Source: Chitinophaga caeni (GTDB lineage: Bacteria; Bacteroidota; Bacteroidia; Chitinophagales; Chitinophagaceae). From it: a stretch of 64,000 bases of DNA. The DNA is taken from positions 5,031,001-5,095,000 of the forward strand of contig NZ_CP023777.1 in assembly GCF_002557795.1 (NCBI RefSeq), written 5' to 3'. A model generated the notes under the pieces. The model was not told the DNA's origin. It saw only the letters and a list, made by a program, of their open reading frames with translations, and made no database searches. Positions 1 through 64,000 of the stretch are shown one piece after another. Position numbers and translations under genes: made by a program. Each line of letters opens with the position of its first letter. Position 1 is the stretch's first letter.

Positions 1-687
1 ACCGGGCACGATTTGCTGATGAATCAACCTGAAATAGTAGCTGGTTTGGAAGTTTTACTCGACAATATCGAAAACAGCCACAGGAAAGTAAAGCTTCTAA
101 AAGCGCATAAGATATATCGTTTTTATCATGATCTAATCGTGTTGTACGGTGTTAAAAACCTCGTAGCTCATTCCGAGGAACTGGGTTTAAGTAATTGGCA
201 AAGCATGTTGGATTTTTTTGCAGATGCCCATCGCGAAGCCTGGGTCAATGTTGGAGGACTGCTAATGCCACGCTCGCGGATGAACAAGCTAACAGATAAT
301 ATCAAATCTGGTACGATAGATAGTTGGGATAGCGTACATGAAGCGTACAAGCTAATCGGGTCTGATTATAAAAAGGAGAAATTGAAACATGCCTGGGCCA
401 GTATGCTCGAAGTGGCAGGTTACAACCTACCCGACATCGATATGAAAGTATTGCGACAATTATTCAACCGGGCAATTGCTACCCAAGAAATTATTGCCCA
501 TAGAATCTATCACTCCCGCGAAAAAGATTACAAAAATCCATTCCGTTTAATGAGTTATGACAATGTAGCAGAGATGGAAGCCGTAATCGGCAAGCTGGAT
601 GACAATACCTTTATCAACGAAACGATCACCGCATTAGAAACATTCAAACACGAATCCACCCAACTACTTTCAAGGATTAACTTTTGA
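1..687 (+). CDS. Partial conserved protein, C-terminal part (possibly DUF4954 family)
   Basis: The reading frame is open to the left edge of the window, so the N-terminus is missing; 228 residues remain. The visible part is mostly alpha-helical and charged, with a conserved-looking tail segment (SREKDYKNPFRLM, then VIGKLDDNTFI). It has no signal peptide, membrane segment or catalytic motif that I recognise. The tail resembles, from memory, the end of the DUF4954 proteins of Bacteroidota, long proteins with a left-handed beta-helix N-terminus. That assignment is an inference, and the diagnostic N-terminal hexapeptide repeats would lie outside the window. TTG and ATG codons near position 13 could be read as starts, but the open upstream frame argues for a longer protein. 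Confidence 0.55.
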   Translation, partial: TGHDLLMNQPEIVAGLEVLLDNIENSHRKVKLLKAHKIYRFYHDLIVLYGVKNLVAHSEELGLSNWQSMLDFFADAHREAWVNVGGLLMPRSRMNKLTDNIKSGTIDSWDSVHEAYKLIGSDYKKEKLKHAWASMLEVAGYNLPDIDMKVLRQLFNRAIATQEIIAHRIYHSREKDYKNPFRLMSYDNVAEMEAVIGKLDDNTFINETITALETFKHESTQLLSRINF

Positions 688-698
688 TTTCAGATCAC

Positions 699-791
699 AG
701 GATTACATGGAATTCGCTATTTAAATTCATCTTGATTTATTTTAAATATTTTAACTGTTAACTTACTTAATTGCGAATTCCATGTAATCCT
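699..791. repeat. Inverted repeat, two perfect 19-bp arms, just after the partial gene
   Basis: The arms are 699-717 and 773-791, perfect reverse complements that read AGGATTACATGGAATTCGC on the left. The 55-bp centre is AT-rich. The repeat starts 12 bp after the stop codon at 687, so it could fold into a long hairpin and end transcription, but there is no T-run. The GGATTACA core recurs in the larger inverted repeat at 30701-30869. Confidence 0.75.
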
Positions 792-932
792 AATTAACAC
801 TAATCCAATTCACGATCATACTTATCGATTCTAAATCTATAACGGCAGCCCGGCATAGATATACCCAACCTAAATGAAAATTATACATTAACTTGGCACA
901 CGATAAATGTTGTAATGTATTCCGTGTATTCC

Positions 933-954
933 CGTAATCCATTATAAATCCGCG
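933..954. repeat. Isolated half-copy of the GTAATCC repeat family
   Basis: The segment starts GTAATCCAT, then ATA and ATCCG, and closely follows one arm of the inverted repeat at 30838-30869 with a few substitutions and one inserted A. No complementary arm is seen nearby. It lies directly upstream of tag. The rest of the 688-971 intergenic stretch shows no clear promoter. Confidence 0.4.
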
Positions 955-971
955 AACTTAATTTACGTGAC

Positions 972-1526
972 ATGGAAAAGAAAAGATGCGCCTGGTGTTT
1001 AAAGGACAAATTATATATGGATTACCATGACCATGAATGGGGTACTCCACTGCATGATGACACCAGGTTGTTCGAGATGCTCAACCTCGAAGGGGCACAA
1101 GCAGGACTAAGTTGGTACACAGTCCTTACCAAGCGTGAAAACTACCGTGAAGCTTTTGACAATTGGGATGCTAAAAAAATTGCCAAATATGGTGATAAAA
1201 AAGTTGCTGAGCTTTTAGCGAATCCCGGTATCATCAGGAACAAGTTAAAGGTGGCCGCTACTATTTCTAATGCCGCGGCCTTCCTTGCCGTGCAAAAGGA
1301 ATTTGGTAGCTTCGATCATTATATATGGTCGTTCGTAGAGCATCAACCGATCGTTAACCAGTTCAAATCGTTATCACAAGTACCTGCAAAAACCGGCATC
1401 TCGGATATGATGAGCAAGGATCTGAAAAAGAGAGGGTTTAAGTTTGTCGGCTCAACGATCTGCTATGCATTCATGCAAGCCGTTGGCATGACGAATGATC
1501 ATATGATGGATTGTTGGAAAAGATAA
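972..1526 (+). CDS. tag: DNA-3-methyladenine glycosylase I
   Basis: Base-excision repair enzyme that removes 3-methyladenine from alkylated DNA in the cytoplasm. The 184-residue length and whole-length similarity fit the Tag family. The zinc site is complete: Cys6, His19 in YHDHEWG, and His177 and Cys181 near the C-terminus, with the spacing of E. coli Tag. The segment FEMLNLEGAQAGLSW carries the conserved catalytic glutamate, and LKKRGFKFVGSTICYAFMQA is the family signature near the end. It stands alone, between a repeat-rich spacer and a response regulator on the same strand. The ATG start places Cys6 correctly. No adaptive-response operator was seen. Confidence 0.95.
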   Translation: MEKKRCAWCLKDKLYMDYHDHEWGTPLHDDTRLFEMLNLEGAQAGLSWYTVLTKRENYREAFDNWDAKKIAKYGDKKVAELLANPGIIRNKLKVAATISNAAAFLAVQKEFGSFDHYIWSFVEHQPIVNQFKSLSQVPAKTGISDMMSKDLKKRGFKFVGSTICYAFMQAVGMTNDHMMDCWKR

Positions 1527-1705
1527 TAGATTATTAATTTTATCCCGATTGATTATCAATGCTTTATTAAATTCAAAGCTATAATTGTTTATATAAACCG
1601 TGTTTTAACGGTGTACCGGGAATAGTGGATAGATTATTTTCGAATAAATTTAAACCCATGGACCCGGTATTAAATATAAATAGTCATAAAAATTACAATA
1701 CTGTA

Positions 1706-2347
1706 ATGGATAAAATTAAGGTAGCCTTGGTAGACGACCATAAACTATTACGCTCCGGATTGGCTAATCTTATCGATACATTCGATGAGTATGATGTAGT
1801 TTTCCAAGCGGATAATGGTATTAGTATGCAGCAGGAGTTGAAAAAAGCCGAGGAGCCTGACATTCTTTTGCTTGACATCGATATGCCGGAAATGAATGGT
1901 TATGAAACAGCGCTTTGGCTCAAAGAGAATGCGCCTAATGTGAAAATTTTGGCGTTAAGTATGCACGACAATGAAGAAGCGATTACCCGGATGCTGCAAC
2001 GCGGCGCTCGCGGTTATATATTGAAAGATACAGATCCGCAAGAACTAACAAAGGCACTCCAAGAAGTATCTGAAAACGGGTATTATTTTAATGATCTCGT
2101 TTCCGGTAGATTTTTGCATCGTGCCACCAATTCAACCATTAGTGAAGAACCCAAGTTAACAGAGAGGGAAATTCAATTCTTGAAATTAGCCGCTTCAGAA
2201 ATGACATATAAAGATATTGCTGCTGAAATGGGATTGAGCTCGCGCACTATAGATGGTTACCGGGATGCCTTATTCATCAAGCTGGATATTAAAAGCCGCG
2301 TAGGTCTCGTGCTATACGCCATTAAATACGGAATCGTAAAAGTTTAA
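1706..2347 (+). CDS. LuxR/NarL-type two-component response regulator
   Basis: Predicted transcription factor of 213 residues. The N-terminal receiver domain has the acidic pair in VDDHKLL, the phospho-acceptor aspartate in LLLDIDMPEMNG and the conserved lysine in ILKDTD. The C-terminal domain is a LuxR-type helix-turn-helix (LTEREIQFLKLAASEMTYKD onward). The frame extends upstream to a GTG at 1625 and an ATG at 1658, but the receiver begins directly after the ATG at 1706, giving the usual family length, so I chose that start. No histidine kinase lies beside it, so the partner and signal are unknown. It ends 12 bp from the convergent rlpA-like gene. Confidence 0.85.
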   Translation: MDKIKVALVDDHKLLRSGLANLIDTFDEYDVVFQADNGISMQQELKKAEEPDILLLDIDMPEMNGYETALWLKENAPNVKILALSMHDNEEAITRMLQRGARGYILKDTDPQELTKALQEVSENGYYFNDLVSGRFLHRATNSTISEEPKLTEREIQFLKLAASEMTYKDIAAEMGLSSRTIDGYRDALFIKLDIKSRVGLVLYAIKYGIVKV

Positions 2348-2359
2348 TAGCGCTACCTT

Positions 2360-2794
2360 TCAGTTGTAAGATAACTCTTGAGCCGTGATGATGCTACTCG
2401 CATACTCACGGTTCACTACTTCAACCTTTACTTTCGTTAAACCACGGTAATAAAAACCCAATCGCTTCGCTGCCGCCTGCGTTAAATCCACCACCCTCTT
2501 ATTGGCATAATGTAAACGATCCGTGATCCTTACGATCACCCATTTATGATTCCTTAGGTTCGTCACTTTAACATACGTACCTAATGGCAATTTATTATGC
2601 GCCGCGGTAAAATCATTATTATTAAATATTTCGCCGTTTGCAGTTTTACGCCCGTTGAATTTATTGGCATAATAGCTGGCTGTCCCAACCTGCGGTGCCT
2701 CCTGGGCTTGCGAACGTATGCCGGCCAAAGCCACGAACATAAAAATCAACACACTACACTTAGCAAAAAAATTTATTACTATACCCTTTTTCAT
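2360..2794 (-). CDS. RlpA-like double-psi beta-barrel protein, secreted
   Basis: A 144-residue protein with an N-terminal signal peptide (MKKGIVINFF, then a hydrophobic stretch, ending near SQAQ). One double-psi beta-barrel domain follows, of the septal-ring lytic transglycosylase RlpA family. Family residues visible are GTASYYANKFNGRKTANGE, the histidine in TAAHNKLPLG, the aspartate in ITDR and VVDLTQAAAKRLGF. RlpA enzymes cleave peptidoglycan strands lacking stem peptides. The SPOR domain of E. coli RlpA is absent, as in many short homologues, so septal targeting cannot be assumed. A longer start at 2812 exists, but the ATG at 2794 begins a standard MKK signal peptide. Confidence 0.8.
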   Translation of the reverse strand: MKKGIVINFFAKCSVLIFMFVALAGIRSQAQEAPQVGTASYYANKFNGRKTANGEIFNNNDFTAAHNKLPLGTYVKVTNLRNHKWVIVRITDRLHYANKRVVDLTQAAAKRLGFYYRGLTKVKVEVVNREYASSIITAQELSYN

Positions 2795-2895
2795 ACCCGG
2801 CCATTTTTGCAAAAACTATGCTAGGATTATCCCTGCTCACAGGTTCTAACAAGAATTTCACATATAACTTTATTTGTCATATCAAATTAAAACCT

Positions 2896-3951
2896 TTAAT
2901 CATTGATAATCAACTCCTTTAAGTCTTGATTATTAACCAGGTCTTCATCTGTTAATGTTCTCAAGAAAAAATAAAGGTTTCTTTGGTCTATACCGGATAA
3001 GTTTAACCCGTTTTTGACCAATGGATCCACGGTGGCAGACTGCTCAATACCGGAATTGTAATGGTTAAACACTTGAAATATATCATAAAACCTACCGTCA
3101 TGCATATAAGGTGGACTTTTCATGATGTTTCTCAAGGTCGGCACTTTGAATTTCATATAATCGCCGGTGTTATTGGTGATTCTCATTCTTCCCACATCAT
3201 CTAAGAAAGTATTGTAAGGAATACCGTTATTACGGTAAGAAAAATCGGTAAAAAGCGGTTCTTTATGACAGGAAGCACATTTTGCTTTAAACACCTCGTA
3301 GCCCGTTTCTTCCTCATAGGTAAAAGATACATTTCCAATATGGTTTATAACGCTGTCGTACTTGGTAGTAAAACTATTTACCGTGGCCATGAACTGGGAT
3401 AATGCTTTAAATAACCTTTCTGTAGTTACCTGGTCTGTACCGTAAGCCGCTTTAAACATTTTCCTGTAAGTGGCATTTCCTTGTACCTTGTTGATAATAT
3501 TTTCGAGGGTCTCTCCCATTTCATTAGGATCGGTAAAGGGTGTAAGCGGCTGGATATCCAGGTGGTTAACTCCGCCATCCCACATGAAGTTTTGCTGCCA
3601 AATCACGTTGAACATCGTTGGAACGGTGCGGGTTCCGGTTCTATTTTCAACCCCGTGGCTCAGCGGGTGGTCAAAATGTGAGAATGCTGCGAACTGTTGG
3701 TGACAAAAGCCGCAGGAAACAGTGCTATCCTTCGACAAACGGGGATCATAAAACAACCGCCTTCCAAGGGCTATACCTTCCATCGTCAATGGGTTATTCT
3801 CGAAATTATAAACCGGTTTTGGAAAATAACTAGGTAGATCCAGGGTATATGGTTCCGGCGCAGGTGTTACTTCATCGGTCTTACCCGGTGAGCAGGTATA
3901 TAACAACCAGCAAAAAGCAAGAAAATATAATATGTAAAGCTTCCTGTTCAT
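2896..3951 (-). CDS. Di-haem cytochrome c peroxidase family lipoprotein, MbnH/MauG-like
   Basis: Lipoprotein of 351 residues with the lipid-attachment cysteine at about residue 20 (LLYTC). Two c-type haem sites are present, CGFCH at 80-84 and CASCH at 225-229, the layout of the bacterial di-haem peroxidase/MauG superfamily. Its start codon overlaps the stop of the upstream MbnP-like gene by one base (TAATG), so the two are translationally coupled. Characterised MbnH proteins pair with MbnP and oxidise a tryptophan of MbnP to kynurenine, which builds a copper site. I infer the same role from the pairing. A plain hydrogen-peroxide-detoxifying peroxidase is the alternative. No methanobactin genes are visible. 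Confidence 0.88.
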   Translation of the reverse strand: MNRKLYILYFLAFCWLLYTCSPGKTDEVTPAPEPYTLDLPSYFPKPVYNFENNPLTMEGIALGRRLFYDPRLSKDSTVSCGFCHQQFAAFSHFDHPLSHGVENRTGTRTVPTMFNVIWQQNFMWDGGVNHLDIQPLTPFTDPNEMGETLENIINKVQGNATYRKMFKAAYGTDQVTTERLFKALSQFMATVNSFTTKYDSVINHIGNVSFTYEEETGYEVFKAKCASCHKEPLFTDFSYRNNGIPYNTFLDDVGRMRITNNTGDYMKFKVPTLRNIMKSPPYMHDGRFYDIFQVFNHYNSGIEQSATVDPLVKNGLNLSGIDQRNLYFFLRTLTDEDLVNNQDLKELIIND

Positions 3952-4712
3952 TACTCGGAAACGCTTAGTATGGAAAACATTTTACTATAATTCTGATATA
4001 CGCCGTAGGCAGTTTCCCCGGGAACATGCACAGTTGAAGTTACTTGCAAAGAGATTGGACGTGTACCGTCGAACCATTTTGCAACATCAGCGCTCAATGT
4101 TATCTTAACTTCCTGTTGCGCGTTCAACTGTACCGTGTTTACCGGTAACACAATTTCATGTAAAACGCTGTAAGTGCCTTGAAACCCGCCGATGTGTAAA
4201 GCAAATGTATGATCCGGCGTATTAGCCGCATCCGACTGCCCTTCTAATTTCGCCATGATATACCCGCTGTTCCAGCTCCAAAACATTCCATGAACGGGAT
4301 CTAGCGCACCCGATTGAACACCGCTGTTATTTCTCGCGCTATCGACCCCGACTAAAAAAGCTATGGAGGTAATCTTTCCAGCCTTTACATCACTCAATAT
4401 CAACTGTTTAGATGCCGAAACAGATTCATCAACCAGGAAATAATCGCCGGGTAACCTTTCCTCGCTACCATCAGAATATTTCAGTTTAAAATTACTGAGG
4501 TAATATTTGAAGGTAGTGATGCTAAGCCCCTCACCAGAATTGTTTTGATATTGAGTATCATTTAGTCGAAGCGCAGTTCCGTTAAAAACATGGAACATTG
4601 ACAATTGAATTGTTCCGGTTGCAGCACCGGGTTTTGTGTCGCTATCATTATTACAGGCTACGGAAAGTAGCAGGATAAACAGGGTGGCATATGACTGCAA
4701 GCACTTTTTCAT
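3951..4712 (-). CDS. MbnP-like copper-binding lipoprotein
   Basis: Protein of 253 residues with a lipoprotein signal (MKKCLQSYATLFILLLSVAC), followed by a predicted beta-sandwich. Family marks are TFKYYLSNFKL, DYFLVDES, FLVGVDS and the tryptophan-rich GMFWSWNSGYIMAKLEG. MbnP proteins are periplasmic copper binders, and a conserved tryptophan is the substrate of the partner di-haem enzyme. That enzyme is encoded immediately downstream with a one-base overlap. The frame runs up to 4805, but that extension passes through the fucose-operon terminator, so the ATG at 4712 is preferred. A CAAAAATA element at 4740-4747, TATTTTTG on the coding strand, could be its promoter -7 box, though no clear -33 box was found. 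Confidence 0.82.
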   Translation of the reverse strand: MKKCLQSYATLFILLLSVACNNDSDTKPGAATGTIQLSMFHVFNGTALRLNDTQYQNNSGEGLSITTFKYYLSNFKLKYSDGSEERLPGDYFLVDESVSASKQLILSDVKAGKITSIAFLVGVDSARNNSGVQSGALDPVHGMFWSWNSGYIMAKLEGQSDAANTPDHTFALHIGGFQGTYSVLHEIVLPVNTVQLNAQQEVKITLSADVAKWFDGTRPISLQVTSTVHVPGETAYGVYQNYSKMFSILSVSE

Positions 4713-4784
4713 ACAATAGGATTCTGATATAAGGTACAACAAAAATAGCAATTGGATGGTTGTTGCCTCGGTACCGCGGAAATC

Positions 4785-4814
4785 AAAAAAGCTACCGGGA
4801 ATCATCCCGGTAGC
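4785..4814 (-). terminator. Intrinsic terminator of the L-fucose operon
   Basis: A perfect 10-bp stem (GCTACCGGGA at 4791-4800, complement at 4805-4814) with loop ATCA. On the minus strand it is followed by six T. It lies 40 bp after the stop of the transporter gene and insulates the fucose operon from the MbnP-like gene. Confidence 0.85.
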
Positions 4815-4854
4815 CTTCCAATTTTTTCAAAAATCAAGCTTTACAGTAACAGGG

Positions 4855-6120
4855 CTAATGTGCAGCTATCGTTTTTACTTTATATTTCGAAGCAGCGAAA
4901 TAATACACCGCTAAGAAGCAAACTAATGGCACGATGAAACCTGTCGCCGTCGAAGTTAACTTGGCAACATACCCCATCAGCAGCGGCACCAAAGCGCCCC
5001 CGACAATTGACATTACCAAATACGAAGAAGCCCTTTTAGTGTGAGTGCCCAAATTCTTAATCCCCAAAGCAAATATTGTCGGGAACATGATCGACATGAA
5101 GAAGAAAATAGCCGTCAATGCAAAAACGGAAATGGCACCTTTACCCATCATTACAACGATAGATAAGGCGATATTAATTAATGCATAATAACGCAACAAT
5201 GTGTGCGGCGCTATCTTTTGCATCAAAGCCACCCCGATAAATCTACCCAATGTAAACAATAAGAATCCAATAGATAAAATAATCGCCGCATCCTTACTAG
5301 ATAAACCGACCCAATATTCCGTTGCATAATTTAAGAATACTGCACCGACACAAACCTGCGCTGCTACGTAAAAAAACTGCGCGATTACACTCCAGATGAA
5401 ATGGGGCTGTTTCGATAACGGGATATCGATCTTCTCCCCGCTGGTGCTTACTTCTGCCTGTTCTTGAATATCCGGTAATTTCGTTCTCATGAACAAGATA
5501 GCTAACAGCAAAACAATCACGCCGAGTATTACGTAAACGTATTGCACGGATGATAAATCGGCTTGTGCTGCGGCTGGGCTACCTTCTTCTTGGAAGAAAA
5601 AGAAGCCGCCGATATTCGAACCGATCAATGAACCCAGTCCATTGAAACATTGTGATAAAGTTAGCCTTCTTTCCGAAGTTGCAGGGCTGCCTAAAACAGT
5701 TACATAAGGATTGGCCCCGGTTTCTAAGAAAGATAATCCCGATGCCAACACGAAAATGGAAGCCAGGAATGCCAAGTAATTCAGGTAATGTGCCGAAGGA
5801 TAAAATAAGAACGCGCCCGTAGCAAATAACAACAAACCGAGGATGATACCGCTCTTATAACTATAACGCCGCATTACGATACTGGCAGGAATAGCCCAAA
5901 TAAAGTAAGCTCCGAAGTAAGCCAACTGTATCAGGTAGGTTTTTTCTTGCGGCACTTCCATTGCTTCCTTGAAATGCTTATTGAGCACATCGAGCAAACC
6001 GTAAGAGGCGCCCCACATAAAAAACAGGCTCGTTACCAAGATCAATGGAAAAAGGTACTTGCTGTTTTTGGAAGTGGAATCTGTTGACGTAAACGTGGAT
6101 GTTGGAGCTCCGCCAGCCAT
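4855..6120 (-). CDS. fucP: Sugar MFS transporter, FucP-like L-fucose:proton symporter
   Basis: Inner-membrane transporter of 421 residues with about twelve hydrophobic helices, of the FucP branch of the major facilitator superfamily. Recognisable segments are SLFFMWGASYGLLDVLNKHF in helix 1, AYFGAYFIWAIPASIVMRR, the GLSFLETGANPYVTVLG motif and TIFALGIKNLG near the end. It is the last gene of a seven-gene operon for non-phosphorylative L-fucose breakdown, which points to fucose as substrate; some FucP relatives carry other sugars. The spacing to the upstream dehydrogenase gene is 34 bp. A strong terminator follows its stop. Confidence 0.87.
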   Translation of the reverse strand: MAGGAPTSTFTSTDSTSKNSKYLFPLILVTSLFFMWGASYGLLDVLNKHFKEAMEVPQEKTYLIQLAYFGAYFIWAIPASIVMRRYSYKSGIILGLLLFATGAFLFYPSAHYLNYLAFLASIFVLASGLSFLETGANPYVTVLGSPATSERRLTLSQCFNGLGSLIGSNIGGFFFFQEEGSPAAAQADLSSVQYVYVILGVIVLLLAILFMRTKLPDIQEQAEVSTSGEKIDIPLSKQPHFIWSVIAQFFYVAAQVCVGAVFLNYATEYWVGLSSKDAAIILSIGFLLFTLGRFIGVALMQKIAPHTLLRYYALINIALSIVVMMGKGAISVFALTAIFFFMSIMFPTIFALGIKNLGTHTKRASSYLVMSIVGGALVPLLMGYVAKLTSTATGFIVPLVCFLAVYYFAASKYKVKTIAAH

Positions 6121-6154
6121 AAATAATTGATTTAGTTGGTGATTGATAGAATCT

Positions 6155-6940
6155 TTATTTTAACGACCGGTCTAAATGCGTATAACCCCCATCGACATAA
6201 ATTATCTGCCCGGTAGTGTGCGAAGAGCGGCTACTTATCAAGAATACGCTCATGTCAGCAATCTCTTCCGCGGTGGTCATCCTTTTTCCCAGTGGAATAT
6301 TGTTCGTGATACTTTTTAGTTTTTCCTTTGGATCCGGTAATGAGTTGATCCATGTTTCATATAGTGGCGTCCATACCTCCGCAGGAATTACCGTGTTGAC
6401 ACGGATATTATAAGGCAGCAGTTCTACGGCCCATTCCCTCGTCAAGGCATTGATAGCTCCCTTGCTGGCGGCATAACCGGAAGTGTTTCCCTGCCCGGTA
6501 TCAGCCACCTTGGAACCGATATTAAGGATACTACTTCCCTTCGACTGCTTCAGGTAAGGCAAAGCAAAATGCGCCAAGTTGTAATAATGAGATAAGTTTT
6601 GCTGTAAAGATTTCATGAATGCTTCGGGGCTGCCGTTTTCCAAACCCACACCATCGTTGGCCCCGGCATTATTGACCAGGCCGTCGATTTTACCATAAGC
6701 CTTCACCGTGGCATCAATTAAGTTTTCGCAATCAGCTACAATGCCCAGTTCTGCTTTTACTTGCATAGCTTGACCGCCTTTAGCAGTAATCGCTGCTACT
6801 GTTTTTTGATTGTCAGCTTCATTTCTTCCGGCAATCACCACGGTAGCACCTTCGGCAGCAAGAGATTTTGATATGGCTTCGCCGATACCTTTAGCGCCCC
6901 CGGTTACGATGATTACTTTTCCATCTAATCCTAAATTCAT
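6155..6940 (-). CDS. SDR-family dehydrogenase, probable L-fucose 1-dehydrogenase
   Basis: Short-chain dehydrogenase/reductase of 261 residues with the nucleotide-binding motif TGGAKGIG, the NNAG motif, catalytic serine in NIGSKVADTG and the YAASK active site. The C-terminal TGQIIYVDGGYTH is standard. It sits between the lactonase-like and transporter genes (gaps 25 and 34 bp). In the known pathway an SDR oxidises L-fucose to L-fucono-lactone with NAD(P)+. I assign that step here because the lactonase is its direct neighbour. The other SDR at 9890-10672 then fits the later 2-keto-3-deoxy-L-fuconate step. The two assignments could be swapped; sequence alone does not decide. Confidence 0.82.
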   Translation of the reverse strand: MNLGLDGKVIIVTGGAKGIGEAISKSLAAEGATVVIAGRNEADNQKTVAAITAKGGQAMQVKAELGIVADCENLIDATVKAYGKIDGLVNNAGANDGVGLENGSPEAFMKSLQQNLSHYYNLAHFALPYLKQSKGSSILNIGSKVADTGQGNTSGYAASKGAINALTREWAVELLPYNIRVNTVIPAEVWTPLYETWINSLPDPKEKLKSITNNIPLGKRMTTAEEIADMSVFLISSRSSHTTGQIIYVDGGYTHLDRSLK

Positions 6941-6965
6941 GATCTTATAATTTTAATTCCGATCC

Positions 6966-7799
6966 TTACAAGTTGTAAAAACGGATCGCGTTTTCTCCCA
7001 TGATGGCGACTTTTTCCGCTGTAGTCAAAGGATCTATAAAACGTTCAATAATTTCTTTGATTTGTTGATAACCGCCCCCTAGCAACGAAACCGGCCAATC
7101 AGACCCAAACATCAATCGCTTGGGGCCAAATGCTTGCAAAGCAACATCCAGGTAGGGTAATAGATCATCATATTTCCAATTTTTCCAATCCGCTTCCGTC
7201 ACCAACCCGCTCAACTTGCAACACACATGCTGTTGTTGTGCCAAGTAAGCAATCTCGTCCTTCCAAACAGAAATCTCCTTGTCTTTAATGCCGGGTTTCC
7301 CCAGGTGATCCAGTACAAATGCTTGGTTGGGAAATTGTGCAACGAATGGAATAACTTGTTTTAATTGTGTATGGTATACAAGGATATCATATGTAAAATG
7401 ATGCTTGGCTAGAGCTTTAATTCCCCTTTTAAAATCTTCCTGCAATAAAAATCCCGGATCCTTCTCAGCTTGAACGATGTGGCGAAAGCCTTTCAGCTTC
7501 GGGAACTTGGACCATTCCGACAATTGCCTTTCGATATCATCAGCCTTTAAATCAATCCAACCAACAACACCTCGGATAAAGGTGTGTTCGTTAGCTAAAT
7601 CCAGTAAGAAGCGTGTTTCTAACAATGATTGATCCGCTTGTACGGCAACGCAGGCATCAATACCGTTTGCCTGTAATTCCGCTGCCAAATCACCGGGAAA
7701 GAAATCCCTTTGGATCATGGACATATCATCTGTAATCCAAGCATCCTTAACCGGTTCATATTTCCAGAAATGTTGATGCGCGTCGATGCAAATTGACAT
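6966..7799 (-). CDS. Amidohydrolase-family lactonase, probable L-fucono-1,5-lactonase
   Basis: A 277-residue TIM-barrel hydrolase of the amidohydrolase-2 group, close to L-fuconolactone and L-rhamnono-lactone hydrolases. Metal-site motifs are DAHQHFWKYEP at the N-terminus, the conserved histidine in VLDHLGKP and the aspartate in MFGSDWPVS. The enzyme would hydrolyse the lactone made by the neighbouring dehydrogenase to L-fuconate in the cytoplasm. Gaps of 25 bp downstream and 34 bp upstream place it in the operon. Substrate specificity is inferred from context, and related lactonases act on galactono- or rhamnono-lactone. Confidence 0.84.
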   Translation of the reverse strand: MSICIDAHQHFWKYEPVKDAWITDDMSMIQRDFFPGDLAAELQANGIDACVAVQADQSLLETRFLLDLANEHTFIRGVVGWIDLKADDIERQLSEWSKFPKLKGFRHIVQAEKDPGFLLQEDFKRGIKALAKHHFTYDILVYHTQLKQVIPFVAQFPNQAFVLDHLGKPGIKDKEISVWKDEIAYLAQQQHVCCKLSGLVTEADWKNWKYDDLLPYLDVALQAFGPKRLMFGSDWPVSLLGGGYQQIKEIIERFIDPLTTAEKVAIMGENAIRFYNL

Positions 7800-7833
7800 G
7801 GAATTTATTTTTGAAGGCGTAGATATTTAATAT

Positions 7834-8172
7834 TTAAGATATAGCGCAAATTTTATCCATCATGATCCATTTTTCACCCTCCTTGGCAACGGGTAATGCC
7901 TGCTGGTATTTCCACATTAAGGCTTCCCATTCCTGGACTTTCGGGTTGGCTGCATCCATGGCGGCTTTCTTTTCGAAGCTAAATTGCTCATCAACTTCCA
8001 TGATCATAAACAACCTGTTCATGATCCTGTAGATCTCTAGCAATATTACACCGCTGGAAAGAATGCTATCCGCTATTTCCGGCCAAACCGCGGCATGGTA
8101 TTGCTCGTATTCGGCAATCAGCTTGGGATCGTCCTTTAAATCTAAAGCCATGCAATATCTTCTCGTGCTCAT
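7834..8172 (-). CDS. L-rhamnose mutarotase family protein, probable L-fucose mutarotase
   Basis: A small cytoplasmic protein of 112 residues in the RhaM/FucU-like mutarotase family, a ferredoxin-like fold that interconverts the anomers of deoxy-sugars. Matching segments are RRYCMALDLKDDPKLIAEYE, HAAVWPEI, and VQEWEALMWKYQQALP near the end. I start at the ATG at 8172 (MSTRRYC). The frame opens at 8232, but the extra residues would be encoded inside the stem-loop at 8201-8237. In a fucose operon its job would be to supply the anomer used by the dehydrogenase. Confidence 0.8.
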   Translation of the reverse strand: MSTRRYCMALDLKDDPKLIAEYEQYHAAVWPEIADSILSSGVILLEIYRIMNRLFMIMEVDEQFSFEKKAAMDAANPKVQEWEALMWKYQQALPVAKEGEKWIMMDKICAIS

Positions 8173-8200
8173 AACCGTGGTTGTTTTGGAGTGATAAATA

Positions 8201-8237
8201 AAGGGATGCCGCCCTGGCAAAAATGGCGGCATCCCTT
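8201..8237 (-). terminator. Stem-loop inside the fucose operon
   Basis: A perfect 13-bp stem (8201-8213 with 8225-8237) and an 11-nt loop, followed on the minus strand by the T-rich stretch TTTATTTATC. It lies between the hydrolase stop (8245) and the mutarotase start (8172). It looks like a weak intrinsic terminator or a processing/stability element that could lower expression of the four downstream genes. Confidence 0.65.
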
Positions 8238-8244
8238 GAAAATA

Positions 8245-9096
8245 TTATTGGTAAGCTTCGGCCACTTGTTTAGAAGTGCCCAAACCGTCGATACCTAATT
8301 CTATTACATCCCCGGCCTTGATATATACGTTGGGGTTCATTCCCAAACCTACGCCGGCAGGAGTTCCTGTTGAAATAACATCACCCGGAAGTAAAGTCAT
8401 GAATTGGCTCAAATATGCCACCAGGAAAGGTATTTTGAAGATCAGGTTGGCCGTGGTGCCGTCCTGCATGGTTTTACCGTTCAATGTTAACCAAAGGCGC
8501 AAGTTATTTACATCCTTGATCTCATCCTTAGTAACCAACCAAGGGCCTAATGGAGCGAAGGTATCATTGCTTTTACCTTTTACCCATTGACCGCCGCGCT
8601 CCAACTGGAAAGCTCTTTCGGAATAATCATTATGCAAGCAGTAACCGGCCACGTAATCCATCGCGTTTTCCTCGTTGACATAACTGGCTTTCTTACCGAT
8701 CACAACAGCTAGCTCGACCTCCCAATCCGTTTTTTCAGAACCCTTGGGAATGACCAATGCATCATTTGGACCTACGAGAGAAGAAGTTGATTTGAAAAAT
8801 ACGATCGGCTCTTTAGGAATCGCGGCATTGGTTTCCTTGGCATGGTCGGCATAGTTTAAACCGATACATACTATTTTAGATGGCCTTTGAATAGGCGATC
8901 CGATCCTCGCATCTGCCGGAACTGCCGGGCAAGATGATTTATTTTGTTCCCACCAGCCAGCTAATCTTTCAAGGCCAGCAGTTTCAAAAAATCTTTCACC
9001 GAAATCTTCACCGAAGGCAGACACATCAAATGTTCCCGCCCCGGTAACCACGGCCGGTTTTTCTGAACCCGGCGTTCCGAACCTAGTTAGTTTCAT
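8245..9096 (-). CDS. Fumarylacetoacetate hydrolase family, probable 2,4-diketo-3-deoxy-L-fuconate hydrolase
   Basis: A 283-residue FAH-fold hydrolase. Motifs are KIVCIGLNYADHAKE, IVFFKSTSSLVGP, the metal-binding acidic cluster around DWEVELAVVIG, and GDVISTGTPAGVG. In the non-phosphorylative fucose pathway this family cleaves 2,4-diketo-3-deoxy-L-fuconate to pyruvate and L-lactate, which fits an operon with two SDRs, a lactonase and a mutarotase. It starts 8 bp after the lipoprotein stop. Other FAH members act on acylpyruvates, so the exact substrate is contextual. Confidence 0.83.
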   Translation of the reverse strand: MKLTRFGTPGSEKPAVVTGAGTFDVSAFGEDFGERFFETAGLERLAGWWEQNKSSCPAVPADARIGSPIQRPSKIVCIGLNYADHAKETNAAIPKEPIVFFKSTSSLVGPNDALVIPKGSEKTDWEVELAVVIGKKASYVNEENAMDYVAGYCLHNDYSERAFQLERGGQWVKGKSNDTFAPLGPWLVTKDEIKDVNNLRLWLTLNGKTMQDGTTANLIFKIPFLVAYLSQFMTLLPGDVISTGTPAGVGLGMNPNVYIKAGDVIELGIDGLGTSKQVAEAYQ

Positions 9097-9104
9097 ATCT
9101 TTTA

Positions 9105-9851
9105 TTAACTTTTTCTAAAAAATCTAATTTGTTTGGCGCCGAGCCTGCCATCCTTTACCCAGATATCAAGCACTTCCATAAATTGTTCGCCGGCTTTAAA
9201 CCCGAACATCACGCGGTCGTCTTTATCGACCCGGATCGTTGGAACGGCTCCCGGCGGCACGATCGTGCCTTTATTTAAATCGGCGCCGCCGAAAGAATAA
9301 TGCACCATGATGGAATCATCAACATTCGTTTTCATCGTAAAAACTTTAAAGTCGCTGATGATGCTACCGGATTGTATCTCCTTGCTGTAGCCGGTTACGA
9401 AAGAAGCATTTTTATTCGGCTGGCCAAATCCTTTTACCTCTTCAACATAAGTCCAGATTTCTTTCGGCGGAGAGTTATGGTGCAAAATCCTCATGATACC
9501 ATCTTTTTCGAAAGCGTGGTAATAACGTGTTTGCTTATTCTCTTTTAAAAGAGCTATGTAAGCGCTGTTGGGCTTATCCCACAGCACGCTGTATAGTTCA
9601 GCTTCATTATATCCCTGGGCCACTTTCAGGTCGAAAGTTTCCTCTTTGTCTTTACCGTTCAAGCTAAACTTGATATGCACTTTCTGTTCATCTTCATCCA
9701 TACCCGTGATAGCAACAGCAACCGTTCCGGCAGGTGTTGCAGGTTTGAATTTCAGTGTGTCTTCTCCTTTCTGATCGCTCTTGGAGGATGAGTTGCAAGC
9801 CATGGAAAAGCTAACAACAACAGCCATCAAAAGCCAAGCTAAATGTTTCAT
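9105..9851 (-). CDS. Uncharacterised lipoprotein in the fucose operon
   Basis: A 248-residue protein with a lipoprotein signal (MKHLAWLLMAVVVSFSMAC), then a serine-rich linker and a region rich in beta-strands. I do not recognise the family. There is no SusD, glycosidase or transporter motif. The C-terminal half contains repeated short hydrophobic strands (IRVDKDDRVMFGF, EVLDIWVKDGRLG). It lies between the ketodeoxyfuconate dehydrogenase and the hydrolase, with gaps of 38 and 8 bp, so it is almost certainly co-transcribed with the catabolic genes. A role in sugar sensing or capture at the outer membrane is possible but unsupported. Confidence 0.75.
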   Translation of the reverse strand: MKHLAWLLMAVVVSFSMACNSSSKSDQKGEDTLKFKPATPAGTVAVAITGMDEDEQKVHIKFSLNGKDKEETFDLKVAQGYNEAELYSVLWDKPNSAYIALLKENKQTRYYHAFEKDGIMRILHHNSPPKEIWTYVEEVKGFGQPNKNASFVTGYSKEIQSGSIISDFKVFTMKTNVDDSIMVHYSFGGADLNKGTIVPPGAVPTIRVDKDDRVMFGFKAGEQFMEVLDIWVKDGRLGAKQIRFFRKS

Positions 9852-9889
9852 TGGAATTTGATTTTGTTAGATAATATCCGACAAATCTA

Positions 9890-10672
9890 TTAATTATTCA
9901 AGCGAATAAAGCCGCCGTCTATCGGATAATCGCAACCAGTAATGAATCCAGCTTCGTCAGAGCACAGGTAAAGCGCTTGGTAAGCAATCTCGGTAGGCTT
10001 AGCCATCCTACCGATCGGCTGTGTCTTAGACAGCTTTTCGAACATCTCTGCTTCTTTACCCGGGTAATTTTTGGAGATAAATCCGTCTACGAAAGGTGTG
10101 TGTACCCTGGCCGGGGAAATACAATTGCAACGTATATGGTATGGTAAATAATCTTTTGCGACGGATAAAGTCATTGTCAGCACGGCGCCCTTACTCATAG
10201 AATAAGCAAATCGATCCGGGATGCCTACGCTGCTGGCAATGGAAGCCACGTTAAGAATTACGCCGCTATCCTGTTGCTTCATCTGTTCGATGACAGCTAG
10301 CATGCAATTATAAGTTCCTTTTACATTGACTTGGTAAACCCTGTCAAAATCTTCTTCCGCCGTGGTGTCCAATTTACCAATATGGGCGATACCCGCACAG
10401 TTTACTAATATATCAATCCGACCCTGCCCGGATATAATTTGCTGCATAACTGCTTTTACATCCGTTTGACTGGCCACGTTACATTTATGGTAAGCAGCCT
10501 TGTAGCCATCTTGTAAAATGTTGGCCAAGGTCTCGGTACCGGCAGTTTCATTTAGTTCGATAATATTTACGAAAGCGCCTTGCGCAGCGAAACACTGCGA
10601 AATTGCTTGCCCGATACCACTTCCGCCGCCCGTAATTACGGCTACTTTTCCATCTAACCTAAACAGATTCAT
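9890..10672 (-). CDS. SDR-family dehydrogenase, probable 2-keto-3-deoxy-L-fuconate dehydrogenase
   Basis: Short-chain dehydrogenase of 260 residues with TGGGSGIG at the nucleotide site, NCAG, catalytic serine in NVASIASSVG and the YSMSK motif; the C-terminus is DYPIDGGFI. It is the first gene of the operon. KDF 4-dehydrogenases of this family oxidise 2-keto-3-deoxy-L-fuconate to the diketo acid, the substrate of the FAH-type hydrolase encoded two genes downstream. The frame runs to 10723, but the ATG at 10672 (MNLFRLDGKVAV) gives the normal N-terminus just before the Rossmann fold. Confidence 0.8.
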   Translation of the reverse strand: MNLFRLDGKVAVITGGGSGIGQAISQCFAAQGAFVNIIELNETAGTETLANILQDGYKAAYHKCNVASQTDVKAVMQQIISGQGRIDILVNCAGIAHIGKLDTTAEEDFDRVYQVNVKGTYNCMLAVIEQMKQQDSGVILNVASIASSVGIPDRFAYSMSKGAVLTMTLSVAKDYLPYHIRCNCISPARVHTPFVDGFISKNYPGKEAEMFEKLSKTQPIGRMAKPTEIAYQALYLCSDEAGFITGCDYPIDGGFIRLNN

Positions 10673-10784
10673 TACACCTTGATTTAAGGGTTCTAAAATA
10701 CCTAAATAATAAGCCTGCAACAATTGTTTTTTACCCGTATATTGTACTTTCTTGACTAATTTTTATTAATTCAACCAATTGAAC

Positions 10785-11480
10785 GTGAAAAAGATACCTA
10801 TCCTCTGCCTTTTTCTGATTTGCCGGTATGCATTTGCCCAGCATATCCCCAAGAATCAATACGGTTTAGAAGTGATCAATACGATGGAATTATATCAACA
10901 ATCCGTTCAAATTGATTCCAATCAATTAATGGTTCCATTGAAAGATTGGCTGCGGGGATTACACTATGATATCCGTTATGCTACCCGGCACAATTTCACA
11001 GGTTCCAAACTCTATGACACTGCCTTTGTTTTGGTGAGGCTCCCGGTTGCCAAAGCATTGAAAGCCGTGAATGACAGTTTGCAAAAGATGGGTTACTGCT
11101 TATTGATATTCGATGGTTATAGACCTTATAGCGTTACTGAAAAAATGTGGAAAATTGTTCCGGACGATCGCTACGCTGCCGATCCCAAAAAAGGTTCAGG
11201 CCATAACCGGGGTGCGGCAATAGATTTAAGTATTTATGACTTAAACCATCATCATCCCTTAAAAATGCCTACCGACTTTGATGATTTTACCGATCTCGCG
11301 CATCATGACTATATTATCACTGATCCCGAAGTAAGGAAGAACAGGGCCTTACTAAAAAGCTTGATGGAATGGCAAGGATTCAAAGCATTATCCACCGAAT
11401 GGTGGCATTATTACCTGCCCGATTATAAAAAATATCCCTTGATGGATGTAGATTTCGAGTCATTAATCGAAGGAAAATAG
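10785..11480 (+). CDS. D-alanyl-D-alanine dipeptidase, exported (VanX/DdpX family, peptidase M15D)
   Basis: Zinc dipeptidase of about 231 residues with a signal peptide (KKIPILCLFLICRYAFA, then Q). Zinc and catalytic motifs of the family are complete: IFDGYRPYS, SGHNRGAAIDLS and STEWWHYY. The family hydrolyses D-Ala-D-Ala; the exported form would act on peptidoglycan-derived dipeptides in the periplasm. The start is non-ATG: GTG at 10785, or TTG at 10779 two codons earlier. I chose GTG because MKK follows. It is divergent from the fucose operon. No VanS/R/H/A-type genes are nearby, so peptide salvage or wall turnover is likelier than vancomycin resistance. Confidence 0.88.
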   Translation: MKKIPILCLFLICRYAFAQHIPKNQYGLEVINTMELYQQSVQIDSNQLMVPLKDWLRGLHYDIRYATRHNFTGSKLYDTAFVLVRLPVAKALKAVNDSLQKMGYCLLIFDGYRPYSVTEKMWKIVPDDRYAADPKKGSGHNRGAAIDLSIYDLNHHHPLKMPTDFDDFTDLAHHDYIITDPEVRKNRALLKSLMEWQGFKALSTEWWHYYLPDYKKYPLMDVDFESLIEGK

Positions 11481-11552
11481 CCGCAGTAGCCCTTTTACAG
11501 CAACTCACAGCAGAAAATACGTTACCTTTGCGGTTCACCAACATCCTATTCA

Positions 11553-12164
11553 ATGACACCAGAACGTTCTGCAAGATTATTATCCGTACTCAACAAACGC
11601 CAACCTGACATAACCGTAGTGATGGATAATGTATTTGATCCGCATAACGTTGCAGCAGTAATGCGCTCTTGCGATGCCGTGGGCATACAGGAGATTTATA
11701 CGCTCAAGAATACGATCCCATTGAAAAAACGCTACGGTTTTAAGAGTTCTTCCAGCGCATCGGAATGGTTGACCGTACATGCCTTTTCAGAAGTAGATGC
11801 CTTATTTGATGCGCTACGAAAAAAATATGATACCATCCTGACGACACATTTATCGGATAATGCCAAAACTTTACATGAGGTGAACTTTGCCTCGGGGAGC
11901 ATCGCCATTGTTTTTGGCAATGAAAAATATGGTGTCAGTGATGAAGTACGTGAAAAATCTGATGGTGACATGATTATCCCCCAGGTTGGAATTATCAAAT
12001 CGTTGAACATTTCAGTGGCATGTGCAGTAACTATTTATGAAGCATTTAGGCAAAAGCAACTGGCCGGACATTATGATCAACGTCGTTTAAGTGATACACA
12101 ATTCGAATCCCTCAAAACAGAATGGGGATTTTTACCCGGTGATGCTGAATTTCCGGTTATATGA
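11553..12164 (+). CDS. trmH: tRNA (guanosine-18-2'-O)-methyltransferase, SPOUT family
   Basis: Cytoplasmic SAM-dependent RNA methyltransferase of 203 residues with the trefoil-knot SPOUT fold. It matches TrmH along its length: RQPDITVVMDNVFDPHNVAA with the conserved asparagine of motif 1, MRSCDAVGI, the IAIVFGNEKYGVSDE motif 2 and SLNISVACAVTIYEA motif 3. TrmH methylates the ribose of G18 in the tRNA D-loop. It follows the dipeptidase gene by 72 bp on the same strand. Its stop at 12164 lies only three bases before the 22-bp palindrome and the long repeat array. Confidence 0.9.
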   Translation: MTPERSARLLSVLNKRQPDITVVMDNVFDPHNVAAVMRSCDAVGIQEIYTLKNTIPLKKRYGFKSSSSASEWLTVHAFSEVDALFDALRKKYDTILTTHLSDNAKTLHEVNFASGSIAIVFGNEKYGVSDEVREKSDGDMIIPQVGIIKSLNISVACAVTIYEAFRQKQLAGHYDQRRLSDTQFESLKTEWGFLPGDAEFPVI

Positions 12165-12167
12165 AGT

Positions 12168-12189
12168 ACCGGGATTCGCGAATCCCGGT
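12168..12189. repeat. 22-bp perfect palindrome with TCGCGA core (site A)
   Basis: Left arm ACCGGGATTCG (12168-12178) is the exact reverse complement of 12179-12189. It forms the left end of the 22-copy array, and its right arm is the first copy of the array unit. It shares length and the TCGCGA core with sites at 15279, 35029 and 63736, although arm sequences differ. Confidence 0.9.
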
Positions 12190-12650
12190 AACAAAAAAAG
12201 CGATTCCCGGTAACAAAAAAGCGAATCCCGGTAACAAAAAAAGCGAATCCCGGTAACAAAAAAAGCGAATCCCGGTAACAAAAAAAGCGAATCCCGGTAA
12301 CAAAAAAAGCGAATCCCGGTAACAAAAAAGCGAATCCCGGTAACAAAAAAGCGAATCCCGGTAACAAAAAAGCGAATCCCGGTAACAAAAAAAGCGAATC
12401 CCGGTAACAAAAAAAGCGAATCCCGGTAACAAAAAAGCGAATCCCGGTAACAAAAAAAGCGAATCCCGGTAACAAAAAAGCGAATCCCGGTAACAAAAAA
12501 GCGAATCCCGGTAACAAAAAAAGCGAATCCCGGTAACAAAAAAAGCGAATCCCGGTAACAAAAAAAGCGAATCCCGGTAACAAAAAAGCGAATCCCGGTA
12601 ACAAAAAAAGCGATTCCCGGTAACAAAAAAGCGAATCCCGGTAACAAAAA
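12179..12650. repeat. Tandem array A, about 22 copies of a 21/22-bp unit
   Basis: Each unit is CGAATCCCGGT plus AAC, a run of six or seven A, and G. Of 22 copies, 12 have seven A and 10 have six, in irregular order. Two copies read CGATTCCCGGT, the second from each end. The array fills the spacer between trmH and nrdA, which converge. All three minus-strand frames stay open through it, while the plus strand meets TAA in one frame. I regard it as non-coding. The first copy is one arm of the palindrome at 12168-12189. Confidence 0.95.
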
Positions 12651-12675
12651 AGGACAACAAAAAATTGCTGTCCTT
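12650..12675 (-). terminator. Intrinsic terminator of nrdBA
   Basis: Stem AAGGACA (12650-12656) pairs with 12669-12675 across a 12-nt A/T-rich loop. On the minus strand it is followed by TTTTTTG, immediately before the repeat array. It lies 36 bp after the nrdA stop. Confidence 0.7.
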
Positions 12676-12710
12676 CATTTCATATTACTACTTGCGATTG
12701 GATAGACAAA

Positions 12711-15086
12711 TTACGCGCTACATGTTACACAACCTTCCTCCATCGTACATACTGCGCCTTCAGGCACCTCAAGGGTTTCACCTTCAGCAGATTTTGCAAC
12801 AACGGGCTCCATGTTCTGACCACCTTGTTTTTCCACGGTAAATTGTACAGCTTGTGCAGCAGCTTGCGTACGTAAATAGTACATACCTGTTTTCAAGCCT
12901 TTCTTCCAAGCGTAGAAGTGCATAGAAGTTAATTTACCGGTAGAAGGTGTATCAACAAAGAGGTTCAAAGATTGAGATTGGCAGATATAAGCACCGCGAT
13001 CAGCAGCCATATCAATCAGGGTACGTTGCTTGATTTCCCAAACAGTTTTGTACAATTCCTTGATATTGGCAGGTATCTCGTTGATTTTTTGGATAGAACC
13101 GTTTGCCGCGATGATCTTATTTTTCATATCATTATCCCACAAACCGAGTTCTACCAAGTCTTTCAACAAATGTTTATTCACGACAACGAACTCTCCGCTC
13201 AATACTCGGCGGGTATAGATATTAGATGTATACGGTTCAAAACATTCATTGTTACCCAAAATTTGCGAAGTGGAAGCAGTAGGCATCGGCGCTACCAATA
13301 AGGAATTGCGCACACCATGTTTCACAACATCATCTTTAAGCGTAGCCCAGTCCCATCTTTCAGTAGGAGTCACACCCCACATGTCAAACTGCATGATTCC
13401 TTTAGACAATGGTGAACCGGCGAATGTTTCATATGCGCCTTCTTTGATGGCTAAATCCTTAGAGGCAGTCATGGCAGCGAAATAAATCGTTTCAAAGATT
13501 TCTTTGTTGAGTTGTTTCGCTTCCTCGCTTTCAAAAGGCAAACGCATCAGGATAAAAGCATCGGCCAAACCTTGCACCCCCAAACCAACCGGGCGGTGAC
13601 GCATGTTGGAATTGCGGGCTTCTTCAACAGGATAATAGTTATAATCGATGATCCTGTTCAGGTTAACTGTTGCCTGGTAAGTTACTTCGTAAAGGCGTTC
13701 ATGATCGAATTGACCTTCATTCACGAAGCGGGGCAATGCGAGTGATGCCAAGTTACAAACCGCCACCTCGTTAGCATCCGTGTACTCGATGATCTCGGTA
13801 CAAAGGTTAGAACTCTTGATAGTCCCGAGGTTTTGCTGGTTAGATTTCGCGTTTGCAGAATCTTTGTATAACAAGTAAGGATTACCAGTCTCGATCTGCG
13901 CTTCCAGGATGGCGAACCATAACTCCTGTGCCTTGACCGTTTTACGGGCGCGACCTTCTTGCTCGTATTGCGTGTATAATTTTTCAAATTCCGGTCCCCA
14001 TGTTTCGTGTAAACCCGGTGCTTCATGCGGGCAGAACAAGCTCCAATCGCCGTCAGACTCCACACGTTTCATAAATAGGTCAGAGATCCACAGTGCATAG
14101 AACAAATCGCGGGCACGTAATTCTTCCTTACCGTGGTTTTTACGCAGGTCCAGGAATTCGAAGACATCGGCATGCCAAGGCTCCAGGTAAATAGCGAAAG
14201 CGCCTTTACGCTTGCCACCACCTTGGTCAACATAACGCGCAGTGTCGTTGAAGACACGCAACATCGGGATGATACCGTTGGAAGTACCGTTGGTACCACT
14301 GATATAGGAACCCGTAGCACGGATATTGTGAATGCTTAAACCGATACCTCCGGCGCTTTGAGAAATTTTGGCTGTTTGTTTCAGCGTATCGTAAATACCT
14401 TCGATGCTGTCGTCTTTCATGCTCAGCAAGAAACAGCTACTCATTTGCGGTTTAGGGGTACCGGCATTAAACAAGGTAGGTGTTGCATGCGTGAACCAAC
14501 GTTCAGACATCAGGTTGTAAGTTTTGATCACGCTCTCGATATCATCTTTATGAATGCCAACAGCCACGCGCATGATCATATGTTGCGGACGCTCGGCGAT
14601 CTTACCGTCAACTTTGAGCAAGTAAGAACGTTCCAAAGTTTTGAAACCAAAATAGTCGTACGCGAAATCACGATCATAAATGATATTAGAATCGAGCGTA
14701 TCCGCATTTTTCTTGATGATTTCATACACCTCATCACTTAATAATGGAGCAGGTTTGCCCACTTTAGGATCGATGTATTCATATAATTTCTTCATCGTTT
14801 TGGAAAACGACTTCGTAGTGTTCTTGTGTAAGTTACTTACCGCGATGCGGGAAGCCAACAAAGCATAATCCGGATGCTTGGTGGTGAGTGATGCGGCTGT
14901 TTCGGCAGCGAGGTTATCCAACTCGGTGGTCGTGACGCCATCGTACAAACCAAGGATCACCTTCTTTGCTACATCTATCGCATCAACATAATCGGGGTTC
15001 AATCCGTAGCACAACTTCTCAATACGTGCCGTAATCTTGTCAAATTTAACAGATTCCTTACGGCCATCTCTTTTAATAACAAACAT
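12711..15086 (-). CDS. nrdA: Ribonucleoside-diphosphate reductase class Ia, alpha subunit
   Basis: Catalytic subunit of 791 residues that reduces ribonucleoside diphosphates for DNA synthesis. Domains in order: ATP-cone (about residues 1-90), the barrel with SSCFLLSM (first redox cysteine), [17 protein letters not shown], the radical-site loop NLCTEI, and VAVCNLAS with the second redox cysteine. The C-terminal tail ends [12 protein letters not shown], supplying the cysteine pair that accepts thioredoxin electrons. The intact ATP-cone implies allosteric control by dATP. It is downstream of nrdB on the same strand, separated by 222 bp that hold tandem array B. A cobalamin riboswitch precedes the pair. 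Confidence 0.96.
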
Positions 15087-15150
15087 ACGCGGTAAATTTT
15101 ATGGGTAGTAATAATATTTTTCAATTGGTATTTGATTGCGCGCCTGTCAT

Positions 15151-15290
15151 GCCTGTCTGCCGAGGTTCGCGGCTGTCTGCCGAGGTTCGCGACTGTCTGC
15201 CGAGGTTCGCGGCTGTCTGCCGAGGTTCGCGACTGTCTGCCGTGGTTCGCGGCTGTCTGCCGTGGTTCGCGGCTGTCTGCCGAGGTTCGC
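15151..15290. repeat. Tandem array B, seven copies of a 20-bp unit in the nrdB-nrdA spacer
   Basis: The unit is roughly GGCTGTCTGCCGAGGTTCGC, with two copies carrying CGTGG for CGAGG and alternating GG/GA junctions. The last copy runs into the palindrome at 15279-15300. The array occupies most of the 222-bp untranslated gap between the nrdB stop (15309) and the nrdA start (15086), so it is transcribed in the nrdBA message. It is far more G+C-rich than its surroundings. Confidence 0.93.
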
Positions 15291-15300
15291 GAACCTCGGC
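15279..15300. repeat. 22-bp perfect palindrome with TCGCGA core (site B)
   Basis: Arm GCCGAGGTTCG (15279-15289) and its reverse complement at 15290-15300. It starts eight bases after the nrdB stop on the transcribed strand, so it would form a stable hairpin directly behind nrdB. Array B continues from it toward nrdA. There is no T-run, so it is not a standard terminator. Confidence 0.9.
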
Positions 15301-15308
15301 TGCAAAAT

Positions 15309-16283
15309 CTAAAAATCTTCATCGAGACTAAACGTCTGGGCATCCTTGTTACCGCCCAAAACGCCGGCTTTTTGATAATCACCGACCCTCTTCTCGAAGA
15401 AGTTCGTTTTACCTTGCAATGAAATCATCTCCATGAAATCAAACGGGTTGGCAGTGTTAAACATTTTCTTACAACCCAGTTCCGACAACCAACGATCCGC
15501 AACGAACTCGATATACTGGCTCATCAACTCGCTATTCATCCCGATCAGGGCAGCAGGTAAAGCATCGATAATAAATTCTTTCTCAATAGCAACGGCATCC
15601 CCGATGATTTCATGCACTTGCGTTTCGGATAATTTTCCTTCCAACATGCTGTATAACAAGCAAGCAAATTCACAGTGCATCCCTTCATCGCGGCTGATCA
15701 ATTCGTTTGAGAAAGTTAAACCCGGCATTAAACCGCGCTTTTTCAACCAGAAGATAGAACAGAAGCTACCGGAGAAGAAAATGCCTTCTACCGCGGCAAA
15801 AGCTACGAGGCGCTCTGCAAAATTCCCGTTCTCAATCCAACGCAAAGCCCATTCTGCTTTCTTCTTCACAGCAGGAACAGTTTCTACGGCGTGGAACAAA
15901 CGGTCTTTCTCTGCCGGATCTTTCACGTAAGTGTCGATCAGCAATGCATATGTTTCGGAGTGAATATTTTCCATCATGATTTGGAAACCGTAAAAACAAC
16001 GGGCTTCCGGGATTTGAACTTCGCTCATGAAGTTCACGGCCAGGTTTTCATTAACAATACCGTCACTAGCAGCGAAAAAAGCTAATACATGGGAAATAAA
16101 ATGACGCTCGCCATCCGACATATTCGCCCAATCTTTTAAGTCGCCGCTCAAATCAATCTCTTCAGCAGTCCAAAAACTAGCCTCATGCCTCTTGTACATT
16201 TCCCAGATCTTGGGATAATTAATCGGTAATAAAACAAACCTGTCTTTGTTTTCTTTTAGAAGTATCTCATTCTCGTTGTTCAT
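15309..16283 (-). CDS. nrdB: Ribonucleoside-diphosphate reductase class Ia, beta subunit
   Basis: Radical-generating subunit of 324 residues. The di-iron ligands are visible: Asp74 (ASDGIV), Glu105 and His108 (MMENIHSE), with the radical tyrosine at 112 ([10 protein letters not shown]). The second ligand set is in EGIFFSGSF and RDEGMHCEF. The pattern ENIHSExY is closer to eukaryotic R2 than to E. coli NrdB. The C-terminus ([10 protein letters not shown]) provides the tail that docks on NrdA. It is the first gene after the cobalamin riboswitch, about 150 bp downstream of the B12 box. Confidence 0.95.
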
Positions 16284-16394
16284 ATAGATAATATTTTTGG
16301 CAACAATGTGTGAAAAAATTCAAATTACTGCCGTTCCCGTACCAGCAAAGAGTACGTGGTAAAAGATTAGGTGATGTACACCCGGGCCAAATAC

Positions 16395-16577
16395 CTTGGA
16401 ACGCGAAGGTTTCGACATAAACGTTGCATTGGCAGGTCTCCTGGCTTTCCTTCCCGGTACCGCACCTTCCCCGTTGGTTAAGCGAGTGGTCAGTGGATTT
16501 TGGGCAACGGATAATGAACCATTCATTATCGGAATCACAGTAGCGCGTCTGCTCGTGAGTTTCACACGATTCCCTTT
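16395..16577 (-). ncRNA. Cobalamin (adenosylcobalamin) riboswitch upstream of nrdBA
   Basis: On the minus strand the region carries the B12 box AGCCAGGAGACCTGCC (16446 down to 16431) and, upstream, the conserved core GTGTGAAACTCACGAGCAG followed by CGCGCTACTGTGA (about 16567 to 16535). These are the hallmark segments of cobalamin aptamers, in the right order and spacing. The next gene is nrdB. The expected effect is repression of nrdBA when adenosylcobalamin is plentiful. The expression platform between the aptamer and nrdB is not obvious; a short CGTAC/GTACG stem near 16347-16365 is a candidate. End coordinates are approximate. Confidence 0.9.
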
Positions 16578-16592
16578 TCATCTCTCTTTGCT

Positions 16593-16627
16593 AAGAACCA
16601 TTGCAACGAAGTCAAGAACTATTGCAA
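16593..16627. repeat. Two direct repeats ahead of the nrdBA riboswitch
   Basis: AAGAACCATTGCAA (16593-16606) and AAGAACTATTGCAA (16614-16627) are 21 bp apart, two helical turns, on the same face of the DNA. They overlap the probable transcription start of the riboswitch-nrdBA unit and may bind a regulator. They do not match the NrdR-box consensus. The rest of the 16633-16891 spacer is AT-rich and shows nothing I can name. Confidence 0.5.
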
Positions 16628-16632
16628 ATGTA
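16625..16632 (-). promoter_or_regulatory. Possible -7 promoter element for riboswitch-nrdBA
   Basis: The minus strand reads TACATTTG, matching the Bacteroidota TAnnTTTG -7 box, about 50 bp upstream of the aptamer. No good -33 TTTG was found at 19-21 bp, so this is tentative. Confidence 0.4.
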
Positions 16633-16891
16633 ATGATCAAGAAATGCCCCGGTCGATAAAGTTGCTAACAGGTGTTAATAAAAGTTTTAAACTTTTTGTG
16701 AAGCTAATAGGGGTAAAGGTTACAGTAATTTTAGTGCCTTTTCATCAACTTTTTTGGCATGGTAATAATTAATAATCTGTAATAAACACATTTTATAGGC
16801 AACAATATTCCATTCATTTTTTCTTACTAAAATGACACTCTCCTTCAATAAGTTATAGCATTTCCTGGATGGACCCCTACCTTGTAAAAAA

Positions 16892-18445
16892 CTAAATCCG
16901 CGGAACCTTATTTTTGAACTTTTCCCGGATTACATCCTGCACGGGCACACCATCAATTTTACTTTCCAGCCAGGAGATAATATCGAGGTAAAGAAAGGAT
17001 CTTCTTTCATATGGATTTTTGGAAAGTTCTACCAAGCGATCTTTTAAATCGATGAATGCTGCCCTTAATGCTTTCGGATGCGCATAAATGTTCTTACGGA
17101 GGAATTTCAATATCTCTTCCATGACCAAACCCAAATCTTTATTCTTGGCAATGAAATGGTAAACGGATTTTATTAAATATTCTACCAGGCTATAATTCTC
17201 CAGTTCATAATGCGCGATCAGGTGTAATATCCTCGCGAAGCATTGGATATCTGCACGCAAATTACCGATACGTAAGTGTATGATTTTATTTAGATAAACA
17301 ATGGCATTATTATTATCCCCGCTACCGAAATACAAACAGGCTATCTTGTAATAAAAAACTAATACACGGTGTTGGTCCACCGTTAATTGGTGCTGGCAAA
17401 TTTGCTCTTCAACCTCGGGAACCAGCGAAAGTCCTTCGGAGAAAGTCCCCATCATGAAATGCTGGTTGATCTTGGCCGTGTAGATATATACAAAAGCGCT
17501 GGTAGCGGTACTTTCATTAAACATATCCTTGTTATTAGCCGTATAATCTTCCAAGGCATGCAAAACGTCTGCAAACCGCTCACCGTTTGCATTGTAAAAG
17601 TGCGCCGTCAGCAAATTATGCATCCCCTTGATATAAAGATCCGGATCATTTTTCTTGAGAGACGGATATTCATCGCATAAGTCCACCCACTTCTGCGTAT
17701 ACCGGTAATACATTAAGAAATCCTGCAAAATATAGTAATACCAGCAATAGGCTTGATAGAAATAAATCTTTTCATAGAAACTCAACTCGGACGGCATATT
17801 AGAATTGAGGCTGATGTCAAAAAAACTCTTGATCATCAACACATCTTTCTCATTGCGGGCATGGCCCAGCTTCAGGTAAAGACCGTACATACGTAAGGCC
17901 AAAGTGGAAAGTCGGCTCACGTTCGTAAGGTGCGCATTGAGCATGATTGATTCCTCGCTCAGTTCATCAGCCCTATTTTCCAAGCTCCGGGTAATGTGCC
18001 GGGATTCGATCAGTTTCTCAAATTCTATAATTTCAAACCAAAGCAGCACTTCCTCCTGTTCCTTGGCACTAGCTTTTGCCTTGGAAAGTAATTTTAAACT
18101 TTGCGTATATAAACCTTTGTTATACAGCACCCTAGCATAATCGATCTGCTCCCTTAAATCGATCATCGGATCTTTCTGCTTGTACAATAAGCGTAAACTT
18201 GTCAATAATTGTTTATATAAATGCGCCTTTACATTTGATAATTGTTGTTTTTTAATCCCGGGCGTTTTTTTCAGCAGTTGCTCCTCATCGTAAGTATTCA
18301 AGCGATCCATCGCGTTGAATAATTGTATGAAAAGTACATCTTCCTTGGAATTATTCTTGTTAAACGCCAACTGAAAATTCCTTTTCTCTGCTTTCGTCAA
18401 GGTTTTTATCAATATAAATAAGGCATCGTTCTGGCTGTTGGGCAT
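16892..18445 (-). CDS. Conserved helical-repeat protein of unknown function
   Basis: A 517-residue cytoplasmic-looking protein with no signal peptide or membrane helix. It is almost wholly alpha-helical, with aromatic-rich helix pairs such as ARVLYNKGLYTQSLKLLSKA and FYYKIACLYFGSGDNNNAIV, spaced like degenerate TPR units. It also has a charged N-terminal part (TLTKAEKRNFQLAFNK). I do not recognise a named family, although similar proteins are common in Bacteroidota. Its neighbours are the nrdBA promoter region and, divergently, the leucine operon; neither suggests a role. A protein-interaction scaffold is the most that the fold implies. Confidence 0.8.
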   Translation of the reverse strand: MPNSQNDALFILIKTLTKAEKRNFQLAFNKNNSKEDVLFIQLFNAMDRLNTYDEEQLLKKTPGIKKQQLSNVKAHLYKQLLTSLRLLYKQKDPMIDLREQIDYARVLYNKGLYTQSLKLLSKAKASAKEQEEVLLWFEIIEFEKLIESRHITRSLENRADELSEESIMLNAHLTNVSRLSTLALRMYGLYLKLGHARNEKDVLMIKSFFDISLNSNMPSELSFYEKIYFYQAYCWYYYILQDFLMYYRYTQKWVDLCDEYPSLKKNDPDLYIKGMHNLLTAHFYNANGERFADVLHALEDYTANNKDMFNESTATSAFVYIYTAKINQHFMMGTFSEGLSLVPEVEEQICQHQLTVDQHRVLVFYYKIACLYFGSGDNNNAIVYLNKIIHLRIGNLRADIQCFARILHLIAHYELENYSLVEYLIKSVYHFIAKNKDLGLVMEEILKFLRKNIYAHPKALRAAFIDLKDRLVELSKNPYERRSFLYLDIISWLESKIDGVPVQDVIREKFKNKVPRI

Positions 18446-18557
18446 CGTTGAAAGATGTTTATAAAATACTAGTTATCAATTCATTACATCCTCTAAAGGG
18501 CGGTTGTATATCGTAAATAGATGAAAAGTCACCATATACCGTAAGGCTGTTGACCGT

Positions 18558-18565
18558 TAGATTTG
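18558..18565 (+). promoter_or_regulatory. Possible -7 promoter element for the leu operon
   Basis: TAGATTTG matches TAnnTTTG, 79 bp before leuC. The -33 region is not convincing. The 198-bp spacer between the divergent genes shows no leucine-rich leader peptide or terminator hairpin. Confidence 0.3.
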
Positions 18566-18643
18566 AGTAAACGTTATCGAAGTTACCGATTATTACAAAA
18601 ATAGGAAACGGCATACAAAAGCAAATACTAAAGTAATTTACGA

Positions 18644-20047
<1,404 letters not shown>

Positions 20048-20057
20048 AATTAAACTT

Positions 20058-20810
20058 ATGTGGAACGCAACTTTATATAAAGAACAGCACGCCTTCGTAT
20101 TCGAATATGGTAATGACCTCCTTTCGTGGTTAGATCCCAAGGAAGGGGAGCATATACTGGACGTAGGTTGCGGTACAGGAGAATTAACGGCCAAGATCGC
20201 CGAACCTGGAGCGATCGTTACAGGGATCGACCAATCCCCGGAAATGATCGAAAGCGCCCGCAGCCACTATCCTGAACTCCGCTTCGAAGTAGCAGACATC
20301 ACGGAATTAAGCTTGGGCCAAGAGTACGATGCCATCTTTTCAAACGCTACCCTCCATTGGGTCCTGGAAAAGGAAAAAGCCGCAGCTCAAATGCGCAGGC
20401 ATCTTAAACCCGGCGGCAGGCTGGTTTTAGAAATGGGGGGATTGAATAATGTAAAGTCGCTATCAGATGCCGTAAGCAAGGAATTGTTGAAAAGCAATTA
20501 CGCCTTTCCCGCGGTATGGTACTTCCCTTCTGCAGCCCGGTATACGACCGTTTTGGAACACCAAGGATTAACGATCAGGAAAGTAATGTACTTCGACCGG
20601 GAAACGGAACTGAAAGACGGCGAAAATGGCATCGTGGAATGGTTGGAAATGTTTGGCGGTCATTTCTTCGTGAATGTACCCCCGGCCGAAAAACAACGCA
20701 TCATGTACACCGTGCAAGAGAACCTGCGACCCACACATTTCCGTGACGGTAAATGGTTCCTCGATTATAAACGCTTGCGTATCCACGCCGAAAGACCGGC
20801 AAGTCATTAA
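20058..20810 (+). CDS. Class I SAM-dependent methyltransferase between leuC and leuD
   Basis: A 250-residue Rossmann-fold methyltransferase. Motif I is ILDVGCGTGELT, followed by the acidic residue in VTGIDQSP and the post-II segment AIFSNATLHWV. The overall pattern, with N-terminal MWNATLYKEQHAFVFEYG, resembles trans-aconitate methyltransferases (E. coli Tam, yeast Tmt1). Yeast Tmt1 also methylates 3-isopropylmalate, and this gene sits inside the isopropylmalate isomerase pair, 10 bp after leuC and 31 bp before leuD. A role in repairing or diverting a leucine-pathway acid is therefore plausible but unproven. General small-molecule or ubiquinone-type methyltransferases share these motifs. Confidence 0.8.
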   Translation: MWNATLYKEQHAFVFEYGNDLLSWLDPKEGEHILDVGCGTGELTAKIAEPGAIVTGIDQSPEMIESARSHYPELRFEVADITELSLGQEYDAIFSNATLHWVLEKEKAAAQMRRHLKPGGRLVLEMGGLNNVKSLSDAVSKELLKSNYAFPAVWYFPSAARYTTVLEHQGLTIRKVMYFDRETELKDGENGIVEWLEMFGGHFFVNVPPAEKQRIMYTVQENLRPTHFRDGKWFLDYKRLRIHAERPASH

Positions 20811-20841
20811 TTATTAAACAGAACAAGGAAGTAAAAATATT

Positions 20842-21441
20842 ATGGATAAAACTTTTAAGAACCTGGTGTCAACGGTAGTACCCGTTCCAATTGAAAATAT
20901 CGACACGGATCAGATTATCCCGGCACGTTTCCTAAAAGCCACGACCAGGGATGGTTTTGGTGAAAACTTATTCCGCGATTGGCGCTATAACGAAGATGGT
21001 TCTCCCAAACCGGATTTCGTGCTGAACAACCCTATCTATAGCGGGGAAATCCTAGTAGCAGGCAAGAACTTCGGTTGCGGTTCTTCGCGGGAACACGCGG
21101 CTTGGGCCATCGGTGATGCCGGGTTCAAAGTTGTAGTGAGCAGCTTCTTTGCCGATATCTTCAAGAACAATGCCTTGAACAACTTCATCCTTCCGGTACA
21201 GGTAACCGATGAATATTTAAATAAAATTTTTACAGCGGTGGAAGCCGATCCCAAAGCTACCCTTTCCGTAGACTTGGAAGCGCAAACCATCACGATCACC
21301 AGCACGGGGGAATCGGCACAATTCGACATCAATCCTTATAAGAAGACTTGTTTGTTGAACGGTTATGATGATATCGATTACCTGCTGAACCTCCGCCCGG
21401 AAATTGAAAATTACGAAGCTAGCAGACCATTTAATTTCTAA
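20842..21441 (+). CDS. leuD: 3-isopropylmalate dehydratase, small subunit
   Basis: Swivel-domain partner of LeuC, 199 residues. Family motifs are [14 protein letters not shown] and the substrate-binding loop [15 protein letters not shown]. The C-terminus [18 protein letters not shown] matches the family. It lies 31 bp after the methyltransferase and 31 bp before leuB, in the same operon. Confidence 0.95.
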
Positions 21442-21472
21442 TCCTACAACGCATTTATAAGAATCAACGAAC

Positions 21473-22552
21473 ATGGGTATTTCGAAAAAAATATTAGTCA
21501 TCCCGGGAGATGGAATCGGTCAAGAGGTTACAACCTGGGGTAAAAAGGTGTTGGAAACAATAGCGGATAATTACGGTCATCAATTCACATTTGATGAAGG
21601 TATCATGGGGCATGTTGCCATCGAAGCAACCGGGGAACCTTTGCCTGCCGAAACATTAGAAAAGGCAAAACAATCCGATGCTATCTTATTCGGCGCCATC
21701 GGTCATGCCAAATATGATAATGATCCTACCCTGAAAGTACGGCCGGAACAAGGTTTGCTGAAAATCAGGAAAGAGCTGGGACTCTATGCCAACCTTCGCC
21801 CGATCAAATTATTCGATGACTTGCTGCAAGCATCGAGCATTAAGCCCGAAATACTTCAAGGTGCCGACATCCTGTTCTTCCGCGAATTGACCGGGGATGT
21901 ATACTTCGGGGAGAAGAAACGCTCCGAAGACAGGAACACTGCTTCGGACCTGATGATCTATCATAAATACGAAGTAGAACGCATTGCCCGGAAAGCATTC
22001 GAGGCTGCCCGTACCCGCAAAAAGAAATTATGCTCAGTAGATAAAGCCAACGTATTAGAAGCTTCCCGCTTATGGCGCGAAGTTGTTCAAGAGTTAGCCA
22101 AGGAATATCCCGATGTAGAAACAGAACACATGTTCATTGATAATGCGGCCATGCAGCTCATCAAGGATCCGAAACGCTTCGACGTAGTTGTAACAGGTAA
22201 CTTATTCGGTGATATCCTGACCGATGAGGCTTCCCAGGTAGCCGGCTCGATGGGTATGCTCGCTTCGGCTTCCGTGGGCGACAAGGTCGGGTTCTACGAG
22301 CCGATCCACGGTTCCGCGCACGATATCGCCGGGAAAGGGTTAGCGAACCCGCTCGCTTCTATCCTCTCTGCCGCGTTGCTGCTTGATATCTCTTTCGGTT
22401 TACAAGAAGAATCGCAAAGGATCATCAAGGCTGTAGATGCAAGTTTACGCCAAGGTTTCCGCACCATGGACATCGCCACCAAGCATACGGAAAATCAATT
22501 CTTGCTGGGTACGGAAGCCATGGGATTGAAAGTGATCGAAAACTTAACCTGA
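21473..22552 (+). CDS. leuB: 3-isopropylmalate dehydrogenase
   Basis: A 359-residue NAD-dependent oxidative decarboxylase that converts 3-isopropylmalate to 2-ketoisocaproate. The N-terminal VIPGDGIGQEV, the arginine-bearing KVRPEQGLLKIRKELGLYAN, the catalytic Tyr/Lys region (ELTGDVYFGEK, SVDKANVLEASRLWR) and the metal site NLFGDILTDEASQVAGSMG are all present. Length and motifs are normal. The start follows leuD by 31 bp; the next gene, leuA, begins 42 bp after its stop. Confidence 0.95.
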   Translation: MGISKKILVIPGDGIGQEVTTWGKKVLETIADNYGHQFTFDEGIMGHVAIEATGEPLPAETLEKAKQSDAILFGAIGHAKYDNDPTLKVRPEQGLLKIRKELGLYANLRPIKLFDDLLQASSIKPEILQGADILFFRELTGDVYFGEKKRSEDRNTASDLMIYHKYEVERIARKAFEAARTRKKKLCSVDKANVLEASRLWREVVQELAKEYPDVETEHMFIDNAAMQLIKDPKRFDVVVTGNLFGDILTDEASQVAGSMGMLASASVGDKVGFYEPIHGSAHDIAGKGLANPLASILSAALLLDISFGLQEESQRIIKAVDASLRQGFRTMDIATKHTENQFLLGTEAMGLKVIENLT

Positions 22553-22594
22553 TAACACCAATTTTAGCAGCCTTTCAACATAAAATTTCAAACA

Positions 22595-24100
22595 ATGGAT
22601 AATAATCGCGTTTATATATTTGATACTACCCTGCGTGACGGGGAACAAGTTCCGGGTTGCCAGTTGACGACCGTTGAGAAGATTGTCGTCGCAAAGGAAT
22701 TGGAAGCACTGGGAGTTGATATTATCGAAGCAGGTTTCCCCATTTCCAGTCCCGGCGATTTCCAAAGCGTGGTGGAAATCTCCAAAGCCGTTTCCGAGCC
22801 GGTTATCTGCGCTTTGACACGTGCCAACACCGCGGACATTGACGCCGCGGCAGAAGCACTGCGTTTTGCCAAACGTGGCCGTATCCACACGGGTATCGGC
22901 GCCAGCGATATGCACATTAAATACAAGTTCAACAGCACCCGTGAAAATATATTGGAACGTGCCGTAGCTGCCGTAAAATATGCCCGTAAATTTACTGACG
23001 ACGTGGAGTTTTACGCGGAAGATGCCGGTCGTGCGGATATTGAATACCTCGCGCAAATGGTAGAAGCAGTTATTGCTGCCGGCGCTACCACCGTGAATAT
23101 CCCGGACACAAACGGTTATTGCCTGCCCGATCAATACGGTGCTAAAATTAAATACCTGGCAGATAACGTGAAAAACATCGATAAAGCCATTATCTCTGTT
23201 CACTGCCACAATGACCTTGGCTTAGCTACCGCCAACTCGATCGCGGGAGTAGTCAACGGCGCCCGCCAGGTAGAATGCACAATTAATGGTATCGGTGAAA
23301 GAGCGGGAAATACTTCGTTGGAAGAAGTTGCGATGATCTTTAAAACACATCATGCCCTCGGTTACCAAACCAATATCAACTCTAAAAAGATATACGGCAT
23401 CAGCAACCTCATCTCGCAAATGATGCGCATGCCCGTACAGCCGAACAAGGCTATCGTAGGTAGAAATGCCTTTGCTCACAGCTCCGGCATTCACCAAGAT
23501 GGTGTTTTGAAACACAGGGAAAACTACGAAATCCTGAATCCGGAAGACCTGGGTATTCAATCCAACTCCATCATCCTTACTGCACGCAGTGGTAGGCACG
23601 CATTGAAACATCACTTGGAAAGACTGGGTTACAAGATCGACAAGATCAACCTGGATGAAGTGTACCAACGCTTCCTCGAAATGGCCGACCAGAAAAAAGA
23701 AATTAACGACCACGATTTGTTGGTATTAATGGGCGACGGTTCTGATTCCAATTATGATGATGATGCGATCAAGGTAACCCTGTTGCAAGTGGTTTGTGGA
23801 GATCCTTTAAGACCGATGGCAACCGTCAGGCTGAAAATCAAAGGTGAAGAAAAAGAAGCCAGCTCAACGGGGAATGGTCCGGTAAATGCCACCTTAAACG
23901 CTATTCATGAAATCGTTAAAGACGAAATCGAGTTGGATGAGTTTAGCGTGCAATCCATGCGCGGCGGTAGCAACGATGTTAGTAAAGTAAATATGCATGT
24001 TCGTAGCCAAGGCAAATCATACTATGGTTTCGGTTATTCAACCGACATCGTAAGCGCTAGCGTGAATGCTTACGTGGATGCATTAAACAAAATATTCTAG
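22595..24100 (+). CDS. leuA: 2-isopropylmalate synthase
   Basis: First committed leucine enzyme, condensing acetyl-CoA with 2-ketoisovalerate. The 501-residue protein has the HMGL-like catalytic barrel ([15 protein letters not shown], metal-binding [24 protein letters not shown]) and the C-terminal LeuA dimer/regulatory domain (from about residue 370). That domain confers leucine feedback inhibition in the family. It closes the leuC-MT-leuD-leuB-leuA cluster and is followed by a terminator. It is the shorter type I LeuA, without the long insertions of the actinobacterial form. Confidence 0.95.
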
Positions 24101-24140
24101 CCGAGAGAAATCGCGGAAATATAATCTATGCACAAAATGA

Positions 24141-24171
24141 GGCTGTCCTAATTAGGGCAGCTTTATTTTTT
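24141..24171 (+). terminator. Intrinsic terminator of the leu operon
   Basis: Stem GCTGTCCTA (24142-24150) pairs with TAGGGCAGC (24153-24161, one G-T pair), followed by TTTATTTTTTT. It lies 41 bp after the leuA stop. Confidence 0.85.
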
Positions 24172-24218
24172 TGGTGCATCCTTATTACCGCCAATTCCCT
24201 TACCGGCCCACCCACCGG

Positions 24219-24466
24219 GAAATCAGTCCGGACAAAGGCAACTTGAGAGAAACATTTCTTCTACATCAATTACTAAATGCAGGCTTCGATGTATATAAAC
24301 CTACAAGAGGTGATTTTTTGTTGATAATATAACTATCGAAGCCGGTGGTAAAAATAAACCCTCCAAACAAGTCAACGACACAGCATCTTACCTAATAGCA
24401 GCAGATGATATTGAAACAGGGTTTAATGCCAAAATTCCATTTTGGATGTTCGGTTTATTATATTGA
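24219..24466 (+). pseudogene. Decayed C-terminal fragment of a DUF4143 AAA-type ATPase
   Basis: Translation from 24228 gives PDKGNLRETFLLHQLLNAGF, then DVYKPTRGDFL. After a one-base frameshift in the TTTTTTG run near 24313-24320 the match continues VDNITIEAGGKNK ... TASYLIAADDIETGFNAKIP ... FWMFGLLY and stop at 24464-24466. This is the typical end of the AAA-ATPase/DUF4143 proteins found in many Bacteroidota. The rest of the gene is absent, and upstream is the leuA terminator. The fragment is too short and frame-broken to be functional. The surroundings (24101-24218, 24467-24548) hold no other gene. Confidence 0.8.
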
Positions 24467-24548
24467 CTGAATGAAGTTTACCCGGAAAGTATCACCACGG
24501 TACGATTAAAAACTAAAATGGTATCGTTCTTGCAGTAACCGCACATCA

Positions 24549-24836
24549 TCAGGACAATATTTGTACTAATAAGAGGGCGCCCAAGATGATATATAATAAG
24601 TTGCTGAAAATCAAGCAAAGCAACCTTACCCCGGGTCTGGATGCTGTAAGGTAATAAGCACCGTAACAGGAAGCTACCAACACAAATCCATACCAATTGG
24701 GCTGTTCACTACAAAAAAATAAGATGATGATCGAAATGGACAAAACCACCCATTCTACGAATAAAACTTTACCAAAGTATTGTTTGACGTTGCTGGGCCC
24801 GGGTGTAGGATTAGTTGCAGAGTTAGACGATGCCAT
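24549..24836 (-). CDS. Small three-helix membrane protein of unknown function
   Basis: A 95-residue protein with a polar N-terminus (MASSNSATNPTPGPSNVKQY) and three hydrophobic helices (around VLFVEWVVLSISIIILFF, WYGFVLVASCYGAYYLT and LCLIFSNLLYIILGALLLVQ). I do not recognise a family. The frame extends to an ATG at 24884, but the start at 24836 removes an unlikely leader. It stands alone between the ATPase fragment and the divergent AsmA-like gene. Confidence 0.55.
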   Translation of the reverse strand: MASSNSATNPTPGPSNVKQYFGKVLFVEWVVLSISIIILFFCSEQPNWYGFVLVASCYGAYYLTASRPGVRLLCLIFSNLLYIILGALLLVQILS

Positions 24837-25023
24837 AAGCGTTTGCTTGTAACTAAATGTAACTAAATAAATAGGATTCCCCAAGGGTTAATTCCCCTCT
24901 ATCCAAAAAGGCCCCATCCTTTGCTGCGTTTACCCGATTATTCACATTAGAAACTGGTAATATATTACTTGCTGTAAAAAATTTAACTTGCAGCCAATTT
25001 AAAAATCTACAAAACCTATGCAG

Positions 25024-27729
25024 ATGAAAAAAATTCTGAAGCGTGTTTTAATTGTTTTCTTGATTCTTATTGCCATTATCATCGCGATTCCTTTCCTGTT
25101 TAAAGGGAAAATTATCAGCATGGTAAAGGCTGAATTGAATAAGAATGTCAATGCCAAGATCGAATTTGATGATATCGATATCAGCTTGATCCGCCATTTC
25201 CCAAGGCTGGCTGTGGCTATCGAGGACTTATCAGTCGTGAACTTGGCTCCCTTCGAGGGCGATACCTTGGTGTCTGTCCGCAAAATAGATATGGCGATGA
25301 ACTTGATGAGCGCCATCAAGGGGGATCATATCGAAATTTACAAGGTAAATATCGAGCAACCCAGGGTACATGCCATCATCAATAAAGAGGGTTTGGCTAA
25401 CTGGGATATCAGCAAACCGAGCGAAGATTCCAGCGCTACGGAAACGGCAGATACCACTAGCAGTAATCTTCAGTTGGACTTACAGAAATACAGTATCGAA
25501 GACGGATATGTAGTGTACAACGACCAGGAAGGTGATATGATTTTGATCGTCAATGACCTGGACCATGAAGGTTCCGGCGATTTTACACTGGATAATTTTG
25601 TGCTAAATACCCACACTACCATCGGGGGTATTAATTTCAGTATGGGTATTGTTCCATATTTGGTTAATACAAAAGCCAGTCTTGATGCTGATATCAACAT
25701 CGATAACAAAACTAGCACCTATTCCTTTAAAACAGATCAACTGAAGTTGAACAATCTTCAACTTGCCACGGAAGGGTTTGTTAAAATGGTCGATCCAGCC
25801 ATTAACATGGATATAAAATTCAACGCGCCATCTACGAAATTCAAGGATTTATTATCGCTCGTTCCGGCTGTATTTTTACAGGATTTCAACGATATAAAAA
25901 CGGATGGTAAAGCTAGCTTTGAAGGCTATGTAAAAGGTGATTATACCGATAACAGCCTACCGGCATTCGGCATTCAAATGCAGGTCAAAGACGGGTTCTT
26001 CCAATACCCCGATTTGCCGAAACCGGTAAAAAACATTCAACTGGCCCTAAATGTGGCCAATCCTGGTGGTGATGCCGATCAAACCGTGATTAACTTGAGC
26101 CAAGCTCACTTGGAATTTGATCAAAGTCCCATCGATCTGCGCATGTTGATAAAAACCCCGGTATCGGATATGTACCTGGACGCGGCAGCCAAAACCAATC
26201 TTGATTTATCCAAAATCAACCAATTTGTCAAGTTAGATCAAGGTACTGCCCTGCAAGGTTTGCTAGACGCAGATATACAGGCAAAAGGACATATGAGTTC
26301 CATCGAACAGGAGAAATATGATCAATTTTATGCCGCGGGCGCCATCAAATTGCAGCAAATGCTTTACAAGAGCAAGGATTATCCCGGTGGAGTTAAGATT
26401 AACACTTTCTCCATGTTATTCAATCCTAAAAATGTAAAAGTGTCGGAATTATCAGGAAACTACCTCGGTACCAACTTTAAAGCAAATGGTGAACTGGATA
26501 ACCTGCTTGCATACGTATTTAAAAATAAAGCATTGGAAGGGAAACTGTCCGTGAGCGCCGATCAATTAGATCTTGATAAATTCATGGCAACGGGCAGCGA
26601 ATCAACTCCGCAAAAGACCACGGAAACAGCTCCAAGCCCGGACGGTCCATTCGTGGTACCGAATAATCTTGATTTCACTTTAAATGCAAATGTTGATAAA
26701 GTTCATTATGACAAGTTAGATCTTACAAACCTTTCCGGCGCCTTAAAATTGAAAGACGAAACGGTTTATATGCAGGACATTAAGGCAAACGGTTTGGAAG
26801 GTAATATAAAGATCAACGGAACATATTCGACTAAAGAAAGTAAAACCACCCCTGACATCAACTTATCATACGACGTTCAAAACCTGGATATTCAAAAGAC
26901 TTTCCTTGCTTTCAACACCGTGCAGAAATTGATGCCGATAGCACAATTCCTTTCCGGTAAAATTTCATCTTCTCTCAAGATGGAAGGCAAATTGGGAGAG
27001 GATATGAGTCCTATATTAAATACCCTTTCGGGGGATGGTACCTTGTTTTTAATCCAAGGAGTTTTGAAGAAGTTTGAACCCGTGGATCAACTGGCCAGCC
27101 AATTAAATATTTCACAACTGAAAGACATTTCCGTAAGGGATATCAAGAACTATTTTGCATTTGAAAATGGTCGCGTAACAGTGAATCCGTTCAGGATCAA
27201 AACTAATGGACTGGATATCCTGGTGGGCGGTTCACACGGATTTGATCAATCTTTAGATTATACCTTGCAATTAAATGTGCCGAGAAGCGTAATCGGCAGC
27301 CAAGGGAATGCATTCATCAACAACTTAGCATCACAAGCAAAAAGTAAAGGCGTCCCGGTAAATATTAGCGACAGTGTGCACTTGCAAGTAGCCATGGGTG
27401 GAAATATTTTGAAGCCATCGATCAAAACGGATCTCAGGGAAACTACGAATGCGCTTGCAGACAATCTTAAAAACCAAGCAACCGCGATGGTGCAAGAAAA
27501 AGTAGAAGAGTCGAAAAAAGCCTTGCAAGATTCATTGAACCAGGTTAAAAAAGAGGTAGGTAACGCGGTAAAAGACCAAATCAAAGATCAACTTTTAGGT
27601 AAAAAAGATACCGATTCAACGAAAACTACGGAAAACTCCAAGGATAAAGTTGAGAAGACATTGAATAATACTTTGAAAGGCTTATTGAATAAAAAGAAAA
27701 ACACTGCGGATACAAGTAAATCAAAATAG
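25024..27729 (+). CDS. AsmA-family envelope protein
   Basis: A protein of 901 residues with one N-terminal membrane anchor (KRVLIVFLILIAIIIAIPFL) and a long extracytoplasmic region rich in beta-strands. It has AsmA features at the start (INKEGLANWDIS, later VSELSGNYLGTNFKANGEL) and the C-terminal AsmA domain (DGTLFLIQGVLKKFEPVDQL, then FRIKTNGLDILVGGSHGFDQ). AsmA/TamB-like proteins span the envelope and are linked to lipid transport between membranes. The C-terminus is a lysine- and aspartate-rich coiled tail. A start two codons earlier (25018) is equally possible. It is a single gene followed by an SdpI-like gene. Confidence 0.82.
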   Translation: MKKILKRVLIVFLILIAIIIAIPFLFKGKIISMVKAELNKNVNAKIEFDDIDISLIRHFPRLAVAIEDLSVVNLAPFEGDTLVSVRKIDMAMNLMSAIKGDHIEIYKVNIEQPRVHAIINKEGLANWDISKPSEDSSATETADTTSSNLQLDLQKYSIEDGYVVYNDQEGDMILIVNDLDHEGSGDFTLDNFVLNTHTTIGGINFSMGIVPYLVNTKASLDADINIDNKTSTYSFKTDQLKLNNLQLATEGFVKMVDPAINMDIKFNAPSTKFKDLLSLVPAVFLQDFNDIKTDGKASFEGYVKGDYTDNSLPAFGIQMQVKDGFFQYPDLPKPVKNIQLALNVANPGGDADQTVINLSQAHLEFDQSPIDLRMLIKTPVSDMYLDAAAKTNLDLSKINQFVKLDQGTALQGLLDADIQAKGHMSSIEQEKYDQFYAAGAIKLQQMLYKSKDYPGGVKINTFSMLFNPKNVKVSELSGNYLGTNFKANGELDNLLAYVFKNKALEGKLSVSADQLDLDKFMATGSESTPQKTTETAPSPDGPFVVPNNLDFTLNANVDKVHYDKLDLTNLSGALKLKDETVYMQDIKANGLEGNIKINGTYSTKESKTTPDINLSYDVQNLDIQKTFLAFNTVQKLMPIAQFLSGKISSSLKMEGKLGEDMSPILNTLSGDGTLFLIQGVLKKFEPVDQLASQLNISQLKDISVRDIKNYFAFENGRVTVNPFRIKTNGLDILVGGSHGFDQSLDYTLQLNVPRSVIGSQGNAFINNLASQAKSKGVPVNISDSVHLQVAMGGNILKPSIKTDLRETTNALADNLKNQATAMVQEKVEESKKALQDSLNQVKKEVGNAVKDQIKDQLLGKKDTDSTKTTENSKDKVEKTLNNTLKGLLNKKKNTADTSKSK

Positions 27730-27837
27730 ATTATTTTCGTAAGGCCGGTTCTAAGGAAACGGCCTTACTCTTACCGGTAATCGCCTTAGCAACAATCGTG
27801 GCACGTTGCTTGTTAACATTTAAAAGAAACCCCCTAT

Positions 27838-28242
27838 ATGATGTCCGCGATTCTTCATAACACCTTTTTCAATGCAAGCCTGGTAGCCGGGATACTGATG
27901 ATGCTATTTAGTTTCATCATAAGGAAATTTCCGCCGAGAACGATGAAATCATGGTATGGCTACCGTTCTTACTTATCTACCCACAATCAAAAGATGTGGG
28001 ATGAAGGCAACCGCTACTTTACCAGGTCAGCTCAAACTTTATCCTGGATATTGATCCCTTGGGGATTCTTAGCTGCGCTGCTTTTTTCAACCCAGAGTAA
28101 ATTTTTCATGTATGTAACGATCGTGCCGGTGGTGGTAGGAATTTTATATATCTGCGGCGCCACGGAATGGAGGTTACAAAAAATGCTGAAACCAGGTGAA
28201 AACGAATATATTAACCAGGAAGGGACCGACTACCCCAATTGA
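27838..28242 (+). CDS. SdpI-family membrane protein
   Basis: A 134-residue protein with three to four hydrophobic helices and the SdpI-like cytoplasmic motif WYGYRSYLSTHNQKMWDEGN between helices 1 and 2. In Bacillus, SdpI gives immunity to a killing factor; the distant homologues of Bacteroidota are uncharacterised, so no immunity role is claimed. It starts 108 bp after the AsmA gene and is followed by a terminator shared with lipA. Confidence 0.75.
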   Translation: MMSAILHNTFFNASLVAGILMMLFSFIIRKFPPRTMKSWYGYRSYLSTHNQKMWDEGNRYFTRSAQTLSWILIPWGFLAALLFSTQSKFFMYVTIVPVVVGILYICGATEWRLQKMLKPGENEYINQEGTDYPN

Positions 28243-28262
28243 AATTAGCTTGGCGATAAAAA

Positions 28263-28286
28263 AAGGCTCACTTAGCAGTGAACCTT
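28263..28286. terminator. Bidirectional terminator between the SdpI-like gene and lipA
   Basis: Stem AAGGCTCACT (28263-28272) and AGTGAACCTT (28277-28286) with one mismatch and loop TAGC, preceded by a run of A and placed between convergent genes. Confidence 0.7.
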
Positions 28287-28322
28287 CCTGGTATTAATTA
28301 TTTTCTTGCGTTTTTATGACGA

Positions 28323-29222
28323 TTAGCCCTTGTTTCTCCCGCTAAAAATATGTTTTTCAGCATGGTAAGAAGAACGCACCAATGGACCGGCTTCCACGTA
28401 ATCGATTCCCATATTGTAACCGATTTCACGTAATTCCGCAAATTCATCCGGATGAACGAACCGCAGTACGGGAAGATGTTTCGGCGTTGGTTGTAAATAT
28501 TGACCTAAGGTGACAACATCGCAACCGTTATCATGCAAATCTTGCATGGCTTGGATAACCTCTTCTTTAGTTTCTCCCAAACCGAGCATGATACCGCTTT
28601 TAGTACGCATTCCGCCTTCTTTAAGCCTGCGGATTACTTCTAAACTGCGGTGGTATTTCGCTTGTATACGTACCTTTTTAGTAAGTCTTTCCACGGTTTC
28701 CAAGTTGTGAGACACTACTTCCGGCGCCACCTCGATTATCCTTTGCAGGTTTTCCCATTGCCCTCTAAAATCGGGGATCAGGGTTTCCATCGTCGTACCG
28801 GGATTTAAGTTTCTCACCGCATTCACGGTATTGGCCCAGATGATAGAACCGCCATCTTTCAATTCATCACGATCTACGGAGGTGATTACGGCATGTTTAA
28901 CTTTCATTAGGTAAATAGCTTCTGCAACACGCTGGGGTTCATCCCAATCCACCGGTTCCGGGCGACCAGTTGCCACGGCACAGAACCCGCAGCTACGTGT
29001 ACAAACATTTCCTAATATCATGAATGTTGCCGTACCGGCGCCCCAACATTCACCCATGTTAGGACAGTTACCACTTTCGCAAATGGTATGTAATTTATGG
29101 GTATCGACTAAATTCCGTACTTGTCTATAATTTTCACCGATTGGCAGCTTAACGCGCAACCAGTCTGGCTTTTTCACTCTTTGAACGGCAGGTTCAGCCG
29201 CTACTACAGGTAATTCTTGCAT
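28323..29222 (-). CDS. lipA: Lipoyl synthase
   Basis: Radical-SAM enzyme of about 299 residues that inserts sulphur atoms into protein-bound octanoyl groups. Both iron-sulphur motifs are present: the auxiliary cluster [12 protein letters not shown] and the radical-SAM cluster CTRSCGFC. The terminal [11 protein letters not shown] region provides the conserved C-terminal serine. The frame opens at 29249, but the ATG at 29222 ([11 protein letters not shown]) is preferred. The gene starts 33 bp after the beta-barrel-like gene, possibly in the same transcript. Confidence 0.95.
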
Positions 29223-29255
29223 CGCAAATCCTTTCTTTATAATATGCAAAGTTAC

Positions 29256-30077
29256 TTACTTATTCCAACGCTTCCCAAATTGTATACCGAGATAAGCATT
29301 GAGGAAGAATTTTTTATCTTCTTCCAGTACCATGATATCGATGGTTTTCGTGTAATAAGCCGCGTTCACACCCACTTCCAAGGCAGACACAACATGATTG
29401 AACCTGGCCCAATCAAATCTGACACCTAATTTGGCATGTAATCCGGGCACCAAAGTTACGTATTCCCAACCTCTTGTAAAACCACCGGAACCATAAATAT
29501 TACCGGGATCTGTAAATAGATCCGCAGTTTCGGGGGTGTAATGAATATACCGGCGTTGGTTATATGTAGAATCTAGTACATCTAAAACATAGGGCTTTAA
29601 TAAACCCAGGGAAATCCCACCATAATATATACCTTGAATCTCAACACCTTGTTTATAAGCTTTTCCTCCAATAAGTCTACGAATACCGTAACCGATATTC
29701 ACGGGATAAAAATTATTCTTTTTACCATAAAAATATGAGGAGCTAGTCAAACCGAAACCATCTGAATATAATAAGGAAGTCTTGTCTTGTTTGGGATGCT
29801 TGATTTCAGAGAACTCCAACTGGAAATAACGCACTTTATCGCGATTTTTACGGTAGGCAAGCTCTAAAAAACCGCTCCAGCCGTTGGTATTCAATCGGCC
29901 ACCTATTGAAAACTCGCGTTCATACATATTCTCCCCTTCTTCCATTTCGCTAAACAGGGATATTCTTTGAAGTCGCTTGGCTTCCTTTTCTTTTCTTTTC
30001 TGCTCGCGGCTATCGTTTTGAGCATAAACCGCGGAGCCGGCAACTAAGAGTAAAAGGAGTAAAGTTATTTTTCTCAC
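29256..30077 (-). CDS. Secreted protein, predicted outer-membrane beta-barrel
   Basis: A 273-residue protein with a signal peptide (MRKITLLLLLLVAGSAVYAQ), a basic linker (SREQKRKEKEAKRLQR) and amphipathic strands with many aromatic residues. These include FSIGGRLNTNGWSGFLELAY and a C-terminal strand FLNAYLGIQFGKRWNK. The pattern suggests an outer-membrane barrel, but the family is not one I can name. It precedes lipA by 33 bp. A TACGTTTG element on its coding strand (30137-30144) may be its -7 promoter box. Confidence 0.7.
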   Translation of the reverse strand: MRKITLLLLLLVAGSAVYAQNDSREQKRKEKEAKRLQRISLFSEMEEGENMYEREFSIGGRLNTNGWSGFLELAYRKNRDKVRYFQLEFSEIKHPKQDKTSLLYSDGFGLTSSSYFYGKKNNFYPVNIGYGIRRLIGGKAYKQGVEIQGIYYGGISLGLLKPYVLDVLDSTYNQRRYIHYTPETADLFTDPGNIYGSGGFTRGWEYVTLVPGLHAKLGVRFDWARFNHVVSALEVGVNAAYYTKTIDIMVLEEDKKFFLNAYLGIQFGKRWNK

Positions 30078-30274
30078 AGTATAGTATGATTATATTATTA
30101 TAAACGTAAGATTATAAATTATGTTTTACAGCTATACAAACGTACAGGATTTTATGCTTATTCTATTAAATAAATATACGGGAAATACTAACTGCATCAT
30201 GAATTTTCCCAGGTGATTCGCAAAACATGGCTTATCCTTAAAAATAAGTTTATTTTGTAGCAAAATCAATCGCG

Positions 30275-30682
30275 ATGCAAACATCAGAAATCATTTACCA
30301 GGGGGAATTAAGAACTGTAGCGACCCACTTGAAATCAGGCTCCGTTATTGAAACTGACGCGCCCTTGGATAATCATGGCTTGGCAGAAAGATTTTCACCG
30401 ACGGATCTCGTGGCCACGGCACTTGGCTCTTGTATGCTTACTATCATGGGCATCAAGGCAAGGGACAATCAATGGAAAATTGAAGGCACCCGCGTTAGCA
30501 TAGAAAAAATTATGGGCACGGAGCCGAGAAGGATTATCCAGGTAAACGTGGTGATGAATATGCCGGAAGGTCACGGGCTCGATGAAAAAGCACGTACCAT
30601 TTTGGAAAGAGCCGCCCTAACCTGCCCCGTGGCAAAAAGCATTCACCCGGATATCGTGCAACAAGTGACTTTCAACTGGTAG
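30275..30682 (+). CDS. OsmC-family peroxiredoxin-like protein
   Basis: A 135-residue OsmC/Ohr-fold protein, a thiol peroxidase family that reduces organic hydroperoxides. The two redox cysteines are in ALGSCMLTIMG and LTCPVAKSIHPD. The N-terminal YQGELRTVATHLKSGSVIET matches the strand-rich family start. It stands alone and runs towards the inverted repeat that begins 19 bp after its stop. Confidence 0.88.
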   Translation: MQTSEIIYQGELRTVATHLKSGSVIETDAPLDNHGLAERFSPTDLVATALGSCMLTIMGIKARDNQWKIEGTRVSIEKIMGTEPRRIIQVNVVMNMPEGHGLDEKARTILERAALTCPVAKSIHPDIVQQVTFNW

Positions 30683-30700
30683 TCACAGATTTATTGTCAC

Positions 30701-30869
30701 GGATTATGATGGATTACAAGATTTCACGGATTATATGCTTGGTTTGTTGAGGACATGACCCCGAAGGGTCATATCCACGGATGATAAATGATATAAAATG
30801 ATGAGTCAATCGATATAAAATAATAAATCAATTAAAAAATCCGTGAAATCTTGTAATCCATCACAATCC
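30701..30869. repeat. Long inverted repeat, 32-bp arms, 31 of 32 matching
   Basis: Arms 30701-30732 and 30838-30869 are reverse complements with one mismatch. Each contains GGATTACAAGATTTCACGG or its complement. The 105-bp centre holds a second hairpin (30751-30776) and AT-rich short repeats. The right arm covers the last codons and the TGA stop of the DUF2851 gene. The repeat separates two convergent genes. It belongs to the same GTAATCC family as 699-791. Confidence 0.9.
30751..30776. repeat. Hairpin with CGAA tetraloop nested in the long inverted repeat
   Basis: An 11-bp stem (GGACATGACCC at 30751-30761 with 30766-30776, one G-T pair) closed by CGAA. It is much more G+C-rich than the surrounding repeat and has no T-run after it. 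Confidence 0.7.
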
Positions 30870-32147
30870 CTGGCCCATGAGTTTTATGCCGATTGCGCAA
30901 TCCAGGCAACGTTTATGATCGCAATATTGCTTCTTTAATTCGATCAATGCCTGTGAATTCAGGCCGGAGTCTATTTTTAATCCGGCAGATTGCCATCCGC
31001 GGGTAATTTTATTATCCTCTCCCTGGATTTGATCGGCCCAATGCAATGCTTTCTCCTGCAAAGCGGCCACCCCGCGCTCTTTGCCATATAAGTACATCAA
31101 GGGCAATACCGCGTTCAGGATCATGGTTTGCATAAACTGGGGACCCGGTTTCGGCGTTTTGGGACTAATTTTATCAAACCTATAGTGATCTTGCCAATAC
31201 CCGGGCAAATCTACTTTCAAAAAATCGATGCAATCCTGCAAGCCATTAAACCTTAATATCCTTGAAAACATTCTTGGTCTTTGGTGGAATAAAGCAACTA
31301 GAACGGCCATCCTATAAGTCGGGAATGCCGTGGGACGCATCCTGAGCCATTTCCAAGAATGCGCATTCATCGGTGGTTCCAAATGATGCTTGTGAAACAA
31401 ATAAGCATGCAAAGCCTGTAATTCCGAGGGGAACTCTTCCGACCATTCACCTCGTAACAACCCCGCTTGCCCGAAAATTAATGCGGATAGTTCCATCGGC
31501 TTCCACTGGTATTTTTGCAATACCTCGTAAGGACAAATCCCTGTCAGCATTTCGAAAGCGAATTGATTCACCGGAAAACCCAATCCCTGGGCAACAGCCC
31601 GGAAACAGACTGCCTCCCAATCATAGTCGGCTTGCAGCCACCAGGTACGAAATACGGTCATCTTACGCTCCCAACGCTCAATCATCAAGCGCTCCAGCCA
31701 TGCAAACCAGGTTATTCGGGGTATTTTGGTGAGCATATTTTCACACGGAACAAATACCGGGGTTTCCATCAACATGGAATAACGATCGAGCAGGATATTA
31801 GGAATCCTGTGCTGTAAACATAAAGTTGGAATATTGGGCAATGGCAGCGCCACATCTTCCAAATAAATTACGTGCAAGATGATATCCTTGTAGAGCGGAT
31901 CTTTTCCATGCCGGTGCTTTAACCAATCGGAGCTTCTCAAATGCAACTCGATATTCCCGGCCCATTCGATGCCGTTCCAACGGATACGGGCAGCTGTAAA
32001 ATCGGGGCCCGCGTCCAGGTTGTGTATTCCGGGACTAATAATTTGCAAGGGCTCACCCGCAACGGTTTTTAAATCCTGCTGCTGATACATGCCAAATTTC
32101 CAAATATATTGCAGCAATGCTTCGGTTAACAAAGGGTTTATTTCCAT
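30861..32147 (-). CDS. DUF2851 family protein
   Basis: A 428-residue protein matching the Bacteroidota DUF2851 family. Family segments are LLQYIWKFGMYQQQDL, ISPGIHNLDAGPDFTAARIR, AGNIELHLRSSDWLKHRHG and LHVIYLEDV, and the C-terminal cysteine cluster CDHKRCLDCAIG. The acidic and histidine residues of the N-terminal half look like a nuclease-type or metal site, but no activity is established to my knowledge. The last residues (GQGL, stop) are encoded inside the arm of the inverted repeat at 30838-30869, so the present C-terminus may have been set by that repeat. Confidence 0.85.
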   Translation of the reverse strand: MEINPLLTEALLQYIWKFGMYQQQDLKTVAGEPLQIISPGIHNLDAGPDFTAARIRWNGIEWAGNIELHLRSSDWLKHRHGKDPLYKDIILHVIYLEDVALPLPNIPTLCLQHRIPNILLDRYSMLMETPVFVPCENMLTKIPRITWFAWLERLMIERWERKMTVFRTWWLQADYDWEAVCFRAVAQGLGFPVNQFAFEMLTGICPYEVLQKYQWKPMELSALIFGQAGLLRGEWSEEFPSELQALHAYLFHKHHLEPPMNAHSWKWLRMRPTAFPTYRMAVLVALFHQRPRMFSRILRFNGLQDCIDFLKVDLPGYWQDHYRFDKISPKTPKPGPQFMQTMILNAVLPLMYLYGKERGVAALQEKALHWADQIQGEDNKITRGWQSAGLKIDSGLNSQALIELKKQYCDHKRCLDCAIGIKLMGQGL

Positions 32148-32216
32148 AACAATAGATTACACAAACAATGAATCGATTTCAAAAAAAACAGAATTTACGG
32201 AAGTTTTGGAAGAAGA

Positions 32217-32249
32217 TTTGGAAAATTGGTTGAAGTTCTATTAACTTTG
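32217..32249 (+). promoter_or_regulatory. Promoter of the SAM riboswitch-metB-hom unit
   Basis: TTTG at 32217-32220, a 21-bp spacer and TAACTTTG at 32242-32249 fit the Bacteroidota sigma consensus exactly. The aptamer begins 19 bp downstream. Confidence 0.75.
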
Positions 32250-32268
32250 CACGCAGTTCTTAAACATT

Positions 32269-32380
32269 ACTTATCCAGAAAGGCTGAGGGACTGGCCCTT
32301 TGAAGCCTTAGCAACCATTCCAAGCATAGCTTGAAATAAGGTGCTAATTCCGGCTCCGGTATACCCGGGGGTAGATAAGT
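32269..32380 (+). ncRNA. SAM-I (S-box) riboswitch
   Basis: The aptamer is closed by ACTTATC (32269-32275) and GATAAGT (32374-32380). Inside are the core elements in order: GAGGGACTGGCCC, TTTGAAGCC, TTAGCAACC, AAGGTGCTAATTCC and a GGCTCCGG-type stem. Together they define the SAM-I family. It binds S-adenosylmethionine and represses downstream methionine genes. A terminator follows (32424-32453), then metB and hom. Confidence 0.95.
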
Positions 32381-32423
32381 TGGCAGACAAAATTATTTAA
32401 CAAGCAATCAGCATAAATTTTTG

Positions 32424-32453
32424 AGCTCTTCCAACCGGAAGGGCTTTTTTTTT
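32424..32453 (+). terminator. Attenuator terminator of the SAM riboswitch
   Basis: Stem AGCTCTTCC (32424-32432) pairs with GGAAGGGCT (32437-32445, one G-T pair) across AACC, followed by eight T. It lies 44 bp after the aptamer and 97 bp before metB, the expected place for the SAM-bound OFF structure. Confidence 0.88.
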
Positions 32454-32549
32454 GCCACCTTCCCTATCAATACTCCCGGACCTTGCCATTTAGAGATTTG
32501 CTGTTTAATAGCTATTCGCAACATTTTTAAAACAACTTGAACAAGTAGC

Positions 32550-33728
32550 ATGAAACCATCCACACAATTGATCCACAGTATCCCGGTAGATGAATTGACG
32601 GGTGCCATCTCGGTTCCTATTTATCAAACATCTACTTACGTACAAGAATCGCCCGGTATCAACAAGGGGTTTGAATTTTCCAGGGCCAACAACCCTACCC
32701 GTAAGGTGTTGGAAGATATCATCTGCAACCTGGAAGAAGGGCATGCCGGCTTTGCATTTGCCAGTGGTATGGCTGCCATTGACGCGGTATTGAAATTGTT
32801 GAAATCCGGCGATGAAATCATGGCCGTTGAAGATACTTACGGGGGCATTTTCTCCATCTTCAACCATATGTTCGAGCGCTTCGGAATCAAGGTAAATTTC
32901 GTGGACATGTGCGATACGGATAAAATTTTGGAAAACATCAACTCCAAAACCCGGATCATTTGGTTAGAATCTCCTACAAACCCAACGTTGAAAGTTGCGG
33001 ATATTAAATCGATCGGTAAGATTGCCAAGCAGCACGATATACTGCTGGTGGTGGATAACACTTTTGTAACGCCATTGTTACAAAAACCCATCACGCTGGG
33101 AGCTGATATCGTGATTCATAGCGCCTCTAAATTTTTGGCGGGGCATAGCGATGTGTTAGCGGGCTTAGTGGTGGTGAATAATAAATCATTGGCTGACCAG
33201 GTGAAATTTAACCAAAATATTTCAGGTAGTATATTAAGTCCTTTTGAAGCATGGTTAACCATCCGTGGAATAGAAACACTTTCCCTCAGGCTGGAAAAAC
33301 AATGTGCCAACTCAATTGCCATTGCCAACTGGTTAGCCGAACATCCGGCTATAGACAAGGTGTTTTACCCCGGATTAGCTTCCCATAAAAATCATCACAT
33401 CGCCCGCAAACAACAGAAAGGTTACGGCGCTGTCATCAGTTTCAGTTTGAAGGAAGACCAGGTAAAAAATGCAATCAGGATCGTAAATAGCACCAAGTTG
33501 TTCAAACTTGCCGAAAGTTTCGGAGGTGTGAAGAGTATGCTGAACCATCCGGTTACAATGACACATAGAAATATCCCGGAAGAGTTTCGGAAAAAAGCGG
33601 GATTGCAAGATTCATGTATCAGGTTATCCGTGGGAATAGAAGATGCGGAGGATTTGATCAACGATTTAAAACAAGCATTAGATAAATTAAACCAACCAAT
33701 AGGAAAACAAATTACAGTTCTACAATAA
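32550..33728 (+). CDS. metB: Cys/Met metabolism PLP-dependent enzyme, cystathionine gamma-synthase type
   Basis: A 392-residue trans-sulfuration enzyme. Family marks are SVPIYQTSTYVQ, FEFSRANNPTRKVLE, FASGMAAIDA for PLP phosphate binding, WLESPTNPTLKV, VVDNTFVTP and the PLP-lysine in HSASKFLAGHSD. The C-terminal SFGGVKSMLNHPVTMTH is typical. The SAM riboswitch upstream and hom 2 bp downstream indicate methionine biosynthesis, so cystathionine gamma-synthase or O-acylhomoserine sulfhydrylase is preferred over cystathionine lyase, which has the same fold. The choice between these activities is inference. Confidence 0.85.
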   Translation: MKPSTQLIHSIPVDELTGAISVPIYQTSTYVQESPGINKGFEFSRANNPTRKVLEDIICNLEEGHAGFAFASGMAAIDAVLKLLKSGDEIMAVEDTYGGIFSIFNHMFERFGIKVNFVDMCDTDKILENINSKTRIIWLESPTNPTLKVADIKSIGKIAKQHDILLVVDNTFVTPLLQKPITLGADIVIHSASKFLAGHSDVLAGLVVVNNKSLADQVKFNQNISGSILSPFEAWLTIRGIETLSLRLEKQCANSIAIANWLAEHPAIDKVFYPGLASHKNHHIARKQQKGYGAVISFSLKEDQVKNAIRIVNSTKLFKLAESFGGVKSMLNHPVTMTHRNIPEEFRKKAGLQDSCIRLSVGIEDAEDLINDLKQALDKLNQPIGKQITVLQ

Positions 33729-33730
33729 CA

Positions 33731-34912
33731 ATGGAAAAGAAGATTATCAACTTAGGCATTTTTGGCTTCGGCGTCGTGGGACAAGGTTTATACGAAGTAC
33801 TTAACAGGACAAAAGGCATCAACGCCAGGATCAAGAAAATTTGTATCAAGGATCCTAACAAATCCCGGCCCATAGATCAGAGTTATTTTACAACTAACGC
33901 GGATGATATTTTAGAAGATCCCACGATCGATGTAGTGGTAGAATTGATTAATGATACACAGGCGGCATTCGAAATTGTCAGCAAGGCATTACGCAATGGC
34001 AAAGCTGTTGTAAGCGCCAGCAAAAGGATGATCGCTGAAAACTTACCTTCATTATATCAACTCCAAGTTGAAAATAAAGTACCGTTCTTATACGAGGCTT
34101 CCAGCTGCGCCAGTATTCCTATTATCCGCAACCTGGAAGAATATTACGATAACGATTTGCTGAATGCGGTTGAAGGTATTTGTAATGGCTCAACCAATTA
34201 TATCTTAACCAAGATATTTGAAGAAAACTGGAGCTTTGATGTTGCTTTGAAAGAAGCACAAGATAAAGGTTTCGCTGAAACAGATCCGACTTTAGACATC
34301 GAAGGGTTCGACCCTAAATTCAAGATCGTGATCTTGTTATTACACGCCTTCGGTACATTCGTAAAACCTGAGGAGGTATTCAACTTTGGTATCAGTCACC
34401 TGAATGATTTCGATATTCAATTTGCCAAGCAAAGGGGTTGTACTATTAAGTTGATTGCTAATTGTCGTAGGCAGAATGGTAATGTAAATGCTTATGTACT
34501 GCCTCACCTGGTTAAAGAACATAACTTGTTATTCGATGTGTATAACGAATATAACGGCATCTTGCTGGAAAGCGCGTTCACCGATAAACAATTCTTTGTT
34601 GGCAAAGGCGCCGGCGGCACAGCTACCGGAAGTGCAGTATTGTCAGATATTTCAGCATTATTGTATAACTACAGGTATGAATATAAAAAGATCAAACAAT
34701 CCAATTCTCCGACCTTCACAAATGATGTTCGCTTAAAGGTTTACCTGAGATACAAATCCCCTGAACAAGTGGACTTGACGGGCTTTTACAACATCACTGA
34801 AAAATATGAATCCCCAAATTACAGGTATGTTGTAGGTACAATCAACCTGGAAAAATTAAAGGAATCAAAATGGTTGGAAAGCAAGGATGTAAACTTGTTA
34901 GTATTGGAATAG
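33731..34912 (+). CDS. hom: Homoserine dehydrogenase (monofunctional)
   Basis: A 393-residue NAD(P)-dependent enzyme reducing aspartate semialdehyde to homoserine, the branch point to methionine and threonine. The Rossmann motif is GIFGFGVVGQGLYEVL. Catalytic-domain motifs are YEASSCASIPIIRNL, EGICNGSTNYILTKI, DKGFAETDPTLDIEGFDPKF and KGAGGTATGSAVLSD. No aspartokinase is fused. The C-terminal part is shorter than in forms with a full ACT domain. It starts 2 bp after metB, so both are under the SAM riboswitch. Confidence 0.93.
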   Translation: MEKKIINLGIFGFGVVGQGLYEVLNRTKGINARIKKICIKDPNKSRPIDQSYFTTNADDILEDPTIDVVVELINDTQAAFEIVSKALRNGKAVVSASKRMIAENLPSLYQLQVENKVPFLYEASSCASIPIIRNLEEYYDNDLLNAVEGICNGSTNYILTKIFEENWSFDVALKEAQDKGFAETDPTLDIEGFDPKFKIVILLLHAFGTFVKPEEVFNFGISHLNDFDIQFAKQRGCTIKLIANCRRQNGNVNAYVLPHLVKEHNLLFDVYNEYNGILLESAFTDKQFFVGKGAGGTATGSAVLSDISALLYNYRYEYKKIKQSNSPTFTNDVRLKVYLRYKSPEQVDLTGFYNITEKYESPNYRYVVGTINLEKLKESKWLESKDVNLLVLE

Positions 34913-34967
34913 GAATAGTAAATAGATCGTATTTAATAAAAAATCTAAAACTCAACCAGCTTTGCAG

Positions 34968-35001
34968 CACCAGTATGATCAATCATACTGGTGTTTTTTT
35001 T
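34968..35001 (+). terminator. Intrinsic terminator of metB-hom
   Basis: Perfect 10-bp stem CACCAGTATG (34968-34977) with 34984-34993, loop ATCAAT, followed by eight T. Confidence 0.9.
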
Positions 35002-35028
35002 GAATGACCGGTATGATCAGATCCTGTG

Positions 35029-35050
35029 GCCAAGGGTCGCGACCCTTGGC
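35029..35050. repeat. 22-bp perfect palindrome with TCGCGA core (site C)
   Basis: Arm GCCAAGGGTCG (35029-35039) and its reverse complement at 35040-35050. It stands alone, without a tandem array, between the convergent hom and maf genes and after the hom terminator. Short direct repeats (GATTTGTTGGATTGCTGATC region) follow it. Confidence 0.9.
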
Positions 35051-35084
35051 TGCTGATTTGTTGGATTGCTGATCTGCGGGAATT

Positions 35085-35651
35085 TTACAATTTCAACAAT
35101 TTTACAATTTCACTGACCGGCAATCCCATTACATTATAAAAACAACCTTCAATGCTATCTATGGCAACGGCCCCGATCCATTCTTGTATCGCATAGGCAC
35201 CAGCCTTGTCATACGGTTTGAAATGATCTACATAATATTCAATTTGCTGCTTAGAAATTGGCAGAAAATGTACCTTGGTTGTTTTTTCAAATGAGCGTTC
35301 CTTTTCTCCATCCAATAATACAACCCCGGTAATCACTTCATGCGATTGCCCGGATAATGCTGATAATATATTAATGGCATCTTCCCGGTCCTTCGGTTTA
35401 CCAATGATTTTACCATGAAGCACTACCACCGTATCGGCGGCTAAAATCGTTTTAGGTTGAGACAGTATCGTTTTAACTGCCAACGCTTTATTCCTGGCAA
35501 TGTATACCGGGATTTCAGGAATAGGTAAATCCGGGGGGAAATCTTCATCCGTGGGTACTACCTTTATTTCGAAAGGAATACCCGCCTGCTCTAGCAATTG
35601 TTTACGCCTCGGTGATTGAGAAGCTAATACGATCGGTTCGGTTAATGACAT
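35085..35651 (-). CDS. maf: Maf-like nucleotide pyrophosphatase
   Basis: A 188-residue house-cleaning enzyme that hydrolyses non-canonical or dTTP/UTP-type nucleotides. Family motifs are LASQSPRRKQLLEQAG, the acidic ILAADTVVVL, IGKPKDREDA and PYDKAGAYAIQEWIG. The signature resembles the YhdE/dTTP-UTP subgroup. Its start abuts the stop of the upstream prenyltransferase gene with no gap, showing co-transcription. Confidence 0.92.
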   Translation of the reverse strand: MSLTEPIVLASQSPRRKQLLEQAGIPFEIKVVPTDEDFPPDLPIPEIPVYIARNKALAVKTILSQPKTILAADTVVVLHGKIIGKPKDREDAINILSALSGQSHEVITGVVLLDGEKERSFEKTTKVHFLPISKQQIEYYVDHFKPYDKAGAYAIQEWIGAVAIDSIEGCFYNVMGLPVSEIVKLLKL

Positions 35652-36593
35652 CTATAAATATATTTTGAAAAACACCATTGATAGGATTCCGGTCAACATG
35701 ACAATCTTCACGAGTGAACTCACTTTATGATAATGCGGAGGTAAATGTGCCTTCTTTAAATTCAGGTAAATGTAAAATGCCGGCACCTGTACACTGGCAA
35801 ATAAAAATAAGATAGCAAAATACCATCCCAGTGTGAATATCTTTATTTCGATTGCCAACACCAAGAGTTGCAATGCCCATAATAAAGTATAACACAGCTT
35901 TTTCGCTGGCAATACGCCCCAAACGATAGGAATCGTCCTGCAACCATCTTTACTATCCCCTATCATATCTTCCAGGTCTTTCACTACTTCACGCAACATA
36001 GATATTATAAATGCGAACAATGCATATACCCCGATGATCTTAATCAATGTTCTCCCCTCTTTCGACATGATCGCCTCGAAGCTATGATAAATCTGCTTTT
36101 CATAAAATCCTACCACTACTACCGCCAAGGCAGTTAAAACGGAAATCACGATGTTTCCGATCAACACCTGCCTTTTGAAAGAAGTTGAATAAAACCATAA
36201 CAGCAAAGAACAAATAACCTGTGTGAAGCCCAAGTAAAATTGGCCAACTTGCATTGCAACCAGGAAACCCAAGGATACACCGGACATATTTAATATGGTA
36301 TGCCATGCCATGGCCCACCTGCGGCTGATGATTTTTTCTACCACCATTTTGTCCGGTTTATTCACCAGGTCTATGTTGATATCAAAATAATCATTGATTA
36401 TATAACCGGCGGCGGCTATCAAGACAGTTGATAAGCATAACAGCATAAATTGCATAACCGTAAGTGACGGTTCTACCCCTTCATTATGCAACACTGGTGC
36501 GATAACACAATATTGTAATAGAAATTGGGTTAATGCGATATATATAAGATTCGGATACCGGGTCAACCGGAAAAATGCCGCAACTATATTCAT
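35652..36593 (-). CDS. UbiA-family prenyltransferase
   Basis: An integral membrane protein of 313 residues with eight or nine helices. The two aspartate-rich motifs of UbiA enzymes are seen: NDYFDINIDLVNKPDK and DLEDMIGDSKDG. In Bacteroidota this gene is often annotated as geranylgeranylglycerol-phosphate geranylgeranyltransferase, but the acceptor cannot be read from sequence. It lies in a conserved-looking minus-strand block of DUF2520, KdsC-like phosphatase, UbiA and maf. Confidence 0.85.
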   Translation of the reverse strand: MNIVAAFFRLTRYPNLIYIALTQFLLQYCVIAPVLHNEGVEPSLTVMQFMLLCLSTVLIAAAGYIINDYFDINIDLVNKPDKMVVEKIISRRWAMAWHTILNMSGVSLGFLVAMQVGQFYLGFTQVICSLLLWFYSTSFKRQVLIGNIVISVLTALAVVVVGFYEKQIYHSFEAIMSKEGRTLIKIIGVYALFAFIISMLREVVKDLEDMIGDSKDGCRTIPIVWGVLPAKKLCYTLLWALQLLVLAIEIKIFTLGWYFAILFLFASVQVPAFYIYLNLKKAHLPPHYHKVSSLVKIVMLTGILSMVFFKIYL

Positions 36594-36633
36594 AAAACAA
36601 GAATAAGATTCATAAGCAAACTTTTACCCATCG

Positions 36634-37155
36634 TTATTTAGAGCTGATCGTATCATCAATCAGCCAATCACCATTCAACTTCAATACCTTTTCAATCACT
36701 TCCCGCGCACAACCATCCCCACCCCTGAAAGGGGAAATATATTTACAAATGCTTTTAATTTCCTGGGCTGCGTCTGAAGGGCAAGTAGCCAAGGCAACCA
36801 TCTGCATGGCAAAAAAATCGGGCAGATCATCTCCCATATATAACATTTCATCCCAGGAGAGATCATTCATCATGGCATAATCTGAAAGTTGCTCCTTTTT
36901 ATCTACTACCGCCGTATATATATCCCGGATACCGAGATCTTTTAAGCGACTTACAACACTTTCGGATTTTCCTCCCGTAATTATTACGATACGGTACCCC
37001 TTCTTAACAGCCAATTGCAAGGCATAACCATCCCTGGTGTTCATCTTGCGCGAAAGATCCCCATTGGGCATCAATTGCACCGTACCATCAGTTAGCACAC
37101 CATCAACATCAAAAATAAAAGTCCGGATAGGTCTAAATTGTTCTAATATATTCAT
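36634..37155 (-). CDS. HAD-family phosphatase, KdsC-like
   Basis: A 173-residue cytoplasmic HAD phosphatase of the KDO-8-phosphate phosphatase group. The nucleophile motif is FIFDVDGVLTDG, the second RIVIITGGKSESV, and the acidic pair is in YMGDDLPDFFAM. The small size without a cap domain is typical of KdsC, which acts as a tetramer. KDO-8-phosphate hydrolysis in lipopolysaccharide synthesis is the family role. No other kds gene is nearby, so the substrate is inferred. Confidence 0.85.
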   Translation of the reverse strand: MNILEQFRPIRTFIFDVDGVLTDGTVQLMPNGDLSRKMNTRDGYALQLAVKKGYRIVIITGGKSESVVSRLKDLGIRDIYTAVVDKKEQLSDYAMMNDLSWDEMLYMGDDLPDFFAMQMVALATCPSDAAQEIKSICKYISPFRGGDGCAREVIEKVLKLNGDWLIDDTISSK

Positions 37156-37245
37156 TGCCAGGAGAATTGAAGCCTTACTCCCTTAGGGAGTTATATATTT
37201 ATGAGCTAGCAAAAGTACCGTAAATAGAATTTAATCCCACCTGTT

Positions 37246-38025
37246 TCAAGCTTTTTTATCCCGGTCCTGATAGAATTGAAAAATACTTTCCGATATCACC
37301 GGGTATACCATTCCCATGGTAGGGTAAGCTTTCAGGATGTCGAGATGCTTTTGCATGGTGACCTGGTCATTACGGATGGCCGGCCCCGTTTGTACCTCAG
37401 TAGGGGCAAATTTCTCCAAGCGGTTAAAGGTTTCCTGCAAAATCGGGTGCAATAAATGATAATCCAACTGCTCCCTATCACAGAAATCCTTGGTTAAAGC
37501 CTGTAAATGGTTCGTAAAATTATTGCAGAATACGGCTGCCAAGTGCAATTTCAGCCTTTCCGCGGAGTTTTTCACGGAGATATTAGATGAAATACTTTGA
37601 GCAAGGGCTTGTATCCTCCTCATAACATCCTCGTTAGCAGCCTCTAAGATCAGCGGAATATCGGGGTATGACTTGATTTCCTTCCGTAACGATTGTAATG
37701 GATACATCACCCCGGTATTAGAAGATATCTTGCTGATAGCCGATAATGGAACCGCGCCGGCAGTGTGCAGCACGAAGCGTTTTCCTAGCCGTAATTCATC
37801 ATTTAACTCGGCCAGGGCGCCGTCATTGACGGCCAAGAGGTAAATATCCACCTCCATATTTATATCCAACAAATCGCTACTACTTTCCGCGTGAAGCAAT
37901 TCTGCCAACTCGGCAGCATGATCGACATTTCGACTAATTACCTGCTTGATTTGATGCCCGTGAAGTTTCATAAAATGTCCAAAACAGTGCGCAACATTGC
38001 CAGATCCGATAATAACTATCTCCAT
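37246..38025 (-). CDS. Rossmann-like and DUF2520 domain protein
   Basis: A 259-residue protein with an N-terminal NAD(P)-binding motif (IVIIGSGNVAHCFGHFMK) similar to pyrroline-5-carboxylate reductases. The C-terminal helical DUF2520 domain carries LHLAAVFCNNFTNHLQAL and GPAIRNDQVTMQKHLDIL. The substrate of this family is not known to me. It begins the block that continues with the KdsC-like gene, 90 bp downstream. It is divergent from topA. Confidence 0.85.
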   Translation of the reverse strand: MEIVIIGSGNVAHCFGHFMKLHGHQIKQVISRNVDHAAELAELLHAESSSDLLDINMEVDIYLLAVNDGALAELNDELRLGKRFVLHTAGAVPLSAISKISSNTGVMYPLQSLRKEIKSYPDIPLILEAANEDVMRRIQALAQSISSNISVKNSAERLKLHLAAVFCNNFTNHLQALTKDFCDREQLDYHLLHPILQETFNRLEKFAPTEVQTGPAIRNDQVTMQKHLDILKAYPTMGMVYPVISESIFQFYQDRDKKA

Positions 38026-38236
38026 TTCTTTATAAATTTAAAATAATATTAGCTTCCGTATTCTCGCTCAAAAATTAAGCCTAGAGCCGATTGATTAGTG
38101 TTTATACATATATAATATATATACCGCGACCAAATCCCTATTTTTTATTTCGCACTACTTTTATATACTTGCAAAAATCGAATTGGGAACATTTCCTCAA
38201 ATTCTAGCGTAATTTAAGTAAACAAAGCAGGCGTTC

Positions 38237-40585
38237 ATGGCAAAAAATCTCGTAATCGTTGAGTCCCCAGCCAAGGCTAAGACCATTGAAAAAATTTTAG
38301 GTACTGATTTCGAAGTCACTTCCTGCTTCGGTCACATCCGTGACTTGGAGAAGGATGATATGGGTGTCGATATCCAGGACAATTTCAGACCTAAATATAT
38401 AATACCGGAAGATAAAGAAAAGGTTGTAAAGGATCTGAAAAAGATGGCTAAAGGCTCCGAAGAGGTTTGGTTAGCAACGGATGAGGACCGCGAGGGAGAG
38501 GCTATTTCTTGGCATTTAAGCGAAGTTTTAGGCTTAGATCCCGCCTCGACCAAAAGGATCGTTTTCCATGAAATAACTAAGCCTGCCATCGAAAAAGCCG
38601 TAAAAACGCCCCGTTTGCTTGATATGAACCTGGTAAATGCCCAGCAAGCCCGCCGGATCCTGGATAGGATCGTAGGTTTTGAGCTATCGCCGGTACTTTG
38701 GAGGAAAATGAGTATGCGCAATTCGCTATCTGCCGGGCGCGTACAAAGTGTAGCCGTTCGGTTGATCGTGGAAAGGGAAAGGGAAATCAACCAGTTCACA
38801 CCTACCAGCAGCTTTAAAGTTGATGCTTATTTTACTGCAAAGGATACGAGCGGTAAGTCCGTAACTTTCAAAGCAGAAGGTCCTACCAAGTTTAAATCTG
38901 CCGAAGATGCAGAAAAATTCCTGCAAAGCTGCATCGGCGCTGAATATACCGTGAGGGATATACAGGTGAAACCGGCTAAAAAGTCGCCTGCCGCCCCTTT
39001 TACCACTTCTACCTTGCAGCAGGAAGCTAGCCGCAAGCTCGGTTACAGCGTGTCTAAAACGATGCTGCTAGCGCAGAAACTGTATGAAAGCGGTAATATT
39101 ACTTATATGAGGACAGATTCCGTGAATCTCTCCGAAACTGCCATGAATGACATTCAAAAGGCAATTACGGGCAGCTATGGCGATAAATATTACCAAGCCC
39201 GTAAATACAAGAACAAAAATGATGCGGCACAGGAAGCACACGAAGCTATCCGTCCTACTTATATGGAAAATAGCAGTATCGATGATAGTGATACCAAGCG
39301 TCTCTATGACCTGATCTGGAAAAGAACGATCGCCAGCCAAATGAGCGATGCCGAACTGGAGAAAACCATCGCCAAAATAAATATTTCTACCAATAACGAA
39401 GATCTTACCGCTAGCGGGGAAGTACTGAAATTTGACGGCTTCCTGAAAGTGTATCTTGAAGGTAAAGATGAAGATGAGGACGAGGAGGAGAAAGAAGGGG
39501 TATTACCGCCATTAAGCTTGAAACAGGTGCTGGGCTTTAAAGAAATGCACGCGACTGAAAGATTTAGTCGCCCACCGGCAAGATATACGGAGGCCAGCCT
39601 TGTAAAAAAACTGGAGGAACTGGGTATCGGTAGGCCATCTACTTACGCGCCGACGATCACTACCGTGCAGAAAAGAAATTATGTCGAGAAAAGGGATCGC
39701 GAAGGCGTTAAAAGGGAATATAGAATTTTGCACCTTCAAAATGACCAGGTGAGTAAAGAAACCGCCACTGAAAATACGGGTGCGGAAAAAGCCAAACTTT
39801 TCCCGACCGATCTTGGTCTAGTGGTAACCGATTTCTTAAACCAGTATTTCGACTCCGTGATGGATTACGGCTTCACCGCCAAGATCGAAAACGAGTTCGA
39901 CGAGATAGCCCACGGTAAAAAACAATGGAGCAAGATGCTGAACGAGTTCTACAAACCGTTCCATAAAGACATTGAAGATACCTTGGAAAATGCTGAAAGG
40001 GTGAAAGGTGAACACCTGCTGGGAACCGATCCCGAATCAGGCAAACCTGTTGTGGCCAGGATGGGACGATATGGCCCGATGATCCAGATCGGCTCCGTAG
40101 AGGATGAAGAAAAACCACGTTTTGCACGCCTTAAAGCCGATCAAAGTATCGAGACGATCAACTTGGAGGAAGCGATGGAATTGTTCAAATTACCGAGGAT
40201 TCTTGGCGAATTTGAAGGAACAGAAGTGACGGTGAATATCGGTAGGTTCGGTCCTTATGCACAACATGATAAGAAATTCTATTCCTTGAAGAAAGAAATG
40301 GATCCTTATACGGTGGGGCTAGATGAAATAGCGCCATTGATCGTTGAAAAGCGTGCCGCGAAAGCAGAAAGAACCATCAAGGTTTTTGAGAAGGAAAAAA
40401 TACAGATTTTAAAAGGCCCATACGGCCCTTATATAAAACAAGGTTTGAGGAATTTCAAAATTCCGAAAGAGAAAATTGACACGGCGGCAGATCTTACCCT
40501 CGAAGATGCGAAAGCGATTATCGAGGAAGTAAAAGCGAACCCGCCCAAGAAGAAAGCGGCTAGCCGCAAGAAAAAATCAGACTAG
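38237..40585 (+). CDS. topA: DNA topoisomerase I (type IA)
   Basis: A 782-residue enzyme that relaxes negative supercoils. The Toprim domain opens with NLVIVESPAKAKTIEKIL and has ATDEDREGEAISWHL. The catalytic tyrosine is in GNITYMRTDSVNLSE, and other motifs are SAGRVQSVAVRLIVERERE and GIGRPSTYAPTI. The C-terminal part contains topoisomerase C-terminal repeats (GRFGPYAQHDKKFYSLKK, GPYGPYIKQGLRNFKIPK) and ends in a lysine-rich tail. No zinc-finger cysteines are present, unlike E. coli TopA. It is monocistronic and followed 68 bp later by a transglutaminase-like gene. Confidence 0.95.
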   Translation: MAKNLVIVESPAKAKTIEKILGTDFEVTSCFGHIRDLEKDDMGVDIQDNFRPKYIIPEDKEKVVKDLKKMAKGSEEVWLATDEDREGEAISWHLSEVLGLDPASTKRIVFHEITKPAIEKAVKTPRLLDMNLVNAQQARRILDRIVGFELSPVLWRKMSMRNSLSAGRVQSVAVRLIVEREREINQFTPTSSFKVDAYFTAKDTSGKSVTFKAEGPTKFKSAEDAEKFLQSCIGAEYTVRDIQVKPAKKSPAAPFTTSTLQQEASRKLGYSVSKTMLLAQKLYESGNITYMRTDSVNLSETAMNDIQKAITGSYGDKYYQARKYKNKNDAAQEAHEAIRPTYMENSSIDDSDTKRLYDLIWKRTIASQMSDAELEKTIAKINISTNNEDLTASGEVLKFDGFLKVYLEGKDEDEDEEEKEGVLPPLSLKQVLGFKEMHATERFSRPPARYTEASLVKKLEELGIGRPSTYAPTITTVQKRNYVEKRDREGVKREYRILHLQNDQVSKETATENTGAEKAKLFPTDLGLVVTDFLNQYFDSVMDYGFTAKIENEFDEIAHGKKQWSKMLNEFYKPFHKDIEDTLENAERVKGEHLLGTDPESGKPVVARMGRYGPMIQIGSVEDEEKPRFARLKADQSIETINLEEAMELFKLPRILGEFEGTEVTVNIGRFGPYAQHDKKFYSLKKEMDPYTVGLDEIAPLIVEKRAAKAERTIKVFEKEKIQILKGPYGPYIKQGLRNFKIPKEKIDTAADLTLEDAKAIIEEVKANPPKKKAASRKKKSD

Positions 40586-40653
40586 CCCGGTTATTTTAGA
40601 TACTGTTAAATTCCGGGAAAAAGTTTGTAGATTACCAAGTGTAAACCAGCTTC

Positions 40654-41523
40654 ATGCTCGAAACAAAAGAAATAAACGCATTGTTCCACCTGTTGGATGA
40701 CCCGGATCAAGAGGTATATGATACCGTGGCCAACAAGATATTACTGTTTGGGAAAGAAATTATTCCCAACCTGGAACACCTGTGGGAAAATACTTTTGAT
40801 GAGCAGATTCAAGAACGCATCGAATTGTTAATCCATAGGGTGCATTTCAGCGATTTACAAGCAGGTTTACTTGAATGGAGCCGCGATATCAACCCTGACC
40901 TGATGAAAGGCGCCATCCTCGCTGCCCAATATCAATACCCCGAGCTTTCCACCGCGCCGATCTACACCGAGATCGAAAGAATTAAGAGAAACATATGGTT
41001 AGAGCTCAATAATTACCTGACTCCCTTGGAGCAGGTGAATGTACTCAATAGCATGGTATTTAATTATTTCGGCTTAAAAGGCGAAGAGGTAGCTTATCAA
41101 AGAAAATACCAGTTCTTCATTCACCAAGTTATTGAATCGAAACGTGGTAATCCCATCACGAACGGGATCATGTACCAGGCATTATGCAATATGCTGGATC
41201 TGCCGGTATATGCCGTCAACATACCACGCCAGTTTATCCTGGCTTACTTCGATGCATTCCATGATATCAATAATCCTGCCTCGTTGGATGAAAGCAGCAT
41301 CTTGTTTTATATTGATCCCATTCAAGGGCAAATTTATACGCAACAAGATGTGGAGGTATATTTCAAAAGGGTTTCCGTACCAAAGTTAGATGCTTACTTC
41401 AAACCGCAAACCAATAAGCAGATCATCCAGTTCTTACTGGAAGAATTAGCCAAATGTTACCAACACGAAAACGACGAAAATAAGCAGGAGGAAGTCCTCA
41501 GCTTGGCTAAAATCCTGGGCTAA
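40654..41523 (+). CDS. SirB1-type transglutaminase-like protein
   Basis: A 289-residue protein whose central part matches the transglutaminase-like core of the SirB1 family: SMVFNYFGLKGEEV, then SKRGNPITNGIMYQALCNML and VYAVNIPRQFILAYFD. The usual catalytic cysteine before the core is not obvious here, so it is probably non-enzymatic or altered. The N-terminus is helical, HEAT-like. It follows topA on the same strand. Its biological role is unknown. Confidence 0.78.
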   Translation: MLETKEINALFHLLDDPDQEVYDTVANKILLFGKEIIPNLEHLWENTFDEQIQERIELLIHRVHFSDLQAGLLEWSRDINPDLMKGAILAAQYQYPELSTAPIYTEIERIKRNIWLELNNYLTPLEQVNVLNSMVFNYFGLKGEEVAYQRKYQFFIHQVIESKRGNPITNGIMYQALCNMLDLPVYAVNIPRQFILAYFDAFHDINNPASLDESSILFYIDPIQGQIYTQQDVEVYFKRVSVPKLDAYFKPQTNKQIIQFLLEELAKCYQHENDENKQEEVLSLAKILG

Positions 41524-41527
41524 AAAA

Positions 41528-41556
41528 ATAACCACCGGTACCTACCCGATGGTTAC
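41528..41556. terminator. Bidirectional terminator
   Basis: Stem TAACCACCGG with CCGATGGTTA (one mismatch) between the convergent transglutaminase-like and M48 protease genes. Confidence 0.65.
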
Positions 41557-41590
41557 TTATAAATACCTTTTATATTTATTGTTATATCAA

Positions 41591-42394
41591 TTAAGATTGC
41601 GGCTTATAATATTTCATAGCCTCCGGCATCAATGCTTGCAATTTGGCAATGCGTTTTTCATCGCTCGGGTGCGTGCTTACTATTTCCGGCGGTTTATTGC
41701 CACCTGAAGCCGAGGCCATTCTTTGCCAAAACGGGATGGCTTCCTGCGGGTTATAACCTGCCATCGCCATAAATATCACGCCGAGGTGATCAGCTTCCAG
41801 TTCATTCTGCCTGGAATATGCCATTAATCCTAATGGGCCGCCGATTCCAACAGCTTGGGAAAATATATTCTGCGCTTGGGGATTTTTATTCAAAGCTACG
41901 GCGCCTGCGATCTGGATGCCTTGCGCTACCAAACCTTGGCTCATCCTTTCATTACCGTGCCTTGCAATAGCGTGGGCAATTTCATGCCCCATTACGCAAG
42001 CGAGAGCGGTTTCATTTTGTGTAATAGGTAGTAAGCCCGTGTAAACAACGACTTTTCCACCGGGCATGCACCAGGCGTTCACTTCTTTGCTATCCACCAG
42101 GTTAAACTCCCATTTATAGCCGGAGATTTGGTCGCCCCAGCCATTTTGGTTCATATAAGTAGTAACGGCCTTAGCTATACGGTTACCGACCCTTTGTACC
42201 ATCCCGGCATCTTTGCTGGTAGTAGAAGATATCGTTTTATTTTCGGATAAGAATGATTTGTATTCTGTGAGCGCCATTTCTTGCATGGTACTTTCCGGGA
42301 TCAGGTTCAATTGGTTTCGCCCCGTGATAGGAACTTTAGTGCAAGAACTTACAAAGCCTACCCCGGCCAGTAACAGGACAGATAGTTTTTTCAT
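41591..42394 (-). CDS. M48-family zinc metallopeptidase lipoprotein
   Basis: A 267-residue lipoprotein (signal MKKLSVLLLAGVGFVSSC). The zinc motif HEIAH is in VMGHEIAHAIARHGNERMSQ, and the third ligand region is RQNELEADHLGVIFMAMAGY. It resembles the periplasmic LoiP/YcaL peptidases involved in outer-membrane protein quality control. The frame opens at 42448, but the ATG at 42394 begins the signal peptide. A TACATTTG box at 42470-42477 on the coding strand could be its -7 promoter element. Confidence 0.9.
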   Translation of the reverse strand: MKKLSVLLLAGVGFVSSCTKVPITGRNQLNLIPESTMQEMALTEYKSFLSENKTISSTTSKDAGMVQRVGNRIAKAVTTYMNQNGWGDQISGYKWEFNLVDSKEVNAWCMPGGKVVVYTGLLPITQNETALACVMGHEIAHAIARHGNERMSQGLVAQGIQIAGAVALNKNPQAQNIFSQAVGIGGPLGLMAYSRQNELEADHLGVIFMAMAGYNPQEAIPFWQRMASASGGNKPPEIVSTHPSDEKRIAKLQALMPEAMKYYKPQS

Positions 42395-42526
42395 GATGAA
42401 GATTTTAATTCGATTTGATTTCGAGGAACAAAATGGTGGAATCCCCATTAATTTTCACAATTAATATTGCAAATGTAAACAATAGAGAAGCAATCGTTAT
42501 GCCAATTGATTCGCAAAACAAATATT

Positions 42527-43192
42527 TTATTCTCCGTCTTGCCTGCGGCGGCGGAATCCCCTCCTGTTTTTAAACAGGGGCACCTTATTTTCATTACCAT
42601 TTAGTAAGCGGGCAATGTTTTTTTGGTGAGTCAATACCACCATTAAGGCAACGGCGATAGCAAATATGCGGTAATAAAGCTCTTTCTCGTTGAAGATAAA
42701 TAAAACCAATACCGGCAACGCGATACTAGCGATAATAGAGCTTAGGGAAACGTATCTAGTGAGAAATAATATCATCAGGAAAACCCCGACGCAAGAGAGA
42801 GCCACTGCGGGTTGAATAGCTAAAACCATCCCGAAAACAGTAGCAATACCCTTACCACCCCTGAAATTTGCAAAAATGGGGAATATATGGCCAATTACGG
42901 CCATCAAACCCAGGCCGATTTGTAAGTTTACCAGTTGTACTAAATGCTCGGGATCCCTGTAATAAGGTACTAATAATGCTAACCTTACTGCTAATACACC
43001 TTTCATCATATCTACCAACATCACGAAAGTTCCAGCCTTGGGTCCCAGTACGCGGAAAGTGTTCGTAGCACCTGCATTCCCGCTACCATGCTCACGGATA
43101 TCGATACCGAACACCCCTTTACTTACCCATACAGCCGTAGATATTGAGCCTATCAGGTAGGCACAGATTAATAGCAATATTTCTGTCATCAC
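42527..43192 (-). CDS. plsY: Acyl-phosphate:glycerol-3-phosphate acyltransferase
   Basis: Integral membrane enzyme of 221 residues with five or more helices that makes lysophosphatidic acid from acyl phosphate. The three family motifs are present: SGNAGATNTFRVLG, the G-rich FRGGKGIATVFG and VLTHQKNIARLL near the end. The length slightly exceeds the usual size because of a basic tail (KVPLFKNRRGFRRRRQDGE). Confidence 0.94.
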   Translation of the reverse strand: MMTEILLLICAYLIGSISTAVWVSKGVFGIDIREHGSGNAGATNTFRVLGPKAGTFVMLVDMMKGVLAVRLALLVPYYRDPEHLVQLVNLQIGLGLMAVIGHIFPIFANFRGGKGIATVFGMVLAIQPAVALSCVGVFLMILFLTRYVSLSSIIASIALPVLVLFIFNEKELYYRIFAIAVALMVVLTHQKNIARLLNGNENKVPLFKNRRGFRRRRQDGE

Positions 43193-43311
43193 AATAAGTT
43201 AGATTGCTAAGATAAGAAATTAACTGTTAATATTGTTTGAAATTTCGGCGGACAATTTCTACAAATACAAGAAAACCAGTTGATTGAATATGGTAATTTA
43301 AATAATGTTCT

Positions 43312-44133
43312 TTATTTTTTCTCAAACTGCATCGCTAACCAATTATCTTTCATCACTTTACACTCAAAATTGAATTGGTTCTCGACCGCGCTTGCTAAGA
43401 TAAGTGATTCATCTTCACTTAATATACCACTTAAGAGTAATTTTCCCCCGGCTCTTAATAGTTGTTGTAACCTTGGCATAAATTGTAACAAGATATGCCG
43501 GTTGATATTCGCCAGGATAATATCGTAGCCGGGCTCAACATGATCTAAATTATCGGCTTGCCACACCTTCGTTTTCACCGCATTATTATTGGCAATGTTT
43601 TCCATGGTATTATTGACAGCCCATTCATCATTATCGATCGCGTCTACTTTTGCCGCAGCTAGTTGTTCGGCTAAAATAGCAAGGATACCCGTACCGGTTC
43701 CGAAGTCGAACACCTGCTTCCCGGAAAAATCTATATCCCGCATTAAACGGATCATGGAAGCAGTGGTAGCATGATGTCCTGTACCGAAGCTCATTTTCGG
43801 CGTAATCAGGATTTCATATTTAACTTTACCGGCTAATGTTTCATGGAAATCAGCCCGGATACCGCAGAAATCATCGACCAGTACCGGTTCAAAATTGCTT
43901 TCCCACAGGGCATTCCAATTAGTCGGTTCGATAGTGGAAGCTTCGTATGTTAAATTATAAGGTGCTAAAATAGCTTCCAAAGCGGCCCGGTCAAAATCTG
44001 CCGCCGGGATAAATGCCACCAAGGTGCCGCCAACTTGCTCCTCGAATCCCTCGTATCCCCCGGCAGATAGATGTGCTACCATGATGTCATTCAATTCTAG
44101 CGGTAGCTGTAAAGTTATTGATATATAATGCAT
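43312..44133 (-). CDS. prmA: Ribosomal protein L11 methyltransferase
   Basis: A 273-residue class I methyltransferase that trimethylates L11. The C-terminal catalytic domain has ITPKMSFGTGHHATT, motif I FDFGTGTGILAIL, AIDNDEWAVNNTMEN and the DIILANINRHILL active-site motif (normally NPN/NIN). The N-terminal half is the L11-binding domain. It is divergent from the secreted-protein gene at 44226. Confidence 0.92.
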   Translation of the reverse strand: MHYISITLQLPLELNDIMVAHLSAGGYEGFEEQVGGTLVAFIPAADFDRAALEAILAPYNLTYEASTIEPTNWNALWESNFEPVLVDDFCGIRADFHETLAGKVKYEILITPKMSFGTGHHATTASMIRLMRDIDFSGKQVFDFGTGTGILAILAEQLAAAKVDAIDNDEWAVNNTMENIANNNAVKTKVWQADNLDHVEPGYDIILANINRHILLQFMPRLQQLLRAGGKLLLSGILSEDESLILASAVENQFNFECKVMKDNWLAMQFEKK

Positions 44134-44168
44134 ACAGGCTGCAAATATACAGATTCCCGCTGCTAAAC

Positions 44169-44199
44169 TTGCTGTTCTTATAGAGATCGATTATATTTG
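44169..44199 (+). promoter_or_regulatory. Promoter of the 191-residue secreted protein gene
   Basis: TTG at 44169-44171, a 20-bp spacer and TATATTTG at 44192-44199 fit the Bacteroidota consensus; the gene begins 27 bp later. A possible divergent -7 box for prmA (TATATTTG on the minus strand) is at 44142-44149. Confidence 0.6.
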
Positions 44200-44225
44200 T
44201 TTTTAAAATAATATAACCTTATCCT

Positions 44226-44801
44226 ATGCGAAAACACTGCCTACTGATCATCGGCATGATCTTCATGTGCCGTTTAGTAAATGCCCAGGAAATCATCAAG
44301 TCACAACCTTTGGAAATGCAAGATTCTATCGTGTATCAAACGAAGTTTGCTTATTTGAGCATTGATAAAAGGGACCTGGATGAGTACCTGGTAAACCTGG
44401 ACACTTTATTGAAAAACCACGATTACGATCCTAAGTTGTTTCAAAACATTCAATTTGCCCAGTTGACCAAGGAAGATGTGAAGCAGCATTACGAAACAAC
44501 CATGGAAATATGGAATTCCGTGAAAGAAAACCCGCTCAACTTCCGTTACAACGAAATTGCTTTGTTCTGGATGGAGAATGAGAAGATCTTGTTGCCTTAT
44601 ATCAACGAAGTCTTATCGCGTTTCTTATCCGAAGGGAAAGTGCGGGTGTTTGAAAAATTCCCTAAGAAGATCGTTGCGCCTTATATCCAGGTGGTGATTG
44701 AAGTGGTGAATAACAAACCTTACAGGGTTTTCAAACTAAAAGACGGGAAAGATATTCTCAGGGAAACGGATATTTACCTGGAGCATTTCATGAATATTTA
44801 A
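44226..44801 (+). CDS. Secreted protein of unknown function
   Basis: A 191-residue protein with a signal peptide (MRKHCLLIIGMIFMCRLVNAQ) and a mature part of about 170 residues that is mixed alpha/beta and charged. Near the end it has KKIVAPYIQVVIEVVNNKPY. I do not recognise a family, and there is no catalytic motif or lipobox. It has its own promoter and terminator and no operon partner. Confidence 0.75.
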   Translation: MRKHCLLIIGMIFMCRLVNAQEIIKSQPLEMQDSIVYQTKFAYLSIDKRDLDEYLVNLDTLLKNHDYDPKLFQNIQFAQLTKEDVKQHYETTMEIWNSVKENPLNFRYNEIALFWMENEKILLPYINEVLSRFLSEGKVRVFEKFPKKIVAPYIQVVIEVVNNKPYRVFKLKDGKDILRETDIYLEHFMNI

Positions 44802-44823
44802 TGCTATTCACATTTATAAATGT

Positions 44824-44858
44824 AAAAAACCGTCATTTCGTAAAATGACGGTTTTTTT
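44824..44858. terminator. Strong bidirectional terminator
   Basis: Stem AACCGTCATTT with AAATGACGGTT, flanked by A-runs on the left and seven T on the right, between the secreted-protein gene and pnp. Confidence 0.92.
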
Positions 44859-44879
44859 ATGCTAAAAAAATCGATTCTC

Positions 44880-47186
44880 TTATTCGTCGAACATCGGTTC
44901 TTGTGCTTCCATCGGCGGAGGTGTTCCCCTGTCGTCACGTCCTCCCCTGAAACCACGGTCACCACCGCGATCGCGATCACGATCACCGCCACGGCCACGA
45001 TCTCTGAAGCCACCGCCTCTCCTATCGCCACCGTCACGTTGTTCACGCTCCGGTCTTTCAACATAACCTTCAGGTTTTGGCATCAACACTTTGCGGCTCA
45101 ACTTGAACTTACCGGTTTTCGGATCGGTTCCTGTCAATTTCACTTTCACTTTTTCACCTTCTGTTAATACACCGTCTAGGTTTTCAAGACGTTTCCAAGA
45201 AACTTCGGAGATATGCAGCAAACCTTGTTTTCCAGGTAAGAATTCTACGAACGCACCGTAAGGCATGATAGACTTAACGGTAGATTCGTATACTTCGCCT
45301 ACTTCCGGAACAGCCACGATACCTTTAACCCATTCTAAAGCTTTATCCAAGCTTTCTTTCTGGGAAGAGAAGATACTTACTTCACCGGTTTGACCAACTT
45401 CTTCGATATTAATGGTAGTACCTGTTTCACGTTGGATCTCCTGGATAACCTTACCGCCTGGTCCGATCACGGCGCCGATAAATTCGCGGTCGATGATCAG
45501 TTTCTCCATACGCGGAGCATGCGGTTTCGGTTCAGGACGAGCGGCAGGCATTGTTTCGTACATCGCATCGAGGATGTGCATACGACCACGGTTTGCTTGG
45601 GCCAATGCTTGACGCATTACGTCCATACTCAAACCATCTACCTTGATATCCATCTGGATACCGCAAATACCATCGCGGGTACCGGTTACTTTAAAGTCCA
45701 TATCACCCAGGTGATCTTCATCTCCCAAGATATCTGTCAATACCGCCCATTTACCATCGCTGGCACGGGAGATTAAACCCATAGCCACACCGGAAACGTG
45801 CTTCGGTAAAGGAACACCGGCGTCCATCAAAGCCAAGGAACCAGCGCAAACTGTCGCCATGGAAGAAGAACCGTTAGATTCCAAGATATCGGAAACAACC
45901 CTCACGGTGTAAGCATAGTCATTACCCGGCATCATTTGTTTCAGGGAACGCATCGCCAGGTTACCATGACCCACTTCACGGCGACCGGGGCCGCGCATCA
46001 TTTTCACCTCACCGGTAGAAAATGGAGGGAAGTTATAGTGGAGGATAAATTTAGAGTAATTAGATGTTGCAGCGGTTTCAACCAACAGTTCATCATCGGG
46101 GGTACCGAGGGTTACGGTTGTCAAAGACTGCGTTTCACCGCGGGTAAACAAAGCGGAACCGTGCGGGGAAGGTAAAATGTCCACTTCCATTTCCAGCGGG
46201 CGAACTTGATCCAGGCTACGGCCATCCAAGCGGATGCTTTTATCGAGGATCATGTTACGAACCACTTCTTTTTCGAGGGCGTGGAAATATTTACCGATCA
46301 GGGCTTGGTCTTCTTCCGGTAATTCCTCACCTAAGAAAGTCACCAATTCTTCCTCTACTTTCTTGAAAGCATCGGAGCGTTCGTGCTTCGCAGAAGCGGC
46401 AGCAGCGATGTTGAATATTTTTTCCGTAGCAAATTCAGCGATTTTCGCTTTCAGTTCCGGATTATCGTAAGGTTTGGTAAATTCCCTTTTGGCAGTAATA
46501 CCTTTCTTATCGCGGAGTTCTTCCTGTGCTTTAACCTGGATGCGGATAGCGTTGTGCGCTAACTCGATCGCTTGGATAAGGTCTTCCTCGCTACATTCTT
46601 TACTTTCCCCTTCTACCATCATGATATTCTTCTCGGTAGCAGCCACGATAAAGTCCATATCAGCAGTCGCCAACTGGGAACGGTTCGGGTTGATGACCAT
46701 TTTACCGTCTACCCTGGCCACCCTAACTTCGGAGATGATTTCCTGGATAGGAACATCAGACACCGCTAAAGCAGCAGAAGCAGCCAAGCAAGCTAATGCA
46801 TCCGGCATCACTTCAGGGTCAGAGGAAATAAGGGAAACGAGTACTTGAACATCACATAAATAATCGTCGGGGAACAAGGGGCGTAAAGCACGGTCGATCA
46901 AACGGGAAATCAAAACTTCAGAATCGGATAATTTGCCTTCGCGTTTGAAGAAGGAGCCGGGTATTCTACCGGCAGAGGCAAATTTTTCCTGGTAATCCAC
47001 GATCAGTGGGAAGAATGATTGACCTTCCTTTGGTTCTTTGTTTGCAACCACGGTGGCCAACAGGATACAATTCCCGAGCCTTACCGTAACGGCGCCATCA
47101 GCCTGGCGGGCCATCTTGCCCGTTTCGATGGTCACCTCGCGGCCATCGCCTATATCAAATTTAACCGAGGTAGGTGTCAGCATCAT
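44880..47186 (-). CDS. pnp: Polyribonucleotide nucleotidyltransferase
   Basis: Phosphorolytic 3'-5' exoribonuclease of 768 residues. Domains in order: two RNase PH units (VKFDIGDGREVTIETGKMAR and FTRGETQSLTTVTLGT), a KH domain (KLIIDREFIGAVIGPGGKVI), an S1 domain (EVYESTVKSIMPYGAFVEFL), then a tail of about 60 residues rich in Arg-Gly and Asp. The tail resembles RGG RNA-binding segments. The frame runs to 47234, but that part crosses the rpsO terminator, so the ATG at 47186 (or the adjacent one at 47183) is chosen. Order rpsO-pnp is the common arrangement. Confidence 0.94.
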   Translation of the reverse strand: MMLTPTSVKFDIGDGREVTIETGKMARQADGAVTVRLGNCILLATVVANKEPKEGQSFFPLIVDYQEKFASAGRIPGSFFKREGKLSDSEVLISRLIDRALRPLFPDDYLCDVQVLVSLISSDPEVMPDALACLAASAALAVSDVPIQEIISEVRVARVDGKMVINPNRSQLATADMDFIVAATEKNIMMVEGESKECSEEDLIQAIELAHNAIRIQVKAQEELRDKKGITAKREFTKPYDNPELKAKIAEFATEKIFNIAAAASAKHERSDAFKKVEEELVTFLGEELPEEDQALIGKYFHALEKEVVRNMILDKSIRLDGRSLDQVRPLEMEVDILPSPHGSALFTRGETQSLTTVTLGTPDDELLVETAATSNYSKFILHYNFPPFSTGEVKMMRGPGRREVGHGNLAMRSLKQMMPGNDYAYTVRVVSDILESNGSSSMATVCAGSLALMDAGVPLPKHVSGVAMGLISRASDGKWAVLTDILGDEDHLGDMDFKVTGTRDGICGIQMDIKVDGLSMDVMRQALAQANRGRMHILDAMYETMPAARPEPKPHAPRMEKLIIDREFIGAVIGPGGKVIQEIQRETGTTINIEEVGQTGEVSIFSSQKESLDKALEWVKGIVAVPEVGEVYESTVKSIMPYGAFVEFLPGKQGLLHISEVSWKRLENLDGVLTEGEKVKVKLTGTDPKTGKFKLSRKVLMPKPEGYVERPEREQRDGGDRRGGGFRDRGRGGDRDRDRGGDRGFRGGRDDRGTPPPMEAQEPMFDE

Positions 47187-47220
47187 AAATAAGTGAAGAT
47201 TAAAAACGTATACATACAAA

Positions 47221-47253
47221 AAAACTATTCCCAACTGAGAAAGTTGGGAATAG
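47221..47253 (-). terminator. Intrinsic terminator after rpsO
   Basis: Perfect 12-bp stem (CTATTCCCAACT at 47225-47236 with 47242-47253), loop of five, followed by T-rich sequence on the minus strand. It separates rpsO from pnp and may allow partial read-through. Confidence 0.88.
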
Positions 47254-47272
47254 CGCTATAAAAAATTCCAGG

Positions 47273-47545
47273 TTATTTTCTGAGACCTAACTTTTCGATA
47301 AGTGCGCGGTAGCCTTCCAAGTTAGTTTTTGATAGGTAAGAAAGTAAACGCTTTCTTTGACCTACCATCTTCATCAAACCACGGTGGGTAGAGAAATCTT
47401 TCTTGTTTTCTTTCAAGTGAGCTGAAATACTAGAGATACGAACTGTCAATAAAGCGATTTGAGCTTCGATTGAACCGGTATTTTTCTCGCTACCACCAAA
47501 TTCTTTAAAAATATTTGCTGTCTTTTCTACTGTTAAGTAAGGCAT
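47273..47545 (-). CDS. rpsO: Ribosomal protein S15
   Basis: Small-subunit ribosomal protein of 90 residues that binds 16S rRNA. The family core is present: [40 protein letters not shown] and [20 protein letters not shown]. The frame extends to 47602, but the ATG at 47545 gives the normal length and follows the promoter at 47589-47619. Confidence 0.97.
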
Positions 47546-47588
47546 CTTGTAAAAAATAATAAAATTATAAGTCGCTATTTTTCCGGTG

Positions 47589-47619
47589 CAAAGGTAATGC
47601 AAATTTAGAAATTCCCAAA
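47589..47619 (-). promoter_or_regulatory. Promoter of rpsO
   Basis: On the minus strand TTTG (47619-47616), a 19-bp spacer and TACCTTTG (47596-47589) match the Bacteroidota consensus. The start codon follows about 44 bp downstream. Confidence 0.7.
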
Positions 47620-47680
47620 TTTGTTATTTATATATAGCTTTTTTCTGCCCCGGCCAACTTTTATATTAAAAAAATAAATA

Positions 47681-48376
47681 CTATGCAAAATTAATCGCCG
47701 CATTATCAGCCACTTGACCATTTTCCGTGCGGATCACCCTGGATGGGAATTTCTGTAAAACGATATAATCGTGGGTTGCCATCAGGATCGCGGTACCGTC
47801 TTCACGGCAAATCCTGAATAATAATTGCATGATCCCGTCGGAGGTTTCCGGGTCGAGGTTACCGGTAGGCTCATCTGCCAAGATCAGCTTCGGCGCATTC
47901 AGCAAGGCACGGGCAATATCCACGCGTTGTTGCTCGCCACCGCTCAGTTCGTAGGGCATCTTGAACCCCTTGGTACGCAATCCCACTTTTTCCAATACAT
48001 CGTTGATTTTATCCTCGATGTCCTTCCTGTCTTTCCAACCGGTCGCTTTCAGCACAAATTCGAGGTTATCGTGCACGGTCCTGTCGGTCAACAGTTGAAA
48101 ATCCTGGAACACCACGCCCAGGTTACGCCTCAAATAAGGCACCTTTTTCCAATCCACCTTCTTCAGATCGAATCCCACTACTTCACCGCTCCCTTCTTTA
48201 AGGGGTAAATCACCGTAAAGGGTTTTCAGCAAGCTTGACTTCCCGGAACCGGTTTTACCGATCAGGTAAACAAATTCTCCTTTATTAATGCTGATGTTCA
48301 CATCCGACAATACCAGGGCATTCCCCTGGTAAATATTTGCATTCGATAATTGAATTATGGGTTGTTCGCTGGTCAT
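47681..48376 (-). CDS. ftsE: Cell division ATP-binding protein FtsE
   Basis: A 231-residue ABC ATPase. Walker A is GKTGSGKSSLL, the Q-loop lies in VFQDFQLL, the signature is ELSGGEQQRVDIARALL and Walker B is KLILADEPTGNLD; the H-loop is ATHDY. FtsE with FtsX controls peptidoglycan hydrolases at the division site. ftsX is not adjacent in this window, as is common in Bacteroidota. The general MacB/LolD-type ATPases are close relatives, but the TVHDNLEFVLKATGW segment favours FtsE. Confidence 0.87.
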   Translation of the reverse strand: MTSEQPIIQLSNANIYQGNALVLSDVNISINKGEFVYLIGKTGSGKSSLLKTLYGDLPLKEGSGEVVGFDLKKVDWKKVPYLRRNLGVVFQDFQLLTDRTVHDNLEFVLKATGWKDRKDIEDKINDVLEKVGLRTKGFKMPYELSGGEQQRVDIARALLNAPKLILADEPTGNLDPETSDGIMQLLFRICREDGTAILMATHDYIVLQKFPSRVIRTENGQVADNAAINFA

Positions 48377-48396
48377 CGATTCTGATTTAACTTGAA

Positions 48397-48429
48397 CAAA
48401 AGTAACTAATTATACTGTCCTAATACAAA
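48397..48429 (-). promoter_or_regulatory. Promoter of ftsE
   Basis: On the minus strand TTTG (48429-48426), a 21-bp spacer and TACTTTTG (48404-48397) match the consensus; the start codon is about 20 bp further. Confidence 0.65.
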
Positions 48430-48564
48430 ATTAACGCAAGTTTCGTGCGATTTATTTGCATCTACTACGCGAAATACCAATATTATAGTAATACACATAA
48501 ACCAAAATCTGAATCCCTTGCTTCCCCTTCATTTTCAATGTAGCGGAAATAAAAATGATATTTT

Positions 48565-48600
48565 AACTATTTTTTTAGTTAACAAACTAAATATTTAGTT
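48565..48600. promoter_or_regulatory. Paired BlaI/MecI-type operators
   Basis: Two 16-bp sites with inverted AACTA/TAGTT ends, at 48565-48580 (centre all T) and 48585-48600 (perfect palindrome AACTAAATATTTAGTT), are 20 bp apart centre to centre. They lie directly before a TATATTTG box (48600-48607), about 50 bp upstream of the repressor gene, so the repressor probably controls its own operon. Confidence 0.65.
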
Positions 48601-48650
48601 ATATTTGAATTAATAAAATTGGATTTATATCTAAATACGTAAATTAAGAC

Positions 48651-49022
48651 ATGAAAACATTAACAAAGGCCGAAGAGCAAATCATGCAGGTACTGTGGAA
48701 AAAGGGGCCTTCCTTCGTGAAAGACATCATCGGGGAACTGCCTGAGCCGAAGCCCCATTACAACACTACTTCTACACTGGTAAAGATTTTAGTTGATAAG
48801 GGTTTCGTTGATTTCAACGCCTTCGGTAAATCCCATCAATACTTTGCACTGGTTAGCAAGGAAGAATATAGCAGAAGTACATTGAAAACTTTTGTCAAGG
48901 GTTACTTCGAAGGGAGTTATAGCAAGATGGTTTCCTTTTTCGTACATGACAAGTCAATGAATGTTAATGAATTGGATGCCTTGATGGAGATGATTGAGCA
49001 AGCTAAAAAAGAAAAGCAATGA
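48651..49022 (+). CDS. BlaI/MecI/CopY-family transcriptional repressor
   Basis: A 123-residue winged-helix repressor. The N-terminal LTKAEEQIMQVLWKKGPSFV and the recognition region HYNTTSTLVKILVDKGFVDF are typical of the family. The C-terminal helices mediate dimerisation. It overlaps the M56 gene by 4 bp (ATGA). In the known systems a membrane M56 sensor protease triggers cleavage of the repressor. The paired palindromes just upstream are likely its operators. No beta-lactamase gene is near, so the target stress is unknown. Confidence 0.9.
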   Translation: MKTLTKAEEQIMQVLWKKGPSFVKDIIGELPEPKPHYNTTSTLVKILVDKGFVDFNAFGKSHQYFALVSKEEYSRSTLKTFVKGYFEGSYSKMVSFFVHDKSMNVNELDALMEMIEQAKKEKQ

Positions 49023-50305
49023 CACCATTTTTTGCATACATCTGCCAAGTAGTGGCATGTTCCGGTGTATTTTACCTCTATTACCAGGTTGCGCTGAAAA
49101 ATGCAAGGCTCCACCGTTGGAACCGGTATTTTATAATGGGTAGTGTTGCTTTTTCCATGCTCGCACCCTTGATCAAGATACCTGTCCAACTGGTAAAAGA
49201 GAGCGGCAACAAGGTCAGCGACTACACCGGGAGCTTTATAGAATTGAAAACATTCGTATTTCAGCAGGATCATATTTCGCAAAACTTGCCATTATCACGA
49301 ATCATGATTTTGGCTTACCTCGCCGTATGTATCATCATGGCCATCATCTTCGTCCAGAATATATTGTCTATACAAAAACTAAAAAAGCGGGGTAGCGGCA
49401 ATACGGAGCCGGTGGGCTCATGGGTTTGTATTACCGGTGATTCGATAGAAAGCCCCTTTTCATTTATGAATACGATCTTCATGCCAACAGGGCTCCAGGA
49501 TCAACGGGTTTTACAACACGAATTGGTACATGTTAAGGAAAAGCATTCTTGGGACAATATTTTCATGGAGCTGGTAACGGCGCTTTTTTGGATTAACCCG
49601 ATCTTCCATTTCTTTAAAAAAGAATTGAACATGGTGCATGAATTTATTGCCGATGAAAAAGCCTCGGCTAGTGATGTCACGGCTTACGCGGAAAGCATCT
49701 TGTTATATTCCATGCAGGCAGGAAGCCAACCGGTAGCAAGCACATTTGCCTATGCCCCGGTTACCAGGCGCATCCATATGCTCTTAAAATCTCACCAAAT
49801 GAAAAATAATACATTACGCAAAATGCTCATCTTTCCTTTCGCCTTCTTAAGTTTCATGGCTGTAGCGGTTTCGCAGGATAAACCGGGAGAAAAAGATACT
49901 ACCGCAGAAAAAACGGTTGTCGTAGTGGCTTATGGCAGCGGTAACCCGGAACAAGAAAAGCCGGTCAAAAAAAAGGTTGATAACCCTCCCGTTTACCCAG
50001 GCGGTAACAGGGCAATGGCCAGCTTTTTAACCCAACATATTCGGTATCCTAAAGAAGCTGCCAAGGATAATGTTCAAGGTAAAGTAATTGTAAGCTTCGT
50101 TATTAACGAGGACGGTACTATATCCAGGGTGAAAACTCTCGGGAATCCAATAGGAAGCGGCCTCGAAGAAGAAGCCATGAGGGTAGTCAGAAAGATGCCG
50201 AAATGGAAACCCGGATCAGATAAGGGCGAGAAGGCCAAAGTCCTGTACCATTTGCCTATCCAATTCAACCTGGATACCCCTAAAAAAACCGGCGGTACCA
50301 AATAA
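49019..50305 (+). CDS. M56 (BlaR1-like) membrane metallopeptidase with TonB-like C-terminus
   Basis: A 428-residue membrane protein. Four hydrophobic helices surround the zinc motif HELVH (VLQHELVHVKEKHSWDN), with the third ligand region LNMVHEFIADEKAS. The last 90 residues form a TonB-like domain (HIRYPKEAAKDNVQGKVIVS, then FVINEDGTISRVKTL and AMRVVRKMPKWKPG). It has no penicillin-binding sensor domain. The overlap with the BlaI-type gene shows coupling, so it is probably the sensor or signal protease. The TonB part suggests that it contacts an outer-membrane receptor or senses envelope state. Confidence 0.88.
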   Translation: MTPFFAYICQVVACSGVFYLYYQVALKNARLHRWNRYFIMGSVAFSMLAPLIKIPVQLVKESGNKVSDYTGSFIELKTFVFQQDHISQNLPLSRIMILAYLAVCIIMAIIFVQNILSIQKLKKRGSGNTEPVGSWVCITGDSIESPFSFMNTIFMPTGLQDQRVLQHELVHVKEKHSWDNIFMELVTALFWINPIFHFFKKELNMVHEFIADEKASASDVTAYAESILLYSMQAGSQPVASTFAYAPVTRRIHMLLKSHQMKNNTLRKMLIFPFAFLSFMAVAVSQDKPGEKDTTAEKTVVVVAYGSGNPEQEKPVKKKVDNPPVYPGGNRAMASFLTQHIRYPKEAAKDNVQGKVIVSFVINEDGTISRVKTLGNPIGSGLEEEAMRVVRKMPKWKPGSDKGEKAKVLYHLPIQFNLDTPKKTGGTK

Positions 50306-50326
50306 TTATTAAAATTTTCCCTTTTT

Positions 50327-50359
50327 TTTGATTTTCCACATATTTTAAGTGTATATTTG
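50327..50359 (+). promoter_or_regulatory. Consensus promoter in the M56-purM spacer
   Basis: TTTG (50327-50330), a 21-bp spacer and TATATTTG (50352-50359) fit the Bacteroidota consensus, but no protein gene follows on this strand. The -7 box lies inside a hairpin-forming palindrome (50346-50379). Confidence 0.5.
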
Positions 50360-50365
50360 ACCCTT

Positions 50366-50460
50366 ATAATATACACTTAGGGATGATATTGTCTAAAAAT
50401 ACAGGTGATCAAGTATTTTGATGGTAATTACTATCAAGATGCTTGATCATTTGCTTTTTA
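50366..50460 (+). ncRNA. Candidate small RNA
   Basis: Transcription from the consensus promoter at 50327-50359 would start near 50366. About 40 bases later it meets a stem with TGATCAAG (50406-50413) and CTTGATCA (50442-50449) plus an inner ATCA/TGAT helix, then a T-rich run (TTTGCTTTTTA). That is the outline of a short RNA with its own terminator. No reading frame is present. The remainder of the spacer holds the purM terminator. Confidence 0.35.
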
Positions 50461-50526
50461 TAAAGTTTATATAATACTACGTTAACATTGTTTTACCCCC
50501 TTTTTCTAACTACCAAAAAATAATAA

Positions 50527-50550
50527 GCCGGGCATTTTCTAATACCCGGC
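50527..50550 (-). terminator. Intrinsic terminator of purM
   Basis: Stem GCCGGGCATT with AATACCCGGC (one G-T type pair), loop TTCT, 30 bp after the purM stop. On the minus strand it is followed by ATTATTTTTT. Confidence 0.75.
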
Positions 50551-50579
50551 ATTTATTTTTATAAAGATCCTTATATTAA

Positions 50580-51758
50580 TTATTGGTAGATAAACTCCCC
50601 GAATTCACTTTTCACCGTCACCTGCTTTTGTGTAGCGGCTTCTACCCTTCCCACTATTTGCGCGTCAATTCCGAAATTTTGCGAGATTGCAATAATGGAT
50701 TCGGCAATTTCTGCCGGTACATACAACTCCATGCGGTGCCCCATATTAAATACCTGGTACATCTCTTTCCAATCTGTTCCCGATTGCTCATGAATCAATT
50801 TGAATAATGGCGGAACCGGGAATAAGTTGTCTTTAATTACATGCAGGGAATCTATAAAATGCAATACCTTAGTTTGTGCGCCGCCGCTGCAATGCACCAT
50901 CCCGTGAATTTGTGCACGGTATTGCTCCAATACTTTCTTAATGACCGGGGCGTAGGTACGCGTGGGCGATAATACCAGTTTCCCGGCATCAACCGCGCCA
51001 AATCCCGGTACTTCGATCTTGTCGGTGAGCGACTTTTTCCCGGTAAATACTACTTCCGATGGCAAATTAGGGTCAAAACTCTCCGGGTACTTCGCTGCTA
51101 TATTCTTGCTGAATACATCATGCCGTGCGGAGGTCAAACCGTTGCTCCCCATCCCCCCGTTGTACCCTGCTTCGTAGTTGGCTTTGCCATAGGAAGCAAG
51201 GCCCACGATCACGTCGCCCGGTTGGATACGGTCATTCGAAATTACATCGGAACGCTTCATGCGGCAGGTAACGGTAGAATCCACGATGATGGTTCTTACC
51301 AAATCTCCCACATCAGCGGTTTCACCGCCCGTAGAATGGATACCGATGCCATGCGCTCTTAATTCCGACAACACTTCTTCGGTACCGTTAATGATGGCGG
51401 CGATTACCTCGCCTGGGATTAATTGTTTATTTCTCCCGATCGTGGAAGACAGCAGGATATTATCTACGGCACCCACACAAAGTAAATCATCGATATTCAT
51501 GATGATCGCATCTTGCGCGATCCCTTTCCAAACGCTGATGTCCCCCGTTTCTTTCCAATAAGTATAAGCTAATGATGATTTAGTTCCGGCGCCATCTGCA
51601 TGCATAATATTGCACCATTCTGCATCGCCGCCCAAGATATCGGGGATAATTTTGCAGAAGGCCTTCGGGAAAATTCCCTTGTCAATATTCTTGATGGCAT
51701 TATGCACATCTTCTTTCCCGGCAGACACACCGCGTTTCGCGTAGAGGTTTTGATCCAC
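50580..51758 (-). CDS. purM: Phosphoribosylformylglycinamidine cyclo-ligase (AIR synthetase)
   Basis: Purine biosynthesis enzyme that closes the imidazole ring to give AIR, using ATP. It is of the longer Bacteroidota type (392 residues). Motifs are AKRGVSAGKEDVHNAIKNID at the N-terminus, HADGAGTKSSLAYTYW, DDLLCVGAVDNILLSSTIGR, HSTGGETADVGDLVRTI, and the C-terminal MVHCSGGAQTKVLHFID. I chose the GTG at 51758 (VDQNLYAKRG). The ATG at 51824 lies upstream of a possible -7 box (TATTTTTG on the coding strand, 51809-51802), so it is less likely. Confidence 0.92.
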   Translation of the reverse strand: MDQNLYAKRGVSAGKEDVHNAIKNIDKGIFPKAFCKIIPDILGGDAEWCNIMHADGAGTKSSLAYTYWKETGDISVWKGIAQDAIIMNIDDLLCVGAVDNILLSSTIGRNKQLIPGEVIAAIINGTEEVLSELRAHGIGIHSTGGETADVGDLVRTIIVDSTVTCRMKRSDVISNDRIQPGDVIVGLASYGKANYEAGYNGGMGSNGLTSARHDVFSKNIAAKYPESFDPNLPSEVVFTGKKSLTDKIEVPGFGAVDAGKLVLSPTRTYAPVIKKVLEQYRAQIHGMVHCSGGAQTKVLHFIDSLHVIKDNLFPVPPLFKLIHEQSGTDWKEMYQVFNMGHRMELYVPAEIAESIIAISQNFGIDAQIVGRVEAATQKQVTVKSEFGEFIYQ

Positions 51759-51900
51759 TTGTTGAATATTATTTAAGTAAATTCGTTCCTGATTCAGCTT
51801 GCAAAAATAAAAGATTCTGAGCAATACCCGGTGATAGTATTGAGGAATATGCTTAAAACGTTTAGATTTGCGGGGCTTTTACCGGATTAGATCAATAAAG

Positions 51901-52845
51901 ATGCAGGTTTATAGGGATTTACAACAACTACCAAGATTCAAGAATGCAGTGATTACCATCGGGACTTTCGATGGGGTACATTACGGTCATGTTCATATTT
52001 TACAACAACTCAGGAAAGTGGCCGAAGATTGCAAGGGCGAATCTGTAGTAGTAACTTTTGATCCCCACCCCAGGGAAATTCTCTTCCCGCAAAAATCTGC
52101 CACACGGTTGTTGACTACCCTCGATGAGAAGATCGAATTGCTATCACAGCATGGCATCGACCACCTTGTCATCGTTCCATTTACTAAGGCTTTTTCCGAA
52201 TTATCGGCCAAGGAATACCTGGAGAATTTCCTGGTGCAGGTATTCAACCCCCATACTATTATTATCGGTTACGATCACCGTTTCGGGCATAACCGCGAAG
52301 GTGGCTTGCCATTATTGGAAGCAGAACAAAGCCGTTACGGTTTCCAATTGGTGGAAATCCCGCAGCAGGTTGTTGATGATCTTGCTGTTAGCTCTACCAA
52401 GATACGGAACAGCCTCATTGCCGGGGATGTGCATTTGGCAAATGAATTACTCGGTTACCCGTATTTTTTGCAGGGAACGGTGGTACATGGTGATAAATTG
52501 GGGCGTACGATCGGTTTTCCCACGGCAAATATTTCGTTGAATGATAACCGTAAACTCGTCCCGGCAAAAGGCGTCTACGCCGTGGATGTGCTGCTCGGAG
52601 GTCAAGTATTTCAAGGCGCCTTAAACATCGGTACCAGGCCTACTTTCGACAAGCTGGAGCTAAGGATAGAAGTATATATTTTTGATTTTGACAGGGAAAT
52701 TTACGGGGAATCCATCAGGGCAAACTTCCATGCATTCCTGAGGGAAGATCAAAAGTTTAATTCCGTTGACTCGCTCGTTGAACAAATAAAACTTGATGTA
52801 GAAAATGCGAAACTGTATTTCGCAGATCCTTATAGGCAGTCCTAG
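51901..52845 (+). CDS. ribF: Bifunctional riboflavin kinase / FAD synthetase
   Basis: A 314-residue enzyme making FMN and FAD from riboflavin. The N-terminal FAD-synthetase half has ITIGTFDGVHYGHVHI, VVTFDPHPREILFP, IIIGYDHRFGHNREG and SSTKIRNSL. The C-terminal riboflavin-kinase half has the HGDKLGRTIGFPTANI motif and NIGTRPTFD. The frame opens at a TTG (51868), but the ATG at 51901 fits the family. Its stop shares a CTAG tetranucleotide with the stop of the convergent holA gene. Confidence 0.94.
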   Translation: MQVYRDLQQLPRFKNAVITIGTFDGVHYGHVHILQQLRKVAEDCKGESVVVTFDPHPREILFPQKSATRLLTTLDEKIELLSQHGIDHLVIVPFTKAFSELSAKEYLENFLVQVFNPHTIIIGYDHRFGHNREGGLPLLEAEQSRYGFQLVEIPQQVVDDLAVSSTKIRNSLIAGDVHLANELLGYPYFLQGTVVHGDKLGRTIGFPTANISLNDNRKLVPAKGVYAVDVLLGGQVFQGALNIGTRPTFDKLELRIEVYIFDFDREIYGESIRANFHAFLREDQKFNSVDSLVEQIKLDVENAKLYFADPYRQS

Positions 52846-53840
52846 TCGTGCAGGATCCGGAACATCAATTCCTTCATCAGCTCCCCATCTTCAACACCGC
52901 TATCGTTAATACCGATGCTTCTCAAATTGTACTCATGGAGTAACAAGATGGCTTTTTCAGCCCCCCGGGGGCCATATTGATTGGCGGCTTTCAGGTAATC
53001 TTTAACGAAGAATGGGTGAACCCCGATTGTACCGGCGATTTCTTTCTCGCCGCCTTTAACACCGAAAACCATATTCACTTTAGCGAAATAATTATATAGT
53101 GCGGGGATCGTCATTTGGATCGGTCCCGCCTTGGGGTTAGCTGCAAAATATTGAATGATGCGCATCACTTTAGCCATATCCTTACTGCCCACGGCATTCT
53201 GTAGTTCGAATACATTGTATTCCTTACTGATGCCCACGTATTTCTCAATGTCATTTTCATCGATCTTTTTATCCGCTGGCAAATTAACAAGCAGCTTATC
53301 CAGCTCATTGGCAATGCGGGAAAGGTCGTTGCCGATATGATCGGATAATAAGATGCTGGCTTTCTGGGAGATGGCTCTACCTAAAGTACTTACATAGGCT
53401 TCAATCCAAGCAGGCACCTGGTTATCATATAATTTCTTCGATGCTAATACAACGCCTTTTTCCTTGATCAATTTCGCCATTTTGCTACGCCCGTCGATCT
53501 TACCTTGCTTGTAAGCCACTACAAAGATCGTGGAACTCAACGGCTGCTCGATATAAGCTTCCAACTTGAGCAGGTCCCGCATGGATTGCGCTTCTTTTAG
53601 GACCACTACCTGGTAATCGGCAAACATCGGGTAACGCCTACAGGCATTGATAACGGAACTCCACTCGGCATCCTTACCATATAATACGGTCAGGTTAAAG
53701 CCCTTTTCCTCTTCCGCTAATAAATGGTGCTCGGCATAATCTACCACCTGGTCAATGAAAAAGTCTTCATCTCCTTCCAACCAATAAAGCGGGCGAAATT
53801 TCTTTTGTTTCCAATCTTTGATGATCGCTTGGTAATCCAT
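52842..53840 (-). CDS. holA: DNA polymerase III delta subunit
   Basis: Clamp-loader subunit of 332 residues that opens the sliding clamp. The N-terminal region has KKFRPLYWLEGDEDFFIDQV and NACRRYPMFADYQVVVLKEA; the middle has KKIDENDIEKYVGISKEYNV. It is of normal length for HolA. The ATG at 53840 (MDYQAIIKDWKQ) is preferred. The frame also offers one at 53876, which would overlap the upstream exonuclease gene. Upstream and downstream stops overlap or abut neighbours, indicating a compact arrangement. Confidence 0.9.
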   Translation of the reverse strand: MDYQAIIKDWKQKKFRPLYWLEGDEDFFIDQVVDYAEHHLLAEEEKGFNLTVLYGKDAEWSSVINACRRYPMFADYQVVVLKEAQSMRDLLKLEAYIEQPLSSTIFVVAYKQGKIDGRSKMAKLIKEKGVVLASKKLYDNQVPAWIEAYVSTLGRAISQKASILLSDHIGNDLSRIANELDKLLVNLPADKKIDENDIEKYVGISKEYNVFELQNAVGSKDMAKVMRIIQYFAANPKAGPIQMTIPALYNYFAKVNMVFGVKGGEKEIAGTIGVHPFFVKDYLKAANQYGPRGAEKAILLLHEYNLRSIGINDSGVEDGELMKELMFRILHD

Positions 53841-53853
53841 GAATGCAAAACTA

Positions 53854-54594
53854 TTAGTTTCCTTGACTATTGCCAATCATAATTATATCTTCCGTTTCCA
53901 GTAGTGGTAAATTCTTAAATTTCAGTAGCAGCTGCGCAACGGCGACCACATCCTTCTGGCAGTACTCGGTGATCCTATGGATATCCTTTTCCTCCCAGTA
54001 TACTTTGCCGACCATGCTTCCGTCGATATCATCTTTCGGAGAGGGAATGCCCATGATAGCAGATAATAATTTCAACGAAGTATAATTCTTAAAATCCCCG
54101 AACCTCCAGAGCTGCATCGTATCAAGCATCGGCAGTTCCCAGGGTTTCATACCGTGAATTTGCAGCGCGGCGGGCAATATTAGACTACTGATTACCGACC
54201 TACGGCAAATATAGGGTATATCAAATTCCTTGATGTTATGCCCGGCAAACTGGAAGCGGGGAAATTTGAGAGAAAAACGCTGTACTAAATCCAGGAATTC
54301 TTCCAGGAGTTGAGGCTCATCATCCCCGGAAAATGATTTCATACGAAAGTTGTACTTCCCGCCATCAGCGTGGAAAAAACCGGCAGAAATACACACGATC
54401 TTACCGAACTCGGCGTAGATCCCTGCCCTTTCCATGTACCCTGCGGCAGCGTCCCCAGTTTCTGGCGCAGTTTTTGTAAATTTCTCTTCCCAGAGATATT
54501 GCATCTCGGTTGATAGATCACTAAATGAAGATACCAGCGGAACAGTTTCTATATCCAAGATTAAAAGTTGGTCAAGTGCGACATGGTTTAACAC
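53854..54594 (-). CDS. Predicted 3'-5' exonuclease (PolB-associated type)
   Basis: A 246-residue DEDD-fold exonuclease of the predicted PolB-like 3'-5' exonuclease family. Motif I is LLILDIETVP, motif II lies in FAGHNIKEFDIPYICRR and motif III is the YCQKDVVAVAQLLLKF segment. It lacks a polymerase domain. It lies directly upstream of holA, with only 13 bp between, so it may be co-transcribed with the clamp-loader gene. Its target (DNA repair or RNA) is not known. Confidence 0.87.
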   Translation of the reverse strand: MLNHVALDQLLILDIETVPLVSSFSDLSTEMQYLWEEKFTKTAPETGDAAAGYMERAGIYAEFGKIVCISAGFFHADGGKYNFRMKSFSGDDEPQLLEEFLDLVQRFSLKFPRFQFAGHNIKEFDIPYICRRSVISSLILPAALQIHGMKPWELPMLDTMQLWRFGDFKNYTSLKLLSAIMGIPSPKDDIDGSMVGKVYWEEKDIHRITEYCQKDVVAVAQLLLKFKNLPLLETEDIIMIGNSQGN

Positions 54595-54692
54595 GATGAA
54601 TGATTTTATGTTGATCTAAATATAACTAATTCTAAAACAACGTAGTTCAAATAAAATTTTACCCATACAACAATTAAAAAACAACAAATATT

Positions 54693-55661
54693 ATGGCGGA
54701 AAACACATTTAATGCCGGCCCTACCGGTCCATCTTCGTCAGGACAAGAAAAACCGAGTAACAACAAGAATGGTATCATCTACGGTGTATTAATCGCCGCA
54801 TTACTGGGTACCTGGGGATACATGTTCTACAGCAGGAGCCAAACATCCCAACAATTAAATCAACAAGAATTAACTATCGATACCATCACTACTGCCCGTG
54901 ACGAGTTGTATAGCCAATTCCAAGCAACCAACGCACGAATCGATGAATTGATCTCCCAAAATACCCGTATGGATAGCCTTGTTAAAACCAAGGATAAGGA
55001 GATTCAGGACATGAAAGCCAGGATCAGCAGTATCCTTGGAAACAAGAATGCTACGCAGGCTGAACTAGCGGAAGCCCGCAGGCTCATCGAACAATATAAG
55101 TCCAACATCGAATCTTACACTGCTACTATCGAAAGATTGGAAGGTGAAAAGATCGTATTAACCGGCGAACGTGATGTTGCCAGGAAAGAAAGAGATTCTG
55201 TTCAGACTTTGAAAGAAGACCTTGATAAGAAAATCGATCTCGGTTCCGTTCTACATGCTTCTAACATCAAGTTGACACCTTTGCGTTTGAAAGGTAGCAA
55301 GGAGATTGAAACCTCCAAAGCTAAGAAAGCGGATATGATGCGCGTGACCTTTGATTTAGATGAAAACAGGATCGCGCCAACCGGCGATAAGGAAATCTAT
55401 GTTGCTATCACGGCTCCGGATGGAACACCGTTAGCAGTAGAAGCCCTGGGCAGCGGTAAATTCACGCTGGAAGACGGTACTGAAAAATTATACACCGTTA
55501 AACAAACCATAGCTTATACCCAAGGAGAAAAAGCTGCCGTGAAAATGGATTGGAAACAAAATTCTGATTTCAAGGTGGGCGACTATAACGTTGAAATTTA
55601 CCATGACGGTTTTAAAATCGGTCAAGGTAAAGTAACCTTGAGAAAAGGCGGTTTATTTTAA
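54693..55661 (+). CDS. Single-pass membrane protein with coiled coil, function unknown
   Basis: A 322-residue protein. After a low-complexity N-terminus (TFNAGPTGPSSSGQE) comes one membrane helix (GIIYGVLIAALLGTWGYMFY), then a long coiled coil (about residues 50-190, with heptads such as SQNTRMDSLVKTKDKEIQDM). The C-terminal domain of about 120 residues is rich in beta-strands (DMMRVTFDLDENRIAP, EIYVAITAPDG). I recognise only a general resemblance to Bacteroidota envelope proteins. It is monocistronic with a terminator. Confidence 0.78.
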   Translation: MAENTFNAGPTGPSSSGQEKPSNNKNGIIYGVLIAALLGTWGYMFYSRSQTSQQLNQQELTIDTITTARDELYSQFQATNARIDELISQNTRMDSLVKTKDKEIQDMKARISSILGNKNATQAELAEARRLIEQYKSNIESYTATIERLEGEKIVLTGERDVARKERDSVQTLKEDLDKKIDLGSVLHASNIKLTPLRLKGSKEIETSKAKKADMMRVTFDLDENRIAPTGDKEIYVAITAPDGTPLAVEALGSGKFTLEDGTEKLYTVKQTIAYTQGEKAAVKMDWKQNSDFKVGDYNVEIYHDGFKIGQGKVTLRKGGLF

Positions 55662-55690
55662 GCTGAACGGAAATCATACTATATAAATCT

Positions 55691-55721
55691 AAACGCGGTT
55701 CTCAAAAGGGGCCGCGTTTTT
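55691..55721 (+). terminator. Intrinsic terminator
   Basis: Stem AAACGCGG (55691-55698) pairs with CCGCGTTT (55712-55719), followed by T. The remaining spacer to 56069 is AT-rich. A TAATTTTG box at 55813-55820 is a weak promoter candidate, and I see no gene there. Confidence 0.8.
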
Positions 55722-56069
55722 TCGTGCAAATGATTCCCGCTGGTTTGGATAAAAAATCGTTATGACTACAGAATGTTAGGATCACCTATAAATTAAATGC
55801 CCGGAATAAGTCTAATTTTGCTGGCTTTGTCAGCAGGCAGCAATAATATAACGAAAAATTGTTAAATATTAGTTATCGGATATAAAACATATATATTTTA
55901 ATTTAAAATTAACTTTCTTTGCAATAAATACAGAAATGCGATCTAAAAAATGCCATTTTTTGAAAAAAATTTAAACCATTGCTTGTTGAACAAAGCAAAA
56001 CTGCCAGATCTATTGAAAGTCCCCAACATGATTCTTGAGCTAAAGAACATTTGATAACTAAATTATATC

Positions 56070-56468
56070 ATGGCACACAAGCAGAAGAAGGTCTATGTAA
56101 TAGATGACGACGAAATTTTTCATTTCATCATTAAAAAGATGTTTGGGTTGCAAGGTTGGGATGTGACAATATCATCATTTTTATGTGCGGAAGAAGCGAT
56201 TGCAGCATTAGAGGAAGACCCGGTTGCAAGTAATTTGCCTACTTTAATCATCCTGGACATGAATATGCAAAGGATGAATGGCTGGGAGTTTATCGAGGCT
56301 TACAAGGTATTAAAAACTAAAACGGGGCGGGAAGTACCAATCATTATGTGTTCGTCGAGTACGAACATATCTGACCTTGAAAAAGTGAAGGAGATCCCGG
56401 AGTTGAGGGAATATATTACCAAACCCCTCGACAAGCAAAAAATGAAACTGATAGCCACTTACTTGTAA
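56070..56468 (+). CDS. Single-domain response regulator (CheY-like receiver)
   Basis: A 132-residue stand-alone receiver. The acidic pocket is VIDDDEIFHF, the phospho-aspartate is in IILDMNMQRMNGW, the Thr/Ser switch in IIMCSSSTN and the conserved lysine in YITKPLD. No output domain is attached, and no kinase or partner gene is near. It may pass signals through protein contacts or serve as a phosphate sink. Confidence 0.88.
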   Translation: MAHKQKKVYVIDDDEIFHFIIKKMFGLQGWDVTISSFLCAEEAIAALEEDPVASNLPTLIILDMNMQRMNGWEFIEAYKVLKTKTGREVPIIMCSSSTNISDLEKVKEIPELREYITKPLDKQKMKLIATYL

Positions 56469-56506
56469 AAAGTACACAGATCACCCACCTATGTCCAACA
56501 ATTAAG

Positions 56507-56549
56507 AAAGGATAAGGGATATTTTCCAAGCAAAATACCCTTATCCTTT
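56507..56549. terminator. Bidirectional terminator with a long stem
   Basis: AAAGGATAAGGG (56507-56518) pairs with 56538-56549, extended inward by an ATTTT/AAAAT helix. It lies between the convergent response-regulator and ABC-F genes, 36 bp from the ABC-F stop. Confidence 0.85.
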
Positions 56550-56584
56550 CTCTTTCTTTATGCAGATTTGATATTCTAAGTAAA

Positions 56585-58258
<1,674 letters not shown>

Positions 58259-58377
58259 TTACAAAAAAATAGTGGCATGCCTAGGATATTCGAGAATTGT
58301 TATATGCTTAACATATTAAACAATTTTCCTGTATGCTTGTTAGGCCATTATAGATCTTTCACGCTAAAAAAATCCAT

Positions 58378-58938
58378 ATGTTCCATCAAATTGCACAAAA
58401 CTGGTGGTTATTCATCCTAAGGGGTGTATTTGCCATATTATTCGGCTTAATAGCCTTTTTCTGGCCGGGCATCACCATACAGGTGTTAACCATCTTCCTG
58501 GGCGCCTTTCTTTTGGTGGACGGCGTTTTTGCTTGTTATAACGGGATAAAGATCAGGAAGAGCGATTCCCAGTACTGGGTCCTCATCCTGGAAGGCCTCC
58601 TGGGTATTGCCGCCGGCTTGGTTGTTTTCTTCTGGCCTGGACCGACCGTTATTTTCCTCATTTACATGTTAGCATTTTGGGCCATATTTACCGGGGTGCT
58701 CGAGATCATCGTGGCAATTAAATGGCGTAAAGAGATGGAAAACGAATGGATGTTGATATTGGCAGGGGTATTATCTATCGTGTTGGGAATACTCTTCTTA
58801 GCGCAACCTATTGCCGGGGCCATCGTGATAGCGTACTGGTTAGGAATTTACGCGGGCATCTTCGGGATAATGTTAATTATGGTGGGAATACGCTTGAATA
58901 AATACTTGAAAACGCATCCAAATCATTATCCTTCATAA
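58378..58938 (+). CDS. HdeD-family membrane protein (DUF308)
   Basis: A 186-residue integral membrane protein with six hydrophobic helices in three pairs, each pair carrying a repeat such as WPGITIQVLTIFLGAFLLVD and WPGPTVIFLIYMLAFWAIFT. This triplicated pattern is typical of DUF308/HdeD proteins, named after an acid-resistance gene of E. coli. Function here is unknown. A terminator follows. Confidence 0.85.
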   Translation: MFHQIAQNWWLFILRGVFAILFGLIAFFWPGITIQVLTIFLGAFLLVDGVFACYNGIKIRKSDSQYWVLILEGLLGIAAGLVVFFWPGPTVIFLIYMLAFWAIFTGVLEIIVAIKWRKEMENEWMLILAGVLSIVLGILFLAQPIAGAIVIAYWLGIYAGIFGIMLIMVGIRLNKYLKTHPNHYPS

Positions 58939-58965
58939 TGGAGAATACCGGTCGTATCTGAATTG

Positions 58966-58996
58966 TAATCCCCGGTACTGCAAATACCGGGGATTA
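58966..58996. terminator. Bidirectional terminator
   Basis: Perfect 12-bp stem (TAATCCCCGGTA at 58966-58977 with 58985-58996), 7-nt loop, between the convergent HdeD and mechanosensitive-channel genes. Confidence 0.85.
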
Positions 58997-59002
58997 ATAA
59001 TT

Positions 59003-59815
59003 TTAGGCCTGCATCACTTTCGCCGTTACAGGACCTTTAATATCATGCGCTACCAAGGCTTTCCTGATATTTTGATTCGCATCGAAGAAAACCGGCCAGT
59101 AATCCCCGGTTTTGGTTCTTGCCCGGACGGAAATAACCATATTGTTATCTTCGTAAGAAGTGATAAATACCTGGATCGGTGGATCTTCCAATATCCTGTC
59201 GTCCTGCTTCAGCTCATCGATCACCACCTGTTTCACTTTTTCAAAATCTTCATCGAATGGCACTTTCACCGTGATATTAGCCATCAGCATGCCGGTTCGG
59301 CTGGCGTTGATAATATTTCCGTTTGCGACGGCACCATTTGGTAAGATGGCGATCTTTCCATCTCCCGTGCTTAATATGGTGTTGAATATTTGAATTTCAG
59401 TAACTACGCCCGTGATTCCCTGTACGGTAACCACTTCCCCGACTCTAAAAGGTTTAAACATCAATATCAATACGCCCCCGGCGAAATTTGCCAAACTCCC
59501 TTGCAAGGCTAAACCGATTGCCAATCCTGCCGCACCGATAACGGCAATTAAGGAAGTGGTTTGAAAACCTATCATCCCGGCAGCGGAGATGATCAACAGT
59601 ACTTTCAGTCCAACGCTGACCAAGCTCCCGAGGAATGTTTGCAAAGACACATCGGCTTCCCGCTTCTCCAATATCCTTTGCAGCATCTTGTTGAGCTTCT
59701 TGATGATCCAAAACCCGATAACGAGGGTCAAGATAGCCCCGATTACCCTCGGGGTAAATTCCCCTGCCCACAGCACCAGCTTGTCGATATAAGTTTGCAA
59801 ATTTGAAACGTTCAT
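59003..59815 (-). CDS. Small-conductance mechanosensitive channel (MscS family)
   Basis: A 270-residue inner-membrane channel with three N-terminal helices. The pore-lining helix is glycine/alanine-rich (GAAGLAIGLALQGSLANFAG, then GGVLILMFKPFRVGEVV). After it come the beta domain (VTEIQIFNTILSTGDGKIAI, LPNGAVANGNIINASRTG) and the C-terminal alpha/beta domain. MscS channels open under membrane tension to release solutes during osmotic downshock. It is of standard MscS length and monocistronic. Confidence 0.92.
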   Translation of the reverse strand: MNVSNLQTYIDKLVLWAGEFTPRVIGAILTLVIGFWIIKKLNKMLQRILEKREADVSLQTFLGSLVSVGLKVLLIISAAGMIGFQTTSLIAVIGAAGLAIGLALQGSLANFAGGVLILMFKPFRVGEVVTVQGITGVVTEIQIFNTILSTGDGKIAILPNGAVANGNIINASRTGMLMANITVKVPFDEDFEKVKQVVIDELKQDDRILEDPPIQVFITSYEDNNMVISVRARTKTGDYWPVFFDANQNIRKALVAHDIKGPVTAKVMQA

Positions 59816-59897
59816 AATGTTTTTAATGAATAATGTTCCAAGCAGACAAATTGTTCATACACGGCTGTGAAAGCTGATAAAATGACCTCAATAAAAA

Positions 59898-59925
59898 GGC
59901 CGGGCGCTTATTATAAGACCCGGCC
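59898..59925 (-). terminator. Terminator of the S9 peptidase gene
   Basis: Stem GGCCGGG (59898-59904) with CCCGGCC (59919-59925) and an inner CTTA/TAAG helix. On the minus strand it is followed by TTTTTAT, 22 bp after the peptidase stop. Confidence 0.8.
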
Positions 59926-59946
59926 AAATAAACTTCATGTTGAAAA

Positions 59947-62073
59947 CTATTTTGTTATCCCTTCCAGGTCGAGGAAGAAAGCGTATTGCAAGGCTACTTC
60001 TTTCAAGGCTTTAAACCTTCCCGATGCGCCACCATGCCCGGCATCCATGTTAATTTTAAACAGCAGTAAATGTTGATCTGTTTTCATTTCCCGGAGTTTG
60101 GCGACCCATTTAGCCGGTTCAAAATATTGCACTTGTGAATCATGTAGACCCGTGGTAACTAAAATATTAGGATAATTCTGTGCCTTTACATTATCATACG
60201 GTGAATAAGATTTCATGTAATCGTACGAGTCCTTGTTATTAGGATTTCCCCATTCATCGTATTCGCTCGTCGTTAATGGAATCGAAGCATCCAACATCGT
60301 AGTAACAACATCTACAAAAGGTACCGCGGCAATTACACCATGCCATAACTCGGGCCGCATGTTGATTACGGCGCCAATCAATAAGCCACCGGCGCTTCCT
60401 CCCAATGCATACAAATGGTTGGAAGAAGTATATTTATTGGCAATTAAATAGTCGGCACAATCTATAAAATCGGTGAAAGTATTCTTCTTCTTGAACATTT
60501 TCCCATCTTCATACCATTGGCGTCCCATTTCCTGTCCACCGCGTATATGGGCAATTGCATAAGCAAATCCCCTATCGAGCAAGCTAATCCGGTTTGAGTT
60601 GAAACCTGCTTCCGTTGAATTACCATAAGAACCGTAGCCATACAACAGGAGCGGCCCGTTGCCGTCTTTATGGAACCCTTTCTTATATACGATAGAGATA
60701 GGAACTTCGGTACCATCCTTTGCTTTGGCATATAACCGTTCCGTTGTATAATTTTTAGGATCGTAACCGCCTAAGACTTCTTGTTGTTTTTTCAATTCTT
60801 TAGCGCGTGTTTCCATGTTATAATCGAAAGTCGAGTTGGGCGTCACCATGGAAGCATAGCTGTAGCGGAGCAGCTTCGTATCGTATTCGGGATTTCCATA
60901 TATCATGGCAACGTAAGCCGGTTCCCCGAAGTCAATGTAATGTTCTTGTTGGCTGTTGCTGTTGATAATTCTCAGCTGGATAAGCCCCCTTTTGCGCTCC
61001 TGTAAAACGAGGTAATCTTTGAATAACAAAAACTCTTCAAGCAAAACATCATCCCGGTGTGGAATCAGGTCTTTCCAGTTAGATTTGGCCGTTTGATTTT
61101 CCTGGCAAACCATTAACCTGAAATTCTTAGCTTCCCAATTCGTTTGGACATAAAATTGGCCTTCTTTATGATCCAGGTAATAGAGCATGTCTTTTTGGCG
61201 AGGCTGAAACACTGTAAAGTTCAGGCCAGGCTTATCGGCAGGTAAAATTCTTGCTTCGGATGAAAGTGTGCTTTCCGAATTGATAACAAGGAACTTCTTC
61301 GAACGCGTTTTCGACAAATAAACGCTATAAGTGCTGTCATCCTCGAAATACACATTCTTATCTTGTTCGGCAGTTTGTCCCAAGATATGTTGTTTAACGC
61401 GGTCGCTACGGAGCGTAGCGGTGTCCTTTGTTACGTAATACAATGTTTTGTTGTCATTGGCCCAAACTAAGTTACCGGTAGCTTCAGGAAGTGCTACGGG
61501 ATAGGTTTCCCCGGTTTCCAAGTTTTTAAAATGAATCTTGTAACGCCTTCTGCCAACATCATCAACAGCATAAGCCAGCACCTGGTTATCAGGGCTTACT
61601 TTCAATCCCGCTACGCTGAAGAACTCGTGTCCTTCCGCCAGTTCATTTACATCGAGGATCACCTCTTCCGGCGCTTCCAAGGTTCCCTTCTTACGGCAAT
61701 GAATTGGGTATTCTTTACCTTTTTCATAACGGGCATATAAATAGTACCCGTTATCGAAGGTGGGGACGCTTTCATCCGTTTCCTTGATGCGGCCTTTCAT
61801 TTCGTTAAATAGCTTTTCCTGCAAGTGTTTGGTATGCGACATCACCGTGTCTACATAAGCGTTTTCAGCTTCCAGGTAGCGGAGTACTGCCGGGTTATCC
61901 CTTTCATTGAGCCAGTAATAATTGTCGATACGGACATCTCCATGTGCCACGAGCTCTTTCGGTTTCTTTTCTACAGTCGGGGGCGGAATCTTCATATAAT
62001 CTTTGTTTTGTTGGGTCGAACTATTACAGGCGCAAAGTACTACAATGGCCAAAATTGGAGCTAATTGTTTCAT
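59947..62073 (-). CDS. S9-family prolyl oligopeptidase, oligopeptidase B type, lipoprotein
   Basis: A serine peptidase of 708 residues with a lipoprotein signal (MKQLAPILAIVVLCAC). An N-terminal beta-propeller (about residues 80-420) precedes the alpha/beta-hydrolase domain. The nucleophile serine is in ALGGSAGGLLIGAVI, the oxyanion region includes YGYGSYGNSTEAGFN, and the catalytic histidine is in MDAGHGGASGRF. It resembles oligopeptidase B, which cleaves short peptides after basic residues. The lipid anchor places it in the periplasm or outer membrane, unlike cytosolic PtrB. Confidence 0.9.
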   Translation of the reverse strand: MKQLAPILAIVVLCACNSSTQQNKDYMKIPPPTVEKKPKELVAHGDVRIDNYYWLNERDNPAVLRYLEAENAYVDTVMSHTKHLQEKLFNEMKGRIKETDESVPTFDNGYYLYARYEKGKEYPIHCRKKGTLEAPEEVILDVNELAEGHEFFSVAGLKVSPDNQVLAYAVDDVGRRRYKIHFKNLETGETYPVALPEATGNLVWANDNKTLYYVTKDTATLRSDRVKQHILGQTAEQDKNVYFEDDSTYSVYLSKTRSKKFLVINSESTLSSEARILPADKPGLNFTVFQPRQKDMLYYLDHKEGQFYVQTNWEAKNFRLMVCQENQTAKSNWKDLIPHRDDVLLEEFLLFKDYLVLQERKRGLIQLRIINSNSQQEHYIDFGEPAYVAMIYGNPEYDTKLLRYSYASMVTPNSTFDYNMETRAKELKKQQEVLGGYDPKNYTTERLYAKAKDGTEVPISIVYKKGFHKDGNGPLLLYGYGSYGNSTEAGFNSNRISLLDRGFAYAIAHIRGGQEMGRQWYEDGKMFKKKNTFTDFIDCADYLIANKYTSSNHLYALGGSAGGLLIGAVINMRPELWHGVIAAVPFVDVVTTMLDASIPLTTSEYDEWGNPNNKDSYDYMKSYSPYDNVKAQNYPNILVTTGLHDSQVQYFEPAKWVAKLREMKTDQHLLLFKINMDAGHGGASGRFKALKEVALQYAFFLDLEGITK

Positions 62074-62145
62074 AACAACTTTTTGGGACTATGCTAAATT
62101 TAAAGAATCTAATTGAAAAATGACATGGATTTATTAGCATAAAAA

Positions 62146-62175
62146 AACCTGCTACCCATAGGCGGGAAGCAGGTT
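62146..62175 (-). terminator. Terminator of the Gfo/Idh/MocA gene
   Basis: Stem AACCTGCT (62146-62153) with AGCAGGTT (62168-62175) and an inner CCC/GGG pair, followed on the minus strand by TTTTTTT. Confidence 0.85.
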
Positions 62176-62198
62176 GGTTTCAAAATATGTTAAAAGGA

Positions 62199-63581
62199 TC
62201 AGGAGATAAGCATCTTGGTTGGGTTCCAATCGATCACCTTCTTTTTGAAATAACTTTCATTTACTGCCAATGCTGGTCCGGCGGCTCTCAGGCCAAAGGT
62301 TGCATCTTCAACGATCGGTTTACCGTTTCGCATTGCTTCAAAAAAGTTAACGAAATGATCGTAGCGATCATCATAGCCTTTAGGCGCCGCATAACTACTT
62401 TCTTCGAACTTGCCTTTAGCAGCATTCGCGTATTTCTCATTATAAGACTTAATGAATGCCTTTTTCTCCGCTTCGGTGAAGGTATTGAAAGTATCCCATC
62501 CACCGTAGCCGGGTGCTTCGGGAAGTTTATGTTGTTTCATCTTGAAATCGTTCCAGCCGAGTTCAATCACGCCTTCTGTTCCGATTAAACGGGTATATTC
62601 TCCGCCGCCGCCGCCATCTGCAAAGTTCACGCGCAGATTCATTTGGAAGGCAGGATGCGTATCGGTTTCAGGATAATCGAATATGGCAACCATAACATCC
62701 GGTACATCGCGGCCATCGATCCATTGCACCAAATTTCCGCTAGAGAAAATCCTATTGGGGCCCTCGGAATCGATCATGAAATGTAAACCGGAAATCAGGT
62801 GTACGAATAAATCTCCCGGCACGCCGGTTCCATAGGCCTGGTAGTTTCTCCAACGGAAGAAACGAACCGGGTCGAACGGTGTTTTGGGCGTATCCTTGAG
62901 GAAGGTGTCGTAATCAACTGTTTTGGGTGAAGCATCTGTAGGGATAGAGTATTCCCAGGCGCCTAAAGCGGAATGGCGATCAATTTTGGCTTCTACAAAA
63001 TTCAATTTACCGATAGCACCGGATTGATACAATTTCTTGGCTTCGGCCAATGCCACGCTGCTTACCCTTTGACTGCCTACTTGGAAAACAGCATTGGTGG
63101 CCTTTTGCGTCTTTATCACTTCATGTCCTTCGGAAATTTGCTGAACCATCGGTTTTTCACAATACACCGCTTTCCCCTTCTTCATGGCTTCGATGGAAAT
63201 AGTATCGTGCCAATGATCCGGGGTAGCGATTACAACCGCGTCAATGTCTTTCCTATCGAGTATTTCGCGGTAATCCCTGGTGGTATATATCTGCTGACCG
63301 TACACTTCTTTAGCATGTTCAAGGTGACCGGTATATAAATCTGCAACACCAACCAGTTCCACACCGGGAACCCGGAGTGCGCAAGAAATATCACCGAAGC
63401 CCATGATACCCATGCCGATACCGGCGATCCTGATTTTATCGTTCGAGCTAACAGGTTTTTGTCCGGGGAGTATGGTTTGTGGAATGGGCTTAGCAGCTAA
63501 GCCTGAAAGTGACCCCGCCCCCAGTGCAGCGGCCGTGGTACCAAGCTGCTGGAGGAATTTTCTACGAGAATTATTGGGCAT
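62199..63581 (-). CDS. Tat-exported Gfo/Idh/MocA-family oxidoreductase
   Basis: A 460-residue protein with a twin-arginine signal (MPNNSRRKFLQQLGTTAAAL, then GAGSLSGLAA). The nucleotide-binding domain has IRIAGIGMGIMGFGDI, VVIATPDHWHDTI and the catalytic AVYCEKPMVQQIS (EKP motif). The C-terminal alpha/beta domain has GDLFVHLISGLHFMIDSEGP. Family members oxidise or hydrolyse sugars and inositols, and secreted Bacteroidota forms with this layout are often glycan-active. No sugar-uptake genes flank it, so the substrate is open. The frame runs to 63764 through array D, but the Tat signal fixes the start at 63581. Confidence 0.9.
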   Translation of the reverse strand: MPNNSRRKFLQQLGTTAAALGAGSLSGLAAKPIPQTILPGQKPVSSNDKIRIAGIGMGIMGFGDISCALRVPGVELVGVADLYTGHLEHAKEVYGQQIYTTRDYREILDRKDIDAVVIATPDHWHDTISIEAMKKGKAVYCEKPMVQQISEGHEVIKTQKATNAVFQVGSQRVSSVALAEAKKLYQSGAIGKLNFVEAKIDRHSALGAWEYSIPTDASPKTVDYDTFLKDTPKTPFDPVRFFRWRNYQAYGTGVPGDLFVHLISGLHFMIDSEGPNRIFSSGNLVQWIDGRDVPDVMVAIFDYPETDTHPAFQMNLRVNFADGGGGGEYTRLIGTEGVIELGWNDFKMKQHKLPEAPGYGGWDTFNTFTEAEKKAFIKSYNEKYANAAKGKFEESSYAAPKGYDDRYDHFVNFFEAMRNGKPIVEDATFGLRAAGPALAVNESYFKKKVIDWNPTKMLIS

Positions 63582-63691
63582 ATTAGAAAGATTTAGAGTT
63601 CTAAAAGTTAGGAAGATGTACCCAATTATGCAAACAAGTGTACCATTCGGACTAGATAGAAGGGTTGACAGGTGGATAAATGGTAAATCGC

Positions 63692-63745
63692 GATTGGCAG
63701 GACGGTCTCGATTGGCAGGACGGCCGAGACTGGCAGGACGGCCTC
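63692..63745. repeat. Tandem array D, three copies of an 18-bp unit
   Basis: The units are GATTGGCAGGACGGTCTC, GATTGGCAGGACGGCCGA and GACTGGCAGGACGGCCTC; the last one enters the palindrome at 63736-63757. A TCGCGAT sequence at 63688-63694 precedes the array. The array lies in the 240-bp spacer between sdhB and the Gfo/Idh/MocA gene. Confidence 0.9.
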
Positions 63746-63757
63746 GCGAGGCCGTCC
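63736..63757. repeat. 22-bp perfect palindrome with TCGCGA core (site D)
   Basis: Arm GGACGGCCTCG (63736-63746) and its reverse complement at 63747-63757, at the end of array D. It has the same length and core as sites at 12168, 15279 and 35029. Confidence 0.9.
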
Positions 63758-63771
63758 CATCCATAAATCAC

Positions 63772-63797
63772 AAAAGGCGCCCTGGATGGGGCGCCTT
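63772..63797 (-). terminator. Terminator of the sdhB gene
   Basis: Stem AAGGCGCCC (63774-63782) with GGGCGCCTT (63789-63797), loop TGGATG, followed by T on the minus strand, 25 bp after the stop. Confidence 0.8.
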
Positions 63798-63821
63798 CAA
63801 AATAATTATCACGGAAAATTG

Positions 63822-64000
63822 CTATTCTTTGCTGAAACCTGCGCCGATAAATTCGCGGTTCAAACGTGCGATGTTAGTCAGGGAAATACCTTTAGGGCAT
63901 TCCGCTTCACAAGCGCCGGTATTCGTACAGCTACCGAAGCCTTCTTTATCCATTTGCGCTACCATATCAATTGCACGTTGTTTACGTTCAGGATGACCTT
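63822..64000 (-). CDS. sdhB: Succinate dehydrogenase/fumarate reductase iron-sulphur subunit, C-terminal part
   Basis: The minus-strand frame open to the right edge reads [19 protein letters not shown], then [20 protein letters not shown] and [19 protein letters not shown], stop. The cysteine cluster with CP is the last iron-sulphur binding motif of SdhB/FrdB proteins, which carry electrons from the flavoprotein to the quinone site. Only the last 58 residues are inside the window; the flavoprotein and cytochrome subunits would lie beyond the right edge. Confidence 0.88.

Follow-up and report, generated by a model that had tools for sequence, protein, structure and literature searches.

Introduction

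RAYT enzymes and REPs are widespread. The definition and classes of REPs have been set out (PMC3686654), and the described forms include the 'double foot' REPs of Bacteroidetes and Cyanobacteria, in-frame REPs in genes of subclass 2.4 and, at Bacteroidetes genes of subclass 2.6, structures that are atypical (PMC6006769; this and the other reports are cited for the parts of their text that were available). In vitro work on three pairs has addressed which hairpin features the enzyme reads: with perfect palindromic REPs, TnpAREP was strict at loop positions and stem mismatches were harmful, stem blocks could be swapped to their complement with modest effect, and changes of GTAG were largely tolerated, GTAG being described as crucial for E. 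coli TnpAREP (PMC8266576). Modified REPs were reported to keep their palindromic features, "suggesting selection for complementary mutations" (PMC2817692).

Here, we describe a family of perfect palindromes with the centre TCGCGA, dispersed over one bacterial genome, and regard them as probable REP-like hairpins belonging to a RAYT-type system, with the double-foot REPs as their nearest counterpart. The first-pass annotation of this DNA had known no named element with such a form, a statement that has to be amended as double-foot REPs are already published (PMC6006769). In the literature as far as its text was available, our search found no description of the TCGCGA family or of a REP family with stems so varied in one genome.

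Palindromes and tandem arrays in the window

The window, i.e., the whole stretch of 64,000 nt that was analysed, covers positions 5,031,001-5,095,000 of the host genome, a single contig with 5,279,921 bases. Its only perfect palindromes of at least 20 bp are four TCGCGA-centred sites, and at three of the four a short tandem array of half-copies, missed by the first-pass annotation, ends at the palindrome:

12167..12190, no strand assigned: 24-bp perfect palindrome TACCGGGAT-TCGCGA-ATCCCGGTA, 3 bp past the stop codon of an SpoU-type methylase gene, closing one end of the next array
12178..12651, minus strand: tandem array of 22 copies of a 22-bp unit, the units being half-elements (half-core, arm and spacer)
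15153..15291, plus strand: tandem array of 6.9 copies of a 20-bp half-element unit, between two ribonucleotide reductase genes
15279..15300, no strand assigned: 22-bp perfect palindrome GCCGAGGT-TCGCGA-ACCTCGGC, closing array 15153..15291
35029..35050, no strand assigned: 22-bp perfect palindrome GCCAAGGG-TCGCGA-CCCTTGGC, without array, convergent genes on both sides, left foot GTGG
63691..63746, plus strand: tandem array of 3.1 copies of an 18-bp half-element unit
63736..63757, no strand assigned: 22-bp perfect palindrome GGACGGCC-TCGCGA-GGCCGTCC, closing array 63691..63746

Genes neighbouring these sites are those for the SpoU methylase, both ribonucleotide reductase genes, and the genes for homoserine dehydrogenase, Maf and an oxidoreductase. 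The window holds 15 TCGCGA words, so that about 0.0002 palindromes of at least 22 bp would be expected there by chance. Single strands of the sites (five strands from four sites) fold as DNA into a stem of 9 to 12 bp with a CGCG loop, with z from -3.7 to -4.8. The TCGCGA centre and the perfect dyad symmetry claimed by the first-pass annotation are thus confirmed at all four sites, and its "exactly 22-bp" length is not, the first site having 24 bp and the family as a whole ranging from 20 to 42 bp.

Assignment of the palindromes to an Rfam RNA family was rejected, since the only matches in the window that reach the gathering score are a cobalamin riboswitch (16414-16617, minus strand), located upstream of the gene for the small subunit of ribonucleotide reductase, and a SAM riboswitch (32268-32381, plus strand). 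Carriage by plasmids was likewise dismissed, the first array having no match in plasmid records.

Extent of the family in the host genome

The genome-wide scan called for by the first-pass annotation returned 31 distinct TCGCGA-centred sites, all of them perfect palindromes, against about 0.05 TCGCGA palindromes of at least 20 bp expected by chance in the whole genome. The covariance model used was built from 29 of these sites, two being new, and the search scored 87 of 309 candidates in the host genome, so the list of 31 is possibly incomplete. Many dispersed intergenic hairpin copies are a mark of RAYT/REP systems, and the 31 sites, with gene context seen for 25, conform to it. Across 1.659 Mb of host genome (80 stretches and the window, with L099 and L118 positioned with prior knowledge of a match), TCGCGA is the centre of 13 of the 20 perfect palindromes of at least 22 bp, no other centre being found more than twice. 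The covariance model, which is mismatch-tolerant, retrieved 14 sites from these 1.659 Mb, namely 13 perfect ones and one (L063) whose stem is perfect and whose core is TCTCGA instead of TCGCGA. Genome-wide, the outer three bases were self-complementary in 24 of 24 matches to SSSTCGCGASSS, and the reversed control pattern gave 5 matches. Chance origin was discarded on the grounds of these counts.

Two identical palindromes of 32 bp with the same flanks lie 344 bp apart in one stretch (L116:18334-18365 and 18678-18709), apparently as a result of recent duplication.

Fixed core, paired arms and a degenerate foot

The TCGCGA core is fixed, and the arm before it follows the consensus G-S-N-N-G-G-G-S, with G at arm positions 2 and 3 in 25 of 29 cases and at position 8 in 24 of 25. 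Within this frame the 31 sites carry 29 different 7-nt inner arms with no mismatched pair among 217, a count biased by the fact that the sites were found as perfect palindromes; the free middle positions pair at every one of them. Two tests independent of this selection point in the same direction: among TCGCGA words generally, the matching of arms is either full or at chance level, and a pattern made of the left half only gave 26 strand-hits, 24 of which are full palindromes, so that half-sites waiting to become palindromes could be set aside. Selection for pairing rather than for one fixed sequence, as proposed in the first-pass annotation, is therefore upheld by the arm counts as well as by the independent tests, and its description of the arms as unrelated needs correction, given that they have a G-rich pattern in common, as well as a foot of GY(N)G type, only the middle bases being free.

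As to the foot, TG[CT] occurs outside the arm on 45 of 62 flanks against 14.2 expected, and G[CT][AG]G (the GYRG foot) on 31 of 62 against 5.7 expected, 27 of the latter occurrences starting at one fixed offset. The canonical foot of RAYT/REP systems, exact GT[AG]G in register, is present at only 10 of 62 feet, a point against a RAYT-type system; GYNG is present at 33 of 62, which corresponds to both feet in 10 of the 31 sites and at least one foot in 23. One stem family per transposase, the rule for RAYT/REP systems, is likewise not what is found, as 29 arms are distributed over 31 copies, though with the G-rich consensus in common.

Half-copy arrays beside the palindromes

In 25 of 31 sites a tandem array (TRF score of at least 50, unit of at least 10 bp) touches the palindrome or lies within 20 bases of it, and at some sites arrays with different spacers are found on both sides. 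Requiring a match at 7 of 8 bases within 120 bases, half-copies pointing at the palindrome are present in 27 of 31 sites and those of opposite orientation in 2, with 74 and 2 copies, respectively. Under the looser requirement of 6 of 8 bases the figures become 28 versus 18 sites and 113 versus 28 copies, and the stricter counts are preferred since the looser ones find opposite-orientation copies at 18 of the 31 sites.

Array units carry the locus-specific arm of their own palindrome. Among 27 loci with at least three units, 23 have no arm position at which at least 75% of the units share a base that differs from the palindrome's, and the four that have such a position have it only at the two core-proximal positions; to enter this comparison a unit needed 6 of 8 bases in common with the arm, a requirement that itself promotes agreement. 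Thus, the arrays probably grew from the local copy once its arm was set. The idea of a mechanism that keeps rewriting the arms gains little from the same 23 of 27 loci, and continuous rewriting after array formation was dropped, the four deviating loci doing so at core-proximal positions only.

One might ask if any dedicated enzyme is needed, since slippage combined with template-switch correction could both make and mend palindromes, the transposase neighbour described below being then coincidental. The half-copy arrays around the hairpins do resemble products of slippage, and perfect arms without intermediates would fit template-switch correction; this correction, however, works on the arms and spares the loop, which should then be the most variable part, whereas the core is observed to be fixed and the arms to vary, with the single TCTCGA exception. 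Nor does the side on which the arrays lie show a clear bias with respect to fork direction (15 at entry, 11 at exit and 5 equal), for which reason slippage directed by the replication fork was rejected, and the occurrence of the same core at homologous transposases would be left unexplained. An origin without an enzyme is accordingly rated as very improbable, and a RAYT-type system is retained as the preferred reading.

A Y1 transposase beside one site and its homologues

Two Y1_Tnp genes are present in the host genome. One of them lies at 1.276 Mb and encodes a protein of 161-164 aa. Its start is about 145 bp downstream of the palindrome at 1,275,616, which is flanked by arrays on both sides; this is the arrangement characteristic of RAYT/REP systems, a Y1 HUH gene with a REP-like hairpin in its flank, and a rough calculation puts the chance of such adjacency, with any of the 31 sites and either of the 2 genes, at about 0.01. 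The protein scores above the Pfam Y1_Tnp cut-off (28.7 versus 23 bits) and below that of NCBIfam REP_Tyr_transpos (59.1 versus 80 bits), the latter being a point against a RAYT-type system. In an alignment of eight homologues the two HUH histidines, a W and the Tyr are invariant, and the profile of this alignment matches E. coli TnpAREP 4er8 with E 4e-10; the 161-164 aa protein alone as query gave no match to 4er8. The 161-164 aa protein is the likely partner enzyme of the palindromes. The second Y1 gene (L344:1381-1935, at 2.74 Mb) lies above the NCBIfam REP_Tyr_transpos cut-off (86.5 versus 80 bits), and after it comes a cluster of unrelated repeats.

Matches to the 161-164 aa protein with E of at most 0.001 were obtained in only 2 of 78 congeners (32% and 27% identity). 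Some match, mostly weak, is present in 86 (host included) of 394 sampled genomes of the family. Two homologues, G558 and G702, belong to other genera than the host and have TCGCGA palindromes with exact GTAG feet. In G558, the best other homologue (45% identity), GTAGGGACAGG-TCGCGA-CCTGTCCCTAC sits within the reading frame, at a place between HUH and Tyr; the host's own Y1 gene has no in-frame REP. In G702 a 64-bp TCGCGA palindrome containing GTAGGGACAGG-TCGCGA-CCTGTCCCTAC is followed by a half-copy array and then by the gene, an order identical to that in the host, and the gene has an in-frame stop codon, so this transposase copy may be inactive. The transposase that the first-pass annotation suggested looking for is thus found next to a palindrome, and its guess at a RAYT/REP-like system gains support from this neighbourhood and from the same palindrome at G558 and G702.

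TCGCGA palindromes are confined to these two among 30 homologue loci, which counts against a RAYT-type system, and nine others have palindromes of at least 20 bp with other centres. Altogether, 12 palindromes of at least 20 bp occur in 97 kb around the 30 homologues (11 of 30 loci) versus 8 in 1,425 kb of control loci, the controls being the surroundings of another gene in another set of taxa. One 3.5-kb locus of G702 contains GTAGAGACGCAATGCATTGCGTCTCTAC as four identical palindromes and a 20-bp partial one with half-copies beside them, and another G702 locus has the outer arms of GTAGAGACGCAATGCATTGCGTCTCTAC with a different centre. Half-copy arrays are therefore not unique to the host genome, and, compared with the GTAGAGACGCAATGCATTGCGTCTCTAC family, the variety of stems around a fixed centre in the host is unusual.

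Distribution in relatives

The family is rare within the genus. GGGTCGCGACCC has 9 copies in the host and at most one in any of 78 congeners or of the 59 other genomes in a family sample of 60; counts in the other 394 genomes of a phylum sample of 395 range from 0 to 2. Inspection of the surroundings of 25 loci outside the host revealed eight (L119, L121-L123, L129-L132) without a TCGCGA palindrome of at least 18 bp and 17 (L288-L304) with a palindrome of 12 to 16 bp. The covariance model, run on congeners with stricter filters under which weak matches can be lost, found single sites in three of 78 (G105, G131 and G115). That of G105 (L326, L341:6588-6609) is a 22-bp TCGCGA palindrome, AGATAGGTTCGCGAACCTATCT, with degenerate half-copies; this genome has no match to the 161-164 aa transposase, a further point against a RAYT-type system, though it is only 80% complete. 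The G131 site has the TCGCGA core followed by a T run as in a terminator, and the G115 site differs in its loop and also has a T run. One 22-bp TCGCGA palindrome (L230) was encountered in the 1.43 Mb surrounding NrdB in 80 relatives. The 29 methylase and 29 NrdB loci returned from congeners, where orthologous sites would lie, contain no palindrome of at least 18 bp.

Gene context and chromosomal position

Among 25 sites examined for gene context, 17 could be classed, seven lie within ORFs (array artefacts in several cases) and one is at a stretch end. Eleven of the 17 are between convergent genes, compared with 193 of 964 gaps (binomial 8e-5), and in many cases a stop codon is less than 100 bp away. 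Such intergenic placement is what RNA hairpins serving as two-way transcription terminators or as protectors of mRNA 3' ends would show, and the site at 763,144 is indeed followed by five T on one strand; no other of the 62 site ends, however, has four or more T immediately behind the hairpin, which led us to reject intrinsic terminators. Ordinary hairpin-plus-T terminators adjoin some of the sites (34968-34999 in the window). RNA stems would moreover tolerate G.U pairs, yet neither wobble nor mismatched stems appeared even in the tolerant model search of 1.659 Mb, and in this respect the host stems also differ from published GTAG REPs, for which G.T pairs are described as frequent and convergent and 3' placement is reported too (PMC3733652). 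A function at the RNA level hence appears hardly likely.

The origin is placed near 1.24 Mb by the skew switch and the terminus near 3.8 Mb by GC skew. Only one of the 31 sites falls within 3.05-5.03 Mb, the arc holding the terminus (binomial 9e-6, rising to 9e-5 if convergent gaps are used as weights, with arc limits set post hoc). This near absence is not predicted by the RAYT/REP-like model; it would be accounted for if the palindromes were operator-like sites for a chromosome-organising or nucleoid-occlusion DNA-binding protein in the manner of SlmA or Noc. Sites of that kind would combine depletion near the terminus with a fixed duplex sequence, and it is only the depletion that is seen. 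A protein binding the duplex needs no complementarity at bases that it does not read, whereas the free middle positions are paired at every site, and the tandem half-sites together with rarity within the genus fit a mobile element better than an operator. The operator explanation is on these grounds improbable. Close to the skew-defined origin there is a perfect 26-bp palindrome (L083:543-568, host 1,235,543-1,235,568) that contains TGTTCCACGTGGAACA, a sequence (~1,235,555) that we take to be parS-like and that, with the skew switch, was used to place the origin.

Comparison with known systems and a possible mechanism

Returning to the RAYT-type system, the host family resembles the double-foot REPs of subclass 2.4, in so far as these are described in the available text (PMC6006769), by the Y1 HUH gene beside a palindrome, dispersed intergenic copies and perfect stems and, in part, by a foot at both ends of some copies (10 of 31) and a REP within the open frame of one homologue (G558) between HUH and Tyr, the host's own gene lacking it. 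It is unlike them in stems that differ in almost all copies (29 arms in 31), in a degenerate foot (GYNG, seldom GTRG), in a fixed six-base centre, and in half-copy arrays beside 25 of 31 sites. With Group 3 TnpAREP it shares a constraint that fits loop-specific, pairing-dependent recognition with a tolerant foot; stems of the latter are defined families probed by mutation, and the variation in the host is natural and known from sequence (PMC8266576, available part). As this published in vitro pattern matches that of the host, it was counted in favour of a RAYT-type system. IS200/IS605 elements belong to the same enzyme superfamily and share recognition of hairpins on single strands (PMC6006769, PMC8266576, as far as available), and they differ from the host gene locus, where 3.2 kb contain one palindrome of at least 14 bp, palindromes alone being compared. 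BIMEs and REPINs have in common with the host that REPs are amplified in local clusters, but they alternate whole REPs, whereas host clusters consist of tandem half-elements pointing at one palindrome.

The sites are likely, on sequence grounds, to work like a RAYT/REP system. Strict membership is not claimed, since there is neither one stem per family nor the canonical foot, and one curated cut-off is missed. Our reading is that of a RAYT/REP-like system near the double-foot type, with loop and pairing held constant and stem sequence left free. We infer that the sites are mobilised, and the following course of events may be envisaged. In single-stranded DNA, for instance at the replication fork, a site would fold into a hairpin in which a T.A pair closes CGCG; recognition by the enzyme would depend on loop, foot and the presence of pairing rather than on the bases of the stem, and the enzyme would nick and rejoin DNA beside the hairpin. 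Copies with a broken stem or loop would cease to be substrates or be lost, and stems that stay paired could drift freely. Tandem half-copies would arise later and separately at each locus, by slippage or by repeated copying from the hairpin, as array units carrying the same locus-specific arm suggest.

The family raises two questions, namely by what route both sides of a stem change when no intermediates are visible, and for what reason the terminus arc is avoided. For the first, the stem might be written in one step at the birth of an element, the local arm being copied into its own complement around TCGCGA, which we regard as rather doubtful; of similarly low probability is the accompanying suggestion that copying is done by the enzyme or by repair after its cut at the core. 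Were one-step writing true, new hairpins with new stems would keep arising, and REP families would diversify without slow paired mutations. In any case, some thirty natural substrates with constant centre and pairing and varied stems would make the recognition rule directly readable and testable.

A second type of double-foot palindrome, GTAGAG-NN-AAGGCATGCCTT-NN-CTCTAC, exists in the host in two copies (L071:6023-6050 and L322:19460-19487), and both of its free positions differ between the copies yet are complementary.
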